Below are positions 1 through 64,000 of a DNA stretch of 64,000 nucleotides, piece by piece. The stretch spans positions 1 to 64,000 of the forward strand of contig JAPDHM010000002.1 of assembly GCA_030704425.1 (NCBI GenBank), in the 5' to 3' direction. The notes under the pieces were generated by a model. That model did no database searches. It saw only the letters and a program-made list of their open reading frames with translations, and had not been told where the DNA came from. The stretch's first letter is position 1. Each line of letters starts with the position of its first letter. The position numbers and the translations under genes were made by a program. The stretch comes from Rhodobacteraceae bacterium IMCC1909. Its GTDB lineage: Bacteria > Pseudomonadota > Alphaproteobacteria > Rhodobacterales > Rhodobacteraceae.

Positions 1-440
1 AACCGTGAGCATTTTATAGCTGCGCCCATTGCTAAGCTTATCGTGCACAAAGTCGATCGCCCAAATATTGGTTGGGGTGTGTGGGCCGCAGCCTGATGAT
101 GGAGCTGTCTTTATGATAAAGCCGTTTGCGCTTGTTGTGCCGGCGCGGCAGCTGCAAACCTTCTTCGTTCCATAAGCGCTCGATCCTCTTGTGGTTAACA
201 CGCCAGCCTTCCATGCGCAGCAGAGCTGTGACTTTCCTATAGCCATACCACCCATATTGCTTGGCCAGCCGGATCATCGCCAAGCGAAGTTCGTTGTCAT
301 CTGTGGGTTGGGCTTGATAGCGCAGAGTTGAGCGGGCTACATCCAGAACAGCGCAAGCACGCCGCTCAGAAATATCCAGCTTTTGACGCGTATGAATAAC
401 AGCCTGACGAAGCTGAGCCCGCGTCAGGCCCGCGGCTTTA
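1..440 (-). pseudogene. IS3-family transposase OrfB (DDE recombinase), N-terminal part, frameshifted
   Basis: The minus-strand frame opens at about 440, one base back from the end of OrfA, and reads through residues typical of OrfB of the IS407/IS2 group (RRACAVLDVARSTLRYQ, then YGWYGYRKVTALLRMEGW). Near position 70 the frame breaks: HPN is followed in the current frame by QYLGDRLCAR-stop, while the neighbouring frame continues with NIWAIDFVHDKLSNGRSYKM, the start of the DDE catalytic core. A one-base change in the C-rich stretch explains this. The gene runs off the left edge. Called a pseudogene because of the frameshift, although a sequencing error is possible. Confidence 0.75.
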
Positions 441-711
441 GATGATCAAGGCTCTCCTTCAGGATCACCTTGTCTAACTGCAAGTCAGCGACGATCTTCT
501 TCAAGCGCTCGTTTTCTTTCTTGAGCGATTTCATCTCAGAAACCTGCGAACGAGAAAGGCCTCCAAACTTCTTACGCCAGTAATAATAACTCTTATCTGA
601 AATCCCAGCTTTGCGACACGAACTCACAACGTCCAAACCATCGTGCAAATGAACATCAATCTCGCGCAATAACTTCAACACATCTTCATCAGAATAACGC
701 TTTCGAGCCAT
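424..711 (-). CDS. IS3-family transposase OrfA (helix-turn-helix protein)
   Basis: This 95-residue protein has the usual OrfA layout: an N-terminal helix-turn-helix of the transposase_8 type (VVSSCRKAGISDKSYYYWRKKFGG, residues about 28-51) and a C-terminal leucine-zipper-like coiled coil (LKKENERLKKIVADLQLDK). OrfA binds the IS ends and is normally joined to OrfB by a -1 frameshift. Here OrfB overlaps its end in the -1 frame around a CTAAAG sequence. The reading frame is intact. Confidence 0.85.
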   Translation of the reverse strand: MARKRYSDEDVLKLLREIDVHLHDGLDVVSSCRKAGISDKSYYYWRKKFGGLSRSQVSEMKSLKKENERLKKIVADLQLDKVILKESLDHLKPRA

Positions 712-819
712 GTTTCCTTACTCCCTTTGCCAAAATATACTGGCACAGTTCTAGGGGGCTAAGACAGTACGAGCCTCTCTGTGAGCCTGTAGGGAACCCT
801 CAGATTCATAACCGAAAGG

Positions 820-1083
820 TTACAAATAAGTATTGCTCTCTGTTGTTTCGAGCAGGTGACCCGAGTCCAAAATCGCTGCTTCATTTTCTGCCATAAATGC
901 TCCAACTTTCTCTTCGTCCTCTATTTGGAGTACTACACATACCTTCTGGGGATCGCTTTCATGAGGGCCTCGGAATAAAGGCGTCATACCTGCTGCTGCC
1001 TGGATCTCACGGTGTGAGTCAAAATAGTTAGCCCACTCCTCAAAAGTGTTGCTTATATTGAAGGTCATAACTTGGGTTTTCAT
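820..1083 (-). CDS. DUF3764 family protein
   Basis: The 87-residue protein opens MKTQVMTFNISNTFEEWANYF and contains GMTPLFRGPHESDPQKV and a VVLQIEDEEKVGAFM segment. I recognise this arrangement as the DUF3764 family of small marine bacterial and cyanobacterial proteins with an apparent ferredoxin-like dimeric fold. No catalytic residues are evident and the function is unknown. It stands alone between the IS3 element and a gene-free stretch. Its start is preceded at short distance by GAGAGGATATG on the minus strand, which can serve as ribosome binding site. Confidence 0.7.
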   Translation of the reverse strand: MKTQVMTFNISNTFEEWANYFDSHREIQAAAGMTPLFRGPHESDPQKVCVVLQIEDEEKVGAFMAENEAAILDSGHLLETTESNTYL

Positions 1084-1625
1084 TTCGCATATCCTCTCAT
1101 TTTAACACGCAGCATCGTTAGACCAATTCTAAAAACAATCTCTTTTTAATCTAGTCTAAATATGGGAGTGGTCTGCCTTCATACCACAACCCATGAGGTG
1201 CGTCAGAGAGCCAGATGCCATAACTGTGGCGTGAAGGGTAACAACACGTATCAGATCGTTTACACGGGCAACTCAAGTAGTCGGAGACTACGCCTCCTTG
1301 ATGTTGCGATGGATGGGGCTGGGGTTAGGTCAGCCAAGGGTACTTAGTCCCATTAACGCTGTTGTATTTTTTTCTAGCTGCTCGCTTGCATCCACCGTGT
1401 CTCACCTTGTTACCCGATCCATTCAGTAGAGGGGGGATTGAGGTGCCTGAGAAATCATTGATTTCGACGCTGCGCTTAGCTGTCGGCGTTTTCCAAGACA
1501 TCTGATACGATATGACAGCGAAAGTAGAATCAGATTCCTAGATGATTATTTTCCCCAAAAATACGCCAAAAATCTTATACACCATTCATACACACTCCGG
1601 ACGCAGTTCTTCACTTGGGAAGAAC
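1084..1625. other. Gene-free stretch
   Basis: No convincing gene, tRNA or terminator was seen here. A 61-codon plus-strand frame at 1162-1347 has no recognisable family, no good ribosome binding site and a composition like noncoding DNA, so it was not called. The stretch separates the DUF3764 gene from the NusG-like gene and may hold leftovers of earlier insertions. Confidence 0.5.
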
Positions 1626-2123
1626 TTATTTCGCGAGTTGCAATTGATCAGCGCTTACCTGCATGCGTGTTTTTTGCCCCATGAAATCCATAAGAACCCA
1701 GATACGCTGCTCAGGACCAATCGTGTCGACTGTTGCGATGAAATTGGCAAAAGGTCCGGTGAGCATTTCTACACTGTCTCCCTCGTTCAGACTTTTGGGT
1801 GGGAGCAATGCACCAGACGCATCGCATCTGAGCATAAGGCCAGAAATCAGCTGTAGAGGAAGCGGCTTTGGTTTGCCCTCAAAGCTCACAAGCTTTGATA
1901 CCCCAATCGTGCTATTGATTGAGCGCCAAGGGGCCAATTCAGAGTTTACGCTCACAAACATGTATCCTGGGAAAAGAGGTTTTAGGTCACTCACAAAGCG
2001 GGAGGCTTTTCTGCGGGTGATTTTCTGCATGGGCAAAAACGTTTCAAACCCTTGCCGTTGCAAGTTGCGCTCCGCCAGGCGATGGCTGTTTGGCTTGAAC
2101 TGTATCAAATACCACTGATTCAT
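1626..2123 (-). CDS. NusG/RfaH-family transcription antitermination protein
   Basis: This 165-residue protein has an N-terminal NGN domain (WYLIQFKPNSHRLAERNLQRQGFETFLP, then the conserved LFPGYMFVSV around residues 49-58) and a C-terminal KOW-type domain (EGDSVEMLTGPFANFIATVDTI). It is shorter than housekeeping NusG and stands outside the secE-nusG context, which marks it as a specialised paralogue of the RfaH/LoaP type. Such proteins load onto RNA polymerase at an ops-like DNA element and prevent premature termination in long polysaccharide operons. It is divergent from the EPS-associated regulator and phosphomannomutase genes, which fits that role. The target operon is an inference. Confidence 0.85.
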   Translation of the reverse strand: MNQWYLIQFKPNSHRLAERNLQRQGFETFLPMQKITRRKASRFVSDLKPLFPGYMFVSVNSELAPWRSINSTIGVSKLVSFEGKPKPLPLQLISGLMLRCDASGALLPPKSLNEGDSVEMLTGPFANFIATVDTIGPEQRIWVLMDFMGQKTRMQVSADQLQLAK

Positions 2124-2230
2124 TTTGACACCTATCGGTCTAAACGCTCACTATTGAACGAATGTAACAGATTTGAAACATCTTGAAAACCTATCAAATG
2201 TCGCGCAGAAATTTCTTACCTTGGCCTAAA

Positions 2231-2260
2231 TTGACGGTGATCCACGACCGTAGACATAAT
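2231..2260 (+). promoter_or_regulatory. Candidate sigma-70-type promoter for the EPS-associated operon
   Basis: TTGACG at 2231-2236 and CATAAT at 2255-2260 are separated by 18 bases, a good housekeeping promoter on the plus strand. Transcription from here would give a leader of roughly 210 bases before the MarR-type gene at 2480, containing the ops-like GCGGTAGC sequence. No experimental support. Confidence 0.45.
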
Positions 2261-2454
2261 ATAAATTAATAAAATTAATCACTTTAGCCCCCCCTGCAAC
2301 CTTAGCGGAACGTAAAATTTCGTCTCACCTTGATATTTTTTGATTGAAGTCGGAGAGATTTTGGACTATCCTTCAATTTTGAACAGTCATGAAAATTCTT
2401 GACCTACATCGCTGGAATCTAACACCTGAGCCTGCGCGCAACGCAAAGCTTGGT

Positions 2455-2462
2455 GCGGTAGC
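2455..2462 (+). promoter_or_regulatory. Possible ops-like element (GCGGTAGC)
   Basis: The eight-base GCGGTAGC matches the core of the enterobacterial ops/JUMPstart element (GGCGGTAGC...) through which RfaH is recruited. It lies about 20 bases before the start of an EPS-associated gene and beside a NusG/RfaH paralogue. An 8-base match can occur by chance; position and context are what make it notable. Confidence 0.3.
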
Positions 2463-2479
2463 CGTTCTGAGACGTCATT

Positions 2480-2854
2480 TTGGCTAGTAGGCGTGACGAG
2501 CGGCAGGCGGAAATCCGTTTGAAGGTGATGCGGTTGATTTCGCAAAACCCTGAAATGTCCACGCGGCAGGTTGCGGATGAAGTTGGTATTTCAAACGGGT
2601 CCGCCTATTACGTGCTCACCGCCCTCGTTGAAAAAGGCTTTGTTAAACTGAGCAACTTCAAGAAGAACCCCCGTAAGGGTCAGTATGCCTATCTTTTGAC
2701 CCCGAAAGGCATCCGAGAAAAGTCTCTCCTAACGCACAGTTTTATCGAGCGCAAGCGCGAAGAGTTTGAAGTGCTTAAAGAAGAAATCAGGGCCCTTGAA
2801 AAGGAAGCGGGTCTTGCCTTTGAGGCAACGCCATCGCCTAGAGGCGGCGAGTAG
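2480..2854 (+). CDS. MarR family EPS-associated transcriptional regulator
   Basis: The 124-residue protein carries a winged helix-turn-helix (LISQNPEMSTRQVADEVGIS...AYYVLTALVEKGFVKL, residues about 18-60) followed by YLLTPKGIREKSLLTHSFI and a charged C-terminal helix. This is the pattern of the EPS-associated MarR-like family found at exopolysaccharide loci. The start used is TTG at 2480; no in-frame ATG fits the domain better. Its stop overlaps the GTG start of the phosphomannomutase gene, so the two are probably one transcriptional unit. Partner DNA sites are unknown. Confidence 0.8.
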   Translation: MASRRDERQAEIRLKVMRLISQNPEMSTRQVADEVGISNGSAYYVLTALVEKGFVKLSNFKKNPRKGQYAYLLTPKGIREKSLLTHSFIERKREEFEVLKEEIRALEKEAGLAFEATPSPRGGE

Positions 2855-4234
2855 TGAGCGATCTTACCTGTTTCAAGGCTTATGACGTGCGCGGCGAGAT
2901 TGGCGTGAACATTGATGAAGACATCGCCTACCGAATTGGTCGGGCTGTTGCGCAGCATTTTAGTGCTAAATCTGTCGCCATTGGATTTGATGCACGCGAA
3001 ACCAGCCCAGCCTTCGCGGCCGCCGCATCGAGAGGCGTGCGCGATGCTGGTTCGGATGTAATTAACATTGGGATGGCTGGCACGGAGGAGATGTATTGGT
3101 CGGTGACTGAATTTGGCGCCTGCGCCGGCATTGAAGTGACCGCGTCACATAATCCGATCCATTATAACGGCATGAAGATTGTCAAATCCCAGTCTCAGCC
3201 CCTTGAGGATTTGGGCGACTTTCAAGCCATCAAGGCGGTTGCAAGCTCCCAGGCGTGGTCTGGTGTGACTGGCGTTGGTCGAGAGCTTGAGCGCTCAGAG
3301 GCTGCGCGGAAGGCTTACGTGGGGCGCGTGTTAAGTTTTGTTAACCTCCCTGCCCTGCGGCCGCTCAAAATTGTTGTCAATTCGGGCAATGGTGCCGCAG
3401 GCCCGAGCTTTGATGCCATTGCGGCGCGCCTGCAGGACAGCGGCGCACCGCTTGAGTTTGTGCGCGTGCATCACGCACCCGATGCAGCATTCCCAAATGG
3501 CATTCCCAATCCACTTTTACCGGAAAATCATTCTGCTACAGCTGACGTTGTGAAGGCCGAGAAGGCCGACTTTGGCGTGGCATTTGACGGCGATTTTGAT
3601 CGCTGCTTCTTTCTTCGATGAGACAGGTCAATTTGTTCCCGGCGAATATGTCGTAGGGCTACTCGCATCCATCTTCTTAGAGAAAGAAGTGGGCGCGAAG
3701 ATTGTTCATGACCCCAGAGTGATTTGGAATACGCAAGACATTGTCGTGCAAAAAGCCGGCGTCGCGGTGCAATCCAAAACGGGCCACGCCTTCATAAAGC
3801 AGGTCATGCGCTGCCATGAGGCGGTCTACGGCGGCGAGATGTCCGCGCACCATTATTTTCGCGACTTTGCATACTGCGATAGTGGCATGATCCCGTGGCT
3901 TTTGATTGCGGAACTTGTGTCACACTCTGAACGCTCACTTGGAGATTGGGTGAAAGATCGATTTGCGGCTTTCCCTAGCTCAGGTGAAATGAATTTCAAA
4001 GTCGCTGACGCGGGCAAGACTTTTGAGAACGTTTTGTCAGCCCACCGCGCGGGCGCGCTTTCAATAGACGAAACTGACGGCGTGAGCCTGGCATTTGATG
4101 ATTGGCGCTTCAACCTGCGCCGCTCGAACACGGAGCCGCTCGTGCGGTTGAATGTTGAGGGCAAGGGCAATGCGGACGCGCTTGCGGCGCACGTCAGCGA
4201 AATTGCAAATTTGCTTGGCGGGACGGGTGCTTAG
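2854..4234 (+). pseudogene. Phosphomannomutase/phosphoglucomutase, single-base frameshift
   Basis: The enzyme interconverts mannose-6-phosphate and mannose-1-phosphate for GDP-mannose and polysaccharide synthesis. All alpha-D-phosphohexomutase landmarks are present: FKAYDVRGEIG near the start, the phosphoserine loop VTASHNP, the metal loop AFDGDFDRC, and the C-terminal phosphate-binding RRSNTEPLVRLNVE. At about 3610-3613 (CTTCTTTCTTCG) one extra base shifts the frame after DGDFDRCFF; removing it restores CFFFDETGQFVPGEY. The remaining halves are clean, together about 460 codons, the normal length. Either a recent inactivating mutation or a sequencing error. It follows the MarR-type regulator with a one-base overlap. 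Confidence 0.85.
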
Positions 4235-4278
4235 GGCGGCCGATAATTTAAGGTTATGGGTAGCTGGGCGTTGGAAGA

Positions 4279-4542
4279 ATGACTGAACTTGCACTCAATA
4301 TGAAACGGATCAACTTTAAAGACGCGACAGCGAATTTCGGGCAAGTCTTTGAAGATGTTTTGCTTCGCGGAGAGCCGGTCCAAATCATGAAAGACACGGG
4401 GAACGCAATTCTTGCTTCTGAAGAGGTTTGGCGCGGAATGACTGAAACGCTGAGCCTCCTTTCTATTCCTGGTTTGCGAGAGTCCATACACTCCTGCATG
4501 CATGAAAATATTGCAGACACAGCGACAGAGTTGGATTGGTAA
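4279..4542 (+). CDS. Type II toxin-antitoxin antitoxin, Phd/YefM-like, without its toxin
   Basis: The 87-residue protein shows the Phd/YefM layout: an N-terminal fold that binds operator DNA (ATANFGQVFEDVLLRGEPVQIMKDTGNAIL) and a C-terminal tail ending LSIPGLRESIHSCMHENIADTATELDW, the toxin-binding part typical of partners of YoeB/RelE toxins. The residue NAILASEEVW replaces the usual VVLMSLEEY. No RelE/YoeB gene follows; only about 20 bases separate it from an AbrB-like frame. It therefore looks like an orphan antitoxin left after loss of the toxin gene. A GGAAG ribosome site precedes the ATG. Confidence 0.7.
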   Translation: MTELALNMKRINFKDATANFGQVFEDVLLRGEPVQIMKDTGNAILASEEVWRGMTETLSLLSIPGLRESIHSCMHENIADTATELDW

Positions 4543-4593
4543 GATGGACAGGTTATTGATAAAATGTTCAACAAAATTTACGGCTTTTTGAGG

Positions 4594-4776
4594 ATGCTGG
4601 AGCCTAAGGTTTTTGCGGGCGGTTCTACGACACTGCATAAGCCTGTGCGTGAAGCACTGGGTGTAAAAGCGGGCGATACTGTTCGCTTTCTCGTTTCTGA
4701 TAATGATGTGCATATTGAACAAGCCCAATCAGTGCCTGAAACCGCGGATATGCTTGTGCGGAGTAGTCAGTCTTGA
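4594..4776 (+). CDS. AbrB/MazE-like swapped-hairpin DNA-binding protein
   Basis: About 60 residues: the segment KVFAGGSTTLHKPVREALGVKAGDTVRFLV is a SpoVT/AbrB swapped-hairpin domain, as in MazE/VapB-type antitoxins, and a short acidic tail follows. An upstream ATG at 4564 is in frame, but the internal ATG at 4594 fits the family's N-terminus better and has a GAGG before it. The protein could bind DNA as a dimer and autoregulate, but no toxin gene is directly attached. It may be a remnant of a second toxin-antitoxin module inserted next to the first. Confidence 0.6.
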   Translation: MLEPKVFAGGSTTLHKPVREALGVKAGDTVRFLVSDNDVHIEQAQSVPETADMLVRSSQS

Positions 4777-4822
4777 ATTGTTACAAAGATGATTGTATAT
4801 ACATAAATATATACGGAGAAAT

Positions 4823-5050
4823 ATGATGTTTCAAACAAAGATACGCAAAGTGGGAAACTCATCAGTTGTCACTATGAGTGCTGAGATGTTAGCAGCTCTC
4901 GACGTGAAAGATGGTGACACTGTTTATGTAACGCGTTCTGACGACAATGGGCTAAAAATTCAGGCGCACGACCCTGCAGTGCTTGAAGCCCTTGCGGCAG
5001 CGGAAGAGGTCATGGATGAAAACCGCACACTCCTCCAAGCACTTGCATGA
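4823..5050 (+). CDS. AbrB/MazE-family antitoxin of a Doc toxin
   Basis: The swapped-hairpin DNA-binding domain is FQTKIRKVGNSSVVTMSAEMLAAL...DGDTVYVTR, and a C-terminal helix (DPAVLEALAAAEEVMDENRTLLQAL) should wrap the toxin. The start is placed at ATG 4823 (or 4826), because GGAGA lies 4-8 bases upstream; an in-frame ATG at 4793 has no such site. Its stop overlaps the start of the Doc toxin gene (ATGA), the usual coupling in such modules. This antitoxin type replaces Phd beside many proteobacterial Doc proteins. Confidence 0.8.
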   Translation: MMFQTKIRKVGNSSVVTMSAEMLAALDVKDGDTVYVTRSDDNGLKIQAHDPAVLEALAAAEEVMDENRTLLQALA

Positions 5051-5436
5051 GCCAGCCAATTTGGGTTCCAGTGGAAGCAGTTCAAATAATTCATGATCGA
5101 CAAATTGCGCGTCACGGTGGCGCATCGGGGCTTCGTGATGAGGGGCTGCTTCAAAACGCAATGCAGCGACCCGTAAACAAGTGGCAGTATGAGGACGCGG
5201 ACATATTCGAATGCGCAGCGGCGTATGCCTACGGCATTTCAAAAGCGCATGCATTTGTTGATGGAAACAAACGGACGGCTTTTGTGACAAGTGTAACCTT
5301 CTTACGTTTGAATGGATGGCATTTTGTGACTGAACCTGCAGAAGGTTTGGCTTTCATGGAAGGTCTCGCATCAGACGAGGTTTCTGAAGAAAAGTTCAAG
5401 AGCTGGTTAGAGCGTGGTTCAAAAGAAATTAAATAA
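5047..5436 (+). CDS. doc: Death-on-curing (Doc) toxin, Fic/Doc family
   Basis: The 129-residue protein has the Fic core motif HAFVDGNKRTA (residues about 75-85), the catalytic loop of Doc-type toxins, and LRDEGLLQNAMQRP upstream, which is typical of the DOC subfamily. Doc phosphorylates elongation factor Tu and halts translation until neutralised by its antitoxin. The motif appears complete, so the toxin is probably active. It is translationally coupled to the AbrB-type antitoxin just before it. The module interrupts the phosphomannomutase-GalU neighbourhood. Confidence 0.9.
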   Translation: MSQPIWVPVEAVQIIHDRQIARHGGASGLRDEGLLQNAMQRPVNKWQYEDADIFECAAAYAYGISKAHAFVDGNKRTAFVTSVTFLRLNGWHFVTEPAEGLAFMEGLASDEVSEEKFKSWLERGSKEIK

Positions 5437-5531
5437 TGCCAGATACTTATGTTTCCAGCGCTGGGGCGTCACGGCTTGGCTTAGTGATGTCGGCGATAGA
5501 TTAATTTTGCAGTATCGTGATTACCCGCCCG

Positions 5532-6003
5532 ATGAGTAATAAAATCAGAAAAGCTGTCTTTCCCGTCGCTGGATTTGGTACCCGCTTTCTGCCTGCCACA
5601 AAGGCGATGCCAAAAGAGTTGTTGCCGATCGTTGACAAACCTTTGATCCAATATGCGGCGGAAGAGGCGATTGCCGCGGGTATCGACACCCTGATTTTTG
5701 TGACCGGCCGAAATAAGCGTGCGATTGAAGATCACTTTGATGCGAATAATGAATTGGAAACTATGCTGCGCGCGAAGGGCAAGGAAGCGCAGGCCGAAAT
5801 GGTTCGCAACATCATTCCTGCGGGTGTTGAATGTATTTTCGTGCGTCAGGCTGAACAGCTGGGTTTGGGCCACGCGGTTTTATGTGCGGAACGTGCTGTT
5901 GGTGGTGATCCTTTTGCTGTGCTTCTGGCCGATGATTTTTTGACCGATTCTAAACCAGGCGTCACAGCAGATCTCGTCCAGGCATTTGCCGCAAGTGGAA
6001 AGT
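5532..6003 (+). pseudogene. galU: UTP-glucose-1-phosphate uridylyltransferase (GalU), 3' half missing
   Basis: GalU makes UDP-glucose for polysaccharides. The N-terminal nucleotidyltransferase signature [20 protein letters not shown] and the later [11 protein letters not shown] and VLLADDFL are clear. The sequence matches GalU up to about ASGKS (position 6003), residue about 157, then changes abruptly into a different gene. Usual length is about 295 residues, so nearly half, with the catalytic lysine region and dimerisation part, is gone. Start taken at ATG 5532 ([11 protein letters not shown]); a GTG at 5517 is less likely. The partner at the junction is a 5'-truncated HDAC-family gene. Confidence 0.9.
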
Positions 6004-6768
6004 CCTTCACCAGTTCGCTATCGAGATGTTTTACGAACCCATGCCACTGATTACGTTCAACGTGTTGTACAACAAACTTTGTCAAAGGAGGAAGTAAAGC
6101 AAATCAACCTGCCGATAGACAGCCAACTGGTCAAACGCAGCTTTTTGGCTTTGAACGGCACTTTAACCACAGCACTAAAGGCTCTAGAAGAAGGCCTTGG
6201 CTGTCATGCCGCAGGGGGAACGCATCATGCACATTATTCTAATGGATTAGGCTTTTGTGTTTTCAATGACTTGGCTTTTACTGCTTTGAATTTGATAGAA
6301 CATGGTTTAGTCGAAAAGGTTTTGATCTTAGACTTAGACGTACATCAAGGTGATGGAACCATTGACATATGCGATGGTAAAAAAGGCATATATACTTGTT
6401 CCCTGCACTGTGAGCAAAACTTTCCATTCCAAAAGCGAAAAGGCACCCTTGATGTAGCACTCAATAGCCACTTGGAAGACACCGCCTATCTAGATAAGTT
6501 GCACAGTACTTTAAAATACATCTCCAAAGATTTTATGCCCGATATTGTTTTGTACGATGCTGGTGTAGACGTATTTTTCGGTGACCAACTCGGGAATTTG
6601 GATTTAACGCTAGAGGGCATCTTGAAACGGGACTGTGCTGTTTTAGAGTACTTTAAGAACCGTAACACACCTATAGCCACAGTAATCGGAGGTGGCTATA
6701 GCCCATATGACACCGACATTGCACGGCGACACCTCTCGATTTTTCGAGCAGCTACAGACGTATTTTAA
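6004..6768 (+). pseudogene. Histone deacetylase family protein, 5'-truncated
   Basis: The frame contains the zinc amidohydrolase core of the HDAC/acetoin-utilisation family: GGTHHAHYSNGLGFCVFND, the metal-binding DLDVHQGDGT, and DAGVDVFFGDQLG, followed by IGGGYSPYDTDIARRH near the end. The family's N-terminal 40-60 residues are absent; homology begins at [18 protein letters not shown] immediately after the GalU break at about 6003. Its codons are more AT-rich than those of GalU, so it came from a different region. It could still be translated from an in-frame ATG inside the GalU remnant at 5986, but a deacetylase without its first strand is unlikely to work. Confidence 0.8.
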
Positions 6769-7302
6769 CCAAATCAGGGTTCATGAAAGTATCCCCACAG
6801 TGGAAATTAAACCCCGCAGCGATGCATATGTACTAAACCCCTGATAATGCTTCGTAAACTAACGGATCATATAATTGGCTTTATACCCTCGACAGAACGA
6901 CAATCACAGCATTGGGGTTGTTAACTATTGTTATTCAATGGGATGATGGTTTTATTCAAAATAATTTACCCAAAACCGTCACAAATCTCAAAAAATATCC
7001 CCATAGAAATATGCCCCACCAAAAATAAAGTTGGGCAGAAGTGAATAAAATTCTGAAAAATATCCCTATGATATATCAGAAGGCATAATGTTTGTGATTG
7101 GTATCCACGAGCATCGGGATCAAGACTATCCCAAACAATCAACTGTGGAACGGTGAAATACGTCCACCATAGATAGCGTCAATGTCATCGGCGGCCTGAT
7201 TAGCAACACCAAATCTTTAAATCATACGGACAAGCCCTCGGGTGGATTCCGTTCAAACCACAAGAACTGGTAATGCAGAACAATTCTTATTAGACTAGCC
7301 TC
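6769..7302. other. AT-rich gene-free stretch
   Basis: No coding region or RNA gene recognised. Two related short strings, AAAAAATATCCCCATAG near 6992 and GAAAAATATCCCTATGA near 7056, are the only internal similarity seen. The stretch lies between the truncated HDAC-family gene and another gene fragment and probably represents decayed DNA. Confidence 0.45.
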
Positions 7303-7536
7303 GTGAAACGGAAACGGGCAACCAAAGCTGAAATGATTGAACGAGCCAATTTTGTGGCTGACTTCACTCGTGAATTTGCACCTGTAACGGTGCGACAGGT
7401 TTTTTACGCCGCAACGGTAAATAACATTATTGAAAAGACTGACGACGGGCCCTTTACTATAGTTCCTATTGGTCAGGGCGCTCTGGGGAGGCCCTTCCCC
7501 ATACTGGTAGAACTTAGAGCATATAACATTCTGTGA
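7303..7536 (+). pseudogene. Fragment of an uncharacterised conserved protein (N-terminal part)
   Basis: The first 50 residues (KRKRATKAEMIERANFVADF, then APVTVRQVFYAATVNNIIEKTDDG) resemble the start of hypothetical proteins of mobile elements that carry a V-R-Q-xFY...KTD motif reminiscent of topoisomerase VI subunit A-like proteins. After TDDG the sequence turns to low-similarity residues and stops, so the gene appears broken soon after its start. A GTG start at 7303 is used. Family assignment is from memory and weak; function unknown. Confidence 0.3.
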
Positions 7537-7961
7537 TCGATGTGAATCCCTAGACCGCAATGAAACATGCTCAGTGCAGCCTGCCCCTGCTTCAATCGAA
7601 ACAGTCAAGTTCGCCGATACGGCCAGTAATCAGGGTTAGTATGTTTACTGTTCCTATATCCCAATCTTTGGTTAGGCTCATGTACGGTATCCCTTGGGGG
7701 TGGGGTGGCACATGCAGGGGGGCAGACTGTAGACCAAATTACTGACCATTCTGCGCCTTCTTGCAATGAACCCAGCGCTGCTGTTACCAATAAAACATGG
7801 GTGTTAGCTGAGCGCTGACGGATGCAACAGGAGCCAAACTCCTCCTCGGTCCGCCATATATACCATTTAAGTAGCTGATTAAATTTATATTTAAAATAAG
7901 ATAAAATCTCTACCCACAACGCTACCCACAATGAAACATCAGATCAAAACAGAGTTAATCA
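7537..7961. other. Gene-free stretch with a tRNA-3'-end-like 14-mer
   Basis: No gene recognised. Near 7835-7848 the sequence TCCTCGGTCCGCCA occurs; the same 14 bases recur in the same orientation near 41640. It resembles the acceptor end of a tRNA and might be an attachment-site remnant. A second possible origin is chance or a shared terminator. Confidence 0.35.
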
Positions 7962-8118
7962 GGGGTTACTGCGCCTGATCGCTACAGTTGAGCCGCAGGA
8001 CCACGGACCGGGGGCCCTTATCATAGGGCCCCGCGTCTCGGACCACGGGCCTTTAGTATTAGTCTTCTAAATTCATTCGGGGGCAGTTTTGTTTAGTAAC
8101 ACCACCTTTACTCACGCC
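7962..8118. repeat. GC-rich dispersed repeat, copy A
   Basis: About 155 bases, starting GGGGTTACTGCGCCTGATCG and running through GGGCCCCGCGTCTCGGACCA to the CACCTTTA segment, closely match 36038-36194 and more distantly 41145-41291. It is directly followed by an IS6-family terminal segment in this copy and in copy B. No protein or RNA family was recognised in it. Confidence 0.8.
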
Positions 8119-8232
8119 TCAATTTCAAGCTGAACCGCGCCTCTACTCTCGTTGAGCAGCGTCAATTATTGAGTATATAGATTTAGGCCGCACTAACAAT
8201 TCGATGCGAGTTCTCGTTCGTCTGACAACACC
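8119..8232 (+). mobile_element. IS6-family terminal remnant
   Basis: This segment matches, in inverse orientation, the transposase 3' end plus terminal repeat of the full IS6 copies at 52765 and 61877. It includes TTCAAGCTGAACCGC, the region corresponding to the last transposase codons and the terminal GTCTGACAACACC. The transposase body is missing and the sequence is clearly diverged, so this is an old remnant. Confidence 0.75.
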
Positions 8233-8613
8233 CTGGCGGCACTAAGGCTCTATAGGCGAGCAACGGTGCCCAACCTTGTAGTTCGATAATTTGGCCTAAC
8301 ATCGTTTCTGTCAAAGTCGCTCTGATTTGTTCGGCGCTAGCTTCGTCAAACAGATTATTCACTTCGGTTGGGTCTGATTGCAAATTATAAAATTCACCCC
8401 AGTTTTCACCCTGCCTGATCGACATGCGGTGACGATCAGTCACCACGGTTCGAACCCTTTGGAGTTTGTTAAAGCCAGTCATCAGCCGTTGACTGTCTTC
8501 TTCAACAATTATCGCGTCAACTGGAACCAGAAGCAAAAAGATCGCGCCCTTTCGGTCCGTTAAAGGCTGAATTCCAGCCCGCGCAAGAATCCTGGCAAAG
8601 ATATCTATTGAAA
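8233..8613 (-). pseudogene. C-terminal fragment of a sulfatase (duplicate of the gene at 34150)
   Basis: Read on the minus strand, this segment matches the last 110 or so codons of the sulfatase at 34150-35742: IIVEEDSQRLMTGFNKLQRV, RMSIRQGENWGEFYNLQSDP and TEVNNLFDEAS are nearly identical. Upstream, ARILARAGIQPL aligns with ATILGRAGIQPF, with a frame change between the two blocks near 8535. The stop codon TAA of the intact gene is TTA here, so the frame runs into the IS6 remnant. The N-terminal catalytic domain is absent. Confidence 0.85.
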
Positions 8614-8629
8614 ATAAGAATATAAAACT

Positions 8630-9832
8630 TCAAGTCAGGCAGACATGTAGGGATGATACCTCACGGAACCTCAGCCTTGGAGCAATGACCGCAGGACTGG
8701 TTAACCCAAGTTTTGGAAACCGCTGGAATAACCTTTGGAACGCGATTTGCGCTTCAACTCGAGCCAAAGCATTGCCGGCGCAAATATGGACTCCCAAACC
8801 AAAGGATAAATGCCTGTTTGGACGCCGCGAGATGTCAAAACGATCTGGGTTTGGAAACTGGGACGGATCACGATTGGCGGCATTGATCATCATATGGACA
8901 GTAGTATCTTCTGGTATAGTGACGCCCGACAATATCTGATCTGATTTTGCCTGACGGTTGTTAATCTGGATTGGTGCCTGATAGCGCAGTACCTCTTCCA
9001 CCATCGGCTCAATAAGATCTGGGCTTTTGGAGAGAAGATCAATTTGATCAGGGTTAAGCAGCATTTCATGGATACCATGGCTGATCATATTAGTGGATGT
9101 TTCGTGCCCCGCATTGAGCATGAAAATACATTGATGCAACAATTCAACTTCTGTGAGACGTTTACCATCTGCTTCCGCATCCGCTAAAATGGTTAGAACC
9201 TCTGTGTCATGTGCGTCATGAGGATGCGCACGCTTATATGCAATGAGATCACGTAAATATTGTTTAAAATCGATAACAGCTTGATTTCCATCATCAAGCT
9301 GTTTTGGAACTAATGTTGGCTCTAGTGCGGTAAGTATTGAGTTAGCCCATCCCCGAATTAATTCACGATCTTGGCGAGGAACGCCCAAAAGATCGCAAAC
9401 TACTTCAATTGGAAGGCGGAATGAAAATTCTTCGACAACTTCCATCTTACCCTGATCTTCAAAGCGATCTAAATATTCATCTACCAAGCCAGTAATCCTA
9501 GGTACAAAGGCTGCCAATGCTTTTCGGGTGAAAGCAGATTGGAAAAGGTTGCGAATACGCGTGTGGTCTGGCGGATCGATAAAAACAATACTGTTTGTAT
9601 GATGCTCGAAAAGGGGCGTATTTCCAAATTTTGTGTTGAACACAGACTGTTTGTCAGACGACCAAATCAAAGGGTCCCGATATGTTTGAACAATGTCGGC
9701 GTAACAGGTTAGAACAACTGTCCCATCACTATTTTTATGAACAGGCGAATGTGCTCGGAGTTCTGCTAGGACACGGTAAGGATCTGCAAGGTATTCCTCA
9801 GAGACATTTTGTAAATCAAACCTAACACTCAT
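8630..9832 (-). CDS. Cytochrome P450
   Basis: A 400-residue class I bacterial P450 that inserts one oxygen atom into an organic substrate using electrons from a ferredoxin. Visible landmarks: the I-helix oxygen-activation motif LNAGHETSTN (about residue 240), the K-helix EEVLR, and the haem-binding loop FGLGVHICAGN with the cysteine thiolate (about residue 350). No membrane anchor, so it is soluble. No ferredoxin or ferredoxin reductase gene is nearby. It is the last gene of a minus-strand run after a TRAP transporter, which suggests that the imported compound or a product of it is the substrate. Confidence 0.92.
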   Translation of the reverse strand: MSVRFDLQNVSEEYLADPYRVLAELRAHSPVHKNSDGTVVLTCYADIVQTYRDPLIWSSDKQSVFNTKFGNTPLFEHHTNSIVFIDPPDHTRIRNLFQSAFTRKALAAFVPRITGLVDEYLDRFEDQGKMEVVEEFSFRLPIEVVCDLLGVPRQDRELIRGWANSILTALEPTLVPKQLDDGNQAVIDFKQYLRDLIAYKRAHPHDAHDTEVLTILADAEADGKRLTEVELLHQCIFMLNAGHETSTNMISHGIHEMLLNPDQIDLLSKSPDLIEPMVEEVLRYQAPIQINNRQAKSDQILSGVTIPEDTTVHMMINAANRDPSQFPNPDRFDISRRPNRHLSFGLGVHICAGNALARVEAQIAFQRLFQRFPKLGLTSPAVIAPRLRFREVSSLHVCLT

Positions 9833-9849
9833 GATATTTAGATATCCAA

Positions 9850-11166
9850 TTAAAGCATCGAATTTGGTAAATAAAGTATAATTGAAGGAATAAACACTAA
9901 CAGTGCAAGACGAATAATATCAACAATCCAAAAAGGAGTTACCCCTTTGAAAATTGTTGCCGTTGATACATCCCCAATCACACCTTTAAGTACAAAAACA
10001 TTCAAGCCAACAGGTGGAGTGATGAGGCTTATTTCTGTTACAACAACAACGATTATACCAAACCAAATTGGATCAAAACCCAAACTTGTAACCAAAGGAA
10101 AGAAGATTGGCACTGTTAACAAAAGCATGGACAAGCTTTCAAACACACACCCTAAAACAAGGTAAATAACTAAAATCATTAACATAACAAGCATAGGAGA
10201 AAGTTCAGCTGAAGATACTAAAAACCGCAAAGCTTCGGGCAGACCAGCCATATTAACAAAATTGGAAAATATCCACGCACCTATTAGCACAGCAAACAGT
10301 GCAGCAGTTGTCTGAACTGTCTCTATCAAAACCTGTAGCGTTTTTGAAAAATTGAGCTTGCCGCGAGATACTGCAATTAAAAATGCTCCCGCAGCGCCCA
10401 TGCCTGCCGCTTCGGTTGGGGAAAAAGTAAGGTTGAGCGGCCAGATGTTAAGGACCCCATACAGCCCACCAATAACAATAAAAAATAATAGTAGAACAGC
10501 CCATACGCCACGCAACGCTTGAAGGCGGTCAACTAGGCTGCTGCGTTCTCCAGCTGGCCCAGCTTTGGGATTTCGGATAATCGTGTAGCGCACGGCAACT
10601 AGATACAAAACAACCCCAAGCAGTCCTGGTATTATCCCAGCAATAAACAACTTACCAATGCTTGTCTCAGTCAAAAGCCCATAAATAACCAGGATAACTG
10701 AGGGGGGGATCAGGATTCCTAAAGTTCCACCAGCAGCAATGGATGCAGTCGAGAGACTGTCATCATAATTGTATTTGCGCATTTGAGGCATTGCAACTTT
10801 TGACATAGTTGCTGCTGTCGCTAACGACGATCCGCAAATTGCAGAAAACCCAGCGCATGCCACAATGGTAGCCATTGCTAGCCCACCCCTTAGATGCCCT
10901 AGAAAGACGTAGGATACTTGATACAGCTCTTTCGATAGACCCCCTTTGTTCACAAAAAGCCCCATGAGTATGAAGAGTGGTACAACGGAAAGTCCATAAT
11001 CTTGTGATGTGTCAATGATTATTCTACCGACCATAGAGATTGATGCCCTAACTCCACGAATATCAGCGTAACCGGCAAAGCCAACCAGCCCCATCGCAAG
11101 GGCAATCGGCATACGCAAGAAAACTAAAAAAAGAACTACACCGAGTCCAACGATAGAGATGAGCAT
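9850..11166 (-). CDS. TRAP transporter large permease (DctM family)
   Basis: The 438-residue protein is a chain of about twelve hydrophobic segments with the DctM hallmarks PLFILMGLFVNKGGLS, CGSSLATAATMSKVAMPQM and GTLGILIPPSVILVIYG. It is the sodium-coupled membrane channel of a tripartite uptake system. Its start overlaps the stop of the small permease by one base. With the small permease and the periplasmic receptor (11794) it forms one complete TRAP system, located between a P450 and aromatic ring-cleavage genes; an aromatic or related acid is the likely cargo. Confidence 0.93.
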   Translation of the reverse strand: MLISIVGLGVVLFLVFLRMPIALAMGLVGFAGYADIRGVRASISMVGRIIIDTSQDYGLSVVPLFILMGLFVNKGGLSKELYQVSYVFLGHLRGGLAMATIVACAGFSAICGSSLATAATMSKVAMPQMRKYNYDDSLSTASIAAGGTLGILIPPSVILVIYGLLTETSIGKLFIAGIIPGLLGVVLYLVAVRYTIIRNPKAGPAGERSSLVDRLQALRGVWAVLLLFFIVIGGLYGVLNIWPLNLTFSPTEAAGMGAAGAFLIAVSRGKLNFSKTLQVLIETVQTTAALFAVLIGAWIFSNFVNMAGLPEALRFLVSSAELSPMLVMLMILVIYLVLGCVFESLSMLLLTVPIFFPLVTSLGFDPIWFGIIVVVVTEISLITPPVGLNVFVLKGVIGDVSTATIFKGVTPFWIVDIIRLALLVFIPSIILYLPNSML

Positions 11167-11711
11167 CAGACCGGACCTTTTACTGCGGATAAAATTAACA
11201 AAATTGCGCGAGCTAAGAACGTGAGGGCAGTTAGAAAAGTAAATACGGCAATAAACCAGCCGATATAATGCTGTGGGAGATTGAGATACTCTGTTACGTC
11301 GCCGAAACCTCTGGCGCGTTCAGCCAATTCCCAAACACGTTTAGCAGGCCAAATCAGGATAACCCCACAGGTCATATCAATTGCGATGTCACGAATTATG
11401 GCAAGCCTGCGAGAAAATAATGGGTCTAATAGGTCGACGACAATATTGTTTCCTTTCCAGCTTATAATAGGCAGCGACGAGAAAACAATAATCGCAATAA
11501 GCAACCGAGTAAGTTCGGTGGCTGATTCAATAGGATTACCAAATAAGCTGCGTAGTATGACGTCAGCAAAAGTCATAGTCATGAGTATGAAAAGGGCACT
11601 TGCAGCAAGCCATGTCGGCAGAACAGCTATATAGCGCCAAAACCCAGTCTGCCTAAAAGACATGTCCCAGGCGGCCTCTGACGATGGTTTTCTAACTTCT
11701 AGCTTATTCAT
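11166..11711 (-). CDS. TRAP transporter small permease (DctQ family)
   Basis: About 181 residues with four membrane segments (for example AVLPTWLAASALFILMTMTF and the central LLIAIIVFSSLPIISWKGNN), the topology of DctQ subunits. It bridges receptor and large permease. The start is set at ATG 11711 (MNKLEVRKPSSEA); an upstream in-frame ATG at 11744 would add eleven residues without family support. It is followed immediately by the large-permease gene with overlapping stop and start codons. Confidence 0.85.
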   Translation of the reverse strand: MNKLEVRKPSSEAAWDMSFRQTGFWRYIAVLPTWLAASALFILMTMTFADVILRSLFGNPIESATELTRLLIAIIVFSSLPIISWKGNNIVVDLLDPLFSRRLAIIRDIAIDMTCGVILIWPAKRVWELAERARGFGDVTEYLNLPQHYIGWFIAVFTFLTALTFLARAILLILSAVKGPV

Positions 11712-11793
11712 TTTAATGCATCCAATTTGTGTGATAAGGCCCAATAGTGGGCCTTATCAAGTAAGCCTTCATTAGATTGAAGATGCCGCCATA

Positions 11794-12807
11794 TTATTCA
11801 GCTGCCATTTGCTCTTTAATAAATGCGTGAGCTGCAGTTGCATCAACACCTTTTGCACTCACTTCTGCAATGACTTTTGTAATTAAAGGGCCAGTCATTG
11901 CTTGCCATTTAGTTGCATCCGCAGCCGAAGCTTCGGTCAAGTTATTGTCCGAATTTTCGTTTAGCGCTGCCATACCGGCTGTGTCGATCTTATCCCAAGC
12001 TTTACCGGCTGCGCGCGACAAGTTTTCTCCAAACACTTTGCTCAGAGCCATGCGGTCCACATCAGACAAATTGTCGAAGGTATCTTGGTTCATAATAACA
12101 GCGAAAGATCCACGATAAAAACCACCAGGTACTTGGTATGTATTCTTGGCTACTTCAAATAGTTTAAAGCTTTTTTTCGCCTCCATGGGCATCATAACTC
12201 CGTCAGCTGAGTTTGAAGCTAATGTTTCATAAACTTTTGGAGCAGGAACCCGGATACCTGTTGCGCCCAGTGCTGCACCAACATCGCCGGATACCCCTCC
12301 CCCGAGCCGCAGTTTCATGCCAGCTATGTCTTCCAAAGAAGATATTTGCGCATTGGAATGTAAAGCCCCTGGGCCATGGGTCATCATCGCCAATACTTTG
12401 ACGCCCTTATGTTCGCCTAACCCAGCAAAGAATTTATCGTAGGCGCGCCAACTTGCAACTGAAGCTGCTTCTGCATTGCCTTGGTAACCTGGCAGTTCGA
12501 TCATTTTTGTTGATACAAAACGGCCTGGAGAGTAACCGTGGAAAATCCATGTAATATCTGCTGCACCATCAAGAATTAGATCAAATTGTGCGGGTGGAGA
12601 ACCCAGCCCATACTTAATTTCGGCACTAACGCGGCCATTTGTTGCATCCTCCATTGCCTTGGTCAATTCTGGAAACATTATCGCATTCATGCCATGGGTG
12701 GGTGGTGCCCAAGATGAAATTGTGAGGGTGGTGTCGGCGGCATACGCGGCAATAGATGCTACAGAAAATGCGGCGGCGGCAATGCCCGTTTTAATTAAAT
12801 GGCTCAT
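11794..12807 (-). CDS. TRAP transporter substrate-binding protein (DctP family)
   Basis: The 337-residue protein starts with a Sec signal peptide (TGIAAAAFSVASIAAYAADT, cleavage probably after AYA) and continues as a DctP-type periplasmic receptor with SWAPPTHGMNAIMFPELTKA and a MKLRLGGGVSGDVGAALGAT region where the conserved arginine that grips a carboxylate is expected. A GGGAGA ribosome site precedes the start. First gene of the TRAP set, read in the order receptor, small permease, large permease, P450. The ligand cannot be read from the sequence. Confidence 0.92.
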   Translation of the reverse strand: MSHLIKTGIAAAAFSVASIAAYAADTTLTISSWAPPTHGMNAIMFPELTKAMEDATNGRVSAEIKYGLGSPPAQFDLILDGAADITWIFHGYSPGRFVSTKMIELPGYQGNAEAASVASWRAYDKFFAGLGEHKGVKVLAMMTHGPGALHSNAQISSLEDIAGMKLRLGGGVSGDVGAALGATGIRVPAPKVYETLASNSADGVMMPMEAKKSFKLFEVAKNTYQVPGGFYRGSFAVIMNQDTFDNLSDVDRMALSKVFGENLSRAAGKAWDKIDTAGMAALNENSDNNLTEASAADATKWQAMTGPLITKVIAEVSAKGVDATAAHAFIKEQMAAE

Positions 12808-12944
12808 TGTGTATCTTCTCCCTTTTGTTTGAGGTTTGTGTAAAAAGTTTAGCTATTTGCTTTGACCACGGAATTGCCATTTGTGAAATTGACCACCTGG
12901 CGGACAAATGACAGCATTATGATTGGTTATTTTGCAATCTCTCT

Positions 12945-13712
12945 TCAAAGTATTCTAGCAGAAATTTCAATAGCAGTTTGTTGCAATGCAGCTGCATACC
13001 TTTCGACGGCTCGCTCCATTTCCATTGCTTTAGTAACCCAGATAATTGACAGGCAACCGATAGCACGTTCATCAGAAATAATTGGTACTGAAAGGCTAGA
13101 AGTTTTAGGCCTAAACGTTTGCGGCCCACGAGTAGCAAATCCTTGTTTTAAATAAATATTAAGATTATTTTCGAGCCACTCCTCCTGTAAAAATGGTAAA
13201 TCTTCCACAACATTTTCTGCTCGGAGCAAATCAATTATTATTTCACGCTCCCGTCCCGCACAGACTGACAGATACGCTCGTCCAGATGAAGAGCGTAGCA
13301 TAGGTAAGGAATAGCCAATCATGCCTGGGTCAACCGATAGTGGACTACGGCTATGAGTGGATTCTTGAATTATCATATGCGCGTCTGCATAAGTGGAAAG
13401 ATCAACTGGCCATGCGTGCGCATCAGTAAATTTAACCAAACTTGGGGCGGCTACTTGGCAAAGCTGCGAACGTGTCGATGAGCTGTCCCCTAAGGTGGCC
13501 GCCAGCGGCGATAGACGCACACGAGAGTCGCTTCCAGAATAAAGAACATAACCGTCTTCTTCCAGTGTATTGAGTAGGCGATAAACTGTCGTACGAGGCA
13601 ACCCTAATTCAAGGGCTATCTCACCGACGCGGGCTGCGCCCACTCTGTTTAATAACCGCATAATATTTAGCCCACGTGAAAGTGCCCGCACGTTATCAGG
13701 ACCTGACGACAT
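12945..13712 (-). CDS. IclR family transcriptional regulator
   Basis: The 255-residue protein has an N-terminal winged helix (ALSRGLNIMRLLNRVGAARVGEIALELGLPRTTVYRLLNTL) and a C-terminal effector domain ending in VPIISDERAIGCLSIIW. It resembles MhpR, which senses phenylpropanoid-type aromatics, and lies between an aromatic-degradation cluster (FAH, MhpA-like, extradiol dioxygenase) and a TRAP system, all on the same strand. It probably responds to a pathway intermediate. The palindrome AGAACCGGTTCT upstream of the extradiol gene is a possible operator, unproven. Confidence 0.9.
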   Translation of the reverse strand: MSSGPDNVRALSRGLNIMRLLNRVGAARVGEIALELGLPRTTVYRLLNTLEEDGYVLYSGSDSRVRLSPLAATLGDSSSTRSQLCQVAAPSLVKFTDAHAWPVDLSTYADAHMIIQESTHSRSPLSVDPGMIGYSLPMLRSSSGRAYLSVCAGREREIIIDLLRAENVVEDLPFLQEEWLENNLNIYLKQGFATRGPQTFRPKTSSLSVPIISDERAIGCLSIIWVTKAMEMERAVERYAAALQQTAIEISARIL

Positions 13713-13762
13713 TTAACCTGCCCAATCTCAGGCAAACGAGATGTTCGCCTAGGCTTTTAGTT

Positions 13763-14743
13763 TCATCCCGCAACTATGGTTTGGTCAATAGCACCAAAAA
13801 TACTTTTTCCTTCACTGTTGAGCATTTCAAATCTAATGGTGTCCCCTGGATTCATGAATCGAGTGGTAGCCTTGCCATTCTGTATGGTCTCAATCATACG
13901 CTTTTCCGCCAAGCAGTTGGAACCCACTTCTTCGTTATTTTCATTACTAACCGTCCCCGAACCAATTATGGTACCGGCTGCCAGATTTCTGGTACGGGCT
14001 GCATGTGCTATTAAATCTGTGAACTCAAAGCTAAGGTCTTTGCCGGCATCTACTATCCCGAACTGATTGCCATTATAAGTCGTTATTAATGGTAAGTTAA
14101 TGCGGCCGCCGGTCCATGCTGCACCCAGCTCGTCGGGTGTAACGCAAACGGGTGAAAAGGCGCTGGCAGGTTTTGATTGAAAAAAGCCAAAACCTTTTAC
14201 TAATTCTGGGCGCATAATATTGCGCAGGCTGATATCATTACATAACATAATCAGCTTTATATGCGACTTGGCTTGCTCGGGAGAGCAACCCATGGGTACA
14301 TCATCTGTAATAACGGCTATTTCACCCTCAAAATCTAGGCCCCAGTCTTTCTCAACACACGGTATGGGATCAACTGGACCAAGAAACCCGTCGCTGCCTC
14401 CTTGATAAAGCATTGGGTCTGTCTCAGAGTTTTCAGGCATCTCAGCACCGCGGGCTTTGCGTACCAGCCGCATGTGGCTTAAATAAGCACTGCCGTCAGC
14501 CCATTGAAATGCGCGTGGTAAGGGAGAAGCCAAAGCTCTGGGGTCATATGGGATAGTTTCGACCTCAAAAGCCTCCATTTTATCATTAAGAGCCCGCAGC
14601 AAAGGCTCAGTGACCCTCCAGTCTTCGATAGCATCACGAACGCTTTTAACAACAGATGTTGCTAGAACCATGCGTGACAAATCTCGGGATACTACAACTG
14701 GCGTGCCATCACGGCCACCAATCTTCAAGGACGCAAGCTTCAT
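13763..14743 (-). CDS. Fumarylacetoacetate hydrolase family protein
   Basis: A 326-residue FAH-fold enzyme. The metal and substrate core is visible as DFEGEIAVITDDVPMG (metal-binding glutamates), LCNDISLRN and FFQSKPASAFSPV, with GTIIGSGTVSNENNEEVGSNCLAE near the end. FAH enzymes cleave carbon-carbon bonds in beta-diketo acids such as fumarylacetoacetate or fumarylpyruvate. It follows the MhpA-like hydroxylase and the extradiol dioxygenase in one operon, so it probably acts on their ring-cleavage product, though the nearby homogentisate dioxygenase offers fumarylacetoacetate (after isomerisation) as an alternative substrate. Confidence 0.88.
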   Translation of the reverse strand: MKLASLKIGGRDGTPVVVSRDLSRMVLATSVVKSVRDAIEDWRVTEPLLRALNDKMEAFEVETIPYDPRALASPLPRAFQWADGSAYLSHMRLVRKARGAEMPENSETDPMLYQGGSDGFLGPVDPIPCVEKDWGLDFEGEIAVITDDVPMGCSPEQAKSHIKLIMLCNDISLRNIMRPELVKGFGFFQSKPASAFSPVCVTPDELGAAWTGGRINLPLITTYNGNQFGIVDAGKDLSFEFTDLIAHAARTRNLAAGTIIGSGTVSNENNEEVGSNCLAEKRMIETIQNGKATTRFMNPGDTIRFEMLNSEGKSIFGAIDQTIVAG

Positions 14744-14769
14744 AGTAAGGGTTCTCTTTCTTTTGTTAA

Positions 14770-16257
14770 CTAGATTGGTGAAGGTAGGCCATTGACCGCC
14801 ATATCTACAATATCATTTTCAGAAATAGCGCTCCCCGCAATATATCTGTCAGGGCGTACTAATATTGCGTTTGTATTGAAACTATCCAAGGCTATGGCTA
14901 AATCGGGGTGCTCTTCAGCATCTAAAACGGGGGCTACCGGAGAAATCTCCTTATCCAGTGGATGGCGCAGAATTAAAACAGGACAGTAACCAACTTTATC
15001 ATCCAACCGCCGCCCGTCCCGAAGTATTGGTTGGCCAAACAAGTGACCGCAATGTGATCTATTGCCGCCAATCAATTTACCAAGGTCACTAACACCAAGT
15101 GGTGGCGTAATTGATGAAATACGTGCAGTGCCATCTGCGTTGTTTTCGGCCTGCGCTAGAGCAGTCCGACTATCAATTGTGTTAATCAGACCACCAAGCC
15201 GTATCGCCATTTCGATAAATGTGCGCACATGGGTGGAGCGTTCCTGCTGATAGCTATCTAAAATATCCTCATTTGCTGCCCCCTTAATACAGAGCGCCAG
15301 CTTCCACGCTAGGTTAGCAGCATCACGGATACCTGCACACATACCTTGCCCCATAAACGGAGGGGTCAGGTGGGCCGCATCACCCGCTATTAGTAAGCGA
15401 TCCTTACGCCAATTATTTGCAACGACAGATTGGAAGGTATACACAGCGGTCCGTTCCAATTCAGCGTCCTCGGCATTAATCCAAGGCGCGAGGAACTTCC
15501 AAATTGTGTTACTGCGGGTAACCTCCTCATGAGTTTCTCCCTCTAGCAAAGTGATTTCCCACCTCCGCCGTTTGGCTGGGTTGCGACAGTAAGTCATTGG
15601 ACGCACAGGATCACAGAATTGAATAGAATAATCGCCTAAATCAGGTCGCTCCCTTTTTAATAGCAAGTCCACAACAAGCCACCGCTCATTAAACCCCAAA
15701 TCATCCACATCAGATCCAATAGAGCTTCTTACTAAAGAGTTAGCACCATCACATCCCACTAAATATTTAGCACTCAGTGAATGCTCATGCCCATCGCTGA
15801 TATTGCGGCAAATGAATTTTACATTTTTAGTATACTGCTCAATGTTTACAACTTCGGTCCCGTTCAGAACTACTGCATTAGGGTAACCAGAAAGCTTAGC
15901 GCGCAATAGTTGTTCCAAATCTGGCTGGTGTAAGCGGTAACTGGCGTGCCATCCTTGAAGGCCTATTTCTTGTGGACGTGGCCACTCTAAGATCACGGAT
16001 TTTTTTTGATCTACGAAACGCATACCTGGATTTATCCGGACCTTTTTACTAAGTGGATTCGCGACACCAACCGTTTGAAAAATTCGCATAGTTTCATCAT
16101 CAAAATGTACCGCCCGTGGCAAGTGATACATCACTTCATTCCGCTCAATGACAACTACACTTAGGTTACACTGTGCAAGCAAATTTGCTAGAGTTGCACC
16201 AGTCGGCCCATAACCAACAATGGCGACATCAAAAAGCTGAGTAATGGCCTCATTCAT
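14770..16257 (-). CDS. FAD-dependent aromatic hydroxylase, MhpA-like
   Basis: The 495-residue flavoprotein monooxygenase has the dinucleotide-binding VGYGPTGATLANLLAQ at the N-terminus, the DG motif (GCDGANSLVRSSIG) and the FAD-ribityl motif GDAAHLTPPFMGQGMCAG. This is the 3-(3-hydroxyphenyl)propionate hydroxylase (MhpA) group, which hydroxylates phenolic rings with NAD(P)H and oxygen. Its start overlaps the stop of the extradiol dioxygenase gene (ATGA), so the two are translationally coupled: hydroxylation to a catechol, then ring opening. The exact phenolic substrate is not determined. Confidence 0.9.
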   Translation of the reverse strand: MNEAITQLFDVAIVGYGPTGATLANLLAQCNLSVVVIERNEVMYHLPRAVHFDDETMRIFQTVGVANPLSKKVRINPGMRFVDQKKSVILEWPRPQEIGLQGWHASYRLHQPDLEQLLRAKLSGYPNAVVLNGTEVVNIEQYTKNVKFICRNISDGHEHSLSAKYLVGCDGANSLVRSSIGSDVDDLGFNERWLVVDLLLKRERPDLGDYSIQFCDPVRPMTYCRNPAKRRRWEITLLEGETHEEVTRSNTIWKFLAPWINAEDAELERTAVYTFQSVVANNWRKDRLLIAGDAAHLTPPFMGQGMCAGIRDAANLAWKLALCIKGAANEDILDSYQQERSTHVRTFIEMAIRLGGLINTIDSRTALAQAENNADGTARISSITPPLGVSDLGKLIGGNRSHCGHLFGQPILRDGRRLDDKVGYCPVLILRHPLDKEISPVAPVLDAEEHPDLAIALDSFNTNAILVRPDRYIAGSAISENDIVDMAVNGLPSPI

Positions 16258-17228
16258 CTCTCACGTCCACGTAGTTCATAAAGCCACGGGCAATCCACCA
16301 TTGGTGGCGCACGCAATCCACCCGCAGCAGCCTTCAATCGCATATCAACAAAAGCCCTTCGCTCGTCTTCTGGCAAATAAAGTCTATCATGACCCCAGAA
16401 ACTAGGGCCCACTGTGGTTTCATGAGGCTCCCAAGTCACAGGATCTATCAACCTTCCGCCCCAACCGCTTTCAACAAAAAAACCTGACGGCGTATTGGCG
16501 TAAAAACTAGTTATATGGTCATTTGTATGACGACCCAGCGTGTAAGCGATGCCATCTTTTTGTTGACTTGCCAGGTCATAACCTTGCCCCATATCATCGA
16601 GGTTTTCATACTCCACCATGAAGTGGTGAAACCCGGAATTACCTGAGCCAACTATAGCAAAACTGTGATGCCGACCATTGACGTGAAAAAAGTAAAGAGG
16701 TATCGGATCAAGTCCATAATCACTGACGGCAAAACCTAATATATCGCAATAGAACGGCAAAAGAGCTGTTGCGTCTGGAACATGTAAAACTGCGTGCCCC
16801 ATCCCTAATGGGCCTGTTTTGAAACCGTCAATTGGACGTCCAGGAATGAAAGGTTCCTCTGCTTTTTGAGGGTTCCAAACTAGTTCAATTCGATTTCCGG
16901 CAGGATCACTGCACACAATTAAGTCTTCTACAAAGCGACGGTCAGCTAGCTCACTCCCCCCCTCTGTTACTTTATGTCCCGCATCATCTAATTTGGCAGC
17001 AAAATATTGGAGGTCAGATTTTTTTGATACTTCCCATCCGATAAAAGCCAACGTTTCACCAGGCTCATCAGATACAACCAAACGTTGTACTAGATCATCC
17101 ATGCGAAAAGAAAGCTGGCGTCCACCATGGTCAGCAAGATGCATGGCAAGAACCTTACCAGCAAAATATTTCCAATCATCCACTTTGTTAGACCTAACTC
17201 CAAGATAGCCCAAAGATTTAATCGGCAT
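16254..17228 (-). CDS. Extradiol (type I) ring-cleavage dioxygenase, VOC family
   Basis: The 324-residue protein has two vicinal-oxygen-chelate modules: an N-terminal non-catalytic half and a C-terminal half with iron ligands in GMGHAVLHV (His), the TLGRHTNDHITSFY segment (His) and FFVESGWGG (Glu). This is the layout of 2,3-dihydroxybiphenyl dioxygenase (BphC/HsaC-like), which opens a catechol ring next to the two hydroxyls. It is first in the operon with the MhpA-like hydroxylase and FAH enzyme. The natural catechol is unknown. Confidence 0.9.
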   Translation of the reverse strand: MPIKSLGYLGVRSNKVDDWKYFAGKVLAMHLADHGGRQLSFRMDDLVQRLVVSDEPGETLAFIGWEVSKKSDLQYFAAKLDDAGHKVTEGGSELADRRFVEDLIVCSDPAGNRIELVWNPQKAEEPFIPGRPIDGFKTGPLGMGHAVLHVPDATALLPFYCDILGFAVSDYGLDPIPLYFFHVNGRHHSFAIVGSGNSGFHHFMVEYENLDDMGQGYDLASQQKDGIAYTLGRHTNDHITSFYANTPSGFFVESGWGGRLIDPVTWEPHETTVGPSFWGHDRLYLPEDERRAFVDMRLKAAAGGLRAPPMVDCPWLYELRGRER

Positions 17229-17280
17229 TTTTGTTACCTTCCCTGATCTCGGCTTAAATTACGCAGCAAAGAATATTCTT

Positions 17281-17292
17281 AGAACCGGTTCT
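17281..17292. promoter_or_regulatory. Perfect 12-bp palindrome AGAACCGGTTCT
   Basis: It lies 53 bases before the start of the extradiol dioxygenase gene, in the only intergenic space ahead of that operon. Such a site could bind a dimeric regulator, for example the IclR protein at 12945 or the GntR protein at 18814. Only the symmetry and position support this. Confidence 0.35.
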
Positions 17293-17373
17293 CCACTTAA
17301 CGTCCATCAGGCGGACAACTCTCGCTTTTTGTGGGCAACTCCAATCGTAAAGCCTCCCCTCCATGACATCGTT

Positions 17374-18726
17374 TCATTTGCGCCCTGGCGTCCCATCAAA
17401 GTGTTTTTTGAGGGTGCTCCAACAGTCTGCATAGTTTTCTTGCAGCGGGGCCTCGGTGGCTGCAAAGGTTGTCAGATGCTGCGGAAAGCGCGTTTCAAAC
17501 ATAAAGGACATCGTGTTCTTCAGCTTCTCGGCTTTGAGATCGCTATTGGATGCGCCTTCGAACGCATCCCGATCCGGCCCATGCGGCAGCATCATATTAT
17601 GCAGGCTTATTCCGCCGGGCACAAAACCCTCTGGCTTGGCATCATAAACGCCGTAAATGTTGCCCATAAGCTCCGACATGATGTTCTTGTGATACCATGG
17701 CGGGCGGAAGGTATCTTCAGCAACCATCCAACGCTCCCGAAACAGAACAAAATCGATATTGGCAGTTCCTGGACTGCCAGATGGTGCGGTGAGCACGGTG
17801 AAAATTGAGGGGTCTGGGTGGTCAAATAACACTGCTCCCACGGGGCAATAGTTGCGCAAATCATATTTGTAAGGGGCGTAGTTGCCGTGCCATGCCACCA
17901 CATCCAATGGGCTTTGGGAAATCTCGGTCACATAAAATTGCCCGCACCATTTGATCGTAACGGTTGAAGGGACCTCGTGATCTTCAAACGCAGCTATTGG
18001 CGCTTTGAAATCCCGTGGATTTGCAAGGCAATTCGCCCCAATAGGGCCGCGTGCAGGCAGCTCGAATTTCTCACCATAGTTTTCGCACACAAAACCCCGC
18101 GCTGGCCCGTCCATTAATTCAACGCGGTAAAGCAGGCCCCTCGGTATGATGGCAATTTCCTTGGGTTCTAGATCAATAATCCCAAGTTCCGTATGGAACC
18201 GTATCCGACCTTGCTGGGGGACCACCAACAGTTCGCTGTCGGCAGAATAAAAATAATCGTCTACCATGCTTTCTGTTACAAGATAGACATGTGTTGCCAT
18301 GCCTATTTGGGTATTTACGTCACCGGCCGTTGTCATCGTGCGCATGCCGGTCACCCAGGTCAGAGGCGGGTCTGACACCGCGATCGGGCCCCAGCGATAT
18401 TGACCCAAACTGATTACATCGTGATTGATGCAGGGCGCAGTTTTCCAATAGGGCATTTCGACCTTTGTATATCGGGTCGAGTGTTTAACTGATGGGCGAA
18501 TGCGGTAACACCATGTGCGTTCGGGTGGATGTTTCGTAAATGCGGTCCCGGACAACTGTTCTGCATAGAGGCCATAATCACATTTTTGCGGGCTGTTGCG
18601 ACCTTGAGGCAAAGCCCCTTCCAGGGCCTCCGTCTCATGAGCGTTCCCAAAACCAGACATGTAGCCAGGGGAAATGCTATTGGATTTGGCTTGTTGCAGG
18701 ATTTTGTGGCGGTCATAGGTCGTCAT
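17374..18726 (-). CDS. hmgA: Homogentisate 1,2-dioxygenase
   Basis: The 450-residue enzyme opens the ring of homogentisate, the central intermediate of tyrosine and phenylacetate-type catabolism, to maleylacetoacetate. [21 protein letters not shown] near the start is diagnostic, and the iron ligands are in [12 protein letters not shown] (His, Glu) and the [13 protein letters not shown] histidine. Length is normal and the frame intact. It is on the same strand as its neighbours, but the homogentisate pathway partner MaiA is not in the window; the FAH-family gene at 13763 could supply the last step. Confidence 0.95.
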
Positions 18727-18813
18727 AACGGATCTCCAAAGCCAGTAGAGGGCCTACATGCATAAAATCAAATCATCCAGTTTTTACAAGACGGATGCTA
18801 ATAAAACCGGATC

Positions 18814-19476
18814 TCACTCGATATATTTAATTACAAATGCACCGGTGGTTTTGTAATGTTCACATAAGAGCTGATTGGCCTTATTAAAATCGCCTTCAAT
18901 GACAGCATCTACAATACATTGATGTTCATCCCTCACCATTCTGGCTTCATACGCGAACGCACGGGACGCAATATACCTATAGCGAATGTTCAAATCATAA
19001 AGTTGGCTACAAAATCCGAGCAAAACAGGAGAATTACAGTTGCCAATAAGCTTGAGATGAAACGCTTTGTGCAAGATTTCAAAATTCTTTTTTGGATCAA
19101 CCTCTGCTCGGATCATGCGGTGATGCGACAACACAACCTCTTCGATCCACGCGTCGGAAGTGTTCTCGATACTTTGACGCAGTGCGATGCTCTCGAGTTG
19201 ACAACGTAATTCTAATATTTCTTGGAAATTCTCGATACTTGTCTCGGCGGCTCTAAATCCCCGTTGATCTTGACGCACAACCAATTGGTCTGAAGTCAGG
19301 AGGCTGAGCGCCTCACGAATAGGCGCCGCCCCCATGCCCAGGATTTTCCTAAGGTTGTCAATTTTGAGCTTTTCGCCAGGGGCCAGCTCACCGGTCAGAA
19401 TAAGATCTCGCAGCGTCGAATAGGCGCCCTTTGTTGCGGAACTTTCCATTGCGGAAGAGGTTGAACCAATACTCAT
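18814..19476 (-). CDS. GntR family regulator, FadR/FCD subfamily
   Basis: The 220-residue protein has an N-terminal winged helix (TLRDLILTGELAPGEKLKID...GMGAAPIREALSLLTSDQLV) and a helical FCD effector domain with metal-binding histidines (for example SHHRMIRAE, the KAFHLKLIG histidine and the final DEHQCIVDAVIEGD). FCD regulators bind small carboxylates. It is the last gene of a minus-strand operon running from 25810 to here, and a shared AT-rich operator-like site (25861 and 31651) is the best candidate for its binding sequence. Repression relieved by an aromatic acid would be typical; this is an inference. Confidence 0.88.
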   Translation of the reverse strand: MSIGSTSSAMESSATKGAYSTLRDLILTGELAPGEKLKIDNLRKILGMGAAPIREALSLLTSDQLVVRQDQRGFRAAETSIENFQEILELRCQLESIALRQSIENTSDAWIEEVVLSHHRMIRAEVDPKKNFEILHKAFHLKLIGNCNSPVLLGFCSQLYDLNIRYRYIASRAFAYEARMVRDEHQCIVDAVIEGDFNKANQLLCEHYKTTGAFVIKYIE

Positions 19477-19485
19477 TCTGTTTCC

Positions 19486-20697
19486 TTAACCCGCCTGCAC
19501 CGACGACACGATATTTACGAATTCTTCATTGGACAAGACATCACGTTTTGCGATCCCAGTTGCTTTAACCTCATCCAAAATTTTTGCAATCTTTTCATCG
19601 TCGAGTTCACCTAAGCCAAGCTCGCCCATTTTATAAATAATGGAAGCTTTGCCAGATTTTTTACCCAATACCACCTCACCTATTTTTCCAGTAAGTGAGG
19701 GATGGGTGGCGAACATGACCAACGGGTCATTCATAACATAGTTAATACCGATGCCAGATTCGCGGATAAAGTTGCCATGACCAAGAACCGGTTTGTTTCT
19801 TGCGATTGGAATATTGCTTTTTGCTGCAATCATTTCTGCGAGCTCAGGGATTTTATCCAGTCGGTAGTTCGTATCGTAACCGTATAGCAGATGCAGCCCC
19901 ATCATGAGTTCCTCCAAGGCTGCATTGCCGGTTCTCTCTCCCAGGCCATTCGCGCAGCTATGAACGCACACGGCCCCGGCCGTTACAGCGGCAAGTTCTG
20001 TGGCAACACCCATCCCAAAATCGTTATGGGTATGAATCTCGATTGGAAGTCCAGTCATATCATTAACCCACCGCACCATATGTTTGATGGCTTCTGGAGT
20101 GGCACAGCCCATTGTGTCTACGATCCCAATTGAATCAGGAGGCGCATTGTCCATGATGTAGCCACATAAGTTGGTCAAATCTTCCTTGCGGGCGCGCGTG
20201 GTGTCATACGGAAAAAATAAAGCATGCAATCCGTTTTCACGCGCGTAATTTATAATCGGAGCCGTCTTTTCAGCAACATCTCGCCATGTCCAGCCAAATT
20301 GCGTGACCAATTTTGGGTATCCAATTGGCACTTCAATCACAACGCCGTCTGCACCGCATTCAAGTGCCAGATCGATATCTTTTTTCATTGCACGCGCGAA
20401 AGTAAAAATTTTGGAGTTTAGGCCCAGTTTTGAAATTTCAGTTATCGCCTTTTGGTCATCTAACGAAACGGCTGGCATGCCCGCTTCAATTCGATCTACA
20501 CCCAATTCATTGAGCTTAGTGGCAATTTCGATTTTATCGTCAACTGAAAACACGACACCTGGTGTTTGCTCTCCATCGCGCAAAGTCGCGTCATGGATCT
20601 CCACTTTTTCAGGTAGATTCAATCCATCGCGCACAGTGGACTCGAAATTATATGGGCTGACCCACCACTTGTCATTCTCTAGATGTGTCTCACGCAT
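19486..20697 (-). CDS. DRE-TIM metallolyase (homocitrate/isopropylmalate synthase family)
   Basis: The 403-residue protein carries the DRE-TIM signature IHDATLRDGEQTPGVVFSVDDK and the metal-ligand motif EIHTHNDFGMG. It is homologous to homocitrate synthase NifV, isopropylmalate synthase and similar acyl-transfer/aldolase enzymes. It lacks the C-terminal regulatory domain of LeuA. Its place, starting at the last base of the intradiol dioxygenase gene, is unusual: biosynthetic synthases are not expected in an aromatic-catabolism operon, so it may be a catabolic C-C lyase or condensing enzyme. The substrate cannot be deduced. Confidence 0.85.
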   Translation of the reverse strand: MRETHLENDKWWVSPYNFESTVRDGLNLPEKVEIHDATLRDGEQTPGVVFSVDDKIEIATKLNELGVDRIEAGMPAVSLDDQKAITEISKLGLNSKIFTFARAMKKDIDLALECGADGVVIEVPIGYPKLVTQFGWTWRDVAEKTAPIINYARENGLHALFFPYDTTRARKEDLTNLCGYIMDNAPPDSIGIVDTMGCATPEAIKHMVRWVNDMTGLPIEIHTHNDFGMGVATELAAVTAGAVCVHSCANGLGERTGNAALEELMMGLHLLYGYDTNYRLDKIPELAEMIAAKSNIPIARNKPVLGHGNFIRESGIGINYVMNDPLVMFATHPSLTGKIGEVVLGKKSGKASIIYKMGELGLGELDDEKIAKILDEVKATGIAKRDVLSNEEFVNIVSSVQAG

Positions 20698-21596
20698 TAT
20701 GTGTCCTCTCGTTCAGGCGTTATTGTATTTTCAGCAACTAGAACAAAATCGAAATCCACCTTGAAATAAGGCAGTGTGACCTTGTCGCCAACTTCTAAAT
20801 CCTTGGGCAGTGCGCTCAGATCGGAATGTTCTACATAGTCCATGATCAAGTCTTCGCGCACGCCGAACACGGCATCAGCGTCCAAATACGGGTCTTCATT
20901 TGCAAAGACTTCCGTCACCAAGGATTTGTATCCAGTTTTCTGGACGATGAAATGTAGATGTGATGGCCGCCAAGGGGTGCGGCCCGTTGCACGAAAAAGC
21001 TCGCCGACTGGGCCATCGTCGGGCACCATATAGGGAGCCGGTTTAACCGTGGTAAACGCGTACCGCCCTTCCAAATTACTGTGCATCGAACAACAAAGAT
21101 TAAAATCATTTTGCGCCCCATCTTGGCTGTAATAGAGGCCATTTTCTGCAGTTTGCCACAATTCTATCGTTGCGCCGCTTATCGCATTGCCATCGGTGTC
21201 TTTGACAAATCCTTCTACGACCACAGTGGCGCCTTCATTGTCTTTTTTCAAATCCGCTCCCACTGGCAAAAGTGGCGCACCGACAGAATGAAAGGGCCCA
21301 AGGACACTGGATGACGTCCCCTCGTGTTGCGATCCAATCATATCGACCAAAGAGGATAGGCCCGTGACATCTGAGATCAGTACAAATTCATTGCGTTCAT
21401 CATCCGAAATTTTGCCCGCATCGGTCAGGAATTTGAGGCCGCGCGCCCATTCTGCATGTGTGAGCTGGGTTTCTTTGGCAAATGCGTGCAGGTGCTCTAC
21501 CATTTTTTGCAATACAAACATGGTGCGTGCGTCGGTGTCATCACTGCAATAATCCACAAACGCCTGTGTTATTGTATCGATGGAAACATTCTTCAT
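20697..21596 (-). CDS. Intradiol ring-cleavage dioxygenase, hydroxyquinol 1,2-dioxygenase-like
   Basis: The 299-residue non-haem Fe(III) enzyme has an N-terminal helical dimerisation domain followed by the beta-sandwich core. The four iron ligands are visible: Tyr in NGLYYSQ, Tyr in APYMVPDDGPVGE and two His in RPSHLHF. The SSSVLGPFHSVGAP segment and overall length point to hydroxyquinol/catechol dioxygenases, giving maleylacetate or cis,cis-muconate. It overlaps the start of the DRE-TIM lyase by one base. No maleylacetate reductase is present in the window. The exact substrate among catechol, hydroxyquinol and chlorocatechol is undecided. Confidence 0.9.
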   Translation of the reverse strand: MKNVSIDTITQAFVDYCSDDTDARTMFVLQKMVEHLHAFAKETQLTHAEWARGLKFLTDAGKISDDERNEFVLISDVTGLSSLVDMIGSQHEGTSSSVLGPFHSVGAPLLPVGADLKKDNEGATVVVEGFVKDTDGNAISGATIELWQTAENGLYYSQDGAQNDFNLCCSMHSNLEGRYAFTTVKPAPYMVPDDGPVGELFRATGRTPWRPSHLHFIVQKTGYKSLVTEVFANEDPYLDADAVFGVREDLIMDYVEHSDLSALPKDLEVGDKVTLPYFKVDFDFVLVAENTITPEREDT

Positions 21597-21614
21597 TGGA
21601 TGAGCTCCGATTGG

Positions 21615-22922
21615 CTAGAGTAAGACCGTGGATAAGATTGGGAACTTTATCAGAACGATAAGTACGACAAGCATAATTAAAGCAAATGGAAATGAACCCA
21701 AGAACACGTCTTTCAAAGTTATATCTGGATTGTTGAGAGAGCTTTTGATCACAAAGCAAGAAATCCCAAGTGGCGGCGTGAGCAGACCAATCTCCGCGCC
21801 GATAACAGTCACAATACCAAACCACACCAGGCTGAGACCCATGCCTTCTATCAATGTAATGAAGAGAGGCACGACGATTAGAATAATAGATGCCGTATCC
21901 AGCAACGTTCCAAGAACCAACATCATCGCGACATAAATCAGCATAATCTCAAAAAAGGATAAGTCCCACGACTGAAGCAAGGCGTCGAGTTCATTCGGCA
22001 ACCCTGCAAAGCCCAGCATACGGCTGTAAAACGATGCCATTGTAATCAGCAGCAAGATTGCAGCCGTTATGTGACCAGTTTCGACAAGCGTCGACCATAA
22101 GCCGTTCCAGGACATCGACTTGCGCAAAGCCGCGATGACCAGGGCCAGCGAAGCGCCTGCCGCGCCAGCCTCGACTGGTGTGAGCCACCCGGTATAAATG
22201 CCGCCAAGAACTAAAAAAATCAGAGCTATCACAGGCCAGGCTTTATGTATCGTTTCGGACGTGTCCAAAGCTGGCATTTCATCTGCCTTGATGTCTTGCC
22301 CGATATAGGATGGCCAAATGCGCGCCATGGTAAAAATCGCAAAAATATAGGCGCCTGTTAGCAGCAGGCCAGGCACAATTCCCGCTAAGAACATATCGCC
22401 CACCGATTGCTCGGAGATGAATGAGTAGATTATTAACATCGCCGAAGGCGGGATAATCATTCCCAGAACTGATGATCCCGCGACAACACCGACAGCAAAG
22501 CGCTTGTTGTAATTGTAACGCAGCATTTCAGGGACAGAAATTTTTGTGAAGACGCTTGCCGAAGCAATAGAAGACCCCGTGATCGCTGCAAAAACAGCAT
22601 TGGCCCCGACGGTTGCCATTCCAATGCCAGCCAAAACTTTGCGAAATGTTGAATTCATCACATCATAGATATCGCGCCCAAGTCCGGCCTTCGAAACGAG
22701 GAGCCCCATCAGCGTGAACAACGGGATCGTTGCAAAATTATATTCTGTGACCCCATCGCCAACCGCGATTTTCAAAAAATTAAACGCCAGAATAGATTTG
22801 CCGGACATGATCCAGACAGAAACAAAAGATACCAAGCCAAGTGCTATCGGTATGTAGAGGCCCATATAAACCAAAACAACAATAGCGACGACTGACAGCA
22901 TTCCAATTTCGACAGGGCTCAT
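21615..22922 (-). CDS. TRAP transporter large permease (DctM family), second system
   Basis: The 435-residue protein repeats the DctM pattern: PLFTLMGLLVSKAGLGRDIY, AITGSSIASASVFTKISVPEM and GMIIPPSAMLIIYSFISEQS. Twelve or so hydrophobic segments are present. It is the membrane channel of the second TRAP set, read after its receptor and small permease and just before the intradiol dioxygenase, which links uptake with ring cleavage in one operon. The cargo is probably an aromatic or hydroxylated carboxylate. Confidence 0.93.
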   Translation of the reverse strand: MSPVEIGMLSVVAIVVLVYMGLYIPIALGLVSFVSVWIMSGKSILAFNFLKIAVGDGVTEYNFATIPLFTLMGLLVSKAGLGRDIYDVMNSTFRKVLAGIGMATVGANAVFAAITGSSIASASVFTKISVPEMLRYNYNKRFAVGVVAGSSVLGMIIPPSAMLIIYSFISEQSVGDMFLAGIVPGLLLTGAYIFAIFTMARIWPSYIGQDIKADEMPALDTSETIHKAWPVIALIFLVLGGIYTGWLTPVEAGAAGASLALVIAALRKSMSWNGLWSTLVETGHITAAILLLITMASFYSRMLGFAGLPNELDALLQSWDLSFFEIMLIYVAMMLVLGTLLDTASIILIVVPLFITLIEGMGLSLVWFGIVTVIGAEIGLLTPPLGISCFVIKSSLNNPDITLKDVFLGSFPFALIMLVVLIVLIKFPILSTVLL

Positions 22923-22924
22923 GG

Positions 22925-23542
22925 TTAAGTTTCCGCCTTCTGAATTCGGATGACGCTTGCGTCTCCCAAGAGAGCTTTAAAAAAGAATAAGACAGCCGCC
23001 CATGCGCAACCGAAGCCGATCGCAAACCGCACCGGCCACCAAGGCGCTTGCAGAATGCCCGGGGTGCCAAAATAATCGCACCGCGCCAATGCAGTCTTGA
23101 AATCGGCCCAAATAGCCCCAGTTGGCGTTGGGCCGAACTCAGGCGGTGTGAAAAAATGACAGCTTTCAAAGCTTTCAGTAAATTCTGGCCAAACGGTCCA
23201 GACGATTAAGCACATGAAAATGCAGGAAACCGCGTCTAAGAAACGCCCCAATGCTTCACCTGTGATGGGACGGTAGTGGCGCAATGCACCTAAAAACCCA
23301 TCCGAACGGGTAAGCCGACCGGTTCGGACGACATCTGGCAGCTGCAAAAAGACAATTAACGCAAGTGAGAAAATAACAACTTCGACCACGCCTCGAAAGG
23401 GCGCATTGAGAATATTGCGTGAAAAAATATCAATATTCATAATAGCCACCAATACCAGCAGCACCAATGCACCGCTGATATTGGCGACGATAGCGATCGC
23501 CACGACCCAAGATTCAATTTTGCGAAGACCCGTGACGATCAT
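22925..23542 (-). CDS. TRAP transporter small permease (DctQ family), second system
   Basis: This 205-residue protein has four hydrophobic segments (residues about 13-35, 47-65, 95-117 and 170-195) and the DctQ segment ILNAPFRGVVEVVIFSLALI. A loop between the third and fourth segments (FESCHFFTPPEFGPTPTGAI) is longer than usual. Two bases separate its stop from the large-permease start. It is the connecting subunit of the TRAP system whose receptor is encoded at 23563. Confidence 0.88.
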   Translation of the reverse strand: MIVTGLRKIESWVVAIAIVANISGALVLLVLVAIMNIDIFSRNILNAPFRGVVEVVIFSLALIVFLQLPDVVRTGRLTRSDGFLGALRHYRPITGEALGRFLDAVSCIFMCLIVWTVWPEFTESFESCHFFTPPEFGPTPTGAIWADFKTALARCDYFGTPGILQAPWWPVRFAIGFGCAWAAVLFFFKALLGDASVIRIQKAET

Positions 23543-23562
23543 GTTCGTACCCTACCAGTGGC

Positions 23563-24651
23563 TCAGTTCAATTCCGCAGCCCAGTCGCGCAGCGGTGTCA
23601 TGCCAGCAGCCTTGAGCTTGTCCATATAGGCATTTAACATTGCAGAACCTGGGGCCCCTTTGGCGTCCAAGGCTTTGGCCCAATCAACTGCAATATTTGG
23701 CATGGAATCTGCCCAAGCTTGGCGTGCTGCCTCGGTCATTTCAACCACTGTGCCACCACCGTCTTTATAGGCGTCCAGTGAAGCGGCAGCGCGTTCCATC
23801 GCAATCCCAGCCACGTGGTCCCGATACTCAATTGCAACATCTTGCAAAACAGTTTTGACCTCATCAGGAAGCGCCGCCCAAACGTCCGCATTCACAGTTA
23901 CGGTTTTTGAGTTCACTGCGCCCAAATCAGCTTTCAGCATATAAGGCGCCACTTCTGCAATTTTGAAAGTCTTTGCAGCCTCCGGCCATAGCATAGCTGC
24001 GTCGGTGACACCGGTTTGCATCATGTTATAAAAATTGGGCAACCCCCCGCGCACACCTGCTGCGCCTGGAATGCCTTCAAGATAGCGCAGATTGTACCCA
24101 GCACCTGCAACCTTCTTACCTTCGAGGTCAGCCAATGAATTAATCGGTGCCTTCGAAAACATTTGATAGGTGTCTAAAACAACGCCAGTGGCCAGATAGA
24201 CTTGGTTTTCGGCTGCAAGCTCATCACCCATTTGGGAGAATTCTCGTGCAATTTCATCGACGGCCTTGGCGACAACGCGTGCATCTGCAGCGATAAAGGG
24301 CGTGACAGCAGAAATCCCTTGGGAGGGCAGAGCTGAGTTGTGGAAGATTGTCGTGACAATCCCAATATCGCCAAGGCCCAATTTAATGCCTTCCAAAACG
24401 CCACGCGGTTTCACGATTTGCCCGCCATAGGCTTCCAACCAATTGATCTTGTAATTCCCCGATACGGCGAGCTCTTCATTGACTCGGGGTATGAAAAACC
24501 CGGAAAATTCTTTTACCCACATTGACCGCTCAGGGTATCCGTCAATCGCTGTCATGTTGATTGTCTCAGCAGCCGATACAGCACCGCTCAACCCACTCGA
24601 AAGCCCCAAGGCCATCGTTGATGCCAGCATTATCCGTCTTGTAAATTTCAT
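23563..24651 (-). CDS. TRAP transporter substrate-binding protein (DctP family), second system
   Basis: The 362-residue receptor has an N-terminal signal peptide (RRIMLASTMALGLSSGLSGA, cleavage near VSAAE) and a DctP fold, with LADLEGKKVAGAGYNLRYLE and a downstream GLPNFYNMMQTGVTDAAMLW that are typical of the ligand cleft. It is the third gene of the operon after OsmC and the RutE-like enzyme and before the two permeases. The ligand is unknown. Confidence 0.9.
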   Translation of the reverse strand: MKFTRRIMLASTMALGLSSGLSGAVSAAETINMTAIDGYPERSMWVKEFSGFFIPRVNEELAVSGNYKINWLEAYGGQIVKPRGVLEGIKLGLGDIGIVTTIFHNSALPSQGISAVTPFIAADARVVAKAVDEIAREFSQMGDELAAENQVYLATGVVLDTYQMFSKAPINSLADLEGKKVAGAGYNLRYLEGIPGAAGVRGGLPNFYNMMQTGVTDAAMLWPEAAKTFKIAEVAPYMLKADLGAVNSKTVTVNADVWAALPDEVKTVLQDVAIEYRDHVAGIAMERAAASLDAYKDGGGTVVEMTEAARQAWADSMPNIAVDWAKALDAKGAPGSAMLNAYMDKLKAAGMTPLRDWAAELN

Positions 24652-24678
24652 TTTAGTTCCTCCTATTATTATGCTGAT

Positions 24679-25137
24679 TTAGATGGATTTTTTCCATTCT
24701 TCTTTGATTTCAGTCCCAGCTTGCCGAAACAATTTTGCGAGGGGACAATATTTTGCAACATCATTGGCAACTTGCTCTAACTGTGACTGTGATGCAGAGC
24801 CATCAGACACCACCTGCAAGTCAATCACTTCAAAAGGACGATCAATTTCTTCCGACAAAGTGACTCCCAAACGGTTAAAGCGACACTTTACAGAGATTTT
24901 CAGATGACCAATATCAACGCCCAGCTTTGTGGCGCATTTGTGTGCAATAACATTGGTACACCCAGCCAAAGCACTGAGCGCAGTATCCGTTGGCGTAAAG
25001 CCAATGTTAGTGCCGCCGCGTTCAATGGGCTCGTCAATATTTTGAACCAAGTCGCGTGTTGCCACCTGCGACAAAGAATGTGATGGACAGTCAGCATCGA
25101 CGCTCAATGTGACAGTAGTTTTCATTTTAACAGCCAT
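24679..25137 (-). CDS. OsmC family protein
   Basis: The 152-residue protein is an OsmC/Ohr-like fold, with GTNIGFTPTDTALSALAGCTNVIAHKCA carrying one redox-type cysteine in the conserved helix and a second Cys near the C-terminal end (KYCPLAKLF). OsmC proteins reduce organic hydroperoxides or act as thiol-dependent small-molecule enzymes. It sits between the RutE-like nitroreductase and the TRAP receptor, so it may detoxify by-products of ring oxidation. Start ATG at 25137. Confidence 0.85.
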   Translation of the reverse strand: MAVKMKTTVTLSVDADCPSHSLSQVATRDLVQNIDEPIERGGTNIGFTPTDTALSALAGCTNVIAHKCATKLGVDIGHLKISVKCRFNRLGVTLSEEIDRPFEVIDLQVVSDGSASQSQLEQVANDVAKYCPLAKLFRQAGTEIKEEWKKSI

Positions 25138-25153
25138 AGATTTCGCAACCTTA

Positions 25154-25810
25154 TCAAATTATTTCACAGACATCTGGGAAATCAAAACGCGGCAAACGTT
25201 GGAAAAGAGCTGTTTCATCAGCATACCCGAGGTTGCACAGAAAATTTGATTTCACAGATGTGTTTTCAAAGAAGACTTCATCGACGATCGCGTTATCGAA
25301 ACCTGAAATAGCGCCCACATCCAAACCAATTGCACGCGCCGCGATCATGAAATATGCGCCCTGCAATGTTGAGTTGCGAAACGCTGTCGCCTCGCAGTGC
25401 TGCGGCTTCCCTTCGAAATGTGGACGGCGGTCTTCGTGCGGGAATAGTTTGGGAAGTTCGGTCCAAAAGTTGACATCGTAGGCAATAATCACGGTAACCG
25501 GTGCAGACATGACCTTTGGCACGTTGGCAGGCTTCAAAGAGGCGGCCAATCGTTTTTTGCCCTCGAGTGACCGGACAAACACAAACCGTGCAGGGCAACA
25601 GTTCATGCTTGTTGGACCCATTTTTGTGATATCAAAAATATGATGCAACTGCGCGTCGGTCACTGGCGTGTCTTGCCAGGCATAGTGCGAGCGCGCTCCC
25701 GTGAGAATGAAATCAAGCTGCTCTTCCGTTAAATTGGAAATTTTAGATCGGAGAAGCGCCACATCGCTTTGCGCTTCGATTCGTAGATCATTCAATTTTG
25801 TTGCAGTCAT
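25154..25810 (-). CDS. Nitroreductase family protein, RutE-like (malonic semialdehyde reductase group)
   Basis: A 218-residue flavin oxidoreductase with the FMN-binding GARSHYAWQDTPVTD region, FDITKMGPTSMNCCPARFVF and GLDVGAISGFDN. It belongs to the HadB/RutE branch that reduces malonic semialdehyde or similar carbonyls with NAD(P)H. It is the first gene of the operon that continues with OsmC, TRAP, intradiol dioxygenase, DRE-TIM lyase and GntR. The upstream intergenic DNA holds an 18-bp palindrome (25866-25883). A second relative is encoded at 31801. Confidence 0.85.
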   Translation of the reverse strand: MTATKLNDLRIEAQSDVALLRSKISNLTEEQLDFILTGARSHYAWQDTPVTDAQLHHIFDITKMGPTSMNCCPARFVFVRSLEGKKRLAASLKPANVPKVMSAPVTVIIAYDVNFWTELPKLFPHEDRRPHFEGKPQHCEATAFRNSTLQGAYFMIAARAIGLDVGAISGFDNAIVDEVFFENTSVKSNFLCNLGYADETALFQRLPRFDFPDVCEII

Positions 25811-25860
25811 TCAATTATACCCATTCGTTCTGAATTTAAATTATTGCTATTTTACATTAA

Positions 25861-25884
25861 TGTCCAATAAAATCGATTTTATTA
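25861..25884. promoter_or_regulatory. Operator-like site with 18-bp perfect palindrome, copy 1
   Basis: TGTCC followed by AATAAAATCGATTTTATT, a perfect palindrome at 25866-25883, lies in the divergent intergenic region between the RutE-like gene (minus) and the YciI-like gene (plus). The block TGTCCAATAAAA-CGATTTTT recurs at 31651 in another divergent region. The repetition upstream of co-functional operons suggests a binding site of one regulator, most likely the GntR protein at 18814. Confidence 0.6.
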
Positions 25885-25938
25885 TTTATTTGAGAGTAAA
25901 TAGCATTATAATAGTCTGACAGATAGGGAGCTTGAGAG

Positions 25939-26325
25939 ATGCCAGCCTGGAATGACTATAAAGATGAAGCGAGAAGCCGTGGCGCACTTGCCATGGAATT
26001 ATTCGTCGTGACGACCAAACCTTGTGGCGATATGGAGCTCGTCAAGAAAACATTACCCGATCATCTGAAATATCAAAAGCAATTGGAAGCTGGTGGCGCA
26101 TTGGTCATGGCGGGTCCGGTCTCCGACGCAAGTGGCGAGCAAATGAATGCTGAGGGTATGATAATATACCGCGCAGAGAATTTAGCAGCCGCTCGTGTTT
26201 TGGCAGATGCAGATCCCATGCACGCGGTGGGCGCGCGTAGATATGAGATCCGAAAATGGTTGGTAAATGAGGGTAAGTTTAACTTTTCTATCGCTCTGTC
26301 CACAAAGGAGGTGGATCTGGCATAA
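25939..26325 (+). CDS. YciI family protein
   Basis: This 128-residue protein has the ferredoxin-like YciI fold, with DHLKYQKQLEAGGALVMAGPVSD and ADADPMHAVGARRYEIRKW, where the conserved histidine and aspartate of the family (HLKYQ...DPMH) are present. YciI-like domains occur in aromatic-pathway enzymes such as muconolactone isomerase-like dehalogenases, but the precise reaction is unknown. It is divergent from the RutE-like gene and shares the palindromic operator region. Confidence 0.8.
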   Translation: MPAWNDYKDEARSRGALAMELFVVTTKPCGDMELVKKTLPDHLKYQKQLEAGGALVMAGPVSDASGEQMNAEGMIIYRAENLAAARVLADADPMHAVGARRYEIRKWLVNEGKFNFSIALSTKEVDLA

Positions 26326-26391
26326 CACCGATCACCGCTGCAAATTTAACCAATCCTGCGCTGTCTGCTGTAAAGGCCCAAAACTGCTGGG

Positions 26392-27984
26392 TCAGTCAGC
26401 TGGATCATGCAGTGCCGCCATGAGGTAATCAAAGCACCTATGCAATTGCGCGGAGGTCTGTACGCTTGCTGCGACATAAAAGTCAGGACGAATGATCACA
26501 TATTGAACGGCGAGTTCGGCCATCCAACTTTTATAAAAGCCCTCTATGTCGTCGATATCAAATCCAGCTCCTGCGGGGCCGACCGACAAGATGCGGCCTT
26601 CCAATTTTTTAAATAACTCAATCTGCGGATCGCTCAACAGCGTTTTGGTGTCTGTGTTGGCACATAGAATAAACCAGCCTTGTCCGACGACCTGATCAAA
26701 TCGACCTTGTTTGCCACGATAGCCTACGCATCCTTGTGCCGAAATTTCACCAGAGCCGGGGGTGTTCTCGCACCACAGTCCAGGACCAAGTTTGACATGA
26801 TCACCCGTTATTGGGGCATAATCTCGAGCGATCAAATCCGCGATCATTTCTTTATCTCTTTGATCGGCCTGTTCGGGATCGGTTATGCAAATTATGTCGC
26901 CAAGTTGCTGGCTAAAGTCGATATAATGCTTAGCATGTGGTTTTCGCTCACTCTCATAGCTATCTAATGCAGCATCGGATAAGTGGCCTTGCAAAATTCC
27001 GTTCAACCGCCACCCCAGCGCCACTGCATCGCGCAAGCCTGCGCACATACCTTCTCCGGCGAAGGGCGGCATTAAATGAGCCGCATCTCCCGCAATCATT
27101 GACCGACCGAAGCGCCACTGCTCTGCCCAACGCGCTTGAAATCTGTAAACCGCACTACGTTCTAACTCTGCATTCTCGCGCGTCAGCCCCCAAGGCTTCA
27201 ACAGCTCCCACGCCGCTTCAGGCTTTGCAATTTCATTTGGATCTTCGTCAGGCAACACCATGAACTCCCAACGACGACGCCCAGGGCCTCCCGGAACAAG
27301 CGTTGTGGGACGTTTGGGATCACAGAGTTGCCACTGTGCAGGCGACATTTTGTAGTCAGCATGCGGGATCATATCGAGTATCAACCAATCGAAGAAATAC
27401 CCACGATCCATAATGGGGCTGCCAAGGGCCTCTCTGACAAAACTATTGGCCCCATCTGCACCAACCAAATATTGCGACCTCAGAGTGCATCGATTGCCGT
27501 CAGGACCGAAAATTTCTGGTGTTTGACGTAATTCCACTGCAACCCCGTTGTCACCATTCAGCAATTTGATGGCTTGCCAGCCTCGTAGGATGGTGATGCT
27601 TTCGCAGGCCTCGGCCATGGACATCAATCGCGCCTCAAACTCAGGCTGGTTGAACCAATAGGTCACATGCCAACCGCAGGGCGCAACGCTCTCCCAATCA
27701 ACGATTTGGAGGTCTTGGAGATCAGCATTTTTCCAATAATAAAGTTCCTGGTGATTTTCAAAGGCAGGATCAGAGTCACAATCAATACCTAAGCTCGCCA
27801 GTATGCGCGCAACCTCAGCGTCCATTGTCACCGCACGAGGCCGGTCATAGATGCTTTGCCAACGGTCAACCAAAACCACTTCGTGGCCTTTTTGCCCAAG
27901 CAATATAGCGAGTAATAGGCCAACCGGTCCTGCGCCAATTATGGTTACCTGATTGTCGATGTAACGCATGTGTTGATACTCCAA
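26392..27984 (-). CDS. FAD-dependent aromatic hydroxylase, MhpA-like, second copy
   Basis: The 530-residue flavoprotein monooxygenase shows IGAGPVGLLLAILLGQKGHE, the DG motif VGADGANSFVREALG and GDAAHLMPPFAGEGMCAGLR. It belongs to the same group as the protein at 14770 but is clearly divergent and has a longer C-terminal thioredoxin-like domain (FKKLEGRILSVGP...ALHDPAD). The start may be ATG 27984 or the internal ATG at 27969 (MRYIDNQVTI). It lies downstream of the TAXI-TRAP genes on the same strand, which suggests that the imported compound is hydroxylated directly. Confidence 0.88.
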   Translation of the reverse strand: MEYQHMRYIDNQVTIIGAGPVGLLLAILLGQKGHEVVLVDRWQSIYDRPRAVTMDAEVARILASLGIDCDSDPAFENHQELYYWKNADLQDLQIVDWESVAPCGWHVTYWFNQPEFEARLMSMAEACESITILRGWQAIKLLNGDNGVAVELRQTPEIFGPDGNRCTLRSQYLVGADGANSFVREALGSPIMDRGYFFDWLILDMIPHADYKMSPAQWQLCDPKRPTTLVPGGPGRRRWEFMVLPDEDPNEIAKPEAAWELLKPWGLTRENAELERSAVYRFQARWAEQWRFGRSMIAGDAAHLMPPFAGEGMCAGLRDAVALGWRLNGILQGHLSDAALDSYESERKPHAKHYIDFSQQLGDIICITDPEQADQRDKEMIADLIARDYAPITGDHVKLGPGLWCENTPGSGEISAQGCVGYRGKQGRFDQVVGQGWFILCANTDTKTLLSDPQIELFKKLEGRILSVGPAGAGFDIDDIEGFYKSWMAELAVQYVIIRPDFYVAASVQTSAQLHRCFDYLMAALHDPAD

Positions 27985-28045
27985 TCAAAAAGCCAGTTTG
28001 ATGCCTCAAAAATTCAAACTTTACGCAAATTTCTTTTCAAAAACC

Positions 28046-30415
28046 CTACTGCGTCAATTTACTTGAGTGGCGAAATCTGTGCAGCGCCAGCAAGATGATC
28101 GCTGCCACAATTGCACTACAAAACACCACTGGTGCCTTGAAGAGTAAGAACACAGCGATACCAAGGCGCAGCGATATTTCAAAAAACCCAATTGGGGACA
28201 TATCATGGCGGGCTAGGCAGCTTGATACCAGGTAAAGCGCAATTGCCAGTCTGAAGAGCAAGAGCGTTAAATTTTGTAAATCAATTGTGCTGCTATAGCC
28301 AGGTAAGAAAGATGTTTTGCCAATGCCTGCAATATCCGCACTGGCAAGCCGCGCCTCTTCAATCAGCAATATCTCAGGGTAAAACGCGAATACAAACGGG
28401 ATGGTAAAGATGACAATACCCGATTTTACGGCTGCAACGGCCGTACCCATTGGACCGGCCTTGGTAATTGTTGAAGCGGCGAAAGCTGCAAGAGCCACTG
28501 GTGGGGTGATTGCACTCGCAACGGCAAAATAGAAGATGAACATATGAGCAGTAAAAGTGCCAAGACCCAACCCAGCCAAAACAGGACCCATGAGCAACGC
28601 AACATTGATATAAGCTGGGACTGCTGGCATGCCCATTCCGAGCAAGACTGCAATCATCATCGTTAGCACTAAAGCCGTAAACTGAATCATAAACGGTCCA
28701 GTGCTGCCCAAGTTCAGCTCATTCAGCCAAGCGAGCACATCAAGAGATAGAAACACTGGGAGCCCTGTAAAATTCAGGCAAAAGTCAATGATCGAGACGG
28801 TCAAAAACATAAGGTAAAGCGTCGAAATGAGGACGCCAGCTCCGGACAGACCATCAACGATCTTTTTAGGACGTGCACGCACCTCTGGATCAAGAAGCAG
28901 CAAAAAGATTAGGAGCATGACCGCAAACCAACCCGCGCTTCCGGCGTCGCCTGCAGCGTTTTGGAGTAATTGTAAAATCCATGGCAGGCTTTGCACATCA
29001 CACCCATTTGCGGTGATGACCCGCTCAGCGCCCATGATGCCGCCCCAAAGACCGCAGCCAACTGAACCTTTGTCAGTGAGAAGCAAAAAAAGGATGAGCA
29101 CAATTGGTGCTAACACCATGATCAAATTAAGCGCATCTTGGAACTCAAGGCGCATTTCTTCGGTGATCATTCCAATAGCTTGGATGTTTTGTTTTCGAGA
29201 TTGGAAAACAACCGATAAGAACAAGCAAAAGAAGTAAGCCACGGCAGGAATGATCGCAGCCATGATGACACTTGCGTAGGGAACAGCGGTCAGTGCCGCT
29301 AAGACAAACGCTGCCACGCCCATTACTGGCGGCATAATAGAGCCACCCGAAGATGCAGCAGCCTCCACACCTCCAGCAAATGTTTTCGAAAAACCACGCT
29401 TCAGCATCATGGGAATAGTCAAAACACCTGTGGATAGAACGTTCACGATTGGCCCGCCAGAGATTGTTCCAAACATAGCGGACGAGACAACCGCTGCATG
29501 CGCCGGTCCGCCTCGTAAATTTCGTGTCAAACGAAAAGCAACTTTTATCAAAGAGCGCCCGCCAGCGGAAGCACCAAACAAAGACCCCAGAACAAGATAC
29601 GGGAAAATTGTGTTGAGAATAATATTCATAAACCGACCAAGCATTCCGGTCGAGTTGTTGACCAAGATGTCATGGATACGAGGTCGGCCATCGCTCAATA
29701 ATCGAGGCTCACCTGCAAGTTTGGTCACGAGGTATTTATTGAAATCCTCTGCGCCATAAAAATACCAGACAAGAACCGTTAAAATTGTATACGCAGCAAT
29801 GAGAAGCGCAACGATGACAAGTGGCAGACCCCAAACCTTTATATTATAGGCTAGAAAAACTGCGATCGCGATCCCAACGATCAAAACCAACCATCCACCG
29901 GTTGTATTAACACATTGAGGATCTTCAAAGGTTGTTGAGGGCTCCATGCCAAGCAATTCAGCCATCTCGTTTTCTGATTGGATGATTTCGGAAATCAACC
30001 GAGAACGATCTCCGGTGAATTGGTCGATAAGACAGATAGCCTCAATTTCAATGTAAAATGTTATGGAGATTACGACTGCCATCAGTGCTAGCGCGATGTC
30101 CATGAACAATCCAAACCGGCGTTTGAGTGGGGACCGATCCCTCCAGGAGCGCCACAAAGAATGCTTGAGAGCGACAATGATCATCATCAATGAGAAGAAA
30201 AATGGATAAAACCATTCGAACGGAAATCTGCGAAATGTCGCCCCTTCACGCCCGGTAATCTGTGCTACAAGATCATCGTAACCCGGAATGCCGGGCGTTG
30301 CATTAATCAATCCCAAGAGGACCATTACAATGGACAGGAAATACAAACATTTGATGCCTAGGCTTTTGGAAAGTTCTTCAGTCTGTATCGGCCCACTCAT
30401 GCAATAGCCTCTCAC
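28046..30415 (-). CDS. TAXI-type TRAP transporter fused permease (DctQM fusion)
   Basis: The 789-residue protein carries an N-terminal small-permease-like region followed by a long DctM-like channel: GASAGGRSLIKVAFRLTRN, AMFGTISGGPIVNVLSTGVL, EAAASSGGSIMPPVMGVAAF and later MGMPAVPAYINVALLMGP. Nearly twenty hydrophobic segments are visible. Such fused permeases work with TAXI-type receptors, here encoded at 30475, in sodium-coupled uptake. An extended periplasmic loop (residues about 140-160) and a second loop near residue 460 are present. Neighbouring hydroxylase and RutE-like genes suggest an aromatic or organic acid substrate. Confidence 0.92.
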   Translation of the reverse strand: MRGYCMSGPIQTEELSKSLGIKCLYFLSIVMVLLGLINATPGIPGYDDLVAQITGREGATFRRFPFEWFYPFFFSLMMIIVALKHSLWRSWRDRSPLKRRFGLFMDIALALMAVVISITFYIEIEAICLIDQFTGDRSRLISEIIQSENEMAELLGMEPSTTFEDPQCVNTTGGWLVLIVGIAIAVFLAYNIKVWGLPLVIVALLIAAYTILTVLVWYFYGAEDFNKYLVTKLAGEPRLLSDGRPRIHDILVNNSTGMLGRFMNIILNTIFPYLVLGSLFGASAGGRSLIKVAFRLTRNLRGGPAHAAVVSSAMFGTISGGPIVNVLSTGVLTIPMMLKRGFSKTFAGGVEAAASSGGSIMPPVMGVAAFVLAALTAVPYASVIMAAIIPAVAYFFCLFLSVVFQSRKQNIQAIGMITEEMRLEFQDALNLIMVLAPIVLILFLLLTDKGSVGCGLWGGIMGAERVITANGCDVQSLPWILQLLQNAAGDAGSAGWFAVMLLIFLLLLDPEVRARPKKIVDGLSGAGVLISTLYLMFLTVSIIDFCLNFTGLPVFLSLDVLAWLNELNLGSTGPFMIQFTALVLTMMIAVLLGMGMPAVPAYINVALLMGPVLAGLGLGTFTAHMFIFYFAVASAITPPVALAAFAASTITKAGPMGTAVAAVKSGIVIFTIPFVFAFYPEILLIEEARLASADIAGIGKTSFLPGYSSTIDLQNLTLLLFRLAIALYLVSSCLARHDMSPIGFFEISLRLGIAVFLLFKAPVVFCSAIVAAIILLALHRFRHSSKLTQ

Positions 30416-30474
30416 TGTATATTTTTAGATAGAGAGCGAGCACCCCAACTAAAGCGGGGTGCCCGTACCAAGTT

Positions 30475-31521
30475 TTATTTTGCGCAAGTTGGAATCGTGT
30501 AACCCGCAGCTTCCCAAGCGGCCACAGCGCCAGGATGATATTTAATTGGGTTCAGACCACACATATCAGTTAGAGCAATATCGGTTTCACCATGCCATGA
30601 ATTGGACATGAACGGAGCCTTTGCTTTGAAGGTGTCCAAATTGCTCAAAAAGGCTTCCGTCAACCCTTTAGCTGTCTCAAAATCCATTGAGACATTGACT
30701 ATCTCACCGCCAACTGTTCCGGGACAACGGTATAGCTCGTCCTCCGAAACAACGGTAACACCTTTTGCGTAGCCCATTTCGGATATCGGGAGTGTCACAG
30801 CAACAGTGCCGGGTTTTTTTGTTACTTTTTGGAACGTCTCACTCTCGAATTTTGTCTTCGGCATAGACCATATGGTCATATCGCCAGACGAGAGCGATGG
30901 AATGATCCTGCTATCAGGAAAACTCATCGGGAGAACGAAGGCATCCGCTGAGCCGTCCTTTATTGTTGCGACTGCTTGACCCCAGTTCACTTGAATAGCG
31001 TTATAATCGGATTCTTCTTCCAGGCCGGTGGCAAGACGCACGAGCAAACGGGCATTGGTCAGTGCTGCGCCGCGCGGTGGACCATTGAACAAAGTTGAGC
31101 CCTTGATACTATCATACCCCGAAAAATTCGAACTATCAAAGGCATATAGACCTTGGCATGCTATGCGATACGTGTATAGCACGGCCACTTTGCTCCCAAG
31201 TTCAGCCCCTTTTTCCTTGCCCAGTTTTGCATAGGGCCCGGCTGCTCTAGACATCAGAAATGGCAGAACAAATGGCGCGGCTGCAATATCCGTTTTCCCC
31301 TCAGCGACGTTCTGCACTGAATTGGTTAAAGTTTGTCCAGCGCTCACCTGAATATTTGCAACATTGCTCGCTGCGGCGACCTCCGAAAGTGCGATGACAG
31401 AAATGCCTGGCGTGCTACCAGGCGAGGCCGTCTCAGCTGTAAGGTTGGCCTGTGCGTGCGCAATAGGCGAAGATAATAGCGCTGCGACTGCAATGGCTGC
31501 AGTTTGACGTTTTTTAAACAT
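30475..31521 (-). CDS. TAXI family TRAP transporter solute-binding protein
   Basis: About 348 residues after a signal peptide (TAAIAVAALLSSPIAHAQAN); the mature part has TASPGSTPGISVIALSEVAA and the TAXI-type SVQNVAEGKTDIAAAPF. The start is placed at ATG 31521, preceded by GGGAG, rather than at upstream ATGs that would put the operator-like site (31651) inside the gene. It pairs with the fused permease at 28046. The ligand is unknown. Confidence 0.85.
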   Translation of the reverse strand: MFKKRQTAAIAVAALLSSPIAHAQANLTAETASPGSTPGISVIALSEVAAASNVANIQVSAGQTLTNSVQNVAEGKTDIAAAPFVLPFLMSRAAGPYAKLGKEKGAELGSKVAVLYTYRIACQGLYAFDSSNFSGYDSIKGSTLFNGPPRGAALTNARLLVRLATGLEEESDYNAIQVNWGQAVATIKDGSADAFVLPMSFPDSRIIPSLSSGDMTIWSMPKTKFESETFQKVTKKPGTVAVTLPISEMGYAKGVTVVSEDELYRCPGTVGGEIVNVSMDFETAKGLTEAFLSNLDTFKAKAPFMSNSWHGETDIALTDMCGLNPIKYHPGAVAAWEAAGYTIPTCAK

Positions 31522-31650
31522 AGTTCGCTCCCAACTGCCCGCTAGATGTGTTTCCATTATGTTTTGGGCGAATAGCATAACGGTTTGCTCTGTTTTGTGG
31601 GAAAGCCTCAACAAGACAGATGACCTAAAACAATCACTTTTATGCAATTT

Positions 31651-31676
31651 TGTCCAATAAAAACGATTTTTGTTTG
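31651..31676. promoter_or_regulatory. Operator-like site, copy 2
   Basis: TGTCCAATAAAAACGATTTTTG repeats the block found at 25861 (TGTCCAATAAAATCGATTTTAT) with a few changes. It lies between the TAXI-TRAP receptor gene (minus, start 31521) and the RutE-like gene at 31801 (plus), suitable for control of one or both. Confidence 0.6.
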
Positions 31677-31800
31677 AAATGTAGTTTACAGTTGCTACAA
31701 AAAGCTGCGGAAGCAAAAGTTAACACTTACTTCGATCGTTGATAATCAACTGCTGAAGCGACATAATAATTGTTTAATAACAGTAAATAAAAGGTAACCA

Positions 31801-32385
31801 ATGATACAAGCTGACGCGAAAGACGCGCTATTTGATATGGCCCGCACGCACAGATTTTTTACGGACCAACCGGTTGGGGAAGACCTGTTGCTCAGGCTTT
31901 ATGATCTCGTAAAATTTGCGCCCACCGAGTCGAATTTCTGCCCAATGCGCTTGACCTTTGTAACATCCAAAGATGGATTTGATAGAGTTATCGAAGCCGC
32001 CACCCCCGGAAACAAAGACAAAATTCGGTCGGCGCCCGTTGTGGTCATTGTCGCTCATGACTTGGAATTTAATCAGCATATTCCACAATTGGCGCCCCAT
32101 ATGGACGCCGAGGCCTTCGCAAAGAACCCAGCGAATGTCTTAGCGACAAAGGCGGTTCACAATACATGGATGCAGGCCGGGTATCTAATTATGGCCGCCC
32201 GCGCTCTGGGGCTGGACTGCGGACCGATGATTGGCTTCGATTCTGAAAAGATAAACACATCATTTTATGAAAATTCTACTTGGCGAGCGAGTATGTTGAT
32301 CAATCTCGGATATGGTGTCGGCGGTGATCAAATCCGCGCTCGAGGTCATCGGCTTAGCTTTGATGAGGCATGCGAAATAAGATAG
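31801..32385 (+). CDS. Nitroreductase family protein, RutE-like, second copy
   Basis: The 194-residue protein aligns along its length with the RutE-like enzyme at 25154: ARTHRFFTDQPVGEDLLLRL, FAPTESNFCPMRLTFVTS and the LDCGPMIGFDSEK motif are shared landmarks. FMN-dependent reduction of a small carbonyl or enoate is likely. It is followed by two sulfatase genes on the same strand and is divergent from the TAXI-TRAP operon. Start ATG at 31801 with GGTAACC before it. Confidence 0.85.
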   Translation: MIQADAKDALFDMARTHRFFTDQPVGEDLLLRLYDLVKFAPTESNFCPMRLTFVTSKDGFDRVIEAATPGNKDKIRSAPVVVIVAHDLEFNQHIPQLAPHMDAEAFAKNPANVLATKAVHNTWMQAGYLIMAARALGLDCGPMIGFDSEKINTSFYENSTWRASMLINLGYGVGGDQIRARGHRLSFDEACEIR

Positions 32386-32483
32386 GACCCGTCTCCTAAT
32401 TTTGGATCGATAGAAAATATGGGTTCAAACAGAAAAGTATAAAACGACTTGCTGTTTTCATATGCCAACTCGAAAGGTGAGAA

Positions 32484-34103
32484 ATGAATGTTCTTTGGAT
32501 AATGGTTGACCAACTGCGTTGGGATTACCTGAGCTGCTACGGAGCAAAACATATCAGCACCCCAAATATTGATCATTTGGCGAAGAAAGGGATGCAATTC
32601 AATCGTACTTATGTCCAGTCCCCTATTTGCGGGCCAAGTCGGATGAGCTTATACACTGGTCGTTACGTAAGCAGTCACGGTGCCACGTGGAATGGCTTTC
32701 CATTGCCGGTCGGCCAGCCGACGTTGGGCGACCACCTACGCGACATTGGGGTGGGCTGTCATTTGGTTGGGAAAACACATGCAACGGCAGACAAAGCTGG
32801 CTTAACTCGCCTTGGTATCGATCCAAATAGCCAAGCAGGGAGGCGTGTTAGTCAAGCCGGCTTCGACGTTTTCATACGAGATGATGGAACAAATCACTCA
32901 GACTACCCAGACCGCCATGCCGAGGACTATGATGCCTATTTGCGAATCCACGGTATGGACGGTCAAAACCCTTGGGAAGAATGGGCAAACACGGGCGTTC
33001 GCCCCGACGGAACCCTATGCTCTGGATGGGTTTTAGAAAACTCTAAGTATCCCGCGCGCGTTCCAAAAGAACATTCAGAAACCGCATGGCTTACAACACG
33101 GTGTATCGATTTTATAGAACAGCAAAATGACGATCAATGGCTGTGCCATTTGAGCTATATAAAACCCCATTGGCCGTATCTAGTACCAGCGCCTTATAAT
33201 GAAATGTATTCTGCATCGGATCTTCCCGAGGTCAATCGAACAGAAGCAGAAAAAAATCCAGACCATCCATTTCTCAACGCATGGGCCAACATGCGCGTAA
33301 ACCAAACATTTGCGCGTGAGGAGGTACGTGACACCGTAGGTCCCGCATACATGGGGCTTATAAAGGAGTTAGACGATCAAATTGGGCGATTATTGGAATA
33401 TCTCGAAAAAAGCGCGCAAATGAAGAATACAATGATTGTTTTTACATCTGATCATGGAGAAAATTTAGGCGATCATTGGCTTGGTGAAAAAGATTTATTT
33501 TTTGACTGTAACGCGCGTGTTCCCTTAATTATTTATGACCCGAGGCAAGAGGCCGATAAAACCCGCGGAACGTCAACAGATCATTTAGTTGAAGCAATTG
33601 ATTTAGTCCCAACGTTCATTGAAGCTCTGGGCGGTACGCCTCCACTCCATATTTTGGAGGGTCGATCGTTACAGCCACTCTTACACTATCAGGATCCGAT
33701 ATGGAGGGAGTATTGCGTAAGTGAATACGATTACGCAACGCGGGACGCATGCAGCGCCTTACAAATTGACGAACGCGATGCGAGACTGGTCATGGTCTTT
33801 GATGGCCGCTGGAAATATGTTCACATTGAGACAATGCACCCACTTTTATACGATTTAAAGACAGATCCTGGCGAACTGATGAACCTAGGCAATGACTCCA
33901 AACATGCCAGCCAGATTGCACGGTTGAGTACTCTTCATTTTGAATGGGCACGCCGGCACCATTCTAGGATTACTTTAGGCTCGGCTACAATTAACGCCAT
34001 GGCCGCCAACAAAGAACCACCTGGAATTTTAATCGGCTATTGGGACCAAAAGGAGCTCGAAGCCGACGGCAAAAAAATTCCATCGCATCTGCGTAATGGT
34101 TAA
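32484..34103 (+). CDS. Sulfatase (alkaline-phosphatase superfamily), Cys type
   Basis: The 539-residue protein opens with the metal-binding WIMVDQLRWDYLSCYG and carries the formylglycine site C49-G-P-S-R53 followed by MSLYTGRYVSSHG. Downstream, FTSDHGENLGDHWLGEKD supplies the second metal cluster. The cysteine must be converted to formylglycine by FGE or an anaerobic maturase, neither encoded here. No signal peptide, so a cytoplasmic arylsulfatase, choline-sulfatase-like or phosphonate monoester hydrolase-like role is plausible. It is closely related to the protein at 45194. Next gene is another sulfatase 46 bases on. Confidence 0.9.
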   Translation: MNVLWIMVDQLRWDYLSCYGAKHISTPNIDHLAKKGMQFNRTYVQSPICGPSRMSLYTGRYVSSHGATWNGFPLPVGQPTLGDHLRDIGVGCHLVGKTHATADKAGLTRLGIDPNSQAGRRVSQAGFDVFIRDDGTNHSDYPDRHAEDYDAYLRIHGMDGQNPWEEWANTGVRPDGTLCSGWVLENSKYPARVPKEHSETAWLTTRCIDFIEQQNDDQWLCHLSYIKPHWPYLVPAPYNEMYSASDLPEVNRTEAEKNPDHPFLNAWANMRVNQTFAREEVRDTVGPAYMGLIKELDDQIGRLLEYLEKSAQMKNTMIVFTSDHGENLGDHWLGEKDLFFDCNARVPLIIYDPRQEADKTRGTSTDHLVEAIDLVPTFIEALGGTPPLHILEGRSLQPLLHYQDPIWREYCVSEYDYATRDACSALQIDERDARLVMVFDGRWKYVHIETMHPLLYDLKTDPGELMNLGNDSKHASQIARLSTLHFEWARRHHSRITLGSATINAMAANKEPPGILIGYWDQKELEADGKKIPSHLRNG

Positions 34104-34149
34104 CAACATGTAAAGACCTTTAAAAATTTGTGGGAATTGGGCGTGACAG

Positions 34150-35742
34150 ATGGCTTCAAAAAACGACAAACGCGGAAATAAACCAAACTTTCTGTTCATA
34201 ATAACGGATCAACATCGTGCCGATCATCTGGGGTGTTATGGGAATAGCGTTGTAAAAACACCAAACATAGATTCAATTGCGGCAAGAGGGACGCGCTGGA
34301 ACAAGTTCTATGTGGCCAATCCAATTTGCATGCCCAATCGCGCCTCGATCATGACAGGACGTATGTGCTCGGTGCATGGTGCGCGGCACAACGGTATTCC
34401 TCTTTCAAAGGATCATACCACCTTTGTCGAACTTTTGCGCGATGCCGGTTATGCGACCGGCCTCATTGGAAAATCGCATTTACAAAGCTTTACAGGGCTA
34501 CCCGCAACCAATAAATTTAAACAGAAAAAGGGATTAAGCAGCCCATCGCGCGAACTGCGCGATGCTTATAAGAATAACCGACATTCCCCAGACTATGACC
34601 TTGAGGACAGTACGCGCTGGCACACGCCATTGGCGGATCGTGTGGATGGCGACTTTTATGGCTTCCAACACGTCGAAATAGCAGCCGGTCATGCGGACCA
34701 AGCCTCAGGTGACTATCTCTTATGGGCGCGGAAACAGCGCGAAGATTTTGATAGCCTAACTGGCTATGAAAATGCGCTTCCCGACGAAAGCATTGATGCC
34801 CCACAGGCCTGGCGAACCGCCGTTCCAGAAGAGCTTTACTCAACAAACTGGATTGCTGACCGATCGGTTCACTGGATCGATCAGCGAACAAATGATGAAA
34901 CACCTTTTTTTCTGCAGATATCTTTCCCAGATCCCCACCATCCCTTTACTCCACCGGGGAAATATTGGGATATGTATGACCCACTAGATGTCGCCTTGCC
35001 TAAATCTTTTGGGAAAGGGGATCTGCCCCCCATCAAAGCCATGCGAGAAGCGATGGAAAAAGGCACGGACCCGAGGGATAATCAAAGTCCCTTTACCGTA
35101 ACCGGAGACGAAGCCCGCGCCATAATTGCGCTGACGTATGGCATGATCACGATGATTGATGACGCAATCGGTAGGATCCTGAAGCAATTGGAAGCTTCCG
35201 GGCTGGCAGACGATACTATTGTAATTTTCACCACAGATCATGGCGATTACATGGGCGATCACAGCCTCATGCTTAAGTTACTGTTGCATTACCAGGGCAT
35301 TATTAGAACGCCCTTCATTTGGTACGATCCCAAGCGACCGACAGACGGGCGAGCCATAGATGACTTGGCCTCTTCCATAGACATTTCTGCCACGATCCTC
35401 GGACGGGCTGGCATTCAGCCCTTTAATGGGCTGCAAGGGCGCGATCTTTTTGCGTCTGATCCAGTAAATGCAATAATTGTTGAAGAAGACAGTCAACGGC
35501 CGATGACTGGCTTTGATAAGCCACAAAGGGTTCGAACCGTGGTGACTGATCGATATCGCATGTCGATCAGACAGGGCGAAAACTGGGGAGAACTCTACGA
35601 TCTGAAATCGGACCCAACCGAAGTGAATAATCTGTTTGAAGACGCCAGTGCTGTACCAATCAGAGCTACTTTGACTGAAACAATGTTGCGCCGGATGATC
35701 GAATTGCAAGATCGGGCGCCGTTACCCGCCTATCGAGCCTAA
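34150..35742 (+). CDS. Sulfatase (alkaline-phosphatase superfamily), Cys type, second in tandem
   Basis: A 530-residue sulfatase with ITDQHRADHLGCYGNSVVKT at the start and a formylglycine site C60-M-P-N-R64, followed by ASIMTGRM. The asparagine in place of the usual Ser/Ala is tolerated in the loose C-x-P-x-R pattern. FTTDHGDYMGDHSLMLK is the second metal motif. The C-terminal 110 codons are duplicated at 8233-8613 on the opposite strand. The gene ends 35 bases before an IS6-end-bounded element. Substrate undetermined. Confidence 0.88.
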   Translation: MASKNDKRGNKPNFLFIITDQHRADHLGCYGNSVVKTPNIDSIAARGTRWNKFYVANPICMPNRASIMTGRMCSVHGARHNGIPLSKDHTTFVELLRDAGYATGLIGKSHLQSFTGLPATNKFKQKKGLSSPSRELRDAYKNNRHSPDYDLEDSTRWHTPLADRVDGDFYGFQHVEIAAGHADQASGDYLLWARKQREDFDSLTGYENALPDESIDAPQAWRTAVPEELYSTNWIADRSVHWIDQRTNDETPFFLQISFPDPHHPFTPPGKYWDMYDPLDVALPKSFGKGDLPPIKAMREAMEKGTDPRDNQSPFTVTGDEARAIIALTYGMITMIDDAIGRILKQLEASGLADDTIVIFTTDHGDYMGDHSLMLKLLLHYQGIIRTPFIWYDPKRPTDGRAIDDLASSIDISATILGRAGIQPFNGLQGRDLFASDPVNAIIVEEDSQRPMTGFDKPQRVRTVVTDRYRMSIRQGENWGELYDLKSDPTEVNNLFEDASAVPIRATLTETMLRRMIELQDRAPLPAYRA

Positions 35743-35777
35743 GCCCTGCCGGGGTAGATCACTATTGCAGTTATGAG

Positions 35778-36309
35778 GGTACTGTCAGATTAAACTCGGT
35801 TGAAGCGAGCAGTGTGTATTTGTAGAATCCGCAAATGACAAAACACTCCCCATTCAGTTACATGAAACCTGGCCCGGGGTTCCTCGACCATCCCGCCTAG
35901 GCCCGAGGACTGGGAACCAAGAGCCGAAGGCCCCATCGGACAATAGAGCGCGCTCCTGCGTTTCTGCCTTCAGTGTTGCATGAGCCAAATCCGCGTTGGT
36001 TAGTTTTGCTCGGGCCGCGGTCCGTGGATCAACGGCAAGGGTTACTGTGCCTGATCGCTGCAGTTGAGACGTAGGACGCAGGACCGCCCCGTCCCTATCC
36101 CAGGGCCCCGCGTCTCGGACCACGGGCCTTTAGTATTAGCGTTGTAGATCCATTCAGGGGCGGTTTTGTTTGGTAACGCCACCTTTATTCACGCATCAAT
36201 TTTAAGCTGAACCGCGTTGCCGCTCTTACTGAGTGGCGCCAACTATTGAGCGCATAGATTCAGGCTGCGCTAGTAATCCGATGCGAGTTCTCATTCGTCT
36301 GGCAGCACC
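35778..36309 (+). mobile_element. IS6-end-bounded element without transposase
   Basis: The left boundary GGTACTGTCAGAT and the right boundary GTCTGGCAGCACC match the two terminal repeats of the full IS6 copies. The left 100 bases match the transposase 5' region in reverse of 59885-59985 up to the start codon; the right 115 bases match the IS 3' end. The middle is GC-rich DNA instead of a transposase gene, including repeat copy B. It is either a decayed IS with foreign DNA inside or a nonautonomous derivative. Length about 532 bases. Confidence 0.7.
36038..36194. repeat. GC-rich dispersed repeat, copy B
   Basis: Matches 7962-8118 (copy A), with nearly identical blocks such as AGGGCCCCGCGTCTCGGACC and GGGCCTTTAGTATTAG, and leads into the same IS6-end segment. 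The two copies have the same orientation and flank the catabolic block. No coding family was recognised in it. Confidence 0.8.
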
Positions 36310-36321
36310 CTCGCCATTCCA

Positions 36322-37077
36322 CTAGCCAATCATTTTAGCCATCGCACTTGCGGTTTCCGAGGTGAACCAAGGCACAGGCCCAGTCATTCCACTTTTTGCA
36401 ATCTCGGCCTTTAGAGCTTCAATAGCATGCTGACGATTTTGATATTTCACCGTTGCATATGCTTTTGGAGGTATTTGAGCATAGTCTCGTGCAATTTTTA
36501 GTGCCTGCTCCAATGCATCGCCGGCTTGGACCAATTCATCCACTATCCCTGCTTGTATCGCAGCATTGACTGAGATTGGCGCACCATTTTGCAAGATACG
36601 GCGCAAATCGTTGGGAGATAACATCGAGCGAATAATTTCCATCAGACCGGCTGGCATTCCAACTCCAACACGAACTTCTGCCAAACCAAATGTCGCATGT
36701 GGTCCTGCGATGCGGTAATCTGAACAAATAATGGGGAAAAACCCACCTGCAATTGCAGCCCCTTCTACCGCAACAATAAATGGCTTTGGAAACTCAAATA
36801 TCTCCAAGAATGTCTTATGAAATCCGTCAACAATAGCCTGTTGAGCTGCAAGGTCATAGTACTGGGCTTCTTTGAGATTGAGGCCTGCGGAAAACACTTT
36901 TAGGTCGCTTGCCAGAACAACTGCCTTAATGGCATCATCGCTCACCAGTTTGCCAAACAAGACTTTCAAATCACCCAGTGACTTTGGGTTAAATGCGTTC
37001 ACTGGAGAATTCTGCATTGTAACCAGCATAACGCCATCATTCTGTAATTCTAATTGAAGCCAGTCTTGACTGCTCAT
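36322..37077 (-). CDS. Enoyl-CoA hydratase/isomerase family protein (crotonase)
   Basis: The 251-residue crotonase fold has the oxyanion-hole elements FSAGLNLKEAQ and EGAAIAGGFFPIICSDYRIA. Catalytic glutamates of canonical hydratases are not obvious: the second-helix region ATFGLAEVRVGVGMPAG retains one Glu position. It may be an enoyl-CoA hydratase or a delta3,delta2-enoyl-CoA isomerase-like enzyme for fatty-acid or aromatic-CoA breakdown. It lies next to the IS6-bounded element and reads away from the catabolic block. Confidence 0.85.
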   Translation of the reverse strand: MSSQDWLQLELQNDGVMLVTMQNSPVNAFNPKSLGDLKVLFGKLVSDDAIKAVVLASDLKVFSAGLNLKEAQYYDLAAQQAIVDGFHKTFLEIFEFPKPFIVAVEGAAIAGGFFPIICSDYRIAGPHATFGLAEVRVGVGMPAGLMEIIRSMLSPNDLRRILQNGAPISVNAAIQAGIVDELVQAGDALEQALKIARDYAQIPPKAYATVKYQNRQHAIEALKAEIAKSGMTGPVPWFTSETASAMAKMIG

Positions 37078-37406
37078 TTCAAACTCCCAAATGTTATTTT
37101 CAGATATTGTCTTTAAATTATAACGACTTTTTTAATATTTTTCTATAATGACGTTGCGCATCACAACAGCATTCCACTCATCTGGTGATGTTGCTGGCAA
37201 GTATGGATCAGGCTTTAGTCTGCAAAAACGATATGACGCAATTAACTCCGTAAAACATCCTTGGCTGGGCTAGCATTGTTTAGCCGCTTTGTTGGGCAGA
37301 TAATTTCTTTCTTGCATAAGATTTGAACGCAGAGCTATGCACCCGAAGCATGTCGGAAATGCAATTTTGTTTATTGTTGCATTGCAGCATTTTGAGCTAA
37401 AAAAGA
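37078..37406. other. Intergenic stretch ahead of the candidate small RNA
   Basis: No gene seen. Near 37373 a TTGTTG and, 17 bases later, CTAAAA form a weak plus-strand promoter for the RNA at 37407. The rest is AT-rich with no recognised feature. Confidence 0.4.
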
Positions 37407-37474
37407 CCTAGCTTAAATTTCCTCCCGAAATTATAGTGTTTACTGGCGGTGTCTTTTGGCACCGCCTTTTTTTT
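37407..37474 (+). ncRNA. Candidate small RNA with CTCCC loop and strong terminator
   Basis: Within about 70 bases there are two hairpins: AATTTC-CTCCC-GAAATT (37416-37432), whose loop is an anti-Shine-Dalgarno CUCCC, and GGCGGTGTC-TTTT-GGCACCGCC (37445-37466) followed by eight T residues. No open reading frame is present. CCUCC-loop RNAs are known regulators in Alphaproteobacteria (for example the CcsR RNAs of Rhodobacter), pairing with ribosome binding sites. The 5' end is a guess from a weak promoter. Confidence 0.5.
37445..37474 (+). terminator. Rho-independent terminator
   Basis: A nine-pair GC-rich stem with a TTTT loop is followed by a T8 run. It is oriented on the plus strand, where no upstream protein gene exists, which is the main argument for the candidate small RNA. 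Confidence 0.8.
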
Positions 37475-37598
37475 GTATAGTGTGACGCTGGTAATAGTCG
37501 TGGACATGCGCTTAACGCATAACGGGAATGCAACAGTGTGTGATGAAATTTAGCGTGATGAATGCTATAATATTAACTGTAAAAGCAAGGAGACTAAA

Positions 37599-37820
37599 AT
37601 GCTTAAACGACTTTTTAATGCAATGATTGTAGCCCGTCAGGCGTCTGCTGCAGCAAAAACTTTACCGTATCTTACAGACAGCCATCTGGAAGAAATGGGT
37701 TTTGGTCGTGATACATTTGTTGAGGGTATCAAAGCCATAATTGAAGCTGAATTAGATGCTGCAGACGCAGAAACACCTCAGGCAACACCAGTGAACCCAA
37801 ATTTAGTAGGCGCCGTGTAA
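37599..37820 (+). CDS. DUF1127-like small protein
   Basis: The 73-residue protein begins MLKRLFNAMIVARQASAAAKTLPYL and continues with LEEMGFGRDTFVEGIKA, resembling the amphipathic, arginine-containing DUF1127 proteins of Alphaproteobacteria, which influence RNA turnover and phosphate/carbon metabolism in Agrobacterium. The C-terminal tail is acidic and low-complexity. A strong AAGGAG ribosome site precedes the ATG. It stands alone after the candidate small RNA. Confidence 0.65.
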   Translation: MLKRLFNAMIVARQASAAAKTLPYLTDSHLEEMGFGRDTFVEGIKAIIEAELDAADAETPQATPVNPNLVGAV

Positions 37821-37850
37821 GCAGCGCCTAACTGCATTGGGCGCATGGCT

Positions 37851-38144
37851 CTATACTTGAGACATAATTGAGAGAACTGGTCCCATTGTCTCTTCGACCA
37901 TTGAGTGGCCCGTTTCTGCAATTGTATCTTTGCGCATTGCCTGTCGCCGAGCATTCTCTTCCTTAGCATCTACTTCAGAAGAGTAAATTATAACCGACTG
38001 ATGCGTGTTTTCGTCTATCTTAAACCAGATAATGTCTTCGGCTTTAGTCTTTGATTTAACTTCACGGTGCCTCTGTTGCATGCTCTCGGCGCTTGGAACG
38101 CCATCAGGCCATGACCATTTTGTGTGAACCGCATATTTCGTCAT
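37851..38144 (-). CDS. Conserved hypothetical protein, 97 residues
   Basis: Start placed at ATG 38144 (MTKYAVHTKWSWPDGVPSAES), which has a GAAAGGAGAA ribosome site; an upstream ATG is less suitable. No signal peptide or membrane segment. The beginning and the middle IIWFKIDENTHQSVIIYSS have alternating beta-strand character, suggesting a small dimeric alpha-beta fold such as an antibiotic-biosynthesis-monooxygenase-like domain, but no family was recognised. It is in tail-to-tail position with the DUF1127-like gene. Confidence 0.6.
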   Translation of the reverse strand: MTKYAVHTKWSWPDGVPSAESMQQRHREVKSKTKAEDIIWFKIDENTHQSVIIYSSEVDAKEENARRQAMRKDTIAETGHSMVEETMGPVLSIMSQV

Positions 38145-38201
38145 TTTTATTTCTCCTTTCAACTCGCCTACTATTACTAATAATAAATTTCGAAAAATTA
38201 A

Positions 38202-39095
38202 TTAAAAGGACCAGTTGTGCAGCTCAGATACTGATTTCAATAATACTGCAGATATAACGATGCTGCCTCCGACTAGCGTCCAACTCGTGGGCACCTCATT
38301 TACAAAAATCCAGACCCATATTGGCCCTAGAGTAAATTCCAAAAGCATAAAAAGCGTCAATTCAGCTGCAAACAGATGCTTTGCTGCAATAAGAAATAAT
38401 GTGTTCACCGTAGCTGATAAAAGCCCACCAAGAATAAAACAAATAAGCAAGTCATTCCAAGAAATTAATAAGTTGTTCCAAGTAAAAACCAAGGCAACAA
38501 GCATCATTATCAAATTAGATAAGATCAAAGTTGGGAGCATCTCTAACCTACGATTTCGGCGTATTATTATGGCATAAGAAGAAAATCCAATGGCACACAA
38601 AAGTGCCATGAAATTGCCGTAAAGCGTTCCAGACCCAAAGCCTTGAACAAACATAAGAGATATGCCAGCCGCAGCTATGCAAATGGTGAGAATTGTAGAT
38701 TTCCCAATGCGCTCGCCTAGAAATAACCAAGCCATAATGGCGGTTAAGAACGGTATCGAACTAAGTGTAAAGGTGGTAGCAGCAACAGTCGTATTCGTTA
38801 TTGCCAGCAGAAATGAAATGCTGGCTGAGGCTAGCAATATAGCGGCTAAAATACCCTCCAACCCAATACCTTTGAGTTGTTGGGGTCCTGTTTTCCCATA
38901 ACGAAAAAGCAAAACTATTGATATTGAAAGTCCAAAAGCAATTGAGCGATAGAAGTTGATTTGCCAATTACCGGCGGTTTCAATATTGCGGATAGCTAAT
39001 CCACTGAAGCTAATTACAATGGACCCGAGTAACATCAGGACCATGGCGTAACCCCGTCTAGGGCTTATATCAACGAAACCATGTTTTGAAATCAT
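38202..39095 (-). CDS. EamA/DMT family transporter
   Basis: The 297-residue membrane protein contains ten hydrophobic segments arranged as two EamA repeats, for example LMLLGSIVISFSGLAIRNIE at the start and TFTLSSIPFLTAIMAWLFLGE in the first repeat; the second repeat ends GPIWVWIFVNEVPTSWTLVG. Such proteins export amino acids or metabolites. The substrate is unknown. The frame is intact. A frameshifted relative is at 62858. Confidence 0.88.
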   Translation of the reverse strand: MISKHGFVDISPRRGYAMVLMLLGSIVISFSGLAIRNIETAGNWQINFYRSIAFGLSISIVLLFRYGKTGPQQLKGIGLEGILAAILLASASISFLLAITNTTVAATTFTLSSIPFLTAIMAWLFLGERIGKSTILTICIAAAGISLMFVQGFGSGTLYGNFMALLCAIGFSSYAIIIRRNRRLEMLPTLILSNLIMMLVALVFTWNNLLISWNDLLICFILGGLLSATVNTLFLIAAKHLFAAELTLFMLLEFTLGPIWVWIFVNEVPTSWTLVGGSIVISAVLLKSVSELHNWSF

Positions 39096-39674
39096 CCATG
39101 ACCGATATATTAATTCGCTAAAATCTTCAGCTACAAATACGACAGCATTAGTCGCATTCTTTGGAAGAGCCTTTTTTTCTCGCCCAAATTATTAGCAAAA
39201 AATACCAAAGTGACTTCCCGACTTGCAGTTACCATCCGCTGATCTTTTTTGACGCCACGGCAGAAAGAGAAAATATTTTTTCATAACGGGATTTCTGGCG
39301 TGATCATGGCACTCCACTTCCGGAGCGGGTTCTTCTCGGAGTTTTTCCCAACTCGTAGTCGAAGGACCAACTAACTTGCCAGCTCTCTCAAATTGAGAAG
39401 CTGGCGTTTTTTTGCCGCATTGAAGTTACTCCGCAGACAACCCACTACTTAAGCTGAAAATGGCTTAAAGCCGTTTTCTTCTCCAAGGGGGATTGGCGTT
39501 CGATCGGGAGGCGGATGCCGGTCGTAGGATGGCCAGCAACTGTGGTAGAACGCTGCGTGTTGGTCATCCCCCTGCAATTCAATTTGTAGTATTTTTTATT
39601 TGACAGACCACAATATGTGGTATCAGAATGGCCTATAGGCCCGTATCAAGAACCCTTGAAATGCGAGGCTAATT
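39096..39674. other. Gene-free stretch with an orphan terminator
   Basis: No protein gene recognised. It contains a plus-strand terminator at 39378-39413, and preceding AT-rich DNA. Because the flanking gene to the left reads on the minus strand, the terminator must serve an unrecognised transcript or a lost gene. Confidence 0.45.
39378..39413 (+). terminator. Orphan rho-independent terminator
   Basis: GCCAGCT...AGCTGGC with an inner TCTCAAATTGAGA hairpin is followed by seven T residues. No plus-strand gene lies upstream for over 1 kb, so a small RNA could end here. Confidence 0.65.
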
Positions 39675-40088
39675 TTGCATAAAGACAAAGAAAACACTTG
39701 GGCCGATTGGTACAAAATAATAACGATTGGCGAAAAAGCACTACTAATCGCTATAGCGTTTCTGACTGCTTATGCAGTTGTACTCGAAATCACTGTAATT
39801 TTAACTGAACGTTCAATTAAGCTTACCGATTTGCTGCTTTTGTTCATATATGCAGAAGTTCTCGACATGATAGCAGCATTTTATAAGTTTTGAAAAATTC
39901 CTATCACAGTTCCGATTTTCATAGCTATAACGACACTTTGCCGACTAATTATTTTGCAGGGCAAAGGAATTAACACCATCGACTTGCTGTACGAAAGCGG
40001 CGCAGTTTTATTGTTAGCAATCGCAGCTTTAGTTATTCGCTGGAACTTAATTTACCTGGTTCGGCCAAAAGAAACTGATGACACCTAA
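39675..40088 (+). pseudogene. psiE: PsiE family protein (phosphate-starvation-inducible type), in-frame TGA
   Basis: Reading from TTG 39675, the protein has DWYKIITIGEKALLIAIAFL and KLTDLLLLFIYAEVLDMIAA, hallmarks of PsiE-like four-helix membrane proteins. A TGA at 39891-39893 interrupts FYKF, but the same frame continues without any shift through KIPITVPIFIAITTLCRLII and GKGINTIDLLYESGAVLLLA to a TAA at 40086-40088, giving the family's full length of about 137 codons. The normal residues there are probably Ser-Gly, so a GGA to TGA change explains the stop. Most likely a nonsense mutation. Confidence 0.85.
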
Positions 40089-40420
40089 CTATTGGGTATT
40101 GATTTATGCACAGGCATCAAGAATTTTTGAAAGTCGAAGCTGTATTGGCCCATTGTGAGAAGTGAGTACCTGAGGGTTCTCTGTTTGCTGCCATGGAATA
40201 TGGACGTGAAATGCAGTTCTTTGACGGACACAACTCATTGTCAGCATCAGGTCAGCTTCTTGCTGAGATGCTAATTCAGAGCACCCGAGGTTAATCTTAT
40301 CCTAAATGGTGGCATTAAATGGCATTATGCATGGCATTACCTTTAATATTTTAGCTTAGCAAAAATAAGATGTTACTTATTGTTTGCATTGCAATAAATT
40401 TAGTAATGCCGCATCAAAAT

Positions 40421-40455
40421 GGCGGACAGAGGCCTTTCCCTGTCTGTCCGCCACA
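40421..40455. repeat. Long hairpin resembling a tRNA-derived attachment site
   Basis: TGGCGGACAGA pairs with TCTGTCCGCCA around a GGCCTTTCCCTG loop. The right arm resembles a tRNA 3' end. The hairpin lacks a T-run, so it is not a clear terminator. Confidence 0.4.
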
Positions 40456-40550
40456 TTATAATTTAATATAACTAAATATCAATAATTTACGTGTTATTTG
40501 ACTCTCCCATTCCCCCAATTATTCCCCCTAGCAGTTGACCATACCCGCTA

Positions 40551-40620
40551 TTTCCGCCACGCGCCCGCACGACTGCGCGTCGTTGCAAACATGTGTGATT
40601 TTGTAAGTGGTTGAGCAGCC
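40551..40620 (-). repeat. Integrase-upstream-like dispersed repeat, copy 1
   Basis: In reverse orientation this matches 52575-52664 and 47540-47615: the shared core contains ACATGTTTGCAACGACGCGC and GGGCGCGTGGCGGA. Copy 3 is followed by a short integrase-like N-terminus (AVKLITYKKLFE), which suggests an origin upstream of a tyrosine recombinase gene. Confidence 0.55.
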
Positions 40621-40666
40621 GTATGTTTACTGAGACCTCTTCGGTTCATTGAAAGTTAGTAGCTGG

Positions 40667-41044
40667 CTATATTTTACAATGCTCAGTCCAATAACCGCTG
40701 TCCCAATAAAGATCAAAACTCACTTCTAACCCGTCTTCTATGACAAAATGGTGAACGCCTTTCCCACTTAAGCCGCCGTCTGCGGTGAAGGTACAAAATA
40801 CGCAAACTTCAGTATCATTGGAAACGACATTGTCTACGTTTAGATTAAAGCCTGGCCATGCATCATTAAGCCTAGCAAGCATATTATTAAGCAAATCGTC
40901 AAATCCAATATACTCTCCTCCCAATGCATGGTTTGCATGGAAAGTAGTTTTACATTCTGGATGGTATAATTTTCCCAATGCCTCCATGTCGCCGGAACCA
41001 AAGGCCGCGTAGCCACCCATCACAATTTCTTCAGCAGTCATCAT
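40667..41044 (-). CDS. SnoaL-like/NTF2-fold polyketide cyclase-type protein
   Basis: The 125-residue protein has the NTF2-like cone fold: MGGYAAFGSGDMEALGKLYH at the start, EYIGFDDLLNNMLARLNDAW and the strand pair VCVFCTFTADGGLSGKGVHH. Such proteins are cyclases, isomerases or binding proteins; no catalytic assignment is possible. Start may be the first or second Met (41044 or 41041). The gene stands alone between repeat-rich stretches. Confidence 0.8.
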   Translation of the reverse strand: MMTAEEIVMGGYAAFGSGDMEALGKLYHPECKTTFHANHALGGEYIGFDDLLNNMLARLNDAWPGFNLNVDNVVSNDTEVCVFCTFTADGGLSGKGVHHFVIEDGLEVSFDLYWDSGYWTEHCKI

Positions 41045-41144
41045 ATGTCTCCTTCTTTTTTCGACGATAAGATATTACCTGGACGTGATCGGTTCAAATA
41101 GGGGGCCGGTGATAGTAGGCTCATGGCATTGGACCAATTGCCGT

Positions 41145-41291
41145 GGGGTTACTGCGGCCTTTCTTTGGGGCAAGCAGGGATGCTGCAAGGGGGTACCCAC
41201 TAAGCATGGGCAACGGTCCTTGGGCCATGGGCCTATAATGTCGGTGCCGCAAATTCATTGGGGTGCAATTTCATTTAGTGATCGTAGTGAC
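41145..41291. repeat. GC-rich dispersed repeat, diverged copy C
   Basis: GGGGTTACTGCGGCC at the start, the GGGCCATGGGCCTATAATGT block and the ATTCATTGGGGTGCAATTTC block match the order and spacing of copies A and B with many substitutions. It is not followed by an IS6 end. The match is partial, so this is a diverged member at moderate confidence. Confidence 0.5.
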
Positions 41292-41844
41292 CCGATTTTC
41301 CGCAAACATTCATAATCTGAACTGTCTAGTGTGATGCTAAATTGAAAAAGTCTACGAATTTCCAGTCATTCGAGTCACTAGATTAGACCTTTGAATTTTC
41401 TTCCCGCCTGAATGTCGAACCTCTTCCCAACTTGGATCATTGGCAATGAATTCTCTTATTTTTGAATTAAATCTTGGCAATCCAGGGATATATTTGATAC
41501 CCACCTACGCCACCCACAACAAAGCAGCAAATTACAGCAGGTCTTAATAGGTCTGGTAGTGTATTAAGTGGATAAAATATGCTTTTATATTCAATTAAAT
41601 AAGGCTTTATCATATTTCTTCAGATAATGGTACGGGGGATCCTCGGTCCGCCACTTAGACTAAATAACGGATGCAATATTCGGGTCTAAACCTCAGGTAA
41701 TAATCAGCATTATAACCAAGGCGCTCATCGTGCCGCAATCGATTGCTGACCATTATGCAGTTCATTCTTTACCGCATCTGACTCTTGCAATACTGGCTGA
41801 TAGGACTGAGTTTCCGCTTGTCCTAACGAGTGAGTTAGATCGCC
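41292..41844. other. Gene-free stretch with a possible tiny fragment
   Basis: No full gene recognised. On the minus strand 41352-41504 encodes a 50-residue frame (VGIKYIPGLPRFNSKIREFI, later WEEVRHSGGKKIQRSN) from a GTG directly after a stop; composition is protein-like but no family is recognised. The 14-mer TCCTCGGTCCGCCA seen near 7835 recurs near 41640. Confidence 0.4.
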
Positions 41845-42515
41845 ATGAAATTTGACATTTTTAAAATCAAAGCAATCCCACGTTTATTTTGGAGTTCGCC
41901 CAAAACACTCACAACCAAACCACCAATCGTGTCGTTTGCATTTCTTATTCTTGGATTGATCATTTTCGGTTTAGGGGAAGCGTTGCTTATCGCTGCAGGA
42001 GTTGGCGTAAGTCCATGGACCGTATTTGCACAAGGCTTCTCGATACACACGGGGTGGTCGATTGGTGTATCAACGGCAGTGATCAGCTCAATCGTCTTGT
42101 TTTTGTGGGTATTTTTGAAACAAACGCCTGGTCTTGGAACCATCTTCAACATCATTGTTATTGCAATTGTGCTAGACCTTAGCCTGCCCTATCTGCCTGT
42201 TTTTGATACGTTAGCATTGAACATTTTGATGGCAGCTGCAGGAGTTTTTATCACAAGTTTCGGTGGAGCCATCTACCTGATCGCTAATCTGGGACCAGGT
42301 CCTAGGGATGGTTTAATGACAGGTCTGCAACGCATAACGGACTATCCAATTGCTATTGTCAGAGGAAGTATCGAGATTATCGTAGTGCTTCTTGGTGCGC
42401 TGTTAGGTGGAGTAGTGGGCATAGGCACACTTTTTTTGCGTTTGGAATTGGTCCATCTCTGGCACTGTCGATTTTGATTATGACCAGACTACTCGGTCCA
42501 AAGTCCAAAGTGTAA
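41845..42515 (+). pseudogene. YczE/YyaS/YitT-type membrane protein, C-terminal frameshift
   Basis: The first 195 residues form five or so membrane segments with LIIFGLGEALLIAAGVGVSP and IYLIANLGPGPRDGLMTGLQ, the signature of the YczE-like family. Near 42431-42438, in a run of seven T residues, one base appears to be missing: the current frame ends LFLRLELVHLWHCRF-stop at 42477, while the adjacent frame gives LFFAFGIGPSLALSILIMTR and the expected C-terminus ending at 42515. Only the last helix is affected. Confidence 0.8.
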
Positions 42516-42685
42516 AATAAGGCAAACACCAGAATATAGGCCATTCACTACTCAATCGGGAGCTTAAACGCTGTCTCTGTAGTTGATCTTGCTGTACTAG
42601 ATAACAACGATCGGTAATCTGCGATCTTACATATTGTAAATCTCTCTTCTGTCATTATTTATCGCACCAAATAATGGAGGAAACC

Positions 42686-44527
42686 ATGACGGTACAGACC
42701 CACGACTTTGAGGCCGATACAGGCAAAATTCTGAATATTGTGATTAACTCTCTTTATTCCGATAGAGACATATTTTTGCGTGAACTATTGTCCAATGCCT
42801 CTGATGCGATCCACAAACGAAAATTCCTCGGGCAAACAGAACCTAAACTTCTCAACAGCAGTGAAGACGAAATTTCAATCAACGTCGATGAAAAGAAGAA
42901 AACAATAGAAATCATAGATACTGGCATTGGATTGAGTGCAGATGATCTAACTGAAACATTTGGCACGATTGCACGTTCTGGAACCTCATCTTTTTTAGAA
43001 GCCATCGGTGAGAACACTGATAACAAAGACGCAGCTAAGACACTTATTGGTAAGTTTGGTGTGGGTTTTTATTCTGCCTTCATGGTTGCTGAAAAAGTGG
43101 TAGCCACAACAAGAAAAGCTGGCGAAGACGATACACTCATTTGGGAAAGTGACGGCAAAACAGGTTACACCATCACTTCATCAAGTGATGCACATGAGAC
43201 TGGTACCTCAATAAAACTCTTTTTGCGCAAAGATGCCAAGGAATATGCTGACTTCCAGAGACTCAAGACACTCATTAAAAAATATTCTGATCATATTCTC
43301 GTTCCAATTTTTGTAACTGCAAAGGATGCAGAGAAAGAACAGGCCAACAGCGCCCAAGCGCTTTGGACCAGATCACCTTCAGAAATTTCTGCGGAAGAGT
43401 ATTCAGAATTTTACAGAAGCAGCTTGGGTGCGTTCGATGAACCATTCATCACTCTACACAACAAGACAGAGGGATCGATAGACTTCACTAATCTGTTGTT
43501 CGTCCCAAAGACTGCGCCGTTTGACCTGTATGAACCAGAACGGAAAACAAAAGTCAGCCTCTACATTAATCGTGTGTTTATCAGCCAAGATGTCGACGGG
43601 ATAATTCCAACATGGTTACGTTTTGTGAAAGGTATCTTGGATACGACAAGCCTGGATCTAAACGTTAGCAGGGAGATGGTGCAGAACAGTCCTGTCATCA
43701 AAAAAATTTCGAAGTCTGTCACTAAAAAAGTACTGTCAGAACTGAAAAAGAAGCTGAAAAAGGACGAGACGGAATACGCTGCATTTTGGGAACAATTCGG
43801 CAAGGTTCTCAAAGAGGGTCTATACGAAGATTTTGAAAATCGTGAAAAAATTGCAGAAATCACCCGAGTTTATTCTCTGAAATATGAAACACTAATCAGC
43901 CTCGATGATTACATCGAAGAAATGGGCGAAAAACAGGATAAGATCTACTATCTAGCAGCCGATACCCTTAAGCAAGCGTTGTCGAGCCCGCACCTGGAAG
44001 GCTTCCAGGCCAAGGGAGTTGATGTTCTTCTCATGACAGATCCCATCGATGCATTTTGGATGTCTCAGATGATTTCCTACAAGGAAAAGGCATTCTTATC
44101 CATCTCACGTGATAAGTATGATCTGTCAGACTTGGATGATGAAGCTGCAGCAGAAGCATCAGATGATGAAGAAACCAATACAATCGCTGCGTTGATCAAA
44201 GAGTGCATCACTGACTTGGTTGAAGATGTAAAACCAACAACAGCACTGGTGGATAGCCCTGTAAGGCTCGTAGCAGGTGAAGGTGGATTAGACTTCAACC
44301 TCGAAAGAATTCTTAAAGCACAAAATCCCGACTTCGAGGGCGGAAAGAAGGTATTAGAGGTGAATTGTAATCACGACCTCGTGAAAAAGATTCCGGCACT
44401 TTCGTTAGATTTGCAAAAAGCCGTAAGCAGAATGTTGTTTGAACAAGCAAGAGTCCTTGACGGTGAAATGCCGTCAGACCCTCAACAATTCTCAAAAGAT
44501 CTAATTGCCCTAGGAAACGCCCTTTAA
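42686..44527 (+). CDS. htpG: Chaperone protein HtpG (Hsp90 family)
   Basis: A 613-residue cytoplasmic Hsp90. N-terminal ATPase motifs are clear: IFLRELLSNASDAIHKRK, the IIDTGIGLSADDL nucleotide loop and GKFGVGFYSAFMVAEKVV. The middle domain has VFISQDVDGIIPTWLRFVKG and the C-terminal dimerisation domain ends EQARVLDGEMPSDPQQFSKD. The start is set at ATG 42686 because GGAGG lies 6-10 bases upstream; an upstream ATG at 42674 is less fitting. A strong terminator follows at 44535. Length is normal. Confidence 0.95.
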   Translation: MTVQTHDFEADTGKILNIVINSLYSDRDIFLRELLSNASDAIHKRKFLGQTEPKLLNSSEDEISINVDEKKKTIEIIDTGIGLSADDLTETFGTIARSGTSSFLEAIGENTDNKDAAKTLIGKFGVGFYSAFMVAEKVVATTRKAGEDDTLIWESDGKTGYTITSSSDAHETGTSIKLFLRKDAKEYADFQRLKTLIKKYSDHILVPIFVTAKDAEKEQANSAQALWTRSPSEISAEEYSEFYRSSLGAFDEPFITLHNKTEGSIDFTNLLFVPKTAPFDLYEPERKTKVSLYINRVFISQDVDGIIPTWLRFVKGILDTTSLDLNVSREMVQNSPVIKKISKSVTKKVLSELKKKLKKDETEYAAFWEQFGKVLKEGLYEDFENREKIAEITRVYSLKYETLISLDDYIEEMGEKQDKIYYLAADTLKQALSSPHLEGFQAKGVDVLLMTDPIDAFWMSQMISYKEKAFLSISRDKYDLSDLDDEAAAEASDDEETNTIAALIKECITDLVEDVKPTTALVDSPVRLVAGEGGLDFNLERILKAQNPDFEGGKKVLEVNCNHDLVKKIPALSLDLQKAVSRMLFEQARVLDGEMPSDPQQFSKDLIALGNAL

Positions 44528-44534
44528 GGCAATC

Positions 44535-44573
44535 GGTAGCCGCTATCCAACTTCAATGGCGGCTACCGTTTTT
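44535..44573 (+). terminator. Rho-independent terminator of htpG
   Basis: GGTAGCCGC pairs with GCGGCTACC over a 15-base loop and is followed by a GTTTTT tract. It starts 8 bases after the htpG stop codon. Confidence 0.85.
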
Positions 44574-44600
44574 CCCATCCATTCCATAAGCACTTCGATT

Positions 44601-45045
44601 GGTGCTGTCAGACGAATGAGAACTCGCATCAGATTGCTAGCGCAGCCTGAACCTATGCGCTCAACAATTGGCGCCACTCAGTAAGAGCGGCGCTTCGATT
44701 GAGCTTGAAATTGTCTCGTGAGTAGAAGTGGCGCTCCCGATTGAAATGGTTGTGGACTGAAGAGTGGACGGCAGCGAACTTCTGAAGACATCGCATCTGT
44801 CGGAAGCGGAGCATGGCGCGTTCTCGTCGTCGAAACGGCAAGTGGGAATTCTCAGCCCGATTATTTACCCAGCGACCCGTTTCCTGCCAATCCGCGTTGC
44901 CAAAAACTTTTATTGCAGCGCCATAGGAACGTAGTTTGTCCGTCACAACTACTTCTGGCCCGCCGTAGCGCTTCATTGCTTTTCTGAAAAATTTCAATGC
45001 CGCTTTGCGGTCTCGGCGCTTGGTAACAGAATTTTCCAGCACCTC
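44601..45045 (-). mobile_element. IS6-family remnant, transposase 3' half
   Basis: GGTGCTGTCAGACGAATGAG at the left edge equals the terminal repeat of the full copies, and the following 440 bases match them up to about 45045, where IS sequence stops abruptly inside the transposase gene. The other IS half is missing; the right neighbour is the start of an alkylsulfatase gene read in reverse. The break indicates a deletion by IS-mediated events. Confidence 0.85.
44653..45042 (-). pseudogene. IS6-family transposase, C-terminal fragment
   Basis: The 129-residue frame matches the C-terminal half of the transposase at 52817: KRYGGPEVVVTDKLRSYGAA (second catalytic Asp) and NRAENSHLPFRRRERAMLRF (catalytic Glu). 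The N-terminal helix-turn-helix and first Asp are lost. Several substitutions relative to the other copies (FGNADWQ for VGNADRQ) show it has diverged. Confidence 0.85.
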
Positions 45046-45197
45046 ACCTTATCAATGATAGTGACAGCGGTCACCCCCTCGATCATATGCACCGTTGAGG
45101 CCGCATAGCCAACAGCCGTCCAGACACCAGGCGCTAATTCGATGATGTCTTTGCGCGTTTGTTCGCCCTGGGCAATCAGATCAGGATGTGCATTCAT
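45046..45197 (-). pseudogene. MBL-fold alkyl sulfatase, N-terminal fragment cut by IS6
   Basis: The frame starts MNAHPDLIAQGEQTRKDIIE and continues GVWTAVGYAASTVHMIEGVT before reaching IS6 sequence at about 45045. This is the N-terminus of alkyl/aryl sulfatases of the metallo-beta-lactamase fold (SdsA1/BDS1-like), which hydrolyse primary alkyl sulfates. The His-rich metal site and the rest of the roughly 600-residue protein are missing. Its start codon overlaps the stop of the preceding sulfatase gene (ATGA), so the two were translationally coupled. Confidence 0.65.
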
Positions 45198-46840
45198 GTC
45201 TCTATAAACCTCTGTTTCACGGGGCTGTTGTATTTAGACAGCAACTCTTCATCTACTTCTGTGCCATCCAGGAGAAACGGCAAAATTCCGCGTCGCATGG
45301 ATCGACCGCGCATTGCTCTGATATCGTCTTCGGATTTAGTGACCCGCTGGCTCATTCTAAGACCCCATTCACTTAGGTATTTGTAGAGCTGGCTAATTTG
45401 GTTTTGATGATCATTTCCCTTGGCGAGATCATGGAATTCCTGTGGATCATTTTTCAAATCAAAAAGCATCGGACGAAATCCACCCTCGGCATGCATCATC
45501 TTGTAACGACCATCATAGACCATAAACAATCGCGCATCTCTGGGCTCAACACCCAGCTTCACGGCCTGTGGCGTGACAGAATAATCATACTCACTAATCG
45601 CGTATTTCCGCCAAGTCGGGGTTTCCCCTTGAAGCCAAGGCAATAGGCTGCGGCCCTCAACAATGTGATCGGGCACTATGCCACCCGCCGCTTCGATGAA
45701 TGTCGCTGTAAGGTCAATAGATTCAACCAGAGCATCACAGGTTGTGCCCCGTGTGGAGTCGTAGGCGCTTCGGGGATCATAGATGATCATTGGAATTTTG
45801 ACTGACGGATCGTGAAAAAGATCCTTTTCCCCAAGCCAGTGATCGCCCAAATAATCGCCATGATCCGAGGTGAGAACGATCATCGTATCTTTGATCTTCC
45901 CCGTCTCTTCAAGGTAATCAAGGATATTGCCTAATTGATCATCACATTGCTTGATCAATCCCATGTAGGCGGGAATAACCTTTTGCCTCACGTCTTCTTT
46001 TTGAAAGGCCTGAGCAATTTTGTTTTTCTGATAAGCCCCAAAAACAGGATGAGGATTTTCAAGTTCAACCGCATCGCGCGTTGCCGCAGGAACATGGTTT
46101 GGGCCAAACATATCGTGATAGGGTGCAGGCACAATATAGGGCCAATGCGGTTTGATATAGCTGACGTGCGCGCACCAAAGGTCTTGGCCTTGCATGGCGT
46201 CCATAAATTCAATGGTCTTGCGCGTCAGCCAAGGAGTTTCACTGTCGGTTTCTTTGATATTCGCAGGTTTGTCGGCATTTCTGAAAATCCAGCCTGAGGC
46301 AACTTTATCGCCATCAATACCCGCATTGGCGAAATCGGCCCAAGGGTTTTCCGAGTCATACCCTTTGGACTTCAAATATTCATTATAAGGCGAGCGCTTT
46401 TCATCGTACCAACCATCTGGGCCCAATCCCCATAACCCATCATCGCGGATCCACGTATCAAAACCGCATTCAGCCTGCCGCGCGCCAATCACGCTATCTA
46501 GGCTTAGGCCGAGGCGCGCCATACCTTCGCTATCAGCTTTCATGTGGGTTTTGCCGATCAGCCAAGCATCCATCCCAGCGTTTCTAAGATGATCGCCCAT
46601 GGTCATTTCGCCAACACGCAGCGGAAACCCATTCCAATGTGCCCCATGGGATGATGCGTAGCGCCCTGTGTAAAAACACATTCGTGATCCACCACAAACG
46701 GGCGATTGCACAAAGGCATTCGTAAACCGCAAACCCATTTGCGCCACGCGATCAAAGTTTGGCGTGTGCATATGTGGATGTCCTGCACAACTGAGGTAGT
46801 CGAACCTGAGTTGATCATACATGATGAACAATATGTTCAA
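45194..46840 (-). CDS. Sulfatase (alkaline-phosphatase superfamily) with altered formylglycine motif
   Basis: A 548-residue protein closely related to the sulfatase at 32484: ILFIMYDQLRFDYLSCAG at the start, LTSDHGDYLGDHWLGEKDLF later and a similar C-terminus. The formylglycine site reads C49-G-G-S-R53-MCFYTGR; the proline of C-x-P-x-R is replaced by glycine, which is unusual because that proline is part of the FGE recognition sequence. The catalytic Cys and Arg remain. It is coupled to the truncated alkylsulfatase gene and divergent from an IclR fragment that was probably its regulator. Confidence 0.88.
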   Translation of the reverse strand: MNILFIMYDQLRFDYLSCAGHPHMHTPNFDRVAQMGLRFTNAFVQSPVCGGSRMCFYTGRYASSHGAHWNGFPLRVGEMTMGDHLRNAGMDAWLIGKTHMKADSEGMARLGLSLDSVIGARQAECGFDTWIRDDGLWGLGPDGWYDEKRSPYNEYLKSKGYDSENPWADFANAGIDGDKVASGWIFRNADKPANIKETDSETPWLTRKTIEFMDAMQGQDLWCAHVSYIKPHWPYIVPAPYHDMFGPNHVPAATRDAVELENPHPVFGAYQKNKIAQAFQKEDVRQKVIPAYMGLIKQCDDQLGNILDYLEETGKIKDTMIVLTSDHGDYLGDHWLGEKDLFHDPSVKIPMIIYDPRSAYDSTRGTTCDALVESIDLTATFIEAAGGIVPDHIVEGRSLLPWLQGETPTWRKYAISEYDYSVTPQAVKLGVEPRDARLFMVYDGRYKMMHAEGGFRPMLFDLKNDPQEFHDLAKGNDHQNQISQLYKYLSEWGLRMSQRVTKSEDDIRAMRGRSMRRGILPFLLDGTEVDEELLSKYNSPVKQRFIET

Positions 46841-46965
46841 AGTGGCGCATCTCCTTTAAGTACATGGACCAAAAACATGGTTCGTTGTTAATGTTGACAA
46901 AGATATTTTTTTTACACCATCTATGTGTTCACTAGATGCACTAATCGTAAGTTGAAGAAATTTAT

Positions 46966-47053
46966 ATGTCAAAGACTGATGAACCAAAACGAATACGCGC
47001 CTTGGATCGCAGCTTACAGGTGATTGAGCATCTCTCTAACTTCGGTCTTAGCA
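46966..47053 (+). pseudogene. IclR-family regulator, N-terminal fragment
   Basis: About 29 codons from ATG 46966 read MSKTDEPKRIRALDRSLQVI then EHLSNFGLST, the opening of an IclR-type winged helix (normally ALDRALQVLE...LT). The similarity ends at about 47053, where another gene's sequence in the opposite direction begins. It is divergent from the sulfatase at 45194, the usual location of a local regulator, and was evidently truncated by deletion. Confidence 0.65.
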
Positions 47054-47321
47054 CCTTGGCTGTGCAACTAAAATAAGCATGGAGAACGGTAACCGTCTTA
47101 CCATCTTTGTCGATGGTGATCTCGTAGATGTTGTCCTCTGATAGCCCAAGCTCAGCAACGACAGGATCACCCTCTTTGTAGTCTATGTCACAGAAGTCTG
47201 CCTGCGCTTTTTCGCATCGGTCTTGGTAATCGGCGATTATGTATTGGAGTGTTTCTTGGTTTGAGGCTGCGAATGTTGGCAAGGGTAACAACAAAATCAA
47301 GGTTATTAGAGTTTGACGCAT
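47054..47321 (-). pseudogene. Small secreted protein, 3'-truncated
   Basis: Starting at ATG 47321, RQTLITLILLLPLPTFAAS is a signal peptide, followed by an acidic mature part (YIIADYQDRCEKAQADFCDI) with two cysteines and VTVLHAYFSC before the frame enters the antisense of the IclR fragment. The 119-residue frame as a whole is therefore a chimera; only the first 85 or so residues are genuine. GGAGACCTAAATG at its start is identical to that of the small protein at 53967. Function unknown. Confidence 0.6.
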
Positions 47322-47639
47322 TTAGGTCTCCTATTTCGCCCACTATAGAAGATCTGGCTACTGAATGAAGTATCTTTTAGGTTCCAAAGTGTAAGATTGG
47401 ATTTTAAGAACAGCATTGATAGTGTGTGTTTATGAATAGTGGTATTCAAGAATTTTCGTGTGGCTTTTTTTACATTCGCTCAACTTTCGAGTGTCAGGGC
47501 TTTCTAGCTCCCGGCAAACCACAGCCCCCATCTTTGGGAGCCTCAGCACGCAAACAGCCACTTAACCGCATGCCAAATCAAACATGTTTATAGCGACGTG
47601 CGGGCGCGTGGTGGAATTAGGAGATGAAGGAGAATAGAC
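47322..47639. other. Gene-free stretch with hairpin and dispersed repeat
   Basis: Contains an AGCTCCC...GGGAGCCT hairpin around 47507-47543, with a loop of about 20 bases, and then copy 2 of the integrase-upstream-like repeat (47540-47615). No gene seen. Confidence 0.5.
47540..47615 (+). repeat. Integrase-upstream-like dispersed repeat, copy 2
   Basis: GCCTCAGCACGCAAACAGCC, AACATGTTTATAGCGACGTG and CGGGCGCGTGGTGGA match 52575-52664 in order and spacing. It lies immediately before the TauD-family gene and ends just before its ribosome binding site. Confidence 0.55.
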
Positions 47640-48461
47640 ATGTAGATCATACCGCTTACTGGTGGAATAGGCGCTGAGATTTTGGGTGCGGACATCCGCC
47701 GCAGCACCGATTTTAAGGCCATCCATGACGCATTTACAAAATACTCCGTGATTGTTCTGAGGGGGCAAGAGGCAGGACCGGAGGATCATTTGGCCTTTGC
47801 ACAACGCTTTGGCCCGATTAACATCAACCGATTTTTCAAGCCTGTTGAGGGACATCCCGAAATTGCCATGGTGCTAAAGGAAAAGAACCAAACGGCAGCT
47901 ATTGGTGAGGGTTGGCACACAGATCATTCCTATGATCAGGAACCGGCTTTGGGTTCCATTCTTCACGCTATCGAAATGCCCCCCTTTGGCGGTGATACGT
48001 TGTTTGTATCGATGGCTGCCGCCTATGAGGCGTTGTCTACGCCCATGGGCCAGTTCCTTGATGGGCTGACGGCGGTGCATTCATCGCGGCATGTGTTCGG
48101 CGCAGCTGCGATGGACAGTGAAGCGGCCAAAAGCGGACGGCTGGGAAATGCTGAGGCGGCAACGCAGGATGTGCGTCACCCCGTTGTCATAACTCATCCT
48201 CTGAGCGGTCGGCGTGGGCTGTTCGTGAACCCTGTCTTCACTACCTATATTGAAGGACTAAGCGACACTGAATCTACCACGATCCTAGAAATGCTTTACG
48301 CTCATTGTCAGCAGCCAGAATTCCAGTGCCGTGTCCGGTGGCAGGCAGGCGACATCACCATGTGGGACAACCGCGCGACCTGGCACAAGGCGATCAATGA
48401 CTACAACGGATTCCGCCGCCTGATGCACCGCGTCACCGTCGAAGCGGTTCCGCTCTCATAG
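47640..48461 (+). CDS. TauD/TfdA-family 2-oxoglutarate dioxygenase with TAG at codon 2
   Basis: The protein contains the facial triad HTDHS (His-x-Asp), GDTLFVSMAAAYEALS and the distal WHKA histidine with the 2OG-binding RRLMHRVTVE arginine. A strong ribosome site (AAGGAG) precedes ATG at 47640-47642, but the next codon is TAG (47643-47645), followed in frame by IIPLTGGIGAEILGADIRR, the normal N-terminus. CAG to TAG is the simplest explanation. Translation could start later, at TTG 47682, losing about 14 residues. TauD-like enzymes release sulfite from sulfonates or cleave alkyl sulfates; with the sulfatase next door, an organosulfur role is plausible. Confidence 0.75.
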
Positions 48462-48485
48462 TAACTCTGCCTGGAAAACTCTGCC

Positions 48486-50109
48486 ATGTCCGATAACACC
48501 GCTCCTGTTAAAACCTCCCGACCGAATGTAATTCTCATTCTGGCTGACGACATGGGCTTTGCCGATCTGGGCTGTACCGGGTCTGAAATTCAAACCCCGA
48601 ACATCGATGCGCTTGCAAAAGGGGGGGCGATGCTCTCGGCGATGTACAACTGCGCCCGATGCTGTCCGACACGTGCTTCACTGCTGACAGGGCTTTACCC
48701 GCACAAGGCTGGCGTTGGGCATATGGGGGCTAATTTGGGAACGCCTGCCTACCAAGGCTTTTTGCGCAATGACAGCGCAACGATCGCGGAACACCTCAGG
48801 GCCAATGGTTATGCAACGCTAATGTCCGGAAAATGGCATGTGGCCGGTGACTTTGAGGCCCGCAACGTGGACAGTTGGCGATGTGGAACATCCGACCCCG
48901 CGCCAGCGCGGTTTTGACCGTTTCTACGGCATCATGGATGGTGCAACGCATTTCTTTTCCCCGCATTACATGCTGGAGGATGACAATCGGATCGAAACTG
49001 TCCCCGATGATTTCTACTTTACCGATGCGATCACCGATAAGGCCATCGGCATGATCGAAAGAGTGGTCGAGGATGAAAAGCCATTCTTTTTGTACCTTGC
49101 CCACACCGCACCGCACTGGCCGCTCCATGCCCACCCCGAAGACATCGCGCGGTATGATGGGATATATTCCAAGGGCTGGGATCATATCCGCACCGCCCGC
49201 CACGAAACAATGAACAGCAGTGGCGTGTTTCAGCGCAGCTGGAACATCTCTCCTCGCGACAACTCTGTGCATGGCGGGGCGCAAGAGCAAAACAAGGATT
49301 GGAAGGCCAGCAAAATGGCTACCTATGCGGCGATGGTCGACCGCATGGATCAATCTATCGGAACGCTGATCGCCGCGCTCAAACGGCTGGGGCAGTTTGA
49401 TAACACGTTGGTCATGTTCTTGTCCGACAACGGTGGTTGCGCCGAGTTTATGGCCGAAGATGGTTGGGCTAAATTCTATCCCGATCAAACCCATGACGGC
49501 AAACAGATCACCATGGGCAATGTCACAGGCCTACGGCCCGGAGACGCGCAAACCTTCCAGAGCTATGACAAACCTTGGGCCAACGTCTCGAACGCGCCTT
49601 TCCGGCTTTATAAGCATTACGTGCATGAGGGAGGCATTTCGACTCCGTTGGTCGTGCATTGGCCCGACGGCTTCGCGCCGCGCAGCGCTGCCCATGCGCC
49701 CTGCCATGTTGTGGATATTCTACCGACTATTCTTGAGGCCACCGGCGCAGCCTGCCAGGCAGAGGTGGGCGGGCATGAAATCCAGCCACTTCGAGGTGAG
49801 TCCCTGCTTAGGCTGTTTCAGGGCGCGGACTGGCAGCGCAAACAACCAATCTTTTGGGAACATGAAGGCAATGCAGCCATCCGGCTAGGGCAATTCAAGC
49901 TCGTGCGCCTGCACGACCGCCCATGGGAGCTTTACGACATCGAGGCCGACCGCACTGAGTTGACTAACCTTGCAGGGCGCAACCCGAAGCTTGAAAGGGA
50001 TTTAATACGCCAGTACCAGACATGGGCCGACCGCGTGGGCGTATTGGACTGGAACGAGGCTCTGCCAAAACTGCTTCAAGCATGGAATTTGCAAACCCCC
50101 GATGGATGA
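48486..50109 (+). pseudogene. Arylsulfatase (Cys type), single-base frameshift
   Basis: The first 140 codons give NVILILADDMGFADLGCTGS and the formylglycine site C59-C-P-T-R63 with ASLLTGLYPHKAG. At about 48880 the frame shifts by one base: the current frame ends after DSWRCGTSDPAPARF, while the neighbouring frame continues VGDVEHPTPRQRGFDRFYGI through ATHFFSPHYM and FLSDNGGCAEFM to the C-terminus at 50109. Both halves together give about 541 codons, the normal length for arylsulfatase A-like enzymes. Single-base loss or sequencing error. Confidence 0.85.
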
Positions 50110-50383
50110 AATTATGGTCAAGCTGGGTGCTGTCAGAAGAATGAGAACTCGCATCGGATTGCTGGTGCAGCCTAAATCTACGTGTTCAACAATCGGCGCC
50201 ACTTTGCTAGAGCGACCCAGTTCAGCTTGAAATTGAGGCGTGAGTAGCAGACAAATCTATGTCTGTATCGTTATCCTAACCTCTAACTGAAACGCTATTT
50301 GGGCTGGACTTTCGTTCTGCCATAAGCCTACGTGTGATGCTGTCAGGCACGTACTCAAGTAAGTTCATGATGACAGTTCCTTG
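50110..50383. other. Intergenic stretch dominated by an IS6 remnant
   Basis: After the sulfatase stop the DNA holds the IS6-end remnant at 50126-50250 and about 130 further bases without a recognised feature. Confidence 0.5.
50126..50250 (-). mobile_element. IS6-family terminal remnant
   Basis: Starts with GGTGCTGTCAGAAGAATGAG and follows the IS end for about 60 bases, then reads AGTTCAGCTTGAAATTGAGG, which matches the segment next to the IS6 ends at 8119 and 36195 more closely than the complete copies. It belongs to the diverged IS subfamily of those remnants. No transposase coding is left. Confidence 0.7.
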
Positions 50384-51562
50384 TCAAGACAATGGCATAC
50401 GGCGTTCGGCCATAGTTACAAACCAACTGCAGCCAACCGGGATTACGTCGTCGTTAAATTCATAAGATGGATTATGAAGATCAGCGCTGTCTCCGTTTCC
50501 AACGAATAAATATGCTCCAGGCCGTTCAAGTAACATTTCAGAAAAATCCTCTCCACCCATCGATGGTTCAAAATTGCGGTGTGCTACCCCACATACAGAC
50601 AGAGCTACTTCCGCCGCAAAATCCGCTTCGCGCTCATGATTTACCAATGGTGGCGGACCAGACATGTGAGTTACCGCTGCCACAGCGCCATAACCATCTG
50701 CTGTAGACTTTGTCAGAGCATCTATCCGAGCGCGTACGAAGCTCTGAACATCTTTCTCAAAGGTTCTTACAGTGCCACGTAAACGAACTGTGTTGGGTAT
50801 AACATTATATGTATCAGTTTCGGTACGAAAACCGCAAACAGATACCACGATATTTTCCAAAGGGTTAATATTGCGAGATGCAATCGACTGAAGCGCAACC
50901 ACGATCTGTGCCGCTACTAATGTGCTGTCCACACTTTTATGCGGCATTGCGCCATGCCCGCCTTTTCCATGTACAATTATTTCAAATTTATCAGGAGAGG
51001 CCATTTGCGGACCTGTACGCACAGCAAATTCACCAATAGGAAGTCCTGGCATATTATGCATTCCATAAATTTCTTCGACGTTCCACTTATCCATTAGTCC
51101 AGCATCAATCATCGCACGAGCGCCACCACCACCCTCCTCCGCAGGCTGAAATGCTAGCACAATCTTACCGTCGAAATTGCGGGTTTCTGCCAAATATTTT
51201 GCAGCACCTAGCAGCATAGAGGTATGCCCGTCATGACCACAGGCATGCATTTTTCCCGGTATGGTTGATGCGTGTGGCAAATCATTGACTTCTTGAATGG
51301 GCAAGGCATCCATATCAGCGCGAAATCCTATGGAACGCCCAGAAGTATTATTTTGACCATGGATTACGCCAACTACACCCGTTCCACCAAAACCGGTCAC
51401 TATTTCATCAACTCCAAATTCTTTGAGTTTGGAGGCAACGAAAGCGGCCGTACGATACTCTTCAAAGCGTAGCTCTGGATGCGCATGCAGATCACGGCGC
51501 CAAGTCGATATTTCTTCAAACATTTCGGAAAAGCGATTTAAAATTGCCATCATTTTCTCCAT
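50384..51562 (-). CDS. M20 family amidohydrolase (hippurate hydrolase-like)
   Basis: The 392-residue zinc peptidase-fold enzyme has HAHPELRFEEYRTAAFVASK, the metal ligands HACGHDGHTSMLLG, the catalytic pair in QPAEEGGGGARAMID, and the C-terminal SMGGEDFSEMLLE. The lid/dimerisation domain is in between (FEIIVHGKGGHGAMPHKSVD). These enzymes hydrolyse N-acyl amino acids such as hippurate or act on indole-acetyl conjugates. No signal peptide. Likely start at ATG 51562 or 51553. Confidence 0.9.
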   Translation of the reverse strand: MEKMMAILNRFSEMFEEISTWRRDLHAHPELRFEEYRTAAFVASKLKEFGVDEIVTGFGGTGVVGVIHGQNNTSGRSIGFRADMDALPIQEVNDLPHASTIPGKMHACGHDGHTSMLLGAAKYLAETRNFDGKIVLAFQPAEEGGGGARAMIDAGLMDKWNVEEIYGMHNMPGLPIGEFAVRTGPQMASPDKFEIIVHGKGGHGAMPHKSVDSTLVAAQIVVALQSIASRNINPLENIVVSVCGFRTETDTYNVIPNTVRLRGTVRTFEKDVQSFVRARIDALTKSTADGYGAVAAVTHMSGPPPLVNHEREADFAAEVALSVCGVAHRNFEPSMGGEDFSEMLLERPGAYLFVGNGDSADLHNPSYEFNDDVIPVGCSWFVTMAERRMPLS

Positions 51563-51677
51563 CAGCCAAACAATAAAAATTAATTAAGTTACCATCTAAG
51601 GCAACAGCAAACTAAGTTTGTGAAAGAGCAAAACTACAACCCTTGCCTTTTGATAAAATAATTGTGCAAGATTTTAA

Positions 51678-52304
51678 ATGATAAAAAAACCTAATCTGAA
51701 TTTGGCCTACGCACTGCGAACAGTGCAAGATAACCGTAACCTTTATGCCGCATGGGCCAAAGATTATGAGACTGAGTTTGCTCATCAAATGGATTATGTC
51801 TTACCTCAAAAAGTTGCCGAAATATTTGTTGAAATTGGCGGGGTCGGACCAGTTCTTGACGTCGGCGCAGGAACCGGCTTGGCAGGTGAGGCCCTACTGA
51901 AATTAGGTATTGAATCAATTGATGCACTAGACCTTTCAGGCGCTATGCTGGAAGTAGCATCTAACAAAAAAATATATAAAAACCTTTTTACAGAAGACAT
52001 TACTCAACCAATAAAAACAATTAATTATTTATATCAGGGAATAATATCTTCAGGGACCTTCACTCATGGCCATGTAGGGCCGGATGCGATCGAAAATTTG
52101 CTCGCAGTAGCTCAAGAAGGAGCCTGTATTGCGCTATCCGTTAATAGAGATCATTGGTTTAAAAATGGATTTTCCATTAAATTTCAAGAACTCGATGATA
52201 AAATTGAACGGCTCTTATTGCACGAAGTTTCGATATACGGAAATAACTCAAAAGCAGACCATCGTAACGATTTGGCGATCGTGGTAACTTTCAAGAAAGT
52301 GTGA
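51678..52304 (+). CDS. Class I SAM-dependent methyltransferase
   Basis: A 208-residue Rossmann-fold methyltransferase with the SAM-binding motif I VLDVGAGTGLAGEALL and acidic loop DALDLSGAML. The downstream YQGIISSGTFTHGHVG corresponds to motif post-I/II. Substrate is unknown. It stands alone between an M20 enzyme (divergent) and an IS6 remnant. Confidence 0.85.
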   Translation: MIKKPNLNLAYALRTVQDNRNLYAAWAKDYETEFAHQMDYVLPQKVAEIFVEIGGVGPVLDVGAGTGLAGEALLKLGIESIDALDLSGAMLEVASNKKIYKNLFTEDITQPIKTINYLYQGIISSGTFTHGHVGPDAIENLLAVAQEGACIALSVNRDHWFKNGFSIKFQELDDKIERLLLHEVSIYGNNSKADHRNDLAIVVTFKKV

Positions 52305-52370
52305 TCGGTCCCTGAGGTTTCAAGGCGCAAGATGAGGATGCCTGGGTTGGAGGTTATCAATACTGATTAT

Positions 52371-52511
52371 GGCAGCTGTCAGACGAATGAGAACTCGCAT
52401 CGGATTGCTGGGGTAGCCTGAATCTATGCGCTCAATAGTTGGCGCCACTCAGTAAGAGCGGCGCTTCGGTTGAGCTTGAAATTATCTCGCGAGTAGACGT
52501 GGCGCTCCTGT
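52371..52511 (-). mobile_element. IS6-family terminal remnant
   Basis: The segment from AGCTGTCAGACGAATGAG through GGCGCCACTCAGTAAGAGCG to GTGGCGCTCCTG matches the 3' end of the full IS6 copies and breaks off at about 52511, leaving only the last transposase codons. The right neighbour is the integrase-upstream-like repeat. Confidence 0.75.
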
Positions 52512-52574
52512 ACCCTTTCACAGTCAACCTGACTCAACACCCAGCCCGTGTAGCGCCTTAACCGAACCAGAGTG

Positions 52575-52664
52575 GCCTCAGCAGGCAAGCAGCCGCATAA
52601 CCTAACCACGTGCAAAACCGCACATGTTTGCAGCGATGCGCAGGCGCGCGGGCGCGTGGCGGAT
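52575..52664 (+). repeat. Integrase-upstream-like dispersed repeat, copy 3
   Basis: GCCTCAGCAGGCAAGCAGCC, CACATGTTTGCAGCGATGCG and GGGCGCGTGGCGGA match copies 1 and 2. About 50 bases further on follows a run GTAGGGGTAAAAGTAGGGGT and then a short frame. Confidence 0.6.
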
Positions 52665-52712
52665 GTAGAGAGTGCAGTCAACATTGTAGGGGTAAAAGTA
52701 GGGGTGACATTA

Positions 52713-52754
52713 ATGGCCGTAAAATTAATTACTTATAAAAAATTATTTGAATGA
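52713..52754 (+). pseudogene. Possible integrase N-terminal stub
   Basis: ATG 52713 opens MAVKLITYKKLFE-stop, only 13 codons, ten bases before the IS6 element. The position after GTAGGGGTAAAAGTAGGGGT and the repeat resembles the start of tyrosine-type integrase genes. Only the stub is left, so the assignment is weak. Confidence 0.3.
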
Positions 52755-52764
52755 TTAGAGTGGT

Positions 52765-53581
52765 GGTGCTGTCAGACGAATGAGAGCTCGCATCGGATTG
52801 CTGGCGCAGCCTGAATCTATGCGCTCAATAGTTGGCGCCACTCAGTAAGAGCGGCGGTTCGATTGAACTTGAAATTGTCTCGTGAGTAGAAGTGGCGTTC
52901 CTGATTGAAATGGTTGTGGACTGAAGAGTGGACGGCAGCGAACTTTTGCAGACATCGCATCTGTCGGAAGCGGAGCATAGCGCGTTCTCGTCGTCGAAAC
53001 GGCAAGTGAGAATTCTCAGCCCGATTATTTACCCAGCGACCCGTTTCCTGCCGATCCGCGTTGCCAACAACTTTCATTGCAGCGCCATAGGAACGTAGTT
53101 TGTCCGTCACAACTACTTCTGGCCCGCCGTAGCGCTTCATTGCTTTTCTGAGAAATTTCAATGCCGCTTTGCAGTCTCGGCGCTTTGTAACATAACTTTC
53201 CAGCACCTCACCTTCGTGATCTACTGCCCGCCAGAGGTAATGTGTCTCTCCGTTGATCTTCACGAAGACCTCGTCCAGGTGCCATTGCCAGTTCGAATAA
53301 GATCGCATCCGACTGACCCGGTTTCGTCGTATCTCAGCAGCAAACATCGGACCAAATCTATTCCACCAGAACCCAACTATTTCGTGGCTGATCTCAATGC
53401 ATCGTTCGTGCAGAAGATCTTCCACGTTACGGAGTGAGAGCGGAAAACGAACGTACAGCATCACAGCCAGCCGGATGATCTCAGGGCTCGTTTTAAAGTA
53501 CCTGAATGGGGAATGTTTTGTCATACGGGGAGGCTATAAAACCGCCCGCCCCGTCTCAAGTTAGTTTTGTCTGACGGTACC
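52765..53581 (-). mobile_element. Full-length IS6-family insertion sequence, copy 1
   Basis: The element is 817 bases, bounded by GGTGCTGTCAGAC and its imperfect inverted partner GTCTGACGGTACC, with one transposase gene on the minus strand. No clear 8-base target duplication flanks it (AGAGTGGT left, AGTGTCAG right), so its surroundings have been rearranged, as is common for replicative IS6 elements. It is a candidate active copy. Confidence 0.9.
52817..53524 (-). CDS. IS6-family transposase (DDE)
   Basis: The 235-residue protein has the N-terminal helix-turn-helix region (EIIRLAVMLYVRFPLSLRNV), then the DDE residues: Asp in WQWHLDEVFVKING, Asp in VVVTDKLRSYGAA and Glu in NRAENSHLPFRRRER. 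IS6 family enzymes insert by replicative cointegrate formation. The reading frame is intact and normal in length. It is almost identical to the copy at 61929, which carries a stop. Confidence 0.95.
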   Translation of the reverse strand: MTKHSPFRYFKTSPEIIRLAVMLYVRFPLSLRNVEDLLHERCIEISHEIVGFWWNRFGPMFAAEIRRNRVSRMRSYSNWQWHLDEVFVKINGETHYLWRAVDHEGEVLESYVTKRRDCKAALKFLRKAMKRYGGPEVVVTDKLRSYGAAMKVVGNADRQETGRWVNNRAENSHLPFRRRERAMLRFRQMRCLQKFAAVHSSVHNHFNQERHFYSRDNFKFNRTAALTEWRQLLSA

Positions 53582-53966
53582 AGTGTCAGCTTTTCACAAA
53601 ACACCTGCAGAGTTACTCTAGGTAGATGGCTTGATCCCTATACAGACAAAATATTCTATGAGAGCCGTTTGATAGATATCGATCACTTGGTTCCCCTAAA
53701 ATACAGCTGGGACCGAGGCGCGCATTCTTGTACTACAAAAAAGCAACGCCAATTTTCAAATGATCCAATCAATCTGTTTGCAGTTGAAAAAAAGTGTGAA
53801 CCGCCAAAAATCCGCATCTGGACCAGCTGAATGGCTACCACCGAATATAAAGTTTCGATGCCAATATATAATAAGGTTCCAGCGGGTGGTTAAATTATAT
53901 GGCCTCAATCAAAGTGCCACTGAGCTTCAATTGATTAATAAAGCTCAGCGGCAATATTACAAGTGA
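53582..53966 (+). pseudogene. HNH endonuclease family protein, 5'-truncated and frameshifted
   Basis: Sequence beginning just inside the IS boundary reads NTCRVTLGRWLDPYTDKIFY and the HNH-type DIDHLVPLKYSWDRGAHSC, with a following ANDLDNL-like QFSNDPINLFAVE. Near 53790, in a run of seven A residues, the frame shifts: the current frame goes to PPKIRIWTS-stop, while the next gives SVNRQKSASGPAEWLPPNIK and continues to 53966. The N-terminus is missing, apparently cut by the IS6 element. Such proteins are DUF1524-like secreted or cytoplasmic nucleases. Confidence 0.75.
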
Positions 53967-54170
53967 TTAGATGATCATAAACAGAGCCATAAAGACAAAC
54001 TGCACCAACTGATCAAAAGGGTTAAGGGTGGCTGTGTCTGGGGCAGGAGATACCACTTCAATAGTTTCAAGAGCCGTTTTAGTAGGTTCAATCAGTTCTT
54101 CAGGCATTCCCCCTGCAGCAACTGACATCGCCATTAAACTGATCAAAGCAGCGGTTATTAGACTTTTCAT
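53967..54170 (-). CDS. Small secreted or membrane-associated protein, 67 residues
   Basis: It has a Sec-type signal peptide (MKSLITAALISLMAMSVAAG), a short linker with Pro and acidic residues, and a C-terminal hydrophobic end (LVQFVFMALFMII). The start GGAGACCTAAATG is the same as for the truncated small protein at 47321, and the following signal-peptide codons share TCTAATAACC. Function unknown. The leader immediately upstream (54171-54240) can fold into a pseudoknot, so translation may be regulated. A minus-strand transcript is assumed. Confidence 0.6.
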   Translation of the reverse strand: MKSLITAALISLMAMSVAAGGMPEELIEPTKTALETIEVVSPAPDTATLNPFDQLVQFVFMALFMII

Positions 54171-54184
54171 TTAGGTCTCCGAAT

Positions 54185-54238
54185 AGGTCGCTCAAAATCT
54201 CTCTGACGATGAGCGACCTGTATCAATCGCCAGAGAGA
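54185..54238 (-). promoter_or_regulatory. Candidate pseudoknot leader upstream of the small protein
   Basis: On the minus strand, TCTCTCTG (54238-54231 equivalents) pairs with CAGAGAGA (54205-54198 region), and AGGTCGCTC (54219-54211) pairs with GAGCGACCT (54193-54185). The two stems are interleaved, as in an H-type pseudoknot, with stems of 8 and 9 perfect pairs. The second stem ends 4 bases before the GGAGA ribosome site. A GTCTC just upstream (54249-54245) could pair with the GAGAC of the ribosome site in an alternative fold. This layout is typical of translational riboswitches; no known class fits. Confidence 0.5.
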
Positions 54239-54634
54239 AGGTTTGAGACTAGCTCTAGGTGAAGCCAGCCTTTAAGCGGTCGCTTTCATCGTCCGCTCAA
54301 AGGTCTTTTGGCTAAATAAAATGCAGAAATGATGCTCAAATTATGCAAACTTTAAGGTAAATTGTGCAGTAAATGATGAGCCAGAAATTTTTTTGCATGC
54401 AGCAAAAATTTGCCTATTTGCAAGCACACGATTAATGTTTTTGTTAATTAGCTAAAAGTATCATATCAATACTTATGAGGCGGGCTATAACATCGTCGAA
54501 ACGAACAGAAATCGACCTAAGGCTTTCTTTTCTCCCTGGGAAGCCTTTGTTTTTGAGAAACAGAAACTGAGTTAAACACCTCTCAAAGCAGATCTCATAA
54601 AGCTATTAAAGCAAAAAAATGCGTTTTTAATTCT
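54239..54634. other. AT-rich gene-free stretch upstream of the small protein
   Basis: Contains the hairpin at 54263 and then AT-rich DNA without reading frames. It should carry the minus-strand promoter for the structured leader and small protein, but no sigma-70 match stands out. Confidence 0.4.
54263..54313. repeat. Long imperfect hairpin
   Basis: AGCC...GGCT outside and CCTTTAAGCGG with CCGCTCAAAGG inside (one mismatch) form a stem over a 13-base loop. It lies next to the pseudoknot leader. No T-run follows on either strand, so it is structured rather than a plain terminator. Confidence 0.5.
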
Positions 54635-55798
54635 TTATATTAAAGCTCGAATTTCTTCGACCATTTTTAATGTGGCTTCAAATCTCGATCCATCTAGCGG
54701 TATATCTTGACTGGAAAACCAAGCTATCGACATCTTCTTAATTGGGTCTACAAACAAAAACTGCCCATGTATTCCAACTCCAAAAATCAATGGTTCAATA
54801 CCACGCTTTACATACCATTTAGATCGATAATGGATATCTCTGCTGCCCATTATTTCGTAGAAATCTCCATCTCGCCATGCCTCAGGGTCACCATTATAAA
54901 AAATGTCTTCGAGCCAATTGCTCGGGATCACTTGCGTTCCGTTGCGCTGACCGTTGTTTGCCATCATCATGCCAACTCTAGCCAAATCACGAGCAAGCAA
55001 ACATTTACCACCTGCGGCACGTGAACCACCAATACGGTCAACCGTAATGTAACCTGGTGCTTCCGCACCAAGAGGCTTCCACAGCCTTTCACTGACTAAA
55101 TCGGCATAGCGTACACCACTTGCGCGCTCAAAGACCCAAGCTAACAAGTCTGTATTTGGAGAAACATAATGGAACCGATCACCATGAGCTCCATCAGCTG
55201 TCTTCAGTGAAGACATGAACGAGCGCAAATCACCAGGTTCTCGGTTTTTGGGAACCGGGTTCCAGTTAGCTGCATATCTATAGTCGACGATTGGACCTTC
55301 ATTGGCGAGGTAATCCTCATCAAACAGTATTCCAGCGCGCATATCTAAGAGATCCCGAACGGTAGCCCCAGCGTACGCAATATCAGAAAGTTCGGGTACG
55401 AATTTTGTAATTAAATTATCGATAGCCAGCTCACCACGCTCCACGAGCGTTCCCGCCACCAAACCCAACATCGATTTGGATACTGACATCAAAATATGCG
55501 GGTCATTAGCTGTCATTCCATTCCGGTAAGTCTCATGAACGAGTTTATTATCATGCAAAATAACAACAGCATCACTGTCTGTATCCGCCATTATTTTTTC
55601 GAGACCCAAACATGAGATATCCATGACACCCGCTTCCAATTCCCAAACGTCTTTTGGATTGTTTGGGATTTCAGCAGTGGGAACAATCTCTCTCACATGG
55701 TGAAAAGCCCAATGGCAATAGGGCGCTTTGCGCCAATTCGCGAGAGAAACGCGATTTTGTTCCGCAGGTGGAAAACCTTGCATTATATCTGACATCAA
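54635..55798 (-). CDS. Serine hydrolase, class C beta-lactamase family (6-aminohexanoate-dimer hydrolase-like)
   Basis: The 387-residue protein has the catalytic S105-x-x-K108 in ILMSVSKSMLGLVAG, the tyrosine motif in FHYVSPNTDLLAWVFE and the third element HGQFLFVDP. The surrounding residues (NWNPVPKNREPGDLRSFMSS) are as in NylB-type hydrolases and EstB-like esterases. No signal peptide. Substrates could be esters or amides. It is divergent from the cupin-GST pair. Confidence 0.88.
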   Translation of the reverse strand: MMSDIMQGFPPAEQNRVSLANWRKAPYCHWAFHHVREIVPTAEIPNNPKDVWELEAGVMDISCLGLEKIMADTDSDAVVILHDNKLVHETYRNGMTANDPHILMSVSKSMLGLVAGTLVERGELAIDNLITKFVPELSDIAYAGATVRDLLDMRAGILFDEDYLANEGPIVDYRYAANWNPVPKNREPGDLRSFMSSLKTADGAHGDRFHYVSPNTDLLAWVFERASGVRYADLVSERLWKPLGAEAPGYITVDRIGGSRAAGGKCLLARDLARVGMMMANNGQRNGTQVIPSNWLEDIFYNGDPEAWRDGDFYEIMGSRDIHYRSKWYVKRGIEPLIFGVGIHGQFLFVDPIKKMSIAWFSSQDIPLDGSRFEATLKMVEEIRALI

Positions 55799-55939
55799 AG
55801 GCTCCCGTTAATCACGCGGAGAGCGTTGCATAAAAGTAAAAACAGCTTCAATAGATAAAATTGAAACAATCCTGTTTATTAAAAGCTATAATGAGCCAAT
55901 AAGGCATCCTTGATGCGCATAATTTTAAGAGGTGTCTTA

Positions 55940-56347
55940 ATGAAAATTTTCAAATCAGGATCAAGACCGACTAAAAAAGCATCCTCAGATTGGTTTACTG
56001 GCGACGTATGGCAAGATCCAATTGTTGAAGCACCTGAACCGGCTCGAATTCGTGCTTTGAGTGTATCCTTCGAACCAGGGGCTCGCACTGCGTGGCATAC
56101 ACATCCTTTAGGACAAACACTTTATGTAATAGCCGGAAACGGTCTTATCGGGCTAAGAAATGAAGTGCCAAAGAATATTAAAGCCGGTGATACCGTCTGG
56201 ATACCCCCAGGTGAGGAACATTGGCACGGAGCAAGCGCAAACAATAGTATGACGCACATCGCAATCCAAGAGGCACTCAATGGGCGCGTCGCGGAATGGC
56301 TGGAGCAAGTTTCAGATCACGACTACAACTCTATAAAAGAACAATAA
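55940..56347 (+). CDS. Cupin domain protein (carboxymuconolactone-type)
   Basis: About 135 residues with the two cupin motifs: WHTHPLGQTLYVIAGNGLIG (metal-binding His pair plus Glu/Gln position) and IPPGEEHWHGASANNSMTHI. The start is set at ATG 55940 (MKIFKSGSRPTKKASSDW) with GAGGTG before it. Such proteins are metal-binding isomerases, dioxygenases or binders; many small cupins of this type occur in aromatic or ring-opened-compound metabolism. Followed closely by the GST gene. Confidence 0.85.
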   Translation: MKIFKSGSRPTKKASSDWFTGDVWQDPIVEAPEPARIRALSVSFEPGARTAWHTHPLGQTLYVIAGNGLIGLRNEVPKNIKAGDTVWIPPGEEHWHGASANNSMTHIAIQEALNGRVAEWLEQVSDHDYNSIKEQ

Positions 56348-56379
56348 AACTCAAATTTAAAACCCATCTGGAGAAATAA

Positions 56380-57006
56380 ATGAGTTACCAACTGTATTAT
56401 GCAGACGGCACAGCCTCAATGGGTGTTCGAGTAATGCTTGAAGAAATAGGAGCGTCATATGAATTAATTGAAACAACGACCGAAAAAACAAAACCTCGTC
56501 CCGCTGAACAGTTGAAAATAAACCCAAACGGCTGGGTTCCTGTTCTGATCTGGGATCAAAACTCTATGTATGAATGCGCAGCAATAACGATATTTATGTG
56601 CGATAAACATTCTCAAGCGCAACTAGCACCAGCTATTGATGCGCCAGAACGAAGCCTTTTCCTGCAAACTTTGGTTTATTTCTCTAGCTCGGTTCAGACG
56701 GCATTTCAGCTAGATTACCACTCCGATAGGTTTGCAGACACTCCAGCAGACGAGCCCAGTGCCAAGCGACGAGGATACCGGCGGCTAAGTGAAACCTGGC
56801 AGATTGTTAATGATCAAATTGGGGATAATAAATGGATACTTGGCGAAAAGTTCAGTGCTGCGGATATTTATCTTTTTATGCTCACAACTTGGCTTGACCC
56901 ATCGCGTGGCCATCCAAGTATCTCAAATTTCCCAAACGTCCAACGGATTGCTGATGCAGTGATGCTCAGGCCCAGTGTTCAGACCGTATACGGAAATGTA
57001 AACTGA
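56380..57006 (+). CDS. Glutathione S-transferase family protein
   Basis: The 208-residue protein has the thioredoxin-like N-domain (TASMGVRVMLEEIGASYELI, then KINPNGWVPVLIWD) and an all-helical C-domain with GDNKWILGEKFSAADIYLFM. The Ser in ASMG is a likely glutathione-activating residue. It could be a maleylacetoacetate/maleylpyruvate isomerase-type or detoxifying GST. It follows the cupin gene by 32 bases in what looks like a two-gene operon. Confidence 0.88.
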   Translation: MSYQLYYADGTASMGVRVMLEEIGASYELIETTTEKTKPRPAEQLKINPNGWVPVLIWDQNSMYECAAITIFMCDKHSQAQLAPAIDAPERSLFLQTLVYFSSSVQTAFQLDYHSDRFADTPADEPSAKRRGYRRLSETWQIVNDQIGDNKWILGEKFSAADIYLFMLTTWLDPSRGHPSISNFPNVQRIADAVMLRPSVQTVYGNVN

Positions 57007-57884
57007 TCAGGCTTTATACCTTGCGCGCGCATTAGCCCAAAATAAGATATTTGGATCGCGTGCACTCACAGTACACAGCCTGTCTGGCTTTGGCTCAATA
57101 CCAACCCGCCCCAAGTCTAAGCGATCAGCGTCCCAACATACACGCACGGTCACGTCACCGTCTGTGTAACCTTCAAAATGGTGTATGAGGGCTTCGCTCA
57201 AAAGTTCCATCTCAGTATCAGTCACATCAAACCAACTGCCTCTAATTGTACGTGCAAATTGTGCAGCTCGCATTCCATGCTCTGGATCATAGTTCTCATT
57301 TCGCCGCTGAGTGTCATGAAGCAAGCTAAACAACTCGACCACTTTAATATTAGCATTCTCTGCCCTCGCTAACTGTCGGCCGTTCTGTAGAACACGCATC
57401 CAGTGTAAAAACCATGCAAACCATTATGGTCCATTTTGTAGGCTTGGCAGCAATGTTCCATGAAGGCTTGTGTCACAACTTCTGAGGAAGTTGGAGTGTA
57501 GACGGGTAATAGCACGCTTTGTTTCTCTGGTTCCTGACTATTCACGACAGCAAACTTTCTGCCTGCAAACTCGTATGACGTTGGCGCGTCACTCATCCAC
57601 AAAATCATTTCCTGAAGTTCTTTTTCGTCTAGAAATTTAACTGCCCGCCGCACAGCCCAAGAGCTATCTTTTTGAGTAGGAAAATTTTTTTGAAAGAACT
57701 CAAAACCCAAGCTCTTTAAAGCTGCAATCTCTACAAGGGTAGGGGACTGTAAAACCCAAATATCGCCATCATTATTGTCTGGCATCAGCCGTTTGTTCAT
57801 GAACCGTTTGGCCTGATAACGCATATGCTCAGCATCAGTTATTCTGATTATAAGCCTGATATCAGCGGTATCTCTAACAGGCAT
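57007..57884 (-). pseudogene. HD-domain protein with N-terminal unknown domain, single-base frameshift
   Basis: The N-terminal 150 codons (start 57884, MPVRDTADIRLIIRITDAEH) have no recognised family; the C-terminal part is an HD phosphohydrolase with HD in LFSLLHDTQRRNENYDPEHG and the downstream LIHHFEGYTDGD. At about 57412 the frame is broken: DHNGLHGFYTGCVFYRT replaces GLHGFLHWMRVLQNGRQLAR of the adjacent frame, consistent with one T lost from GGTTTTTACAC. The two frames therefore form one gene of about 292 codons. HD domains hydrolyse phosphate esters such as nucleotides; the substrate is unknown. Confidence 0.75.
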
Positions 57885-57903
57885 TTACGCTCTCACTCAC
57901 GGC

Positions 57904-58884
57904 TCAAAGTCTCTTATATCCACGACGCATCAAAAATTTAATATTGGTGCTTATAAATTTATTCATCAGATATGGACCGGAAAGCACGGTGCTACCATCG
58001 CGTGATCTAATAGATGTAATTTCTGCGTCCCAATCAGGTTGGTGAAAAAAAGCTAGGCTTTTGCGCTGAGCTTGATGAGGCCTAGCCACTACTCTGTGCA
58101 AGGTAGACACCCACCGCCCCGATGTCCAAAGCTCCATCAAATCTCCAAGATTGATGATAAAACAATTTTCTTCTGCAGGCACGTCCAGCCAGTTACCATT
58201 TTGATTGATTTGCAAACCAGAAGTTCCAGGTTGAGGTAACAGTATCGTCAACGAACCGTAGTCCGTATGTGCACCAGCCCTCTGTTGCCCTTCCTCAGTC
58301 ACCTCCGTAGTGGCCGGGTAGTTCAGCGCTCTTAAAGCGGATATTGGATTTTTAATATATCCATCAAAAAAGTTAGGCTGTAAGTCTAAAGCTTCAGCAA
58401 ATGCCGACATAACTCGCTTAGCAAGGCCCTCCATTTCACGATAATATTCACACCAAGCCTCTTTGAAGCCATCCATTTGCGGCCAAATAGTCGGCTTATA
58501 GCAAAAATCATAGGCTCGAGCGTCTTTAATACCAACTGGTATCGTTAAAGGCCCACCATTGAAGCTTTCTTTCAAATCCGGCGGAGTTTTTTCACCTTTA
58601 GAAGCTGCCAGGGCCTCCTTGTTTGGCCCAATCCAGCCATAAGGGTAACCAGCGTAGGGAACCACTACCTCTTGTTTCTTTGCATTTGGAAGCGCAAAAA
58701 AATCTGAAACAACTTTCCACTGTGTCGCAATAATTTCGTTTGGAACTCCATGTCCATCCAAAACAAGAAAGCCAGTATTCCTACAAATATTATCTAATTG
58801 GACACTCAGCTTTTGGCGCTGTACGCCTTCCGATTTTTCAAATTCTTGAAGATTGAATTTAGGAAATTGCATTGTGGTTACCAA
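57904..58884 (-). CDS. 2-oxoglutarate/Fe(II) oxygenase, isopenicillin N synthase-like
   Basis: The 326-residue protein has the N-terminal non-haem dioxygenase region (FLVLDGHGVPNEIIATQWKV) and the 2OG-Fe core: HTDYGSLTILLPQPGTSGLQ (His-x-Asp), then LHRVVARP (distal His) and RKSLAFF (Arg-x-Ser). Such oxygenases hydroxylate or desaturate small molecules; in marine bacteria the family is diverse. Substrate unknown. It lies close to the HD-domain gene on the same strand. Confidence 0.9.
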   Translation of the reverse strand: MVTTMQFPKFNLQEFEKSEGVQRQKLSVQLDNICRNTGFLVLDGHGVPNEIIATQWKVVSDFFALPNAKKQEVVVPYAGYPYGWIGPNKEALAASKGEKTPPDLKESFNGGPLTIPVGIKDARAYDFCYKPTIWPQMDGFKEAWCEYYREMEGLAKRVMSAFAEALDLQPNFFDGYIKNPISALRALNYPATTEVTEEGQQRAGAHTDYGSLTILLPQPGTSGLQINQNGNWLDVPAEENCFIINLGDLMELWTSGRWVSTLHRVVARPHQAQRKSLAFFHQPDWDAEITSIRSRDGSTVLSGPYLMNKFISTNIKFLMRRGYKRL

Positions 58885-59018
58885 ACAATTGTTTTTAGTT
58901 TCGATTGCTATCCATTGATGCCGAAAGCCTAAAACGGTTTTGGAGAAAATCCGAGCTTTATTTCCTGGCGCTTCATGGCGACCTTTAACTTTTCAAACAA
59001 ATAGCAATACTGCACCCT

Positions 59019-59696
59019 ATGTGCGGACGTTTTGCTATATCACTGCCTAAAGAGGCTATGACGGAATTGTTTACGGCAACTCCTGCAAATGACTTACCAA
59101 AAACTCCAAACTACAATGTGTGCCCTACCAACAATATTCATACCGTTACATCGGATAAAGGCATACGGCATTTAAGAGCAATGCGGTGGGGATTTGTCCC
59201 GAGTTGGTATGCCACCTTATCTGGAGGACCCCTTCTGATAAATGCCCGGTCAGAAACCATTGCCAAAAAACCAGCATTTCGAGATGCTTGCAGAAATCGC
59301 AGGTGCTTAATACCGGCGGATGGGTTTTATGAATGGGCACGTAACGAGGGAGAAAAGCCTAGCCCATACCGAGCATTAAGATCAGATGGACAACCAATGG
59401 CTATGGCTGGCATTTGGCAGAACTATGAAATTAACGGATCAATCATAACTACCTGTGCAATTGTGACGACATATGCCAACAAAACTATGGGTAAAATTCA
59501 CCACAGGCTTCCCGTTATTCTTGGTCAAGAAAATTGGCCGCTTTGGTTGGGTGAGGCTGGAAAAGGCGCGGCTATCTTAATGCGGCCGGTGGAGGAACAT
59601 ATTTTGGATTTGCAAAGGGTAAGTACTGTTGTGAATTCAAACCGTGCGTCAGGCAGCAAACTCTGGGAACAGGTTAAAAAGAGGTGCCACTGTTAG
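59019..59696 (+). CDS. SRAP domain protein (SOS response-associated, YedK/HMCES-like)
   Basis: The 225-residue protein begins MCGRFAIS, with the catalytic Cys2, and has the conserved NARSETIAKKPAFRDACRNR and RCLIPADGFYEWARNEGEKP, then the MGKIHHRLPVIL His. SRAP proteins cross-link to abasic sites in single-stranded DNA and protect them. The last residues run into IS6 sequence at about 59694, so the native C-terminus may have been slightly altered. Confidence 0.92.
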   Translation: MCGRFAISLPKEAMTELFTATPANDLPKTPNYNVCPTNNIHTVTSDKGIRHLRAMRWGFVPSWYATLSGGPLLINARSETIAKKPAFRDACRNRRCLIPADGFYEWARNEGEKPSPYRALRSDGQPMAMAGIWQNYEINGSIITTCAIVTTYANKTMGKIHHRLPVILGQENWPLWLGEAGKGAAILMRPVEEHILDLQRVSTVVNSNRASGSKLWEQVKKRCHC

Positions 59697-59985
59697 TTCG
59701 AATACGATCGCATTCGACCAACCCGGTTTCGTCGTATCTCAGCCGCGAACATCGGGCCAAATCTGTTCCTCCAAAACCGAATTGTTTCGTGGCTGATCTC
59801 AATGCGTCGTTCGTGCAGAAGATCTTCCGCGTTACGAAGTGAGAGCGGAAACCGAACATAACGAATCTCAGCCAAGCGGATGATCTAAGGGCTCGTTTTA
59901 AAGTACCTGAATGGGGAGTGTTTTGTCATTTGCCGATTTTACGAATACACCCTGCTTGCTTCAACCGAGTTTAATCTGACAGTAA
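59694..59985 (-). mobile_element. IS6-family remnant, transposase 5' part
   Basis: Reading on the minus strand, the sequence matches the start of the transposase up to MRSYSN, with a TAG after KTSP near 59887 and changes such as AEIRYVRF. The outer end is AATCTGACAGTA at about 59974-59985. The 3' part is missing. It abuts the SRAP gene end. Confidence 0.8.
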
Positions 59986-59995
59986 AGATCCAAAG

Positions 59996-60040
59996 GGTGC
60001 TGTCAGACGAATGAGAATTGGCGGCGGATTATTGGCGCAG
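59996..60040 (-). mobile_element. Short IS6-family 3'-end remnant
   Basis: GGTGCTGTCAGACGAATGAG followed by a diverged ATTGGCGGCGGATTATTGGC is the very end of another IS6 copy. With the preceding remnant, 10 bases away, it could be the two outer ends of one deleted element. Confidence 0.6.
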
Positions 60041-60091
60041 TCAGATGAGGCTACTCAGGGTGATTTAACCCAAAACACTATACAGTAAGTC

Positions 60092-61711
60092 TCATTTCGT
60101 AAACACTATTTTATCTCCAAGACCCGAGGCCTTTAGATGCTCCGAAAAATAGTTATTAAAAAATGGCAGGCCCTCGGCTAATTTCAAAAACTCTTGCCGC
60201 GTAACAACCAAAACCTGCGCGTCCTCAACTGCAACCGCTGTAGCGATACGACGACTTGCACCTAAAAGTATGAGCTCTCCAAAATGCTCACCTCTCCTCA
60301 AAATACGGCTCTCTTCCAATCCAGTCTCGCCGTTAGTGCTTGTAATGCGTATTGTTCCCGAAACTATTGTATAAAGCCCATCTGCGCGGGAACCGTTTTC
60401 GTAAATTCGATCACCCGCATGATAGCACACGTATCGCGTTCCAGGGTCATTTTGTGAAATGATTTGCGCAACCGACCGTCGAGATAAACCATCCATTAGC
60501 CAATTCCACAAAACAGAAACACGAGCCTGCGTCCCTGGAAGAAAGGAAATATAATAAATCCGCCAAAGTAACCAGGCCACCCTACCAGTAAGTCTCAAAC
60601 CTAAAACCTCTGCAACTCCACGGCCAGCGCCTAGAGAAGCCAACGCACCTTTTGATTTATATTTGAAAGGCTTCGTATTTTTTTTCTCGATGACATTTTT
60701 GATATTCAGAGAAAGATGGGCCGCTTCGCGAACTGCAAACTGTGCGGTCGGTGGAGCAAAATCTTCTCTTTTGGATGCATTTTCATTGAGCGGTATAAGT
60801 GCGCAATCACCAATAGCCCAAATATTATCATGCCCTTCAGCTTTAAAGTCACGTCCAACCAAAACACGACCATCCTGCAAACTAAGCGGCATATTTGCGA
60901 CAATAGCAGAGGGGGTGTTGCCTATGGTTGCGACTATGGTGCGCGTATCGATCACCTCATTTTCACTCGTTACAAGCTGAGTGCCTGTCGCTTTGGCCAC
61001 ACCAACGCCCAGCTGAATTTCAATTCCACGTTTTTCTAAATTGGCATATGCATAATTAGCCAAACTTTCAGGCATCTCATTTAAAATTCTCTTGGAAAAC
61101 TCTAGTAAAACGACTCGTATCTCTGATAGGTGAATGTTAGGATATTCAACCAAAGATCTATCAATCAACTCCTTGATTTCACCAACCGTTTCAACCCCTG
61201 AGAAACCACCACCAATCACGCTAAACGTCAAAGCTCCTTTTTTAACTTCCGGGAGCCGTGTGATATCCGCGTGTTCGAGGCGTTCAATAATATGTGCGCG
61301 CAAACGCTGTGCATCACTAAGAGTTTTCATTGTAAAAGCATGTTCACTCAATCCCGGCGTCTTAGACAAATCACTCCCCGATCCGAGTGCAATCACAAGA
61401 TGATCATACTCTAATATCGTTGGGCGACGCTGCACTCCCTGAAAGACCGTTACCTGCTGTAATATCGGATCTATGCTGTCAATCTCAGCCTTTCGCATTG
61501 AAATACCTTTAGTCAAAAACCGCAGTGGCGACACAGCATTGATTGCGGAAATTGCCCCTCCGGCAATTTCCGGCAAAAGAGGTTGAAATACAAAATAATT
61601 GTCGCGGCTCACAATTTCTATTTTGCTCTTTCGACCCATTAGTTTCTGAATATTACGCGCTGCGTAGAACCCGGAAAATCCTCCACCAAGGATCAAAATT
61701 CGACAAGCCAT
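60092..61711 (-). CDS. Type II NADH dehydrogenase-like flavoprotein fused to a cyclic-nucleotide-binding domain
   Basis: The first 400 residues form an NDH-2: FAD-binding ILGGGFSGFYAARNIQKL, the NADH-binding SVIGGGFSGVETVGEIKELI and the quinone-side NIWAIDGCAL-type motif DNIWAIGDCALIPLNENAS. The C-terminal 130 residues are a CRP/FNR-type domain: YHAGDRIYENGSRADGLYTI and GEHFGELILLGASRRIATAV. NDH-2 passes electrons to quinone without pumping protons. The fused sensor domain could switch respiration in response to cAMP or another nucleotide. Length, 539, matches the two parts without a gap. Confidence 0.9.
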   Translation of the reverse strand: MACRILILGGGFSGFYAARNIQKLMGRKSKIEIVSRDNYFVFQPLLPEIAGGAISAINAVSPLRFLTKGISMRKAEIDSIDPILQQVTVFQGVQRRPTILEYDHLVIALGSGSDLSKTPGLSEHAFTMKTLSDAQRLRAHIIERLEHADITRLPEVKKGALTFSVIGGGFSGVETVGEIKELIDRSLVEYPNIHLSEIRVVLLEFSKRILNEMPESLANYAYANLEKRGIEIQLGVGVAKATGTQLVTSENEVIDTRTIVATIGNTPSAIVANMPLSLQDGRVLVGRDFKAEGHDNIWAIGDCALIPLNENASKREDFAPPTAQFAVREAAHLSLNIKNVIEKKNTKPFKYKSKGALASLGAGRGVAEVLGLRLTGRVAWLLWRIYYISFLPGTQARVSVLWNWLMDGLSRRSVAQIISQNDPGTRYVCYHAGDRIYENGSRADGLYTIVSGTIRITSTNGETGLEESRILRRGEHFGELILLGASRRIATAVAVEDAQVLVVTRQEFLKLAEGLPFFNNYFSEHLKASGLGDKIVFTK

Positions 61712-61876
61712 TGCAGCTCTCCTTAACTTTTATAGTTTACCATTTCATGCAGCATGCGCCACTCTTGGACAATCGTTTGCGGTCAGCTGTCAAGCAGTAA
61801 CAATTAATATCGGCTAAACTAGGTAAAATTAAAAATGCTAAAACCGCATGAAATAGTATTGTCAAAAACAGATTTA

Positions 61877-62693
61877 GGTGCTGTCAGACGAATGAGAGCT
61901 CGCATCGGATTGCTGGCGCAGCCTGAATCTATGCGCTCAATAGTTGGCGCCACTCAGTAAGAGCGGCGGTTCGATTGAACTTGAAATTGTCTCGTGAGTA
62001 GAAGTGGCGTTCCTGATTGAAATGGTTGTGGACTGAAGAGTGGACGGCAGCGAACTTTTGCAGACATCGCATCTGTCGGAAGCGGAGCATAGCGCGTTCT
62101 CGTCGTCGAAACGGCAAGTGGGAATTCTCAGCCCGATTATTTACCCAGCGACCCGTTTCCTGCCGATCCGCGTTGCCAACAACTTTCATTGCAGCGCCAT
62201 AGGAACGTAGTTTGTCCATCACAACTACTTCTGGTCCGCCATAGCGCTTCATTGCTTTTTTGAAGAATTTCAATGCCGCTTTGCAGTCTCGGCGCTTTGT
62301 AACATAACTTTCCAGCACCTCACCTTCGTGATCAACGGCTCGCCAGAGGTAATGTGTCTCTCCGTTGATCTTCACGAAGACCTCGTCCAGGTGCCACTGC
62401 CAGTTCGAATAAGATCGCATCCGACTAACCCGGTTTCTTCGTATCTCAGCAGCAAACATCGGACCAAATCTATTCCACCAAAATCGAACTGTTTCATGGC
62501 TGATCTCAATGCCTCATTCGTGCAAAAGATCTTCCACATTACGGAGTGAGAACGGAAAACGAACATAAAGCATCACAGCCAAGCGGATGATCTCAGGGCT
62601 CGTTTTAAAGTACCTGAATGGGGAGTGTTTTATCATACGGCGAGGCTCCGAAACAGCCCTCCCCGCCTCAAGCTCATTTTGTCTGACAGTACC
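61877..62693 (-). mobile_element. Full-length IS6-family insertion sequence, copy 2
   Basis: 817 bases from GGTGCTGTCAGAC to GTCTGACAGTACC, the same length as copy 1, and nearly the same sequence. No 8-base target duplication (CAGATTTA left, AAATAGCG right). The transposase gene is broken by a nonsense codon. Confidence 0.9.
61929..62636 (-). pseudogene. IS6-family transposase with in-frame TGA
   Basis: From ATG 62636 the protein matches copy 1 (HSPFRYFKTSPEIIRLAVML), but at 62516-62514 the codon for Arg (CGA in copy 1) is TGA, after EDLLHE. The frame then continues intact through GIEISHETVRFWWNRFGPMF and the DDE core to 61929. Re-initiation at MFAAEIRRNRV (62459) would give a protein without helix-turn-helix. 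Probably nonfunctional. Confidence 0.9.
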
Positions 62694-62732
62694 AAATAGC
62701 GAGTTTCTTGTCAGTCACGCACGCCACAAACC

Positions 62733-62768
62733 AACCCTGCCCGCTTCAACCAAGTTTAATCTAACGCT
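62733..62768. mobile_element. Very short IS6 5'-end remnant
   Basis: CCGCTTCAACCAAGTTTAAT followed by CTAACGCTGAC matches the outer part of the IS6 start region seen at 59960 (GCTTGCTTCAACCGAGTTTA) and 35778. It lies 40 bases after the end of copy 2. Confidence 0.5.
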
Positions 62769-62857
62769 GACACAGCGGATATTGATCTTGACTAAGCTCA
62801 ATCACGGGCAGACTGTTTTCTCAATGGAGGCGTAATCGCCTTTGGTTATGAAGTTTA

Positions 62858-63737
62858 ATGACAAACAATATTCGCGCAATTCTTGTTTGCTTACTCGCCT
62901 ATCTTTGCTTTGATCTCATGAGCGTCCACGTTCGGCTTTTATCACAAAGATATTCTCCCCAAGGGTTATCCGTTTATCGGAACATTTTGGGTGTCTTGCC
63001 ATCAATTTTTCTACTCATTTACAATCGTAAGGTTAAGTTTTAATTTCCAAGACTACAAAATAAAACAATGTAAATTAGCTTTTGGACGCGGCCTATTAGT
63101 CGCTGTAGCTCAGCTATTATTTTACACTGCTTTGGTAGACCTAGAATTAGCTACAGTATCGGCCCTCCGCCAAACAAACGCAATTTTTATCGTTTTAATA
63201 ACCGTCGTATTTTATGGAGAAAAGGTTAGAGCATGGCGGTGGGGCGCGGTGATTATAGGATATGGTGGAGCAATTTGGATCATGCAACCAGGATCTAATG
63301 TATTTATTTGGACAGCGGCTTTACCTGTCGGCGCAGCAATTTTCTATGCAGCCTCCACGGTCACACTTCGCAGTTTTGATAAATCAATTTCAAGTGGAAT
63401 AATTTATTTTTACTCATCGATAGCCGCTGCACTTGGAGCGATTATTTTGGCTAGCGGAACAACTGATTTCAGCACAATCCAATCAAAAAGTGATTTATTT
63501 TTAATATTTAGTATGTCTCTATGTGGAGGTTTTGGTGTCGTTTTTTTGATGTATGCCTTTCGACAGGCGCCTGCATCTATGCTCGCCCCGTTTAGCTACT
63601 TCGGGATTTTAGCGGCATTCGGCTTGGGCTGGGTGATTTTCGATGAACTGCCACTAGATAAATTATTTCCAGGCGTGATTTTAATTACTCTTTCAGGACT
63701 AACAATTCTTTGGCGAGAAGAAAGGAACAAAGTTTAG
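62858..63737 (+). pseudogene. EamA/DMT family transporter, single-base frameshift
   Basis: The first segment (NIRAILVCLLAYLCFDLMSV to LIYNRKVKF) and the longer second one (FQDYKIKQCKLAFGRGLLVA, ALRQTNAIFIVLITVVFYGE, to LDKLFPGVILITLSGLTILW) are two parts of one ten-helix transporter. At about 63038-63042, AAGTTTTAATTTCC, one T too many shifts the frame; removing it yields KVKFNFQDYKIKQ. Total about 293 codons. Sequencing error in the T-run is possible. Start ATG 62858. Confidence 0.85.
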
Positions 63738-63790
63738 AGTGCCGTTCAACGAACAAGAGCTTACTTGAAAATACAGGAGGCCCTGTCACC

Positions 63791-64000
63791 TTAAACCAAC
63801 CTACCTCGTGCAGACACTGGAATCGTTTCTATAATGGTATCACCTCTAACCGCCACAAGTTGATCAACCATATTCACAGTGACGCAGACGTGGTTCGGTA
63901 TAACACGTAAGACGTCGCCAACCTCTGGCTTGGTATGACAACGTGACAGATCAAGGAACCCGTGCTCTTCAGCAAATTTATGGATGCGCGCCTTCGGATG
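63791..64000 (-). CDS. PLP-dependent D-serine dehydratase/D-threonine aldolase-like protein, C-terminal end
   Basis: The 70-codon partial frame reads KFAEEHGFLDLSRCHTKPEV, the zinc-binding VIPNHVCVTVNMVDQLVAVR and ends RGRLV. The H-x-C pair in NHVC is the metal site of DSD1-type enzymes (fold III, alanine racemase-like), which act on D-serine or D-threonine and related beta-hydroxy amino acids. The N-terminal PLP-barrel lies beyond the window. Confidence 0.8.
   Translation of the reverse strand, partial: HPKARIHKFAEEHGFLDLSRCHTKPEVGDVLRVIPNHVCVTVNMVDQLVAVRGDTIIETIPVSARGRLV

Follow-up and report, generated by a model that had tools for sequence, protein, structure and literature searches.

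An aromatic-catabolism gene block in Planktomarina as the probable cargo of a decayed tRNA-Arg island array

Genes and repeats at the locus

The window analysed here is a stretch of 64,000 nucleotides (C2:1-64000) of a Planktomarina genome; the genus is part of the RCA cluster, which ranks as a major lineage of Roseobacter in oceans from temperate to polar (PMC10675870). Its catabolic block (Table 1) has the content that the first-pass annotation gave it: a cytochrome P450, two DctPQM TRAP transporters and one of the TAXI type, two MhpA-like hydroxylases, ring-cleavage dioxygenases (HmgA, one extradiol and one intradiol enzyme), IclR and GntR regulators and two sulfatases are all present. The TAXI-type TRAP protein (28046..31716) scores just under the TIGR02123 cut-off and under that of TIGR02122. 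A sulfatase end had been described as duplicated in the block just inward of the left-hand repeat; the duplicate exists, yet as an inverted and diverged scrap (8230-8612, minus strand, with 82% identity to 35373-35755).

Table 1. Features in the window, by position
Feature	Position	Strand	Remarks
Rarm, ends at tRNA core	7661..7842	+	match to L183 and L186
Left tRNA-Arg(ACG) 3'-end core	7843..7856	+	exact 14-mer
Y attachment arm	7857..7959	+	twin CTACCCACA repeats at 7910-7930
GC-rich unit G, left copy	7960..8095	+	136 bases; 39 copies classified, 38 aligned
IS6 right-end remnant	8095..8232	+	75% to IS positions 680-817
Sulfatase C-terminal scrap	8230..8612	-	inverted relative to 34150-35742; 82% over 383 bases
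Cytochrome P450	8630..9832	-	PF00067, 5.4e-37
TRAP transporter 1 (DctM, DctQ, DctP)	9850..12807	-	
IclR-family regulator	12945..13712	-	
FAA-hydrolase family protein	13763..14743	-	PF01557; under NCBIfam equivalog cut-offs
MhpA-like FAD hydroxylase 1	14770..16257	-	NF004829 over cut-off
BphC/HsaC-like extradiol dioxygenase	16254..17228	-	under equivalog cut-offs
Homogentisate 1,2-dioxygenase HmgA	17374..18726	-	TIGR01015 over cut-off
GntR-family regulator	18814..19476	-	
HMGL-like / isopropylmalate-homocitrate-synthase-like protein	19486..20697	-	under NCBIfam cut-offs
Intradiol (catechol 1,2-type) dioxygenase	20697..21596	-	under NCBIfam cut-offs
TRAP transporter 2	21615..24651	-	
MhpA-like FAD hydroxylase 2	26392..27984	-	NF004829 over cut-off
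TAXI-type TRAP, fused permease and binding protein	28046..31716	-	Pfam DctM and NMT1_3
Two sulfatases	32484-34103, 34150-35742	+	PF00884
Miniature IS6 without transposase, 532 bases	35778..36309	+	both IS6 ends present; left end 35778-35875, X 35876-36035, G 36036-36172, right end 36175-36309
tRNA-Ser(GGA) 3'-end core	40440..40453	+	exact, without tRNA gene
int-end arm	41498..41639	+	integrase itself missing
Right tRNA-Arg(ACG) core	41640..41653	+	exact; orientation as left core
Stretch like the sequence directly after intact tRNA-Arg(ACG) at C2:88874	41654..41760	+	95-96% identical
Complete IS6-family copy, 817 bases	52765..53581	-	235-aa transposase ORF

The annotation had placed two same-orientation copies of about 270 bases at the block's edges. 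Both exist, on one strand, at 7960-8237 and 36036-36314, and they share 81% identity, with an ungapped core at 82% (8016-8237 versus 36093-36314) and a longest exact common run of 38 nt. Each does contain an IS6 end (8095-8232 and 36175-36309), matching the last ~135-138 bases of the 817-base IS6 copy at 52765-53581, whose transposase ORF matches DDE_Tnp_IS240. The copies belong to two different longer units: the left one is made up of the Y arm, the 136-base unit G and an IS6 right end, while the right one is the terminal part of the 532-base miniature IS6. A 531-base query (35800-36330, the right-hand copy) gave at least 52 matches in the genome, a lower bound because scoring covered 40 of the 103 first-look candidates, and at least 12 of the 52 listed matches, the right-hand copy itself counted, span G as well as the IS6 end. 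The 270-base copies are no matched IS6 pair but two among many members of a repeat family dispersed over the genome.

The miniature IS6 has both IS ends, no transposase (no ORF of at least 120 aa within 35778-36309) and several copies, with relatives at ~79% over nearly its whole length in G000 (C1:31460-31983) and over its whole length in G011 (C1:1308574-1309103). In its two ends, its lack of such an ORF and its full-length recurrence in G011 it resembles the IS6-family MITEs, for which PMC7986276, in the part drawn on here, gives lengths of 227 and 336 bp in two cases. It differs from those in its 532 bases with a ~300-base non-IS middle (X and G), in that G is also found downstream of tRNA genes, and in the absence of an 8-base target duplication at 35778/36309 (GTTATGAG versus CTCGCCAT, read from the sequence), because of which it is called MITE-like here. 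Age or rearrangement could account for the missing duplication.

tRNA ends and attachment arms

Three exact 14-base tRNA 3' ends lie within the window without a tRNA gene. The match of the left tRNA-Arg core to the tRNA reaches, by eye, 17 nt (7840-7856); the one intact tRNA-Arg(ACG) gene seen stands at C2:88874-88950, on the opposite strand. Allowing one mismatch, 13 cores (those of the tRNAs of the loci examined, not of all tRNAs) gave 4 matches, against none in 18 and one in 2 of 20 shuffled-core sets. Across 20 genomes of the genus the exact tRNA-Arg core has 13 matches and its reversed control none, a comparison that ignores the tRNA genes themselves: 7 of the 13 are tRNA-Arg genes, and the 6 others include the two of the window and the G014 copy of the left one. 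With up to two mismatches the tRNA-Arg core is found three times in the window versus a mean of 0.87, three being reached in 4 of 100 shuffles, a count that weakly exceeds chance. tRNA 3' ends without tRNA genes therefore recur above chance, as in an additive flexible genomic island (fGI).

On contig C2 of the sister species G001 an intact tRNA-Arg(ACG) is immediately followed by an arm to which Y is 97% identical. Y is also found after tRNA-Ser genes, and it may run into an integrase start (ATGAAACATCAG...), a candidate reading taken from the sequence. On the other side, 41498-41653 is 94% identical to a stretch in G001 (C1), 88% in G008 (C12) and 84% in G015 (C475), and in the latter two species the int-end arm adjoins intact P4-type integrase genes (Arm-DNA-bind_3, Phage_int_M and Phage_integrase). 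Direct tRNA 3'-end repeats stand at both edges (7843-7856 and 41640-41653), with Y and int-end as attachment arms assigned to an integrase system by sequence likeness only. The tRNA-Arg 3'-end copies, and not the 270-base repeats, are the better-supported borders of the block.

Rarm matches the locus L183 twice at 77% (7680-7832) and L186 at 69% (7661-7856), next to tRNA-Ser-type ends in these loci; it is a conserved end that belongs to a different type of island. A MAG contig from a separate assembly has the left junction again, at 99.6% identity.

Origin of the catabolic block

In G001 the cargo is 90-92% identical, has different edges and is inverted over a 10.2-kb half, ~15.1 kb (18762-33890) being collinear at 90%; the edges of the inversion carry an incomplete IS6 copy and a short remnant resembling IS6, the latter missed by the IS6 BLAST. 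Pieces of the cargo with different joins are found, on short draft contigs, in G003, G004, G015 and G016. The comparison with relatives thus lends no backing to block edges at the 270-base copies. None of nine tRNA-Arg-core loci joins the two flanks (empty-site search). Since the G001 cargo stands directly beside an intact tRNA-Ser(TGA)-Y-G-IS6 end and the present one between tRNA-Arg(ACG) 3'-end copies, and since its pieces are rejoined in other species, the earlier suggestion of a mobile or formerly mobile catabolic cargo is supported.

The reading that I favour, with a probability of roughly 0.7, is that the block goes back to a tandem tRNA-Arg island array, now decayed, whose old cargo it forms and which later underwent rearrangement. 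P4-type tyrosine integrases would have built a tandem (additive) array at the tRNA-Arg(ACG) attachment site, the best-fitting unit running from the core at 7843 to the core ending at 41653 (33.8 kb) in the order core, Y arm, cargo, int-end arm, core. This unit is a remnant, its integrase gene being gone, and IS6 elements with their miniature derivative would have rearranged the cargo after the array was built. The sequences show the paired cores, the matching arms and the intact integrases beside the int-end arm in two other species; they also show that G001 has the cargo at a different tRNA site and that its pieces are joined differently elsewhere. I infer that one integrase event delivered the entire 33.8 kb and that IS6 was the agent of the rearrangement.

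PF00589 has no match in the window; of its 31 matches in the genome, the one at C2:87660 is closest to the tRNA-Arg gene. For want of an integrase gene the unit is filed as a remnant only. A search of the genome with the G008 integrase protein gave no match, an empty output being uninformative for the method used. Against a single island, the tRNA-Ser(GGA) core at 40440 and the miniature IS6 at 35778 lie inside 7843-41653, where an X/G-like stretch was also seen near 41087-41280, by eye and not by BLAST; with such layers the interval may not be a single insertion. Also against an island, what lies to the left of the left core is another island end, the tRNA body being absent. The opposite strand of the intact tRNA-Arg(ACG) gene, the nine loci without an empty site and the weak two-mismatch count weigh on the same side. 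Base composition, tried as an island mark, does not single out the interval, since 7857-41639 has 46.6% G+C and the window 46.7% (in 16 further stretches of G000 the values lie between 43.9 and 55.8%).

A rather unlikely alternative is that the cargo was assembled in place through many separate events on a small scale (insertions, inversions, deletions) for which IS6 and its miniature were responsible, with no island-sized transfer and with tRNA ends that belong to unrelated neighbouring insertions. The inverted sulfatase scrap, the different joins in the four species and the IS6 pieces at the G001 inversion edges fit such a piecemeal history, but at the two tRNA-Arg cores both kinds of arm belonging to a single attachment system stand in the correct order, and the ~15.1 kb have a collinear counterpart in G001. 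The IS6 translocatable unit (or pseudo-compound transposon) first proposed, in which 28 kb moved as a circle via the 270-base copies, is very improbable and was rejected as the leading mechanism: same-strand copies do flank the genes, complete IS6 copies exist nearby and 38 nt of exact identity could permit some homologous recombination, yet the near-identical IS copies with transposase that it requires are replaced by 81%-identical members of a large family, both devoid of transposase, the left one with a single IS end, the right-hand element lacking the target duplication, and the G001 cargo has its edges elsewhere and an inverted half. IS26-type translocatable units (PMC7986276, in the part drawn on) likewise have directly oriented IS6-related sequence around their cargo, whereas here an intact IS is absent at both edges. 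Repeat pairs flanking genes are best compared with the whole genome before being named transposon ends.

Read as a decayed tRNA-Arg island array, the locus resembles additive fGIs such as the one at tRNA-Lys in 'Ca. Methylopumilus' (PMC10872708): the last bases of tRNA genes recur and mark accreted metabolic cargo, and there is variability between strains. It differs from the fGI, as far as described in the part of that paper drawn on, in that several tRNAs are used (Arg, Ser and Thr seen), many units begin with a noncoding head that is conserved (arm and G, followed by an IS6 end or Z), and debris of IS6 is frequent. tRNA-end arrays are thus indicated as entry ports for Planktomarina catabolic genes, and exact attachment arms and cores are now available for testing. 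Tycheposons, whose original paper is said to deal with Prochlorococcus, invite a further comparison. Those of Methylophilaceae (PMC10872708, same part) share with the present unit a tRNA border, metabolic cargo and a marine bacterial host, and differ from it in the tyrosine recombinase, absent here according to the PF00589 search of the window. In the literature covered, outside of which most subscription papers fall, no paper was found on insertion sequences of Planktomarina, nor on its genomic islands and tRNA; the main text of PMC10675870 has no mention of 'genomic island', 'transpos', 'integrase', 'aromatic' or 'homogentisate', and uses 'mobile' once, of elements near the proteorhodopsin gene.

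The GC-rich unit G

G is present in 2 of 198 sampled genomes of the family, both of this genus, and in none of the 196 from other genera. An RNA-family origin of the repeat was discarded, with no Rfam match at gathering score over the window (a sub-threshold SCARNA20 match, E 0.56, lies at 35878-35945). The G consensus alone folds at -43 kcal/mol; RNAalifold on 38 copies gives just -2.8 kcal/mol, and conserved pairing in G is therefore unsupported. As to a known phage or plasmid element, the 27-base G core and a 22-base arm pattern have no exact matches in viral contigs, 7838-8240 has no match in plasmids and 35770-36320 none in phages.

All four pairings of the heads Y and X with the right partners IS6 end and Z exist, also within this genome. 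One G copy, in G002, is a clear cross-species chimera, its left part being 99% like a G000 copy and its right part 100% like a G011 copy; G joins left heads and right cargo that are interchangeable. That it is a genuine recombination joint, tRNA-linked head and cargo being exchanged through its conserved core, I regard as unlikely; if true, G would act rather as a cassette site does, the attachment head staying fixed while the cargo is exchanged between species.

A catabolic cargo between two tRNA-Arg ends

The aromatic-catabolism block at 7962-36309 is best read as the cargo of a decayed tandem tRNA-Arg(ACG) island array. On its left, a 17-base match to the 3' end of tRNA-Arg(ACG), recognised by eye at 7840-7856, directly precedes an attachment arm, Y, which is 97% identical to the arm following the intact tRNA-Arg(ACG) of the Planktomarina relative G001. 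Y begins at tRNA 3' ends, namely those of tRNA-Ser(TGA), tRNA-Ser(GGA) and tRNA-Arg(ACG), varying by species, and weaker matches (71 and 79%) follow tRNA-Ser(CGA). Its twin CTACCCACA repeats are found again beside integrase genes in the relatives G008, G015 and G001; the first two integrases are intact (408 and 396 aa, respectively, with Arm-DNA-bind_3, Phage_int_M and Phage_integrase), and the putative integrase frame of G001 is either fragmented or truncated where its contig stops. On the right, the window holds the arm which elsewhere lies between integrase and tRNA core (the int-end arm), with a second exact tRNA-Arg core right behind it; the core adjoining this arm is of tRNA-Arg type in G008 and G001, and in G015 it resembles, by eye, the end of tRNA-Ser(TGA). 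Given the paired cores and the two arms, 7843-41653 therefore reads core, Y arm, cargo, int-end arm, core. By sequence likeness, the unit has the form of an island whose integrase has been lost; at the expected integrase place, 41400-41504 matches a G008 contig about 4 kb from the int-end. The sequence on the far side of the right core shares 95-96% identity with what follows the intact tRNA-Arg gene on the window's own contig (C2:88874).

P4-type integrases integrate circular DNA into the 3' end of a tRNA gene, restoring that end; later insertions use the copied end, and units therefore pile up. The catabolic cargo would have entered such a tRNA-end array. There, IS6 elements and their miniature form may have inserted and recombined with one another, turning segments around, contributing to the loss of the integrase and leaving the sulfatase scrap. 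The cores, the arms, the integrases elsewhere, and the sites and joins differing between species are directly observed; I infer that the whole 33.8 kb arrived in one step and that IS6 had a role in its rearrangement, the main rival being a merely piecemeal build-up of the cargo.

Features of the window bearing on the block
Feature	Position	Remarks
Left-hand direct copy	7857-7959; 7960-8095; 8095-8232	Y arm; G; IS6 right end
Miniature element	35778-36309	532 bases: IS6 left end, X, G, IS6 right end; no transposase
Int-end arm	41498-41639	between integrase and tRNA core elsewhere
Second exact tRNA-Arg core	41640-41653	directly after int-end arm
Complete IS6 copy	52765-53581	817 bases; used to define IS6 ends
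Another complete IS6 copy	61877-62693	shorter ORF, 176 aa

The direct copies and the GC-rich unit

The first-pass annotation had placed direct copies of a GC-rich part joined to an IS6 part at both edges of the block; their existence and make-up are borne out, and so is its list of catabolic genes. The copies are 81% identical, with a longest exact common run of 38 nt. Sequence from the right-hand copy has at least 52 matches in the source genome (3.27 Mb, 9 contigs), 12 of those listed, its own place included, covering both parts. The right-hand copy is the terminal part of the miniature element, which has two 79% identical relatives, a nearly full-length one at C1:31460-31983 of the same genome and a full-length one in G011; compared with the full IS6 copy, the left-hand one is missing the left IS end. 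The sulfatase end said to be duplicated just inside the left copy is indeed present; it is inverted and shares 82% identity with its source or a paralogue. Further sulfatase genes lie beyond the block (45194-46840 and 48838-50109).

The GC-rich unit, G (136 bases), behaves as a module. Among 39 copies classified from the loci fetched, leaving out partial or strongly diverged ones (e.g. L024, L049, L050, L154), 17 have Y on the left, 11 have an alternative, X, 8 have a tRNA-Thr or tRNA-Phe spacer and 3 have no recognised left neighbour; on the right stands an IS6 end (28), an alternative, Z (7), or nothing recognised (4). Y-IS, Y-Z, X-IS and X-Z are each present, within the source genome too. 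At C4:433k, the relative G002 is 99.1% identical to C1:632k of the source genome over the left 110 bases and 99% over G bases 1-100, and 100% identical to G011 over the remainder of G plus 300 bases beyond it; over 1187 bases, G002 (L049 3284-4720) and G011 (C1:2865k, L163) are 99.9% identical. This stretch was recently exchanged between species, the edge of the exchange lying within G. The best-conserved 28 columns of G average 96%, versus 87% overall (38-copy alignment); the exchange thus ran through that conserved part, by either homologous or site-specific recombination. By eye, the shared stretch contains an oxidoreductase-like reading frame, and the heads differ (Y versus X). G was detected (E <= 0.001) in two of 198 sampled family genomes, namely the sample's two members of this genus.

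A second GC-rich family, armH, occurs at 40513-40612, 47540-47620 and 52505-52740; a number of its members either join an IS6 right end, each at roughly one and the same IS position, or come after tRNA-type cores (window 52375-52740, C2:166.6k, G001 C1).

The cargo in related genomes

In G001, contig C7 carries 8610-18760 inverted (92%) and 18762-33890 direct (90%); the second sulfatase has no match within C7:1-60000, and only 17 bases separate the end of the first from the IS6 end in an IS6end-G-Y-tRNA-Ser(TGA) unit. At the edges of the inverted part lie a partial IS6 copy (C7:4825-5274, 75%) and a small IS6-like remnant (C7:15504-15761), the latter not recovered by IS6 BLAST. C7:2181-3369 is made up of roughly 100-base tandem repeats, most of them about 95-96% identical.

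Four further relatives are represented by short draft contigs, which therefore speak for the joins seen, not for absence of the remaining cargo: in G003, 17308 runs straight into 14852 (97 and 85%), with 32257-34394 elsewhere; G004 has 9839-16294 as three pieces (84%), in which the P450 finds no match; G015 follows 8613-11401 (91%) with other sequence; and in G016, 15329-17317 adjoins a P450 in inverted orientation. A 9.96-kb contig of G014 matches 7388-17347 at 99.6% and is probably a stray contig of the source species, other listed matches of G014 to the block, of any length, being 69-79%; as it spans the left junction, that junction is no assembly slip. With four candidates per genome scored, at least 45 of the 61 genomes of the first comparison match some of 17300-37200, many with single genes only (e.g. 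hmgA) or repeat copies.

tRNA ends without tRNA genes

Several further tRNA ends unaccompanied by tRNA genes lie within the first 184 kb of C2: tRNA-Ser(GGA) at 40440, six tRNA-Thr cores at 128-167 kb, one tRNA-Ser(TGA) and one tRNA-Met. The exact tRNA-Thr core occurs 13 times in the source genome; among eight examined, one is in a tRNA gene and seven have no tRNA there. Across 20 genomes of the genus, this core has 38 matches (tRNA genes included) versus 1 for the reversed control, and the tRNA-Arg core 13 versus 0, seven of the 13 being tRNA-Arg genes and six not. G011 has a second tRNA-Arg core 83.5 kb from the intact gene, followed, by eye, by similar sequence. These recurring ends look like tandem island arrays.

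The tRNA-Thr(TGT) 3' ends in C2:124000-184000, five of the six on one strand, possibly form a tandem tRNA-Thr array. At C1:272000-291000 of the source genome (L183), a tRNA-Ser(TGA) gene and a 393-aa integrase frame are accompanied by a tRNA-Ser end 9 kb away, then Y-G-Z, in what looks like an island still with its integrase.

At 2854-4234, a phosphoglucomutase/phosphomannomutase is divided between two frames that overlap, one with domains I-II and the other with III-IV, likely by a frameshift. Positions 1-768, at the left contig end, are a repeat found at seven other places of the source genome with 100% identity over at least 764 bases; the contig therefore probably ends at an insertion sequence.
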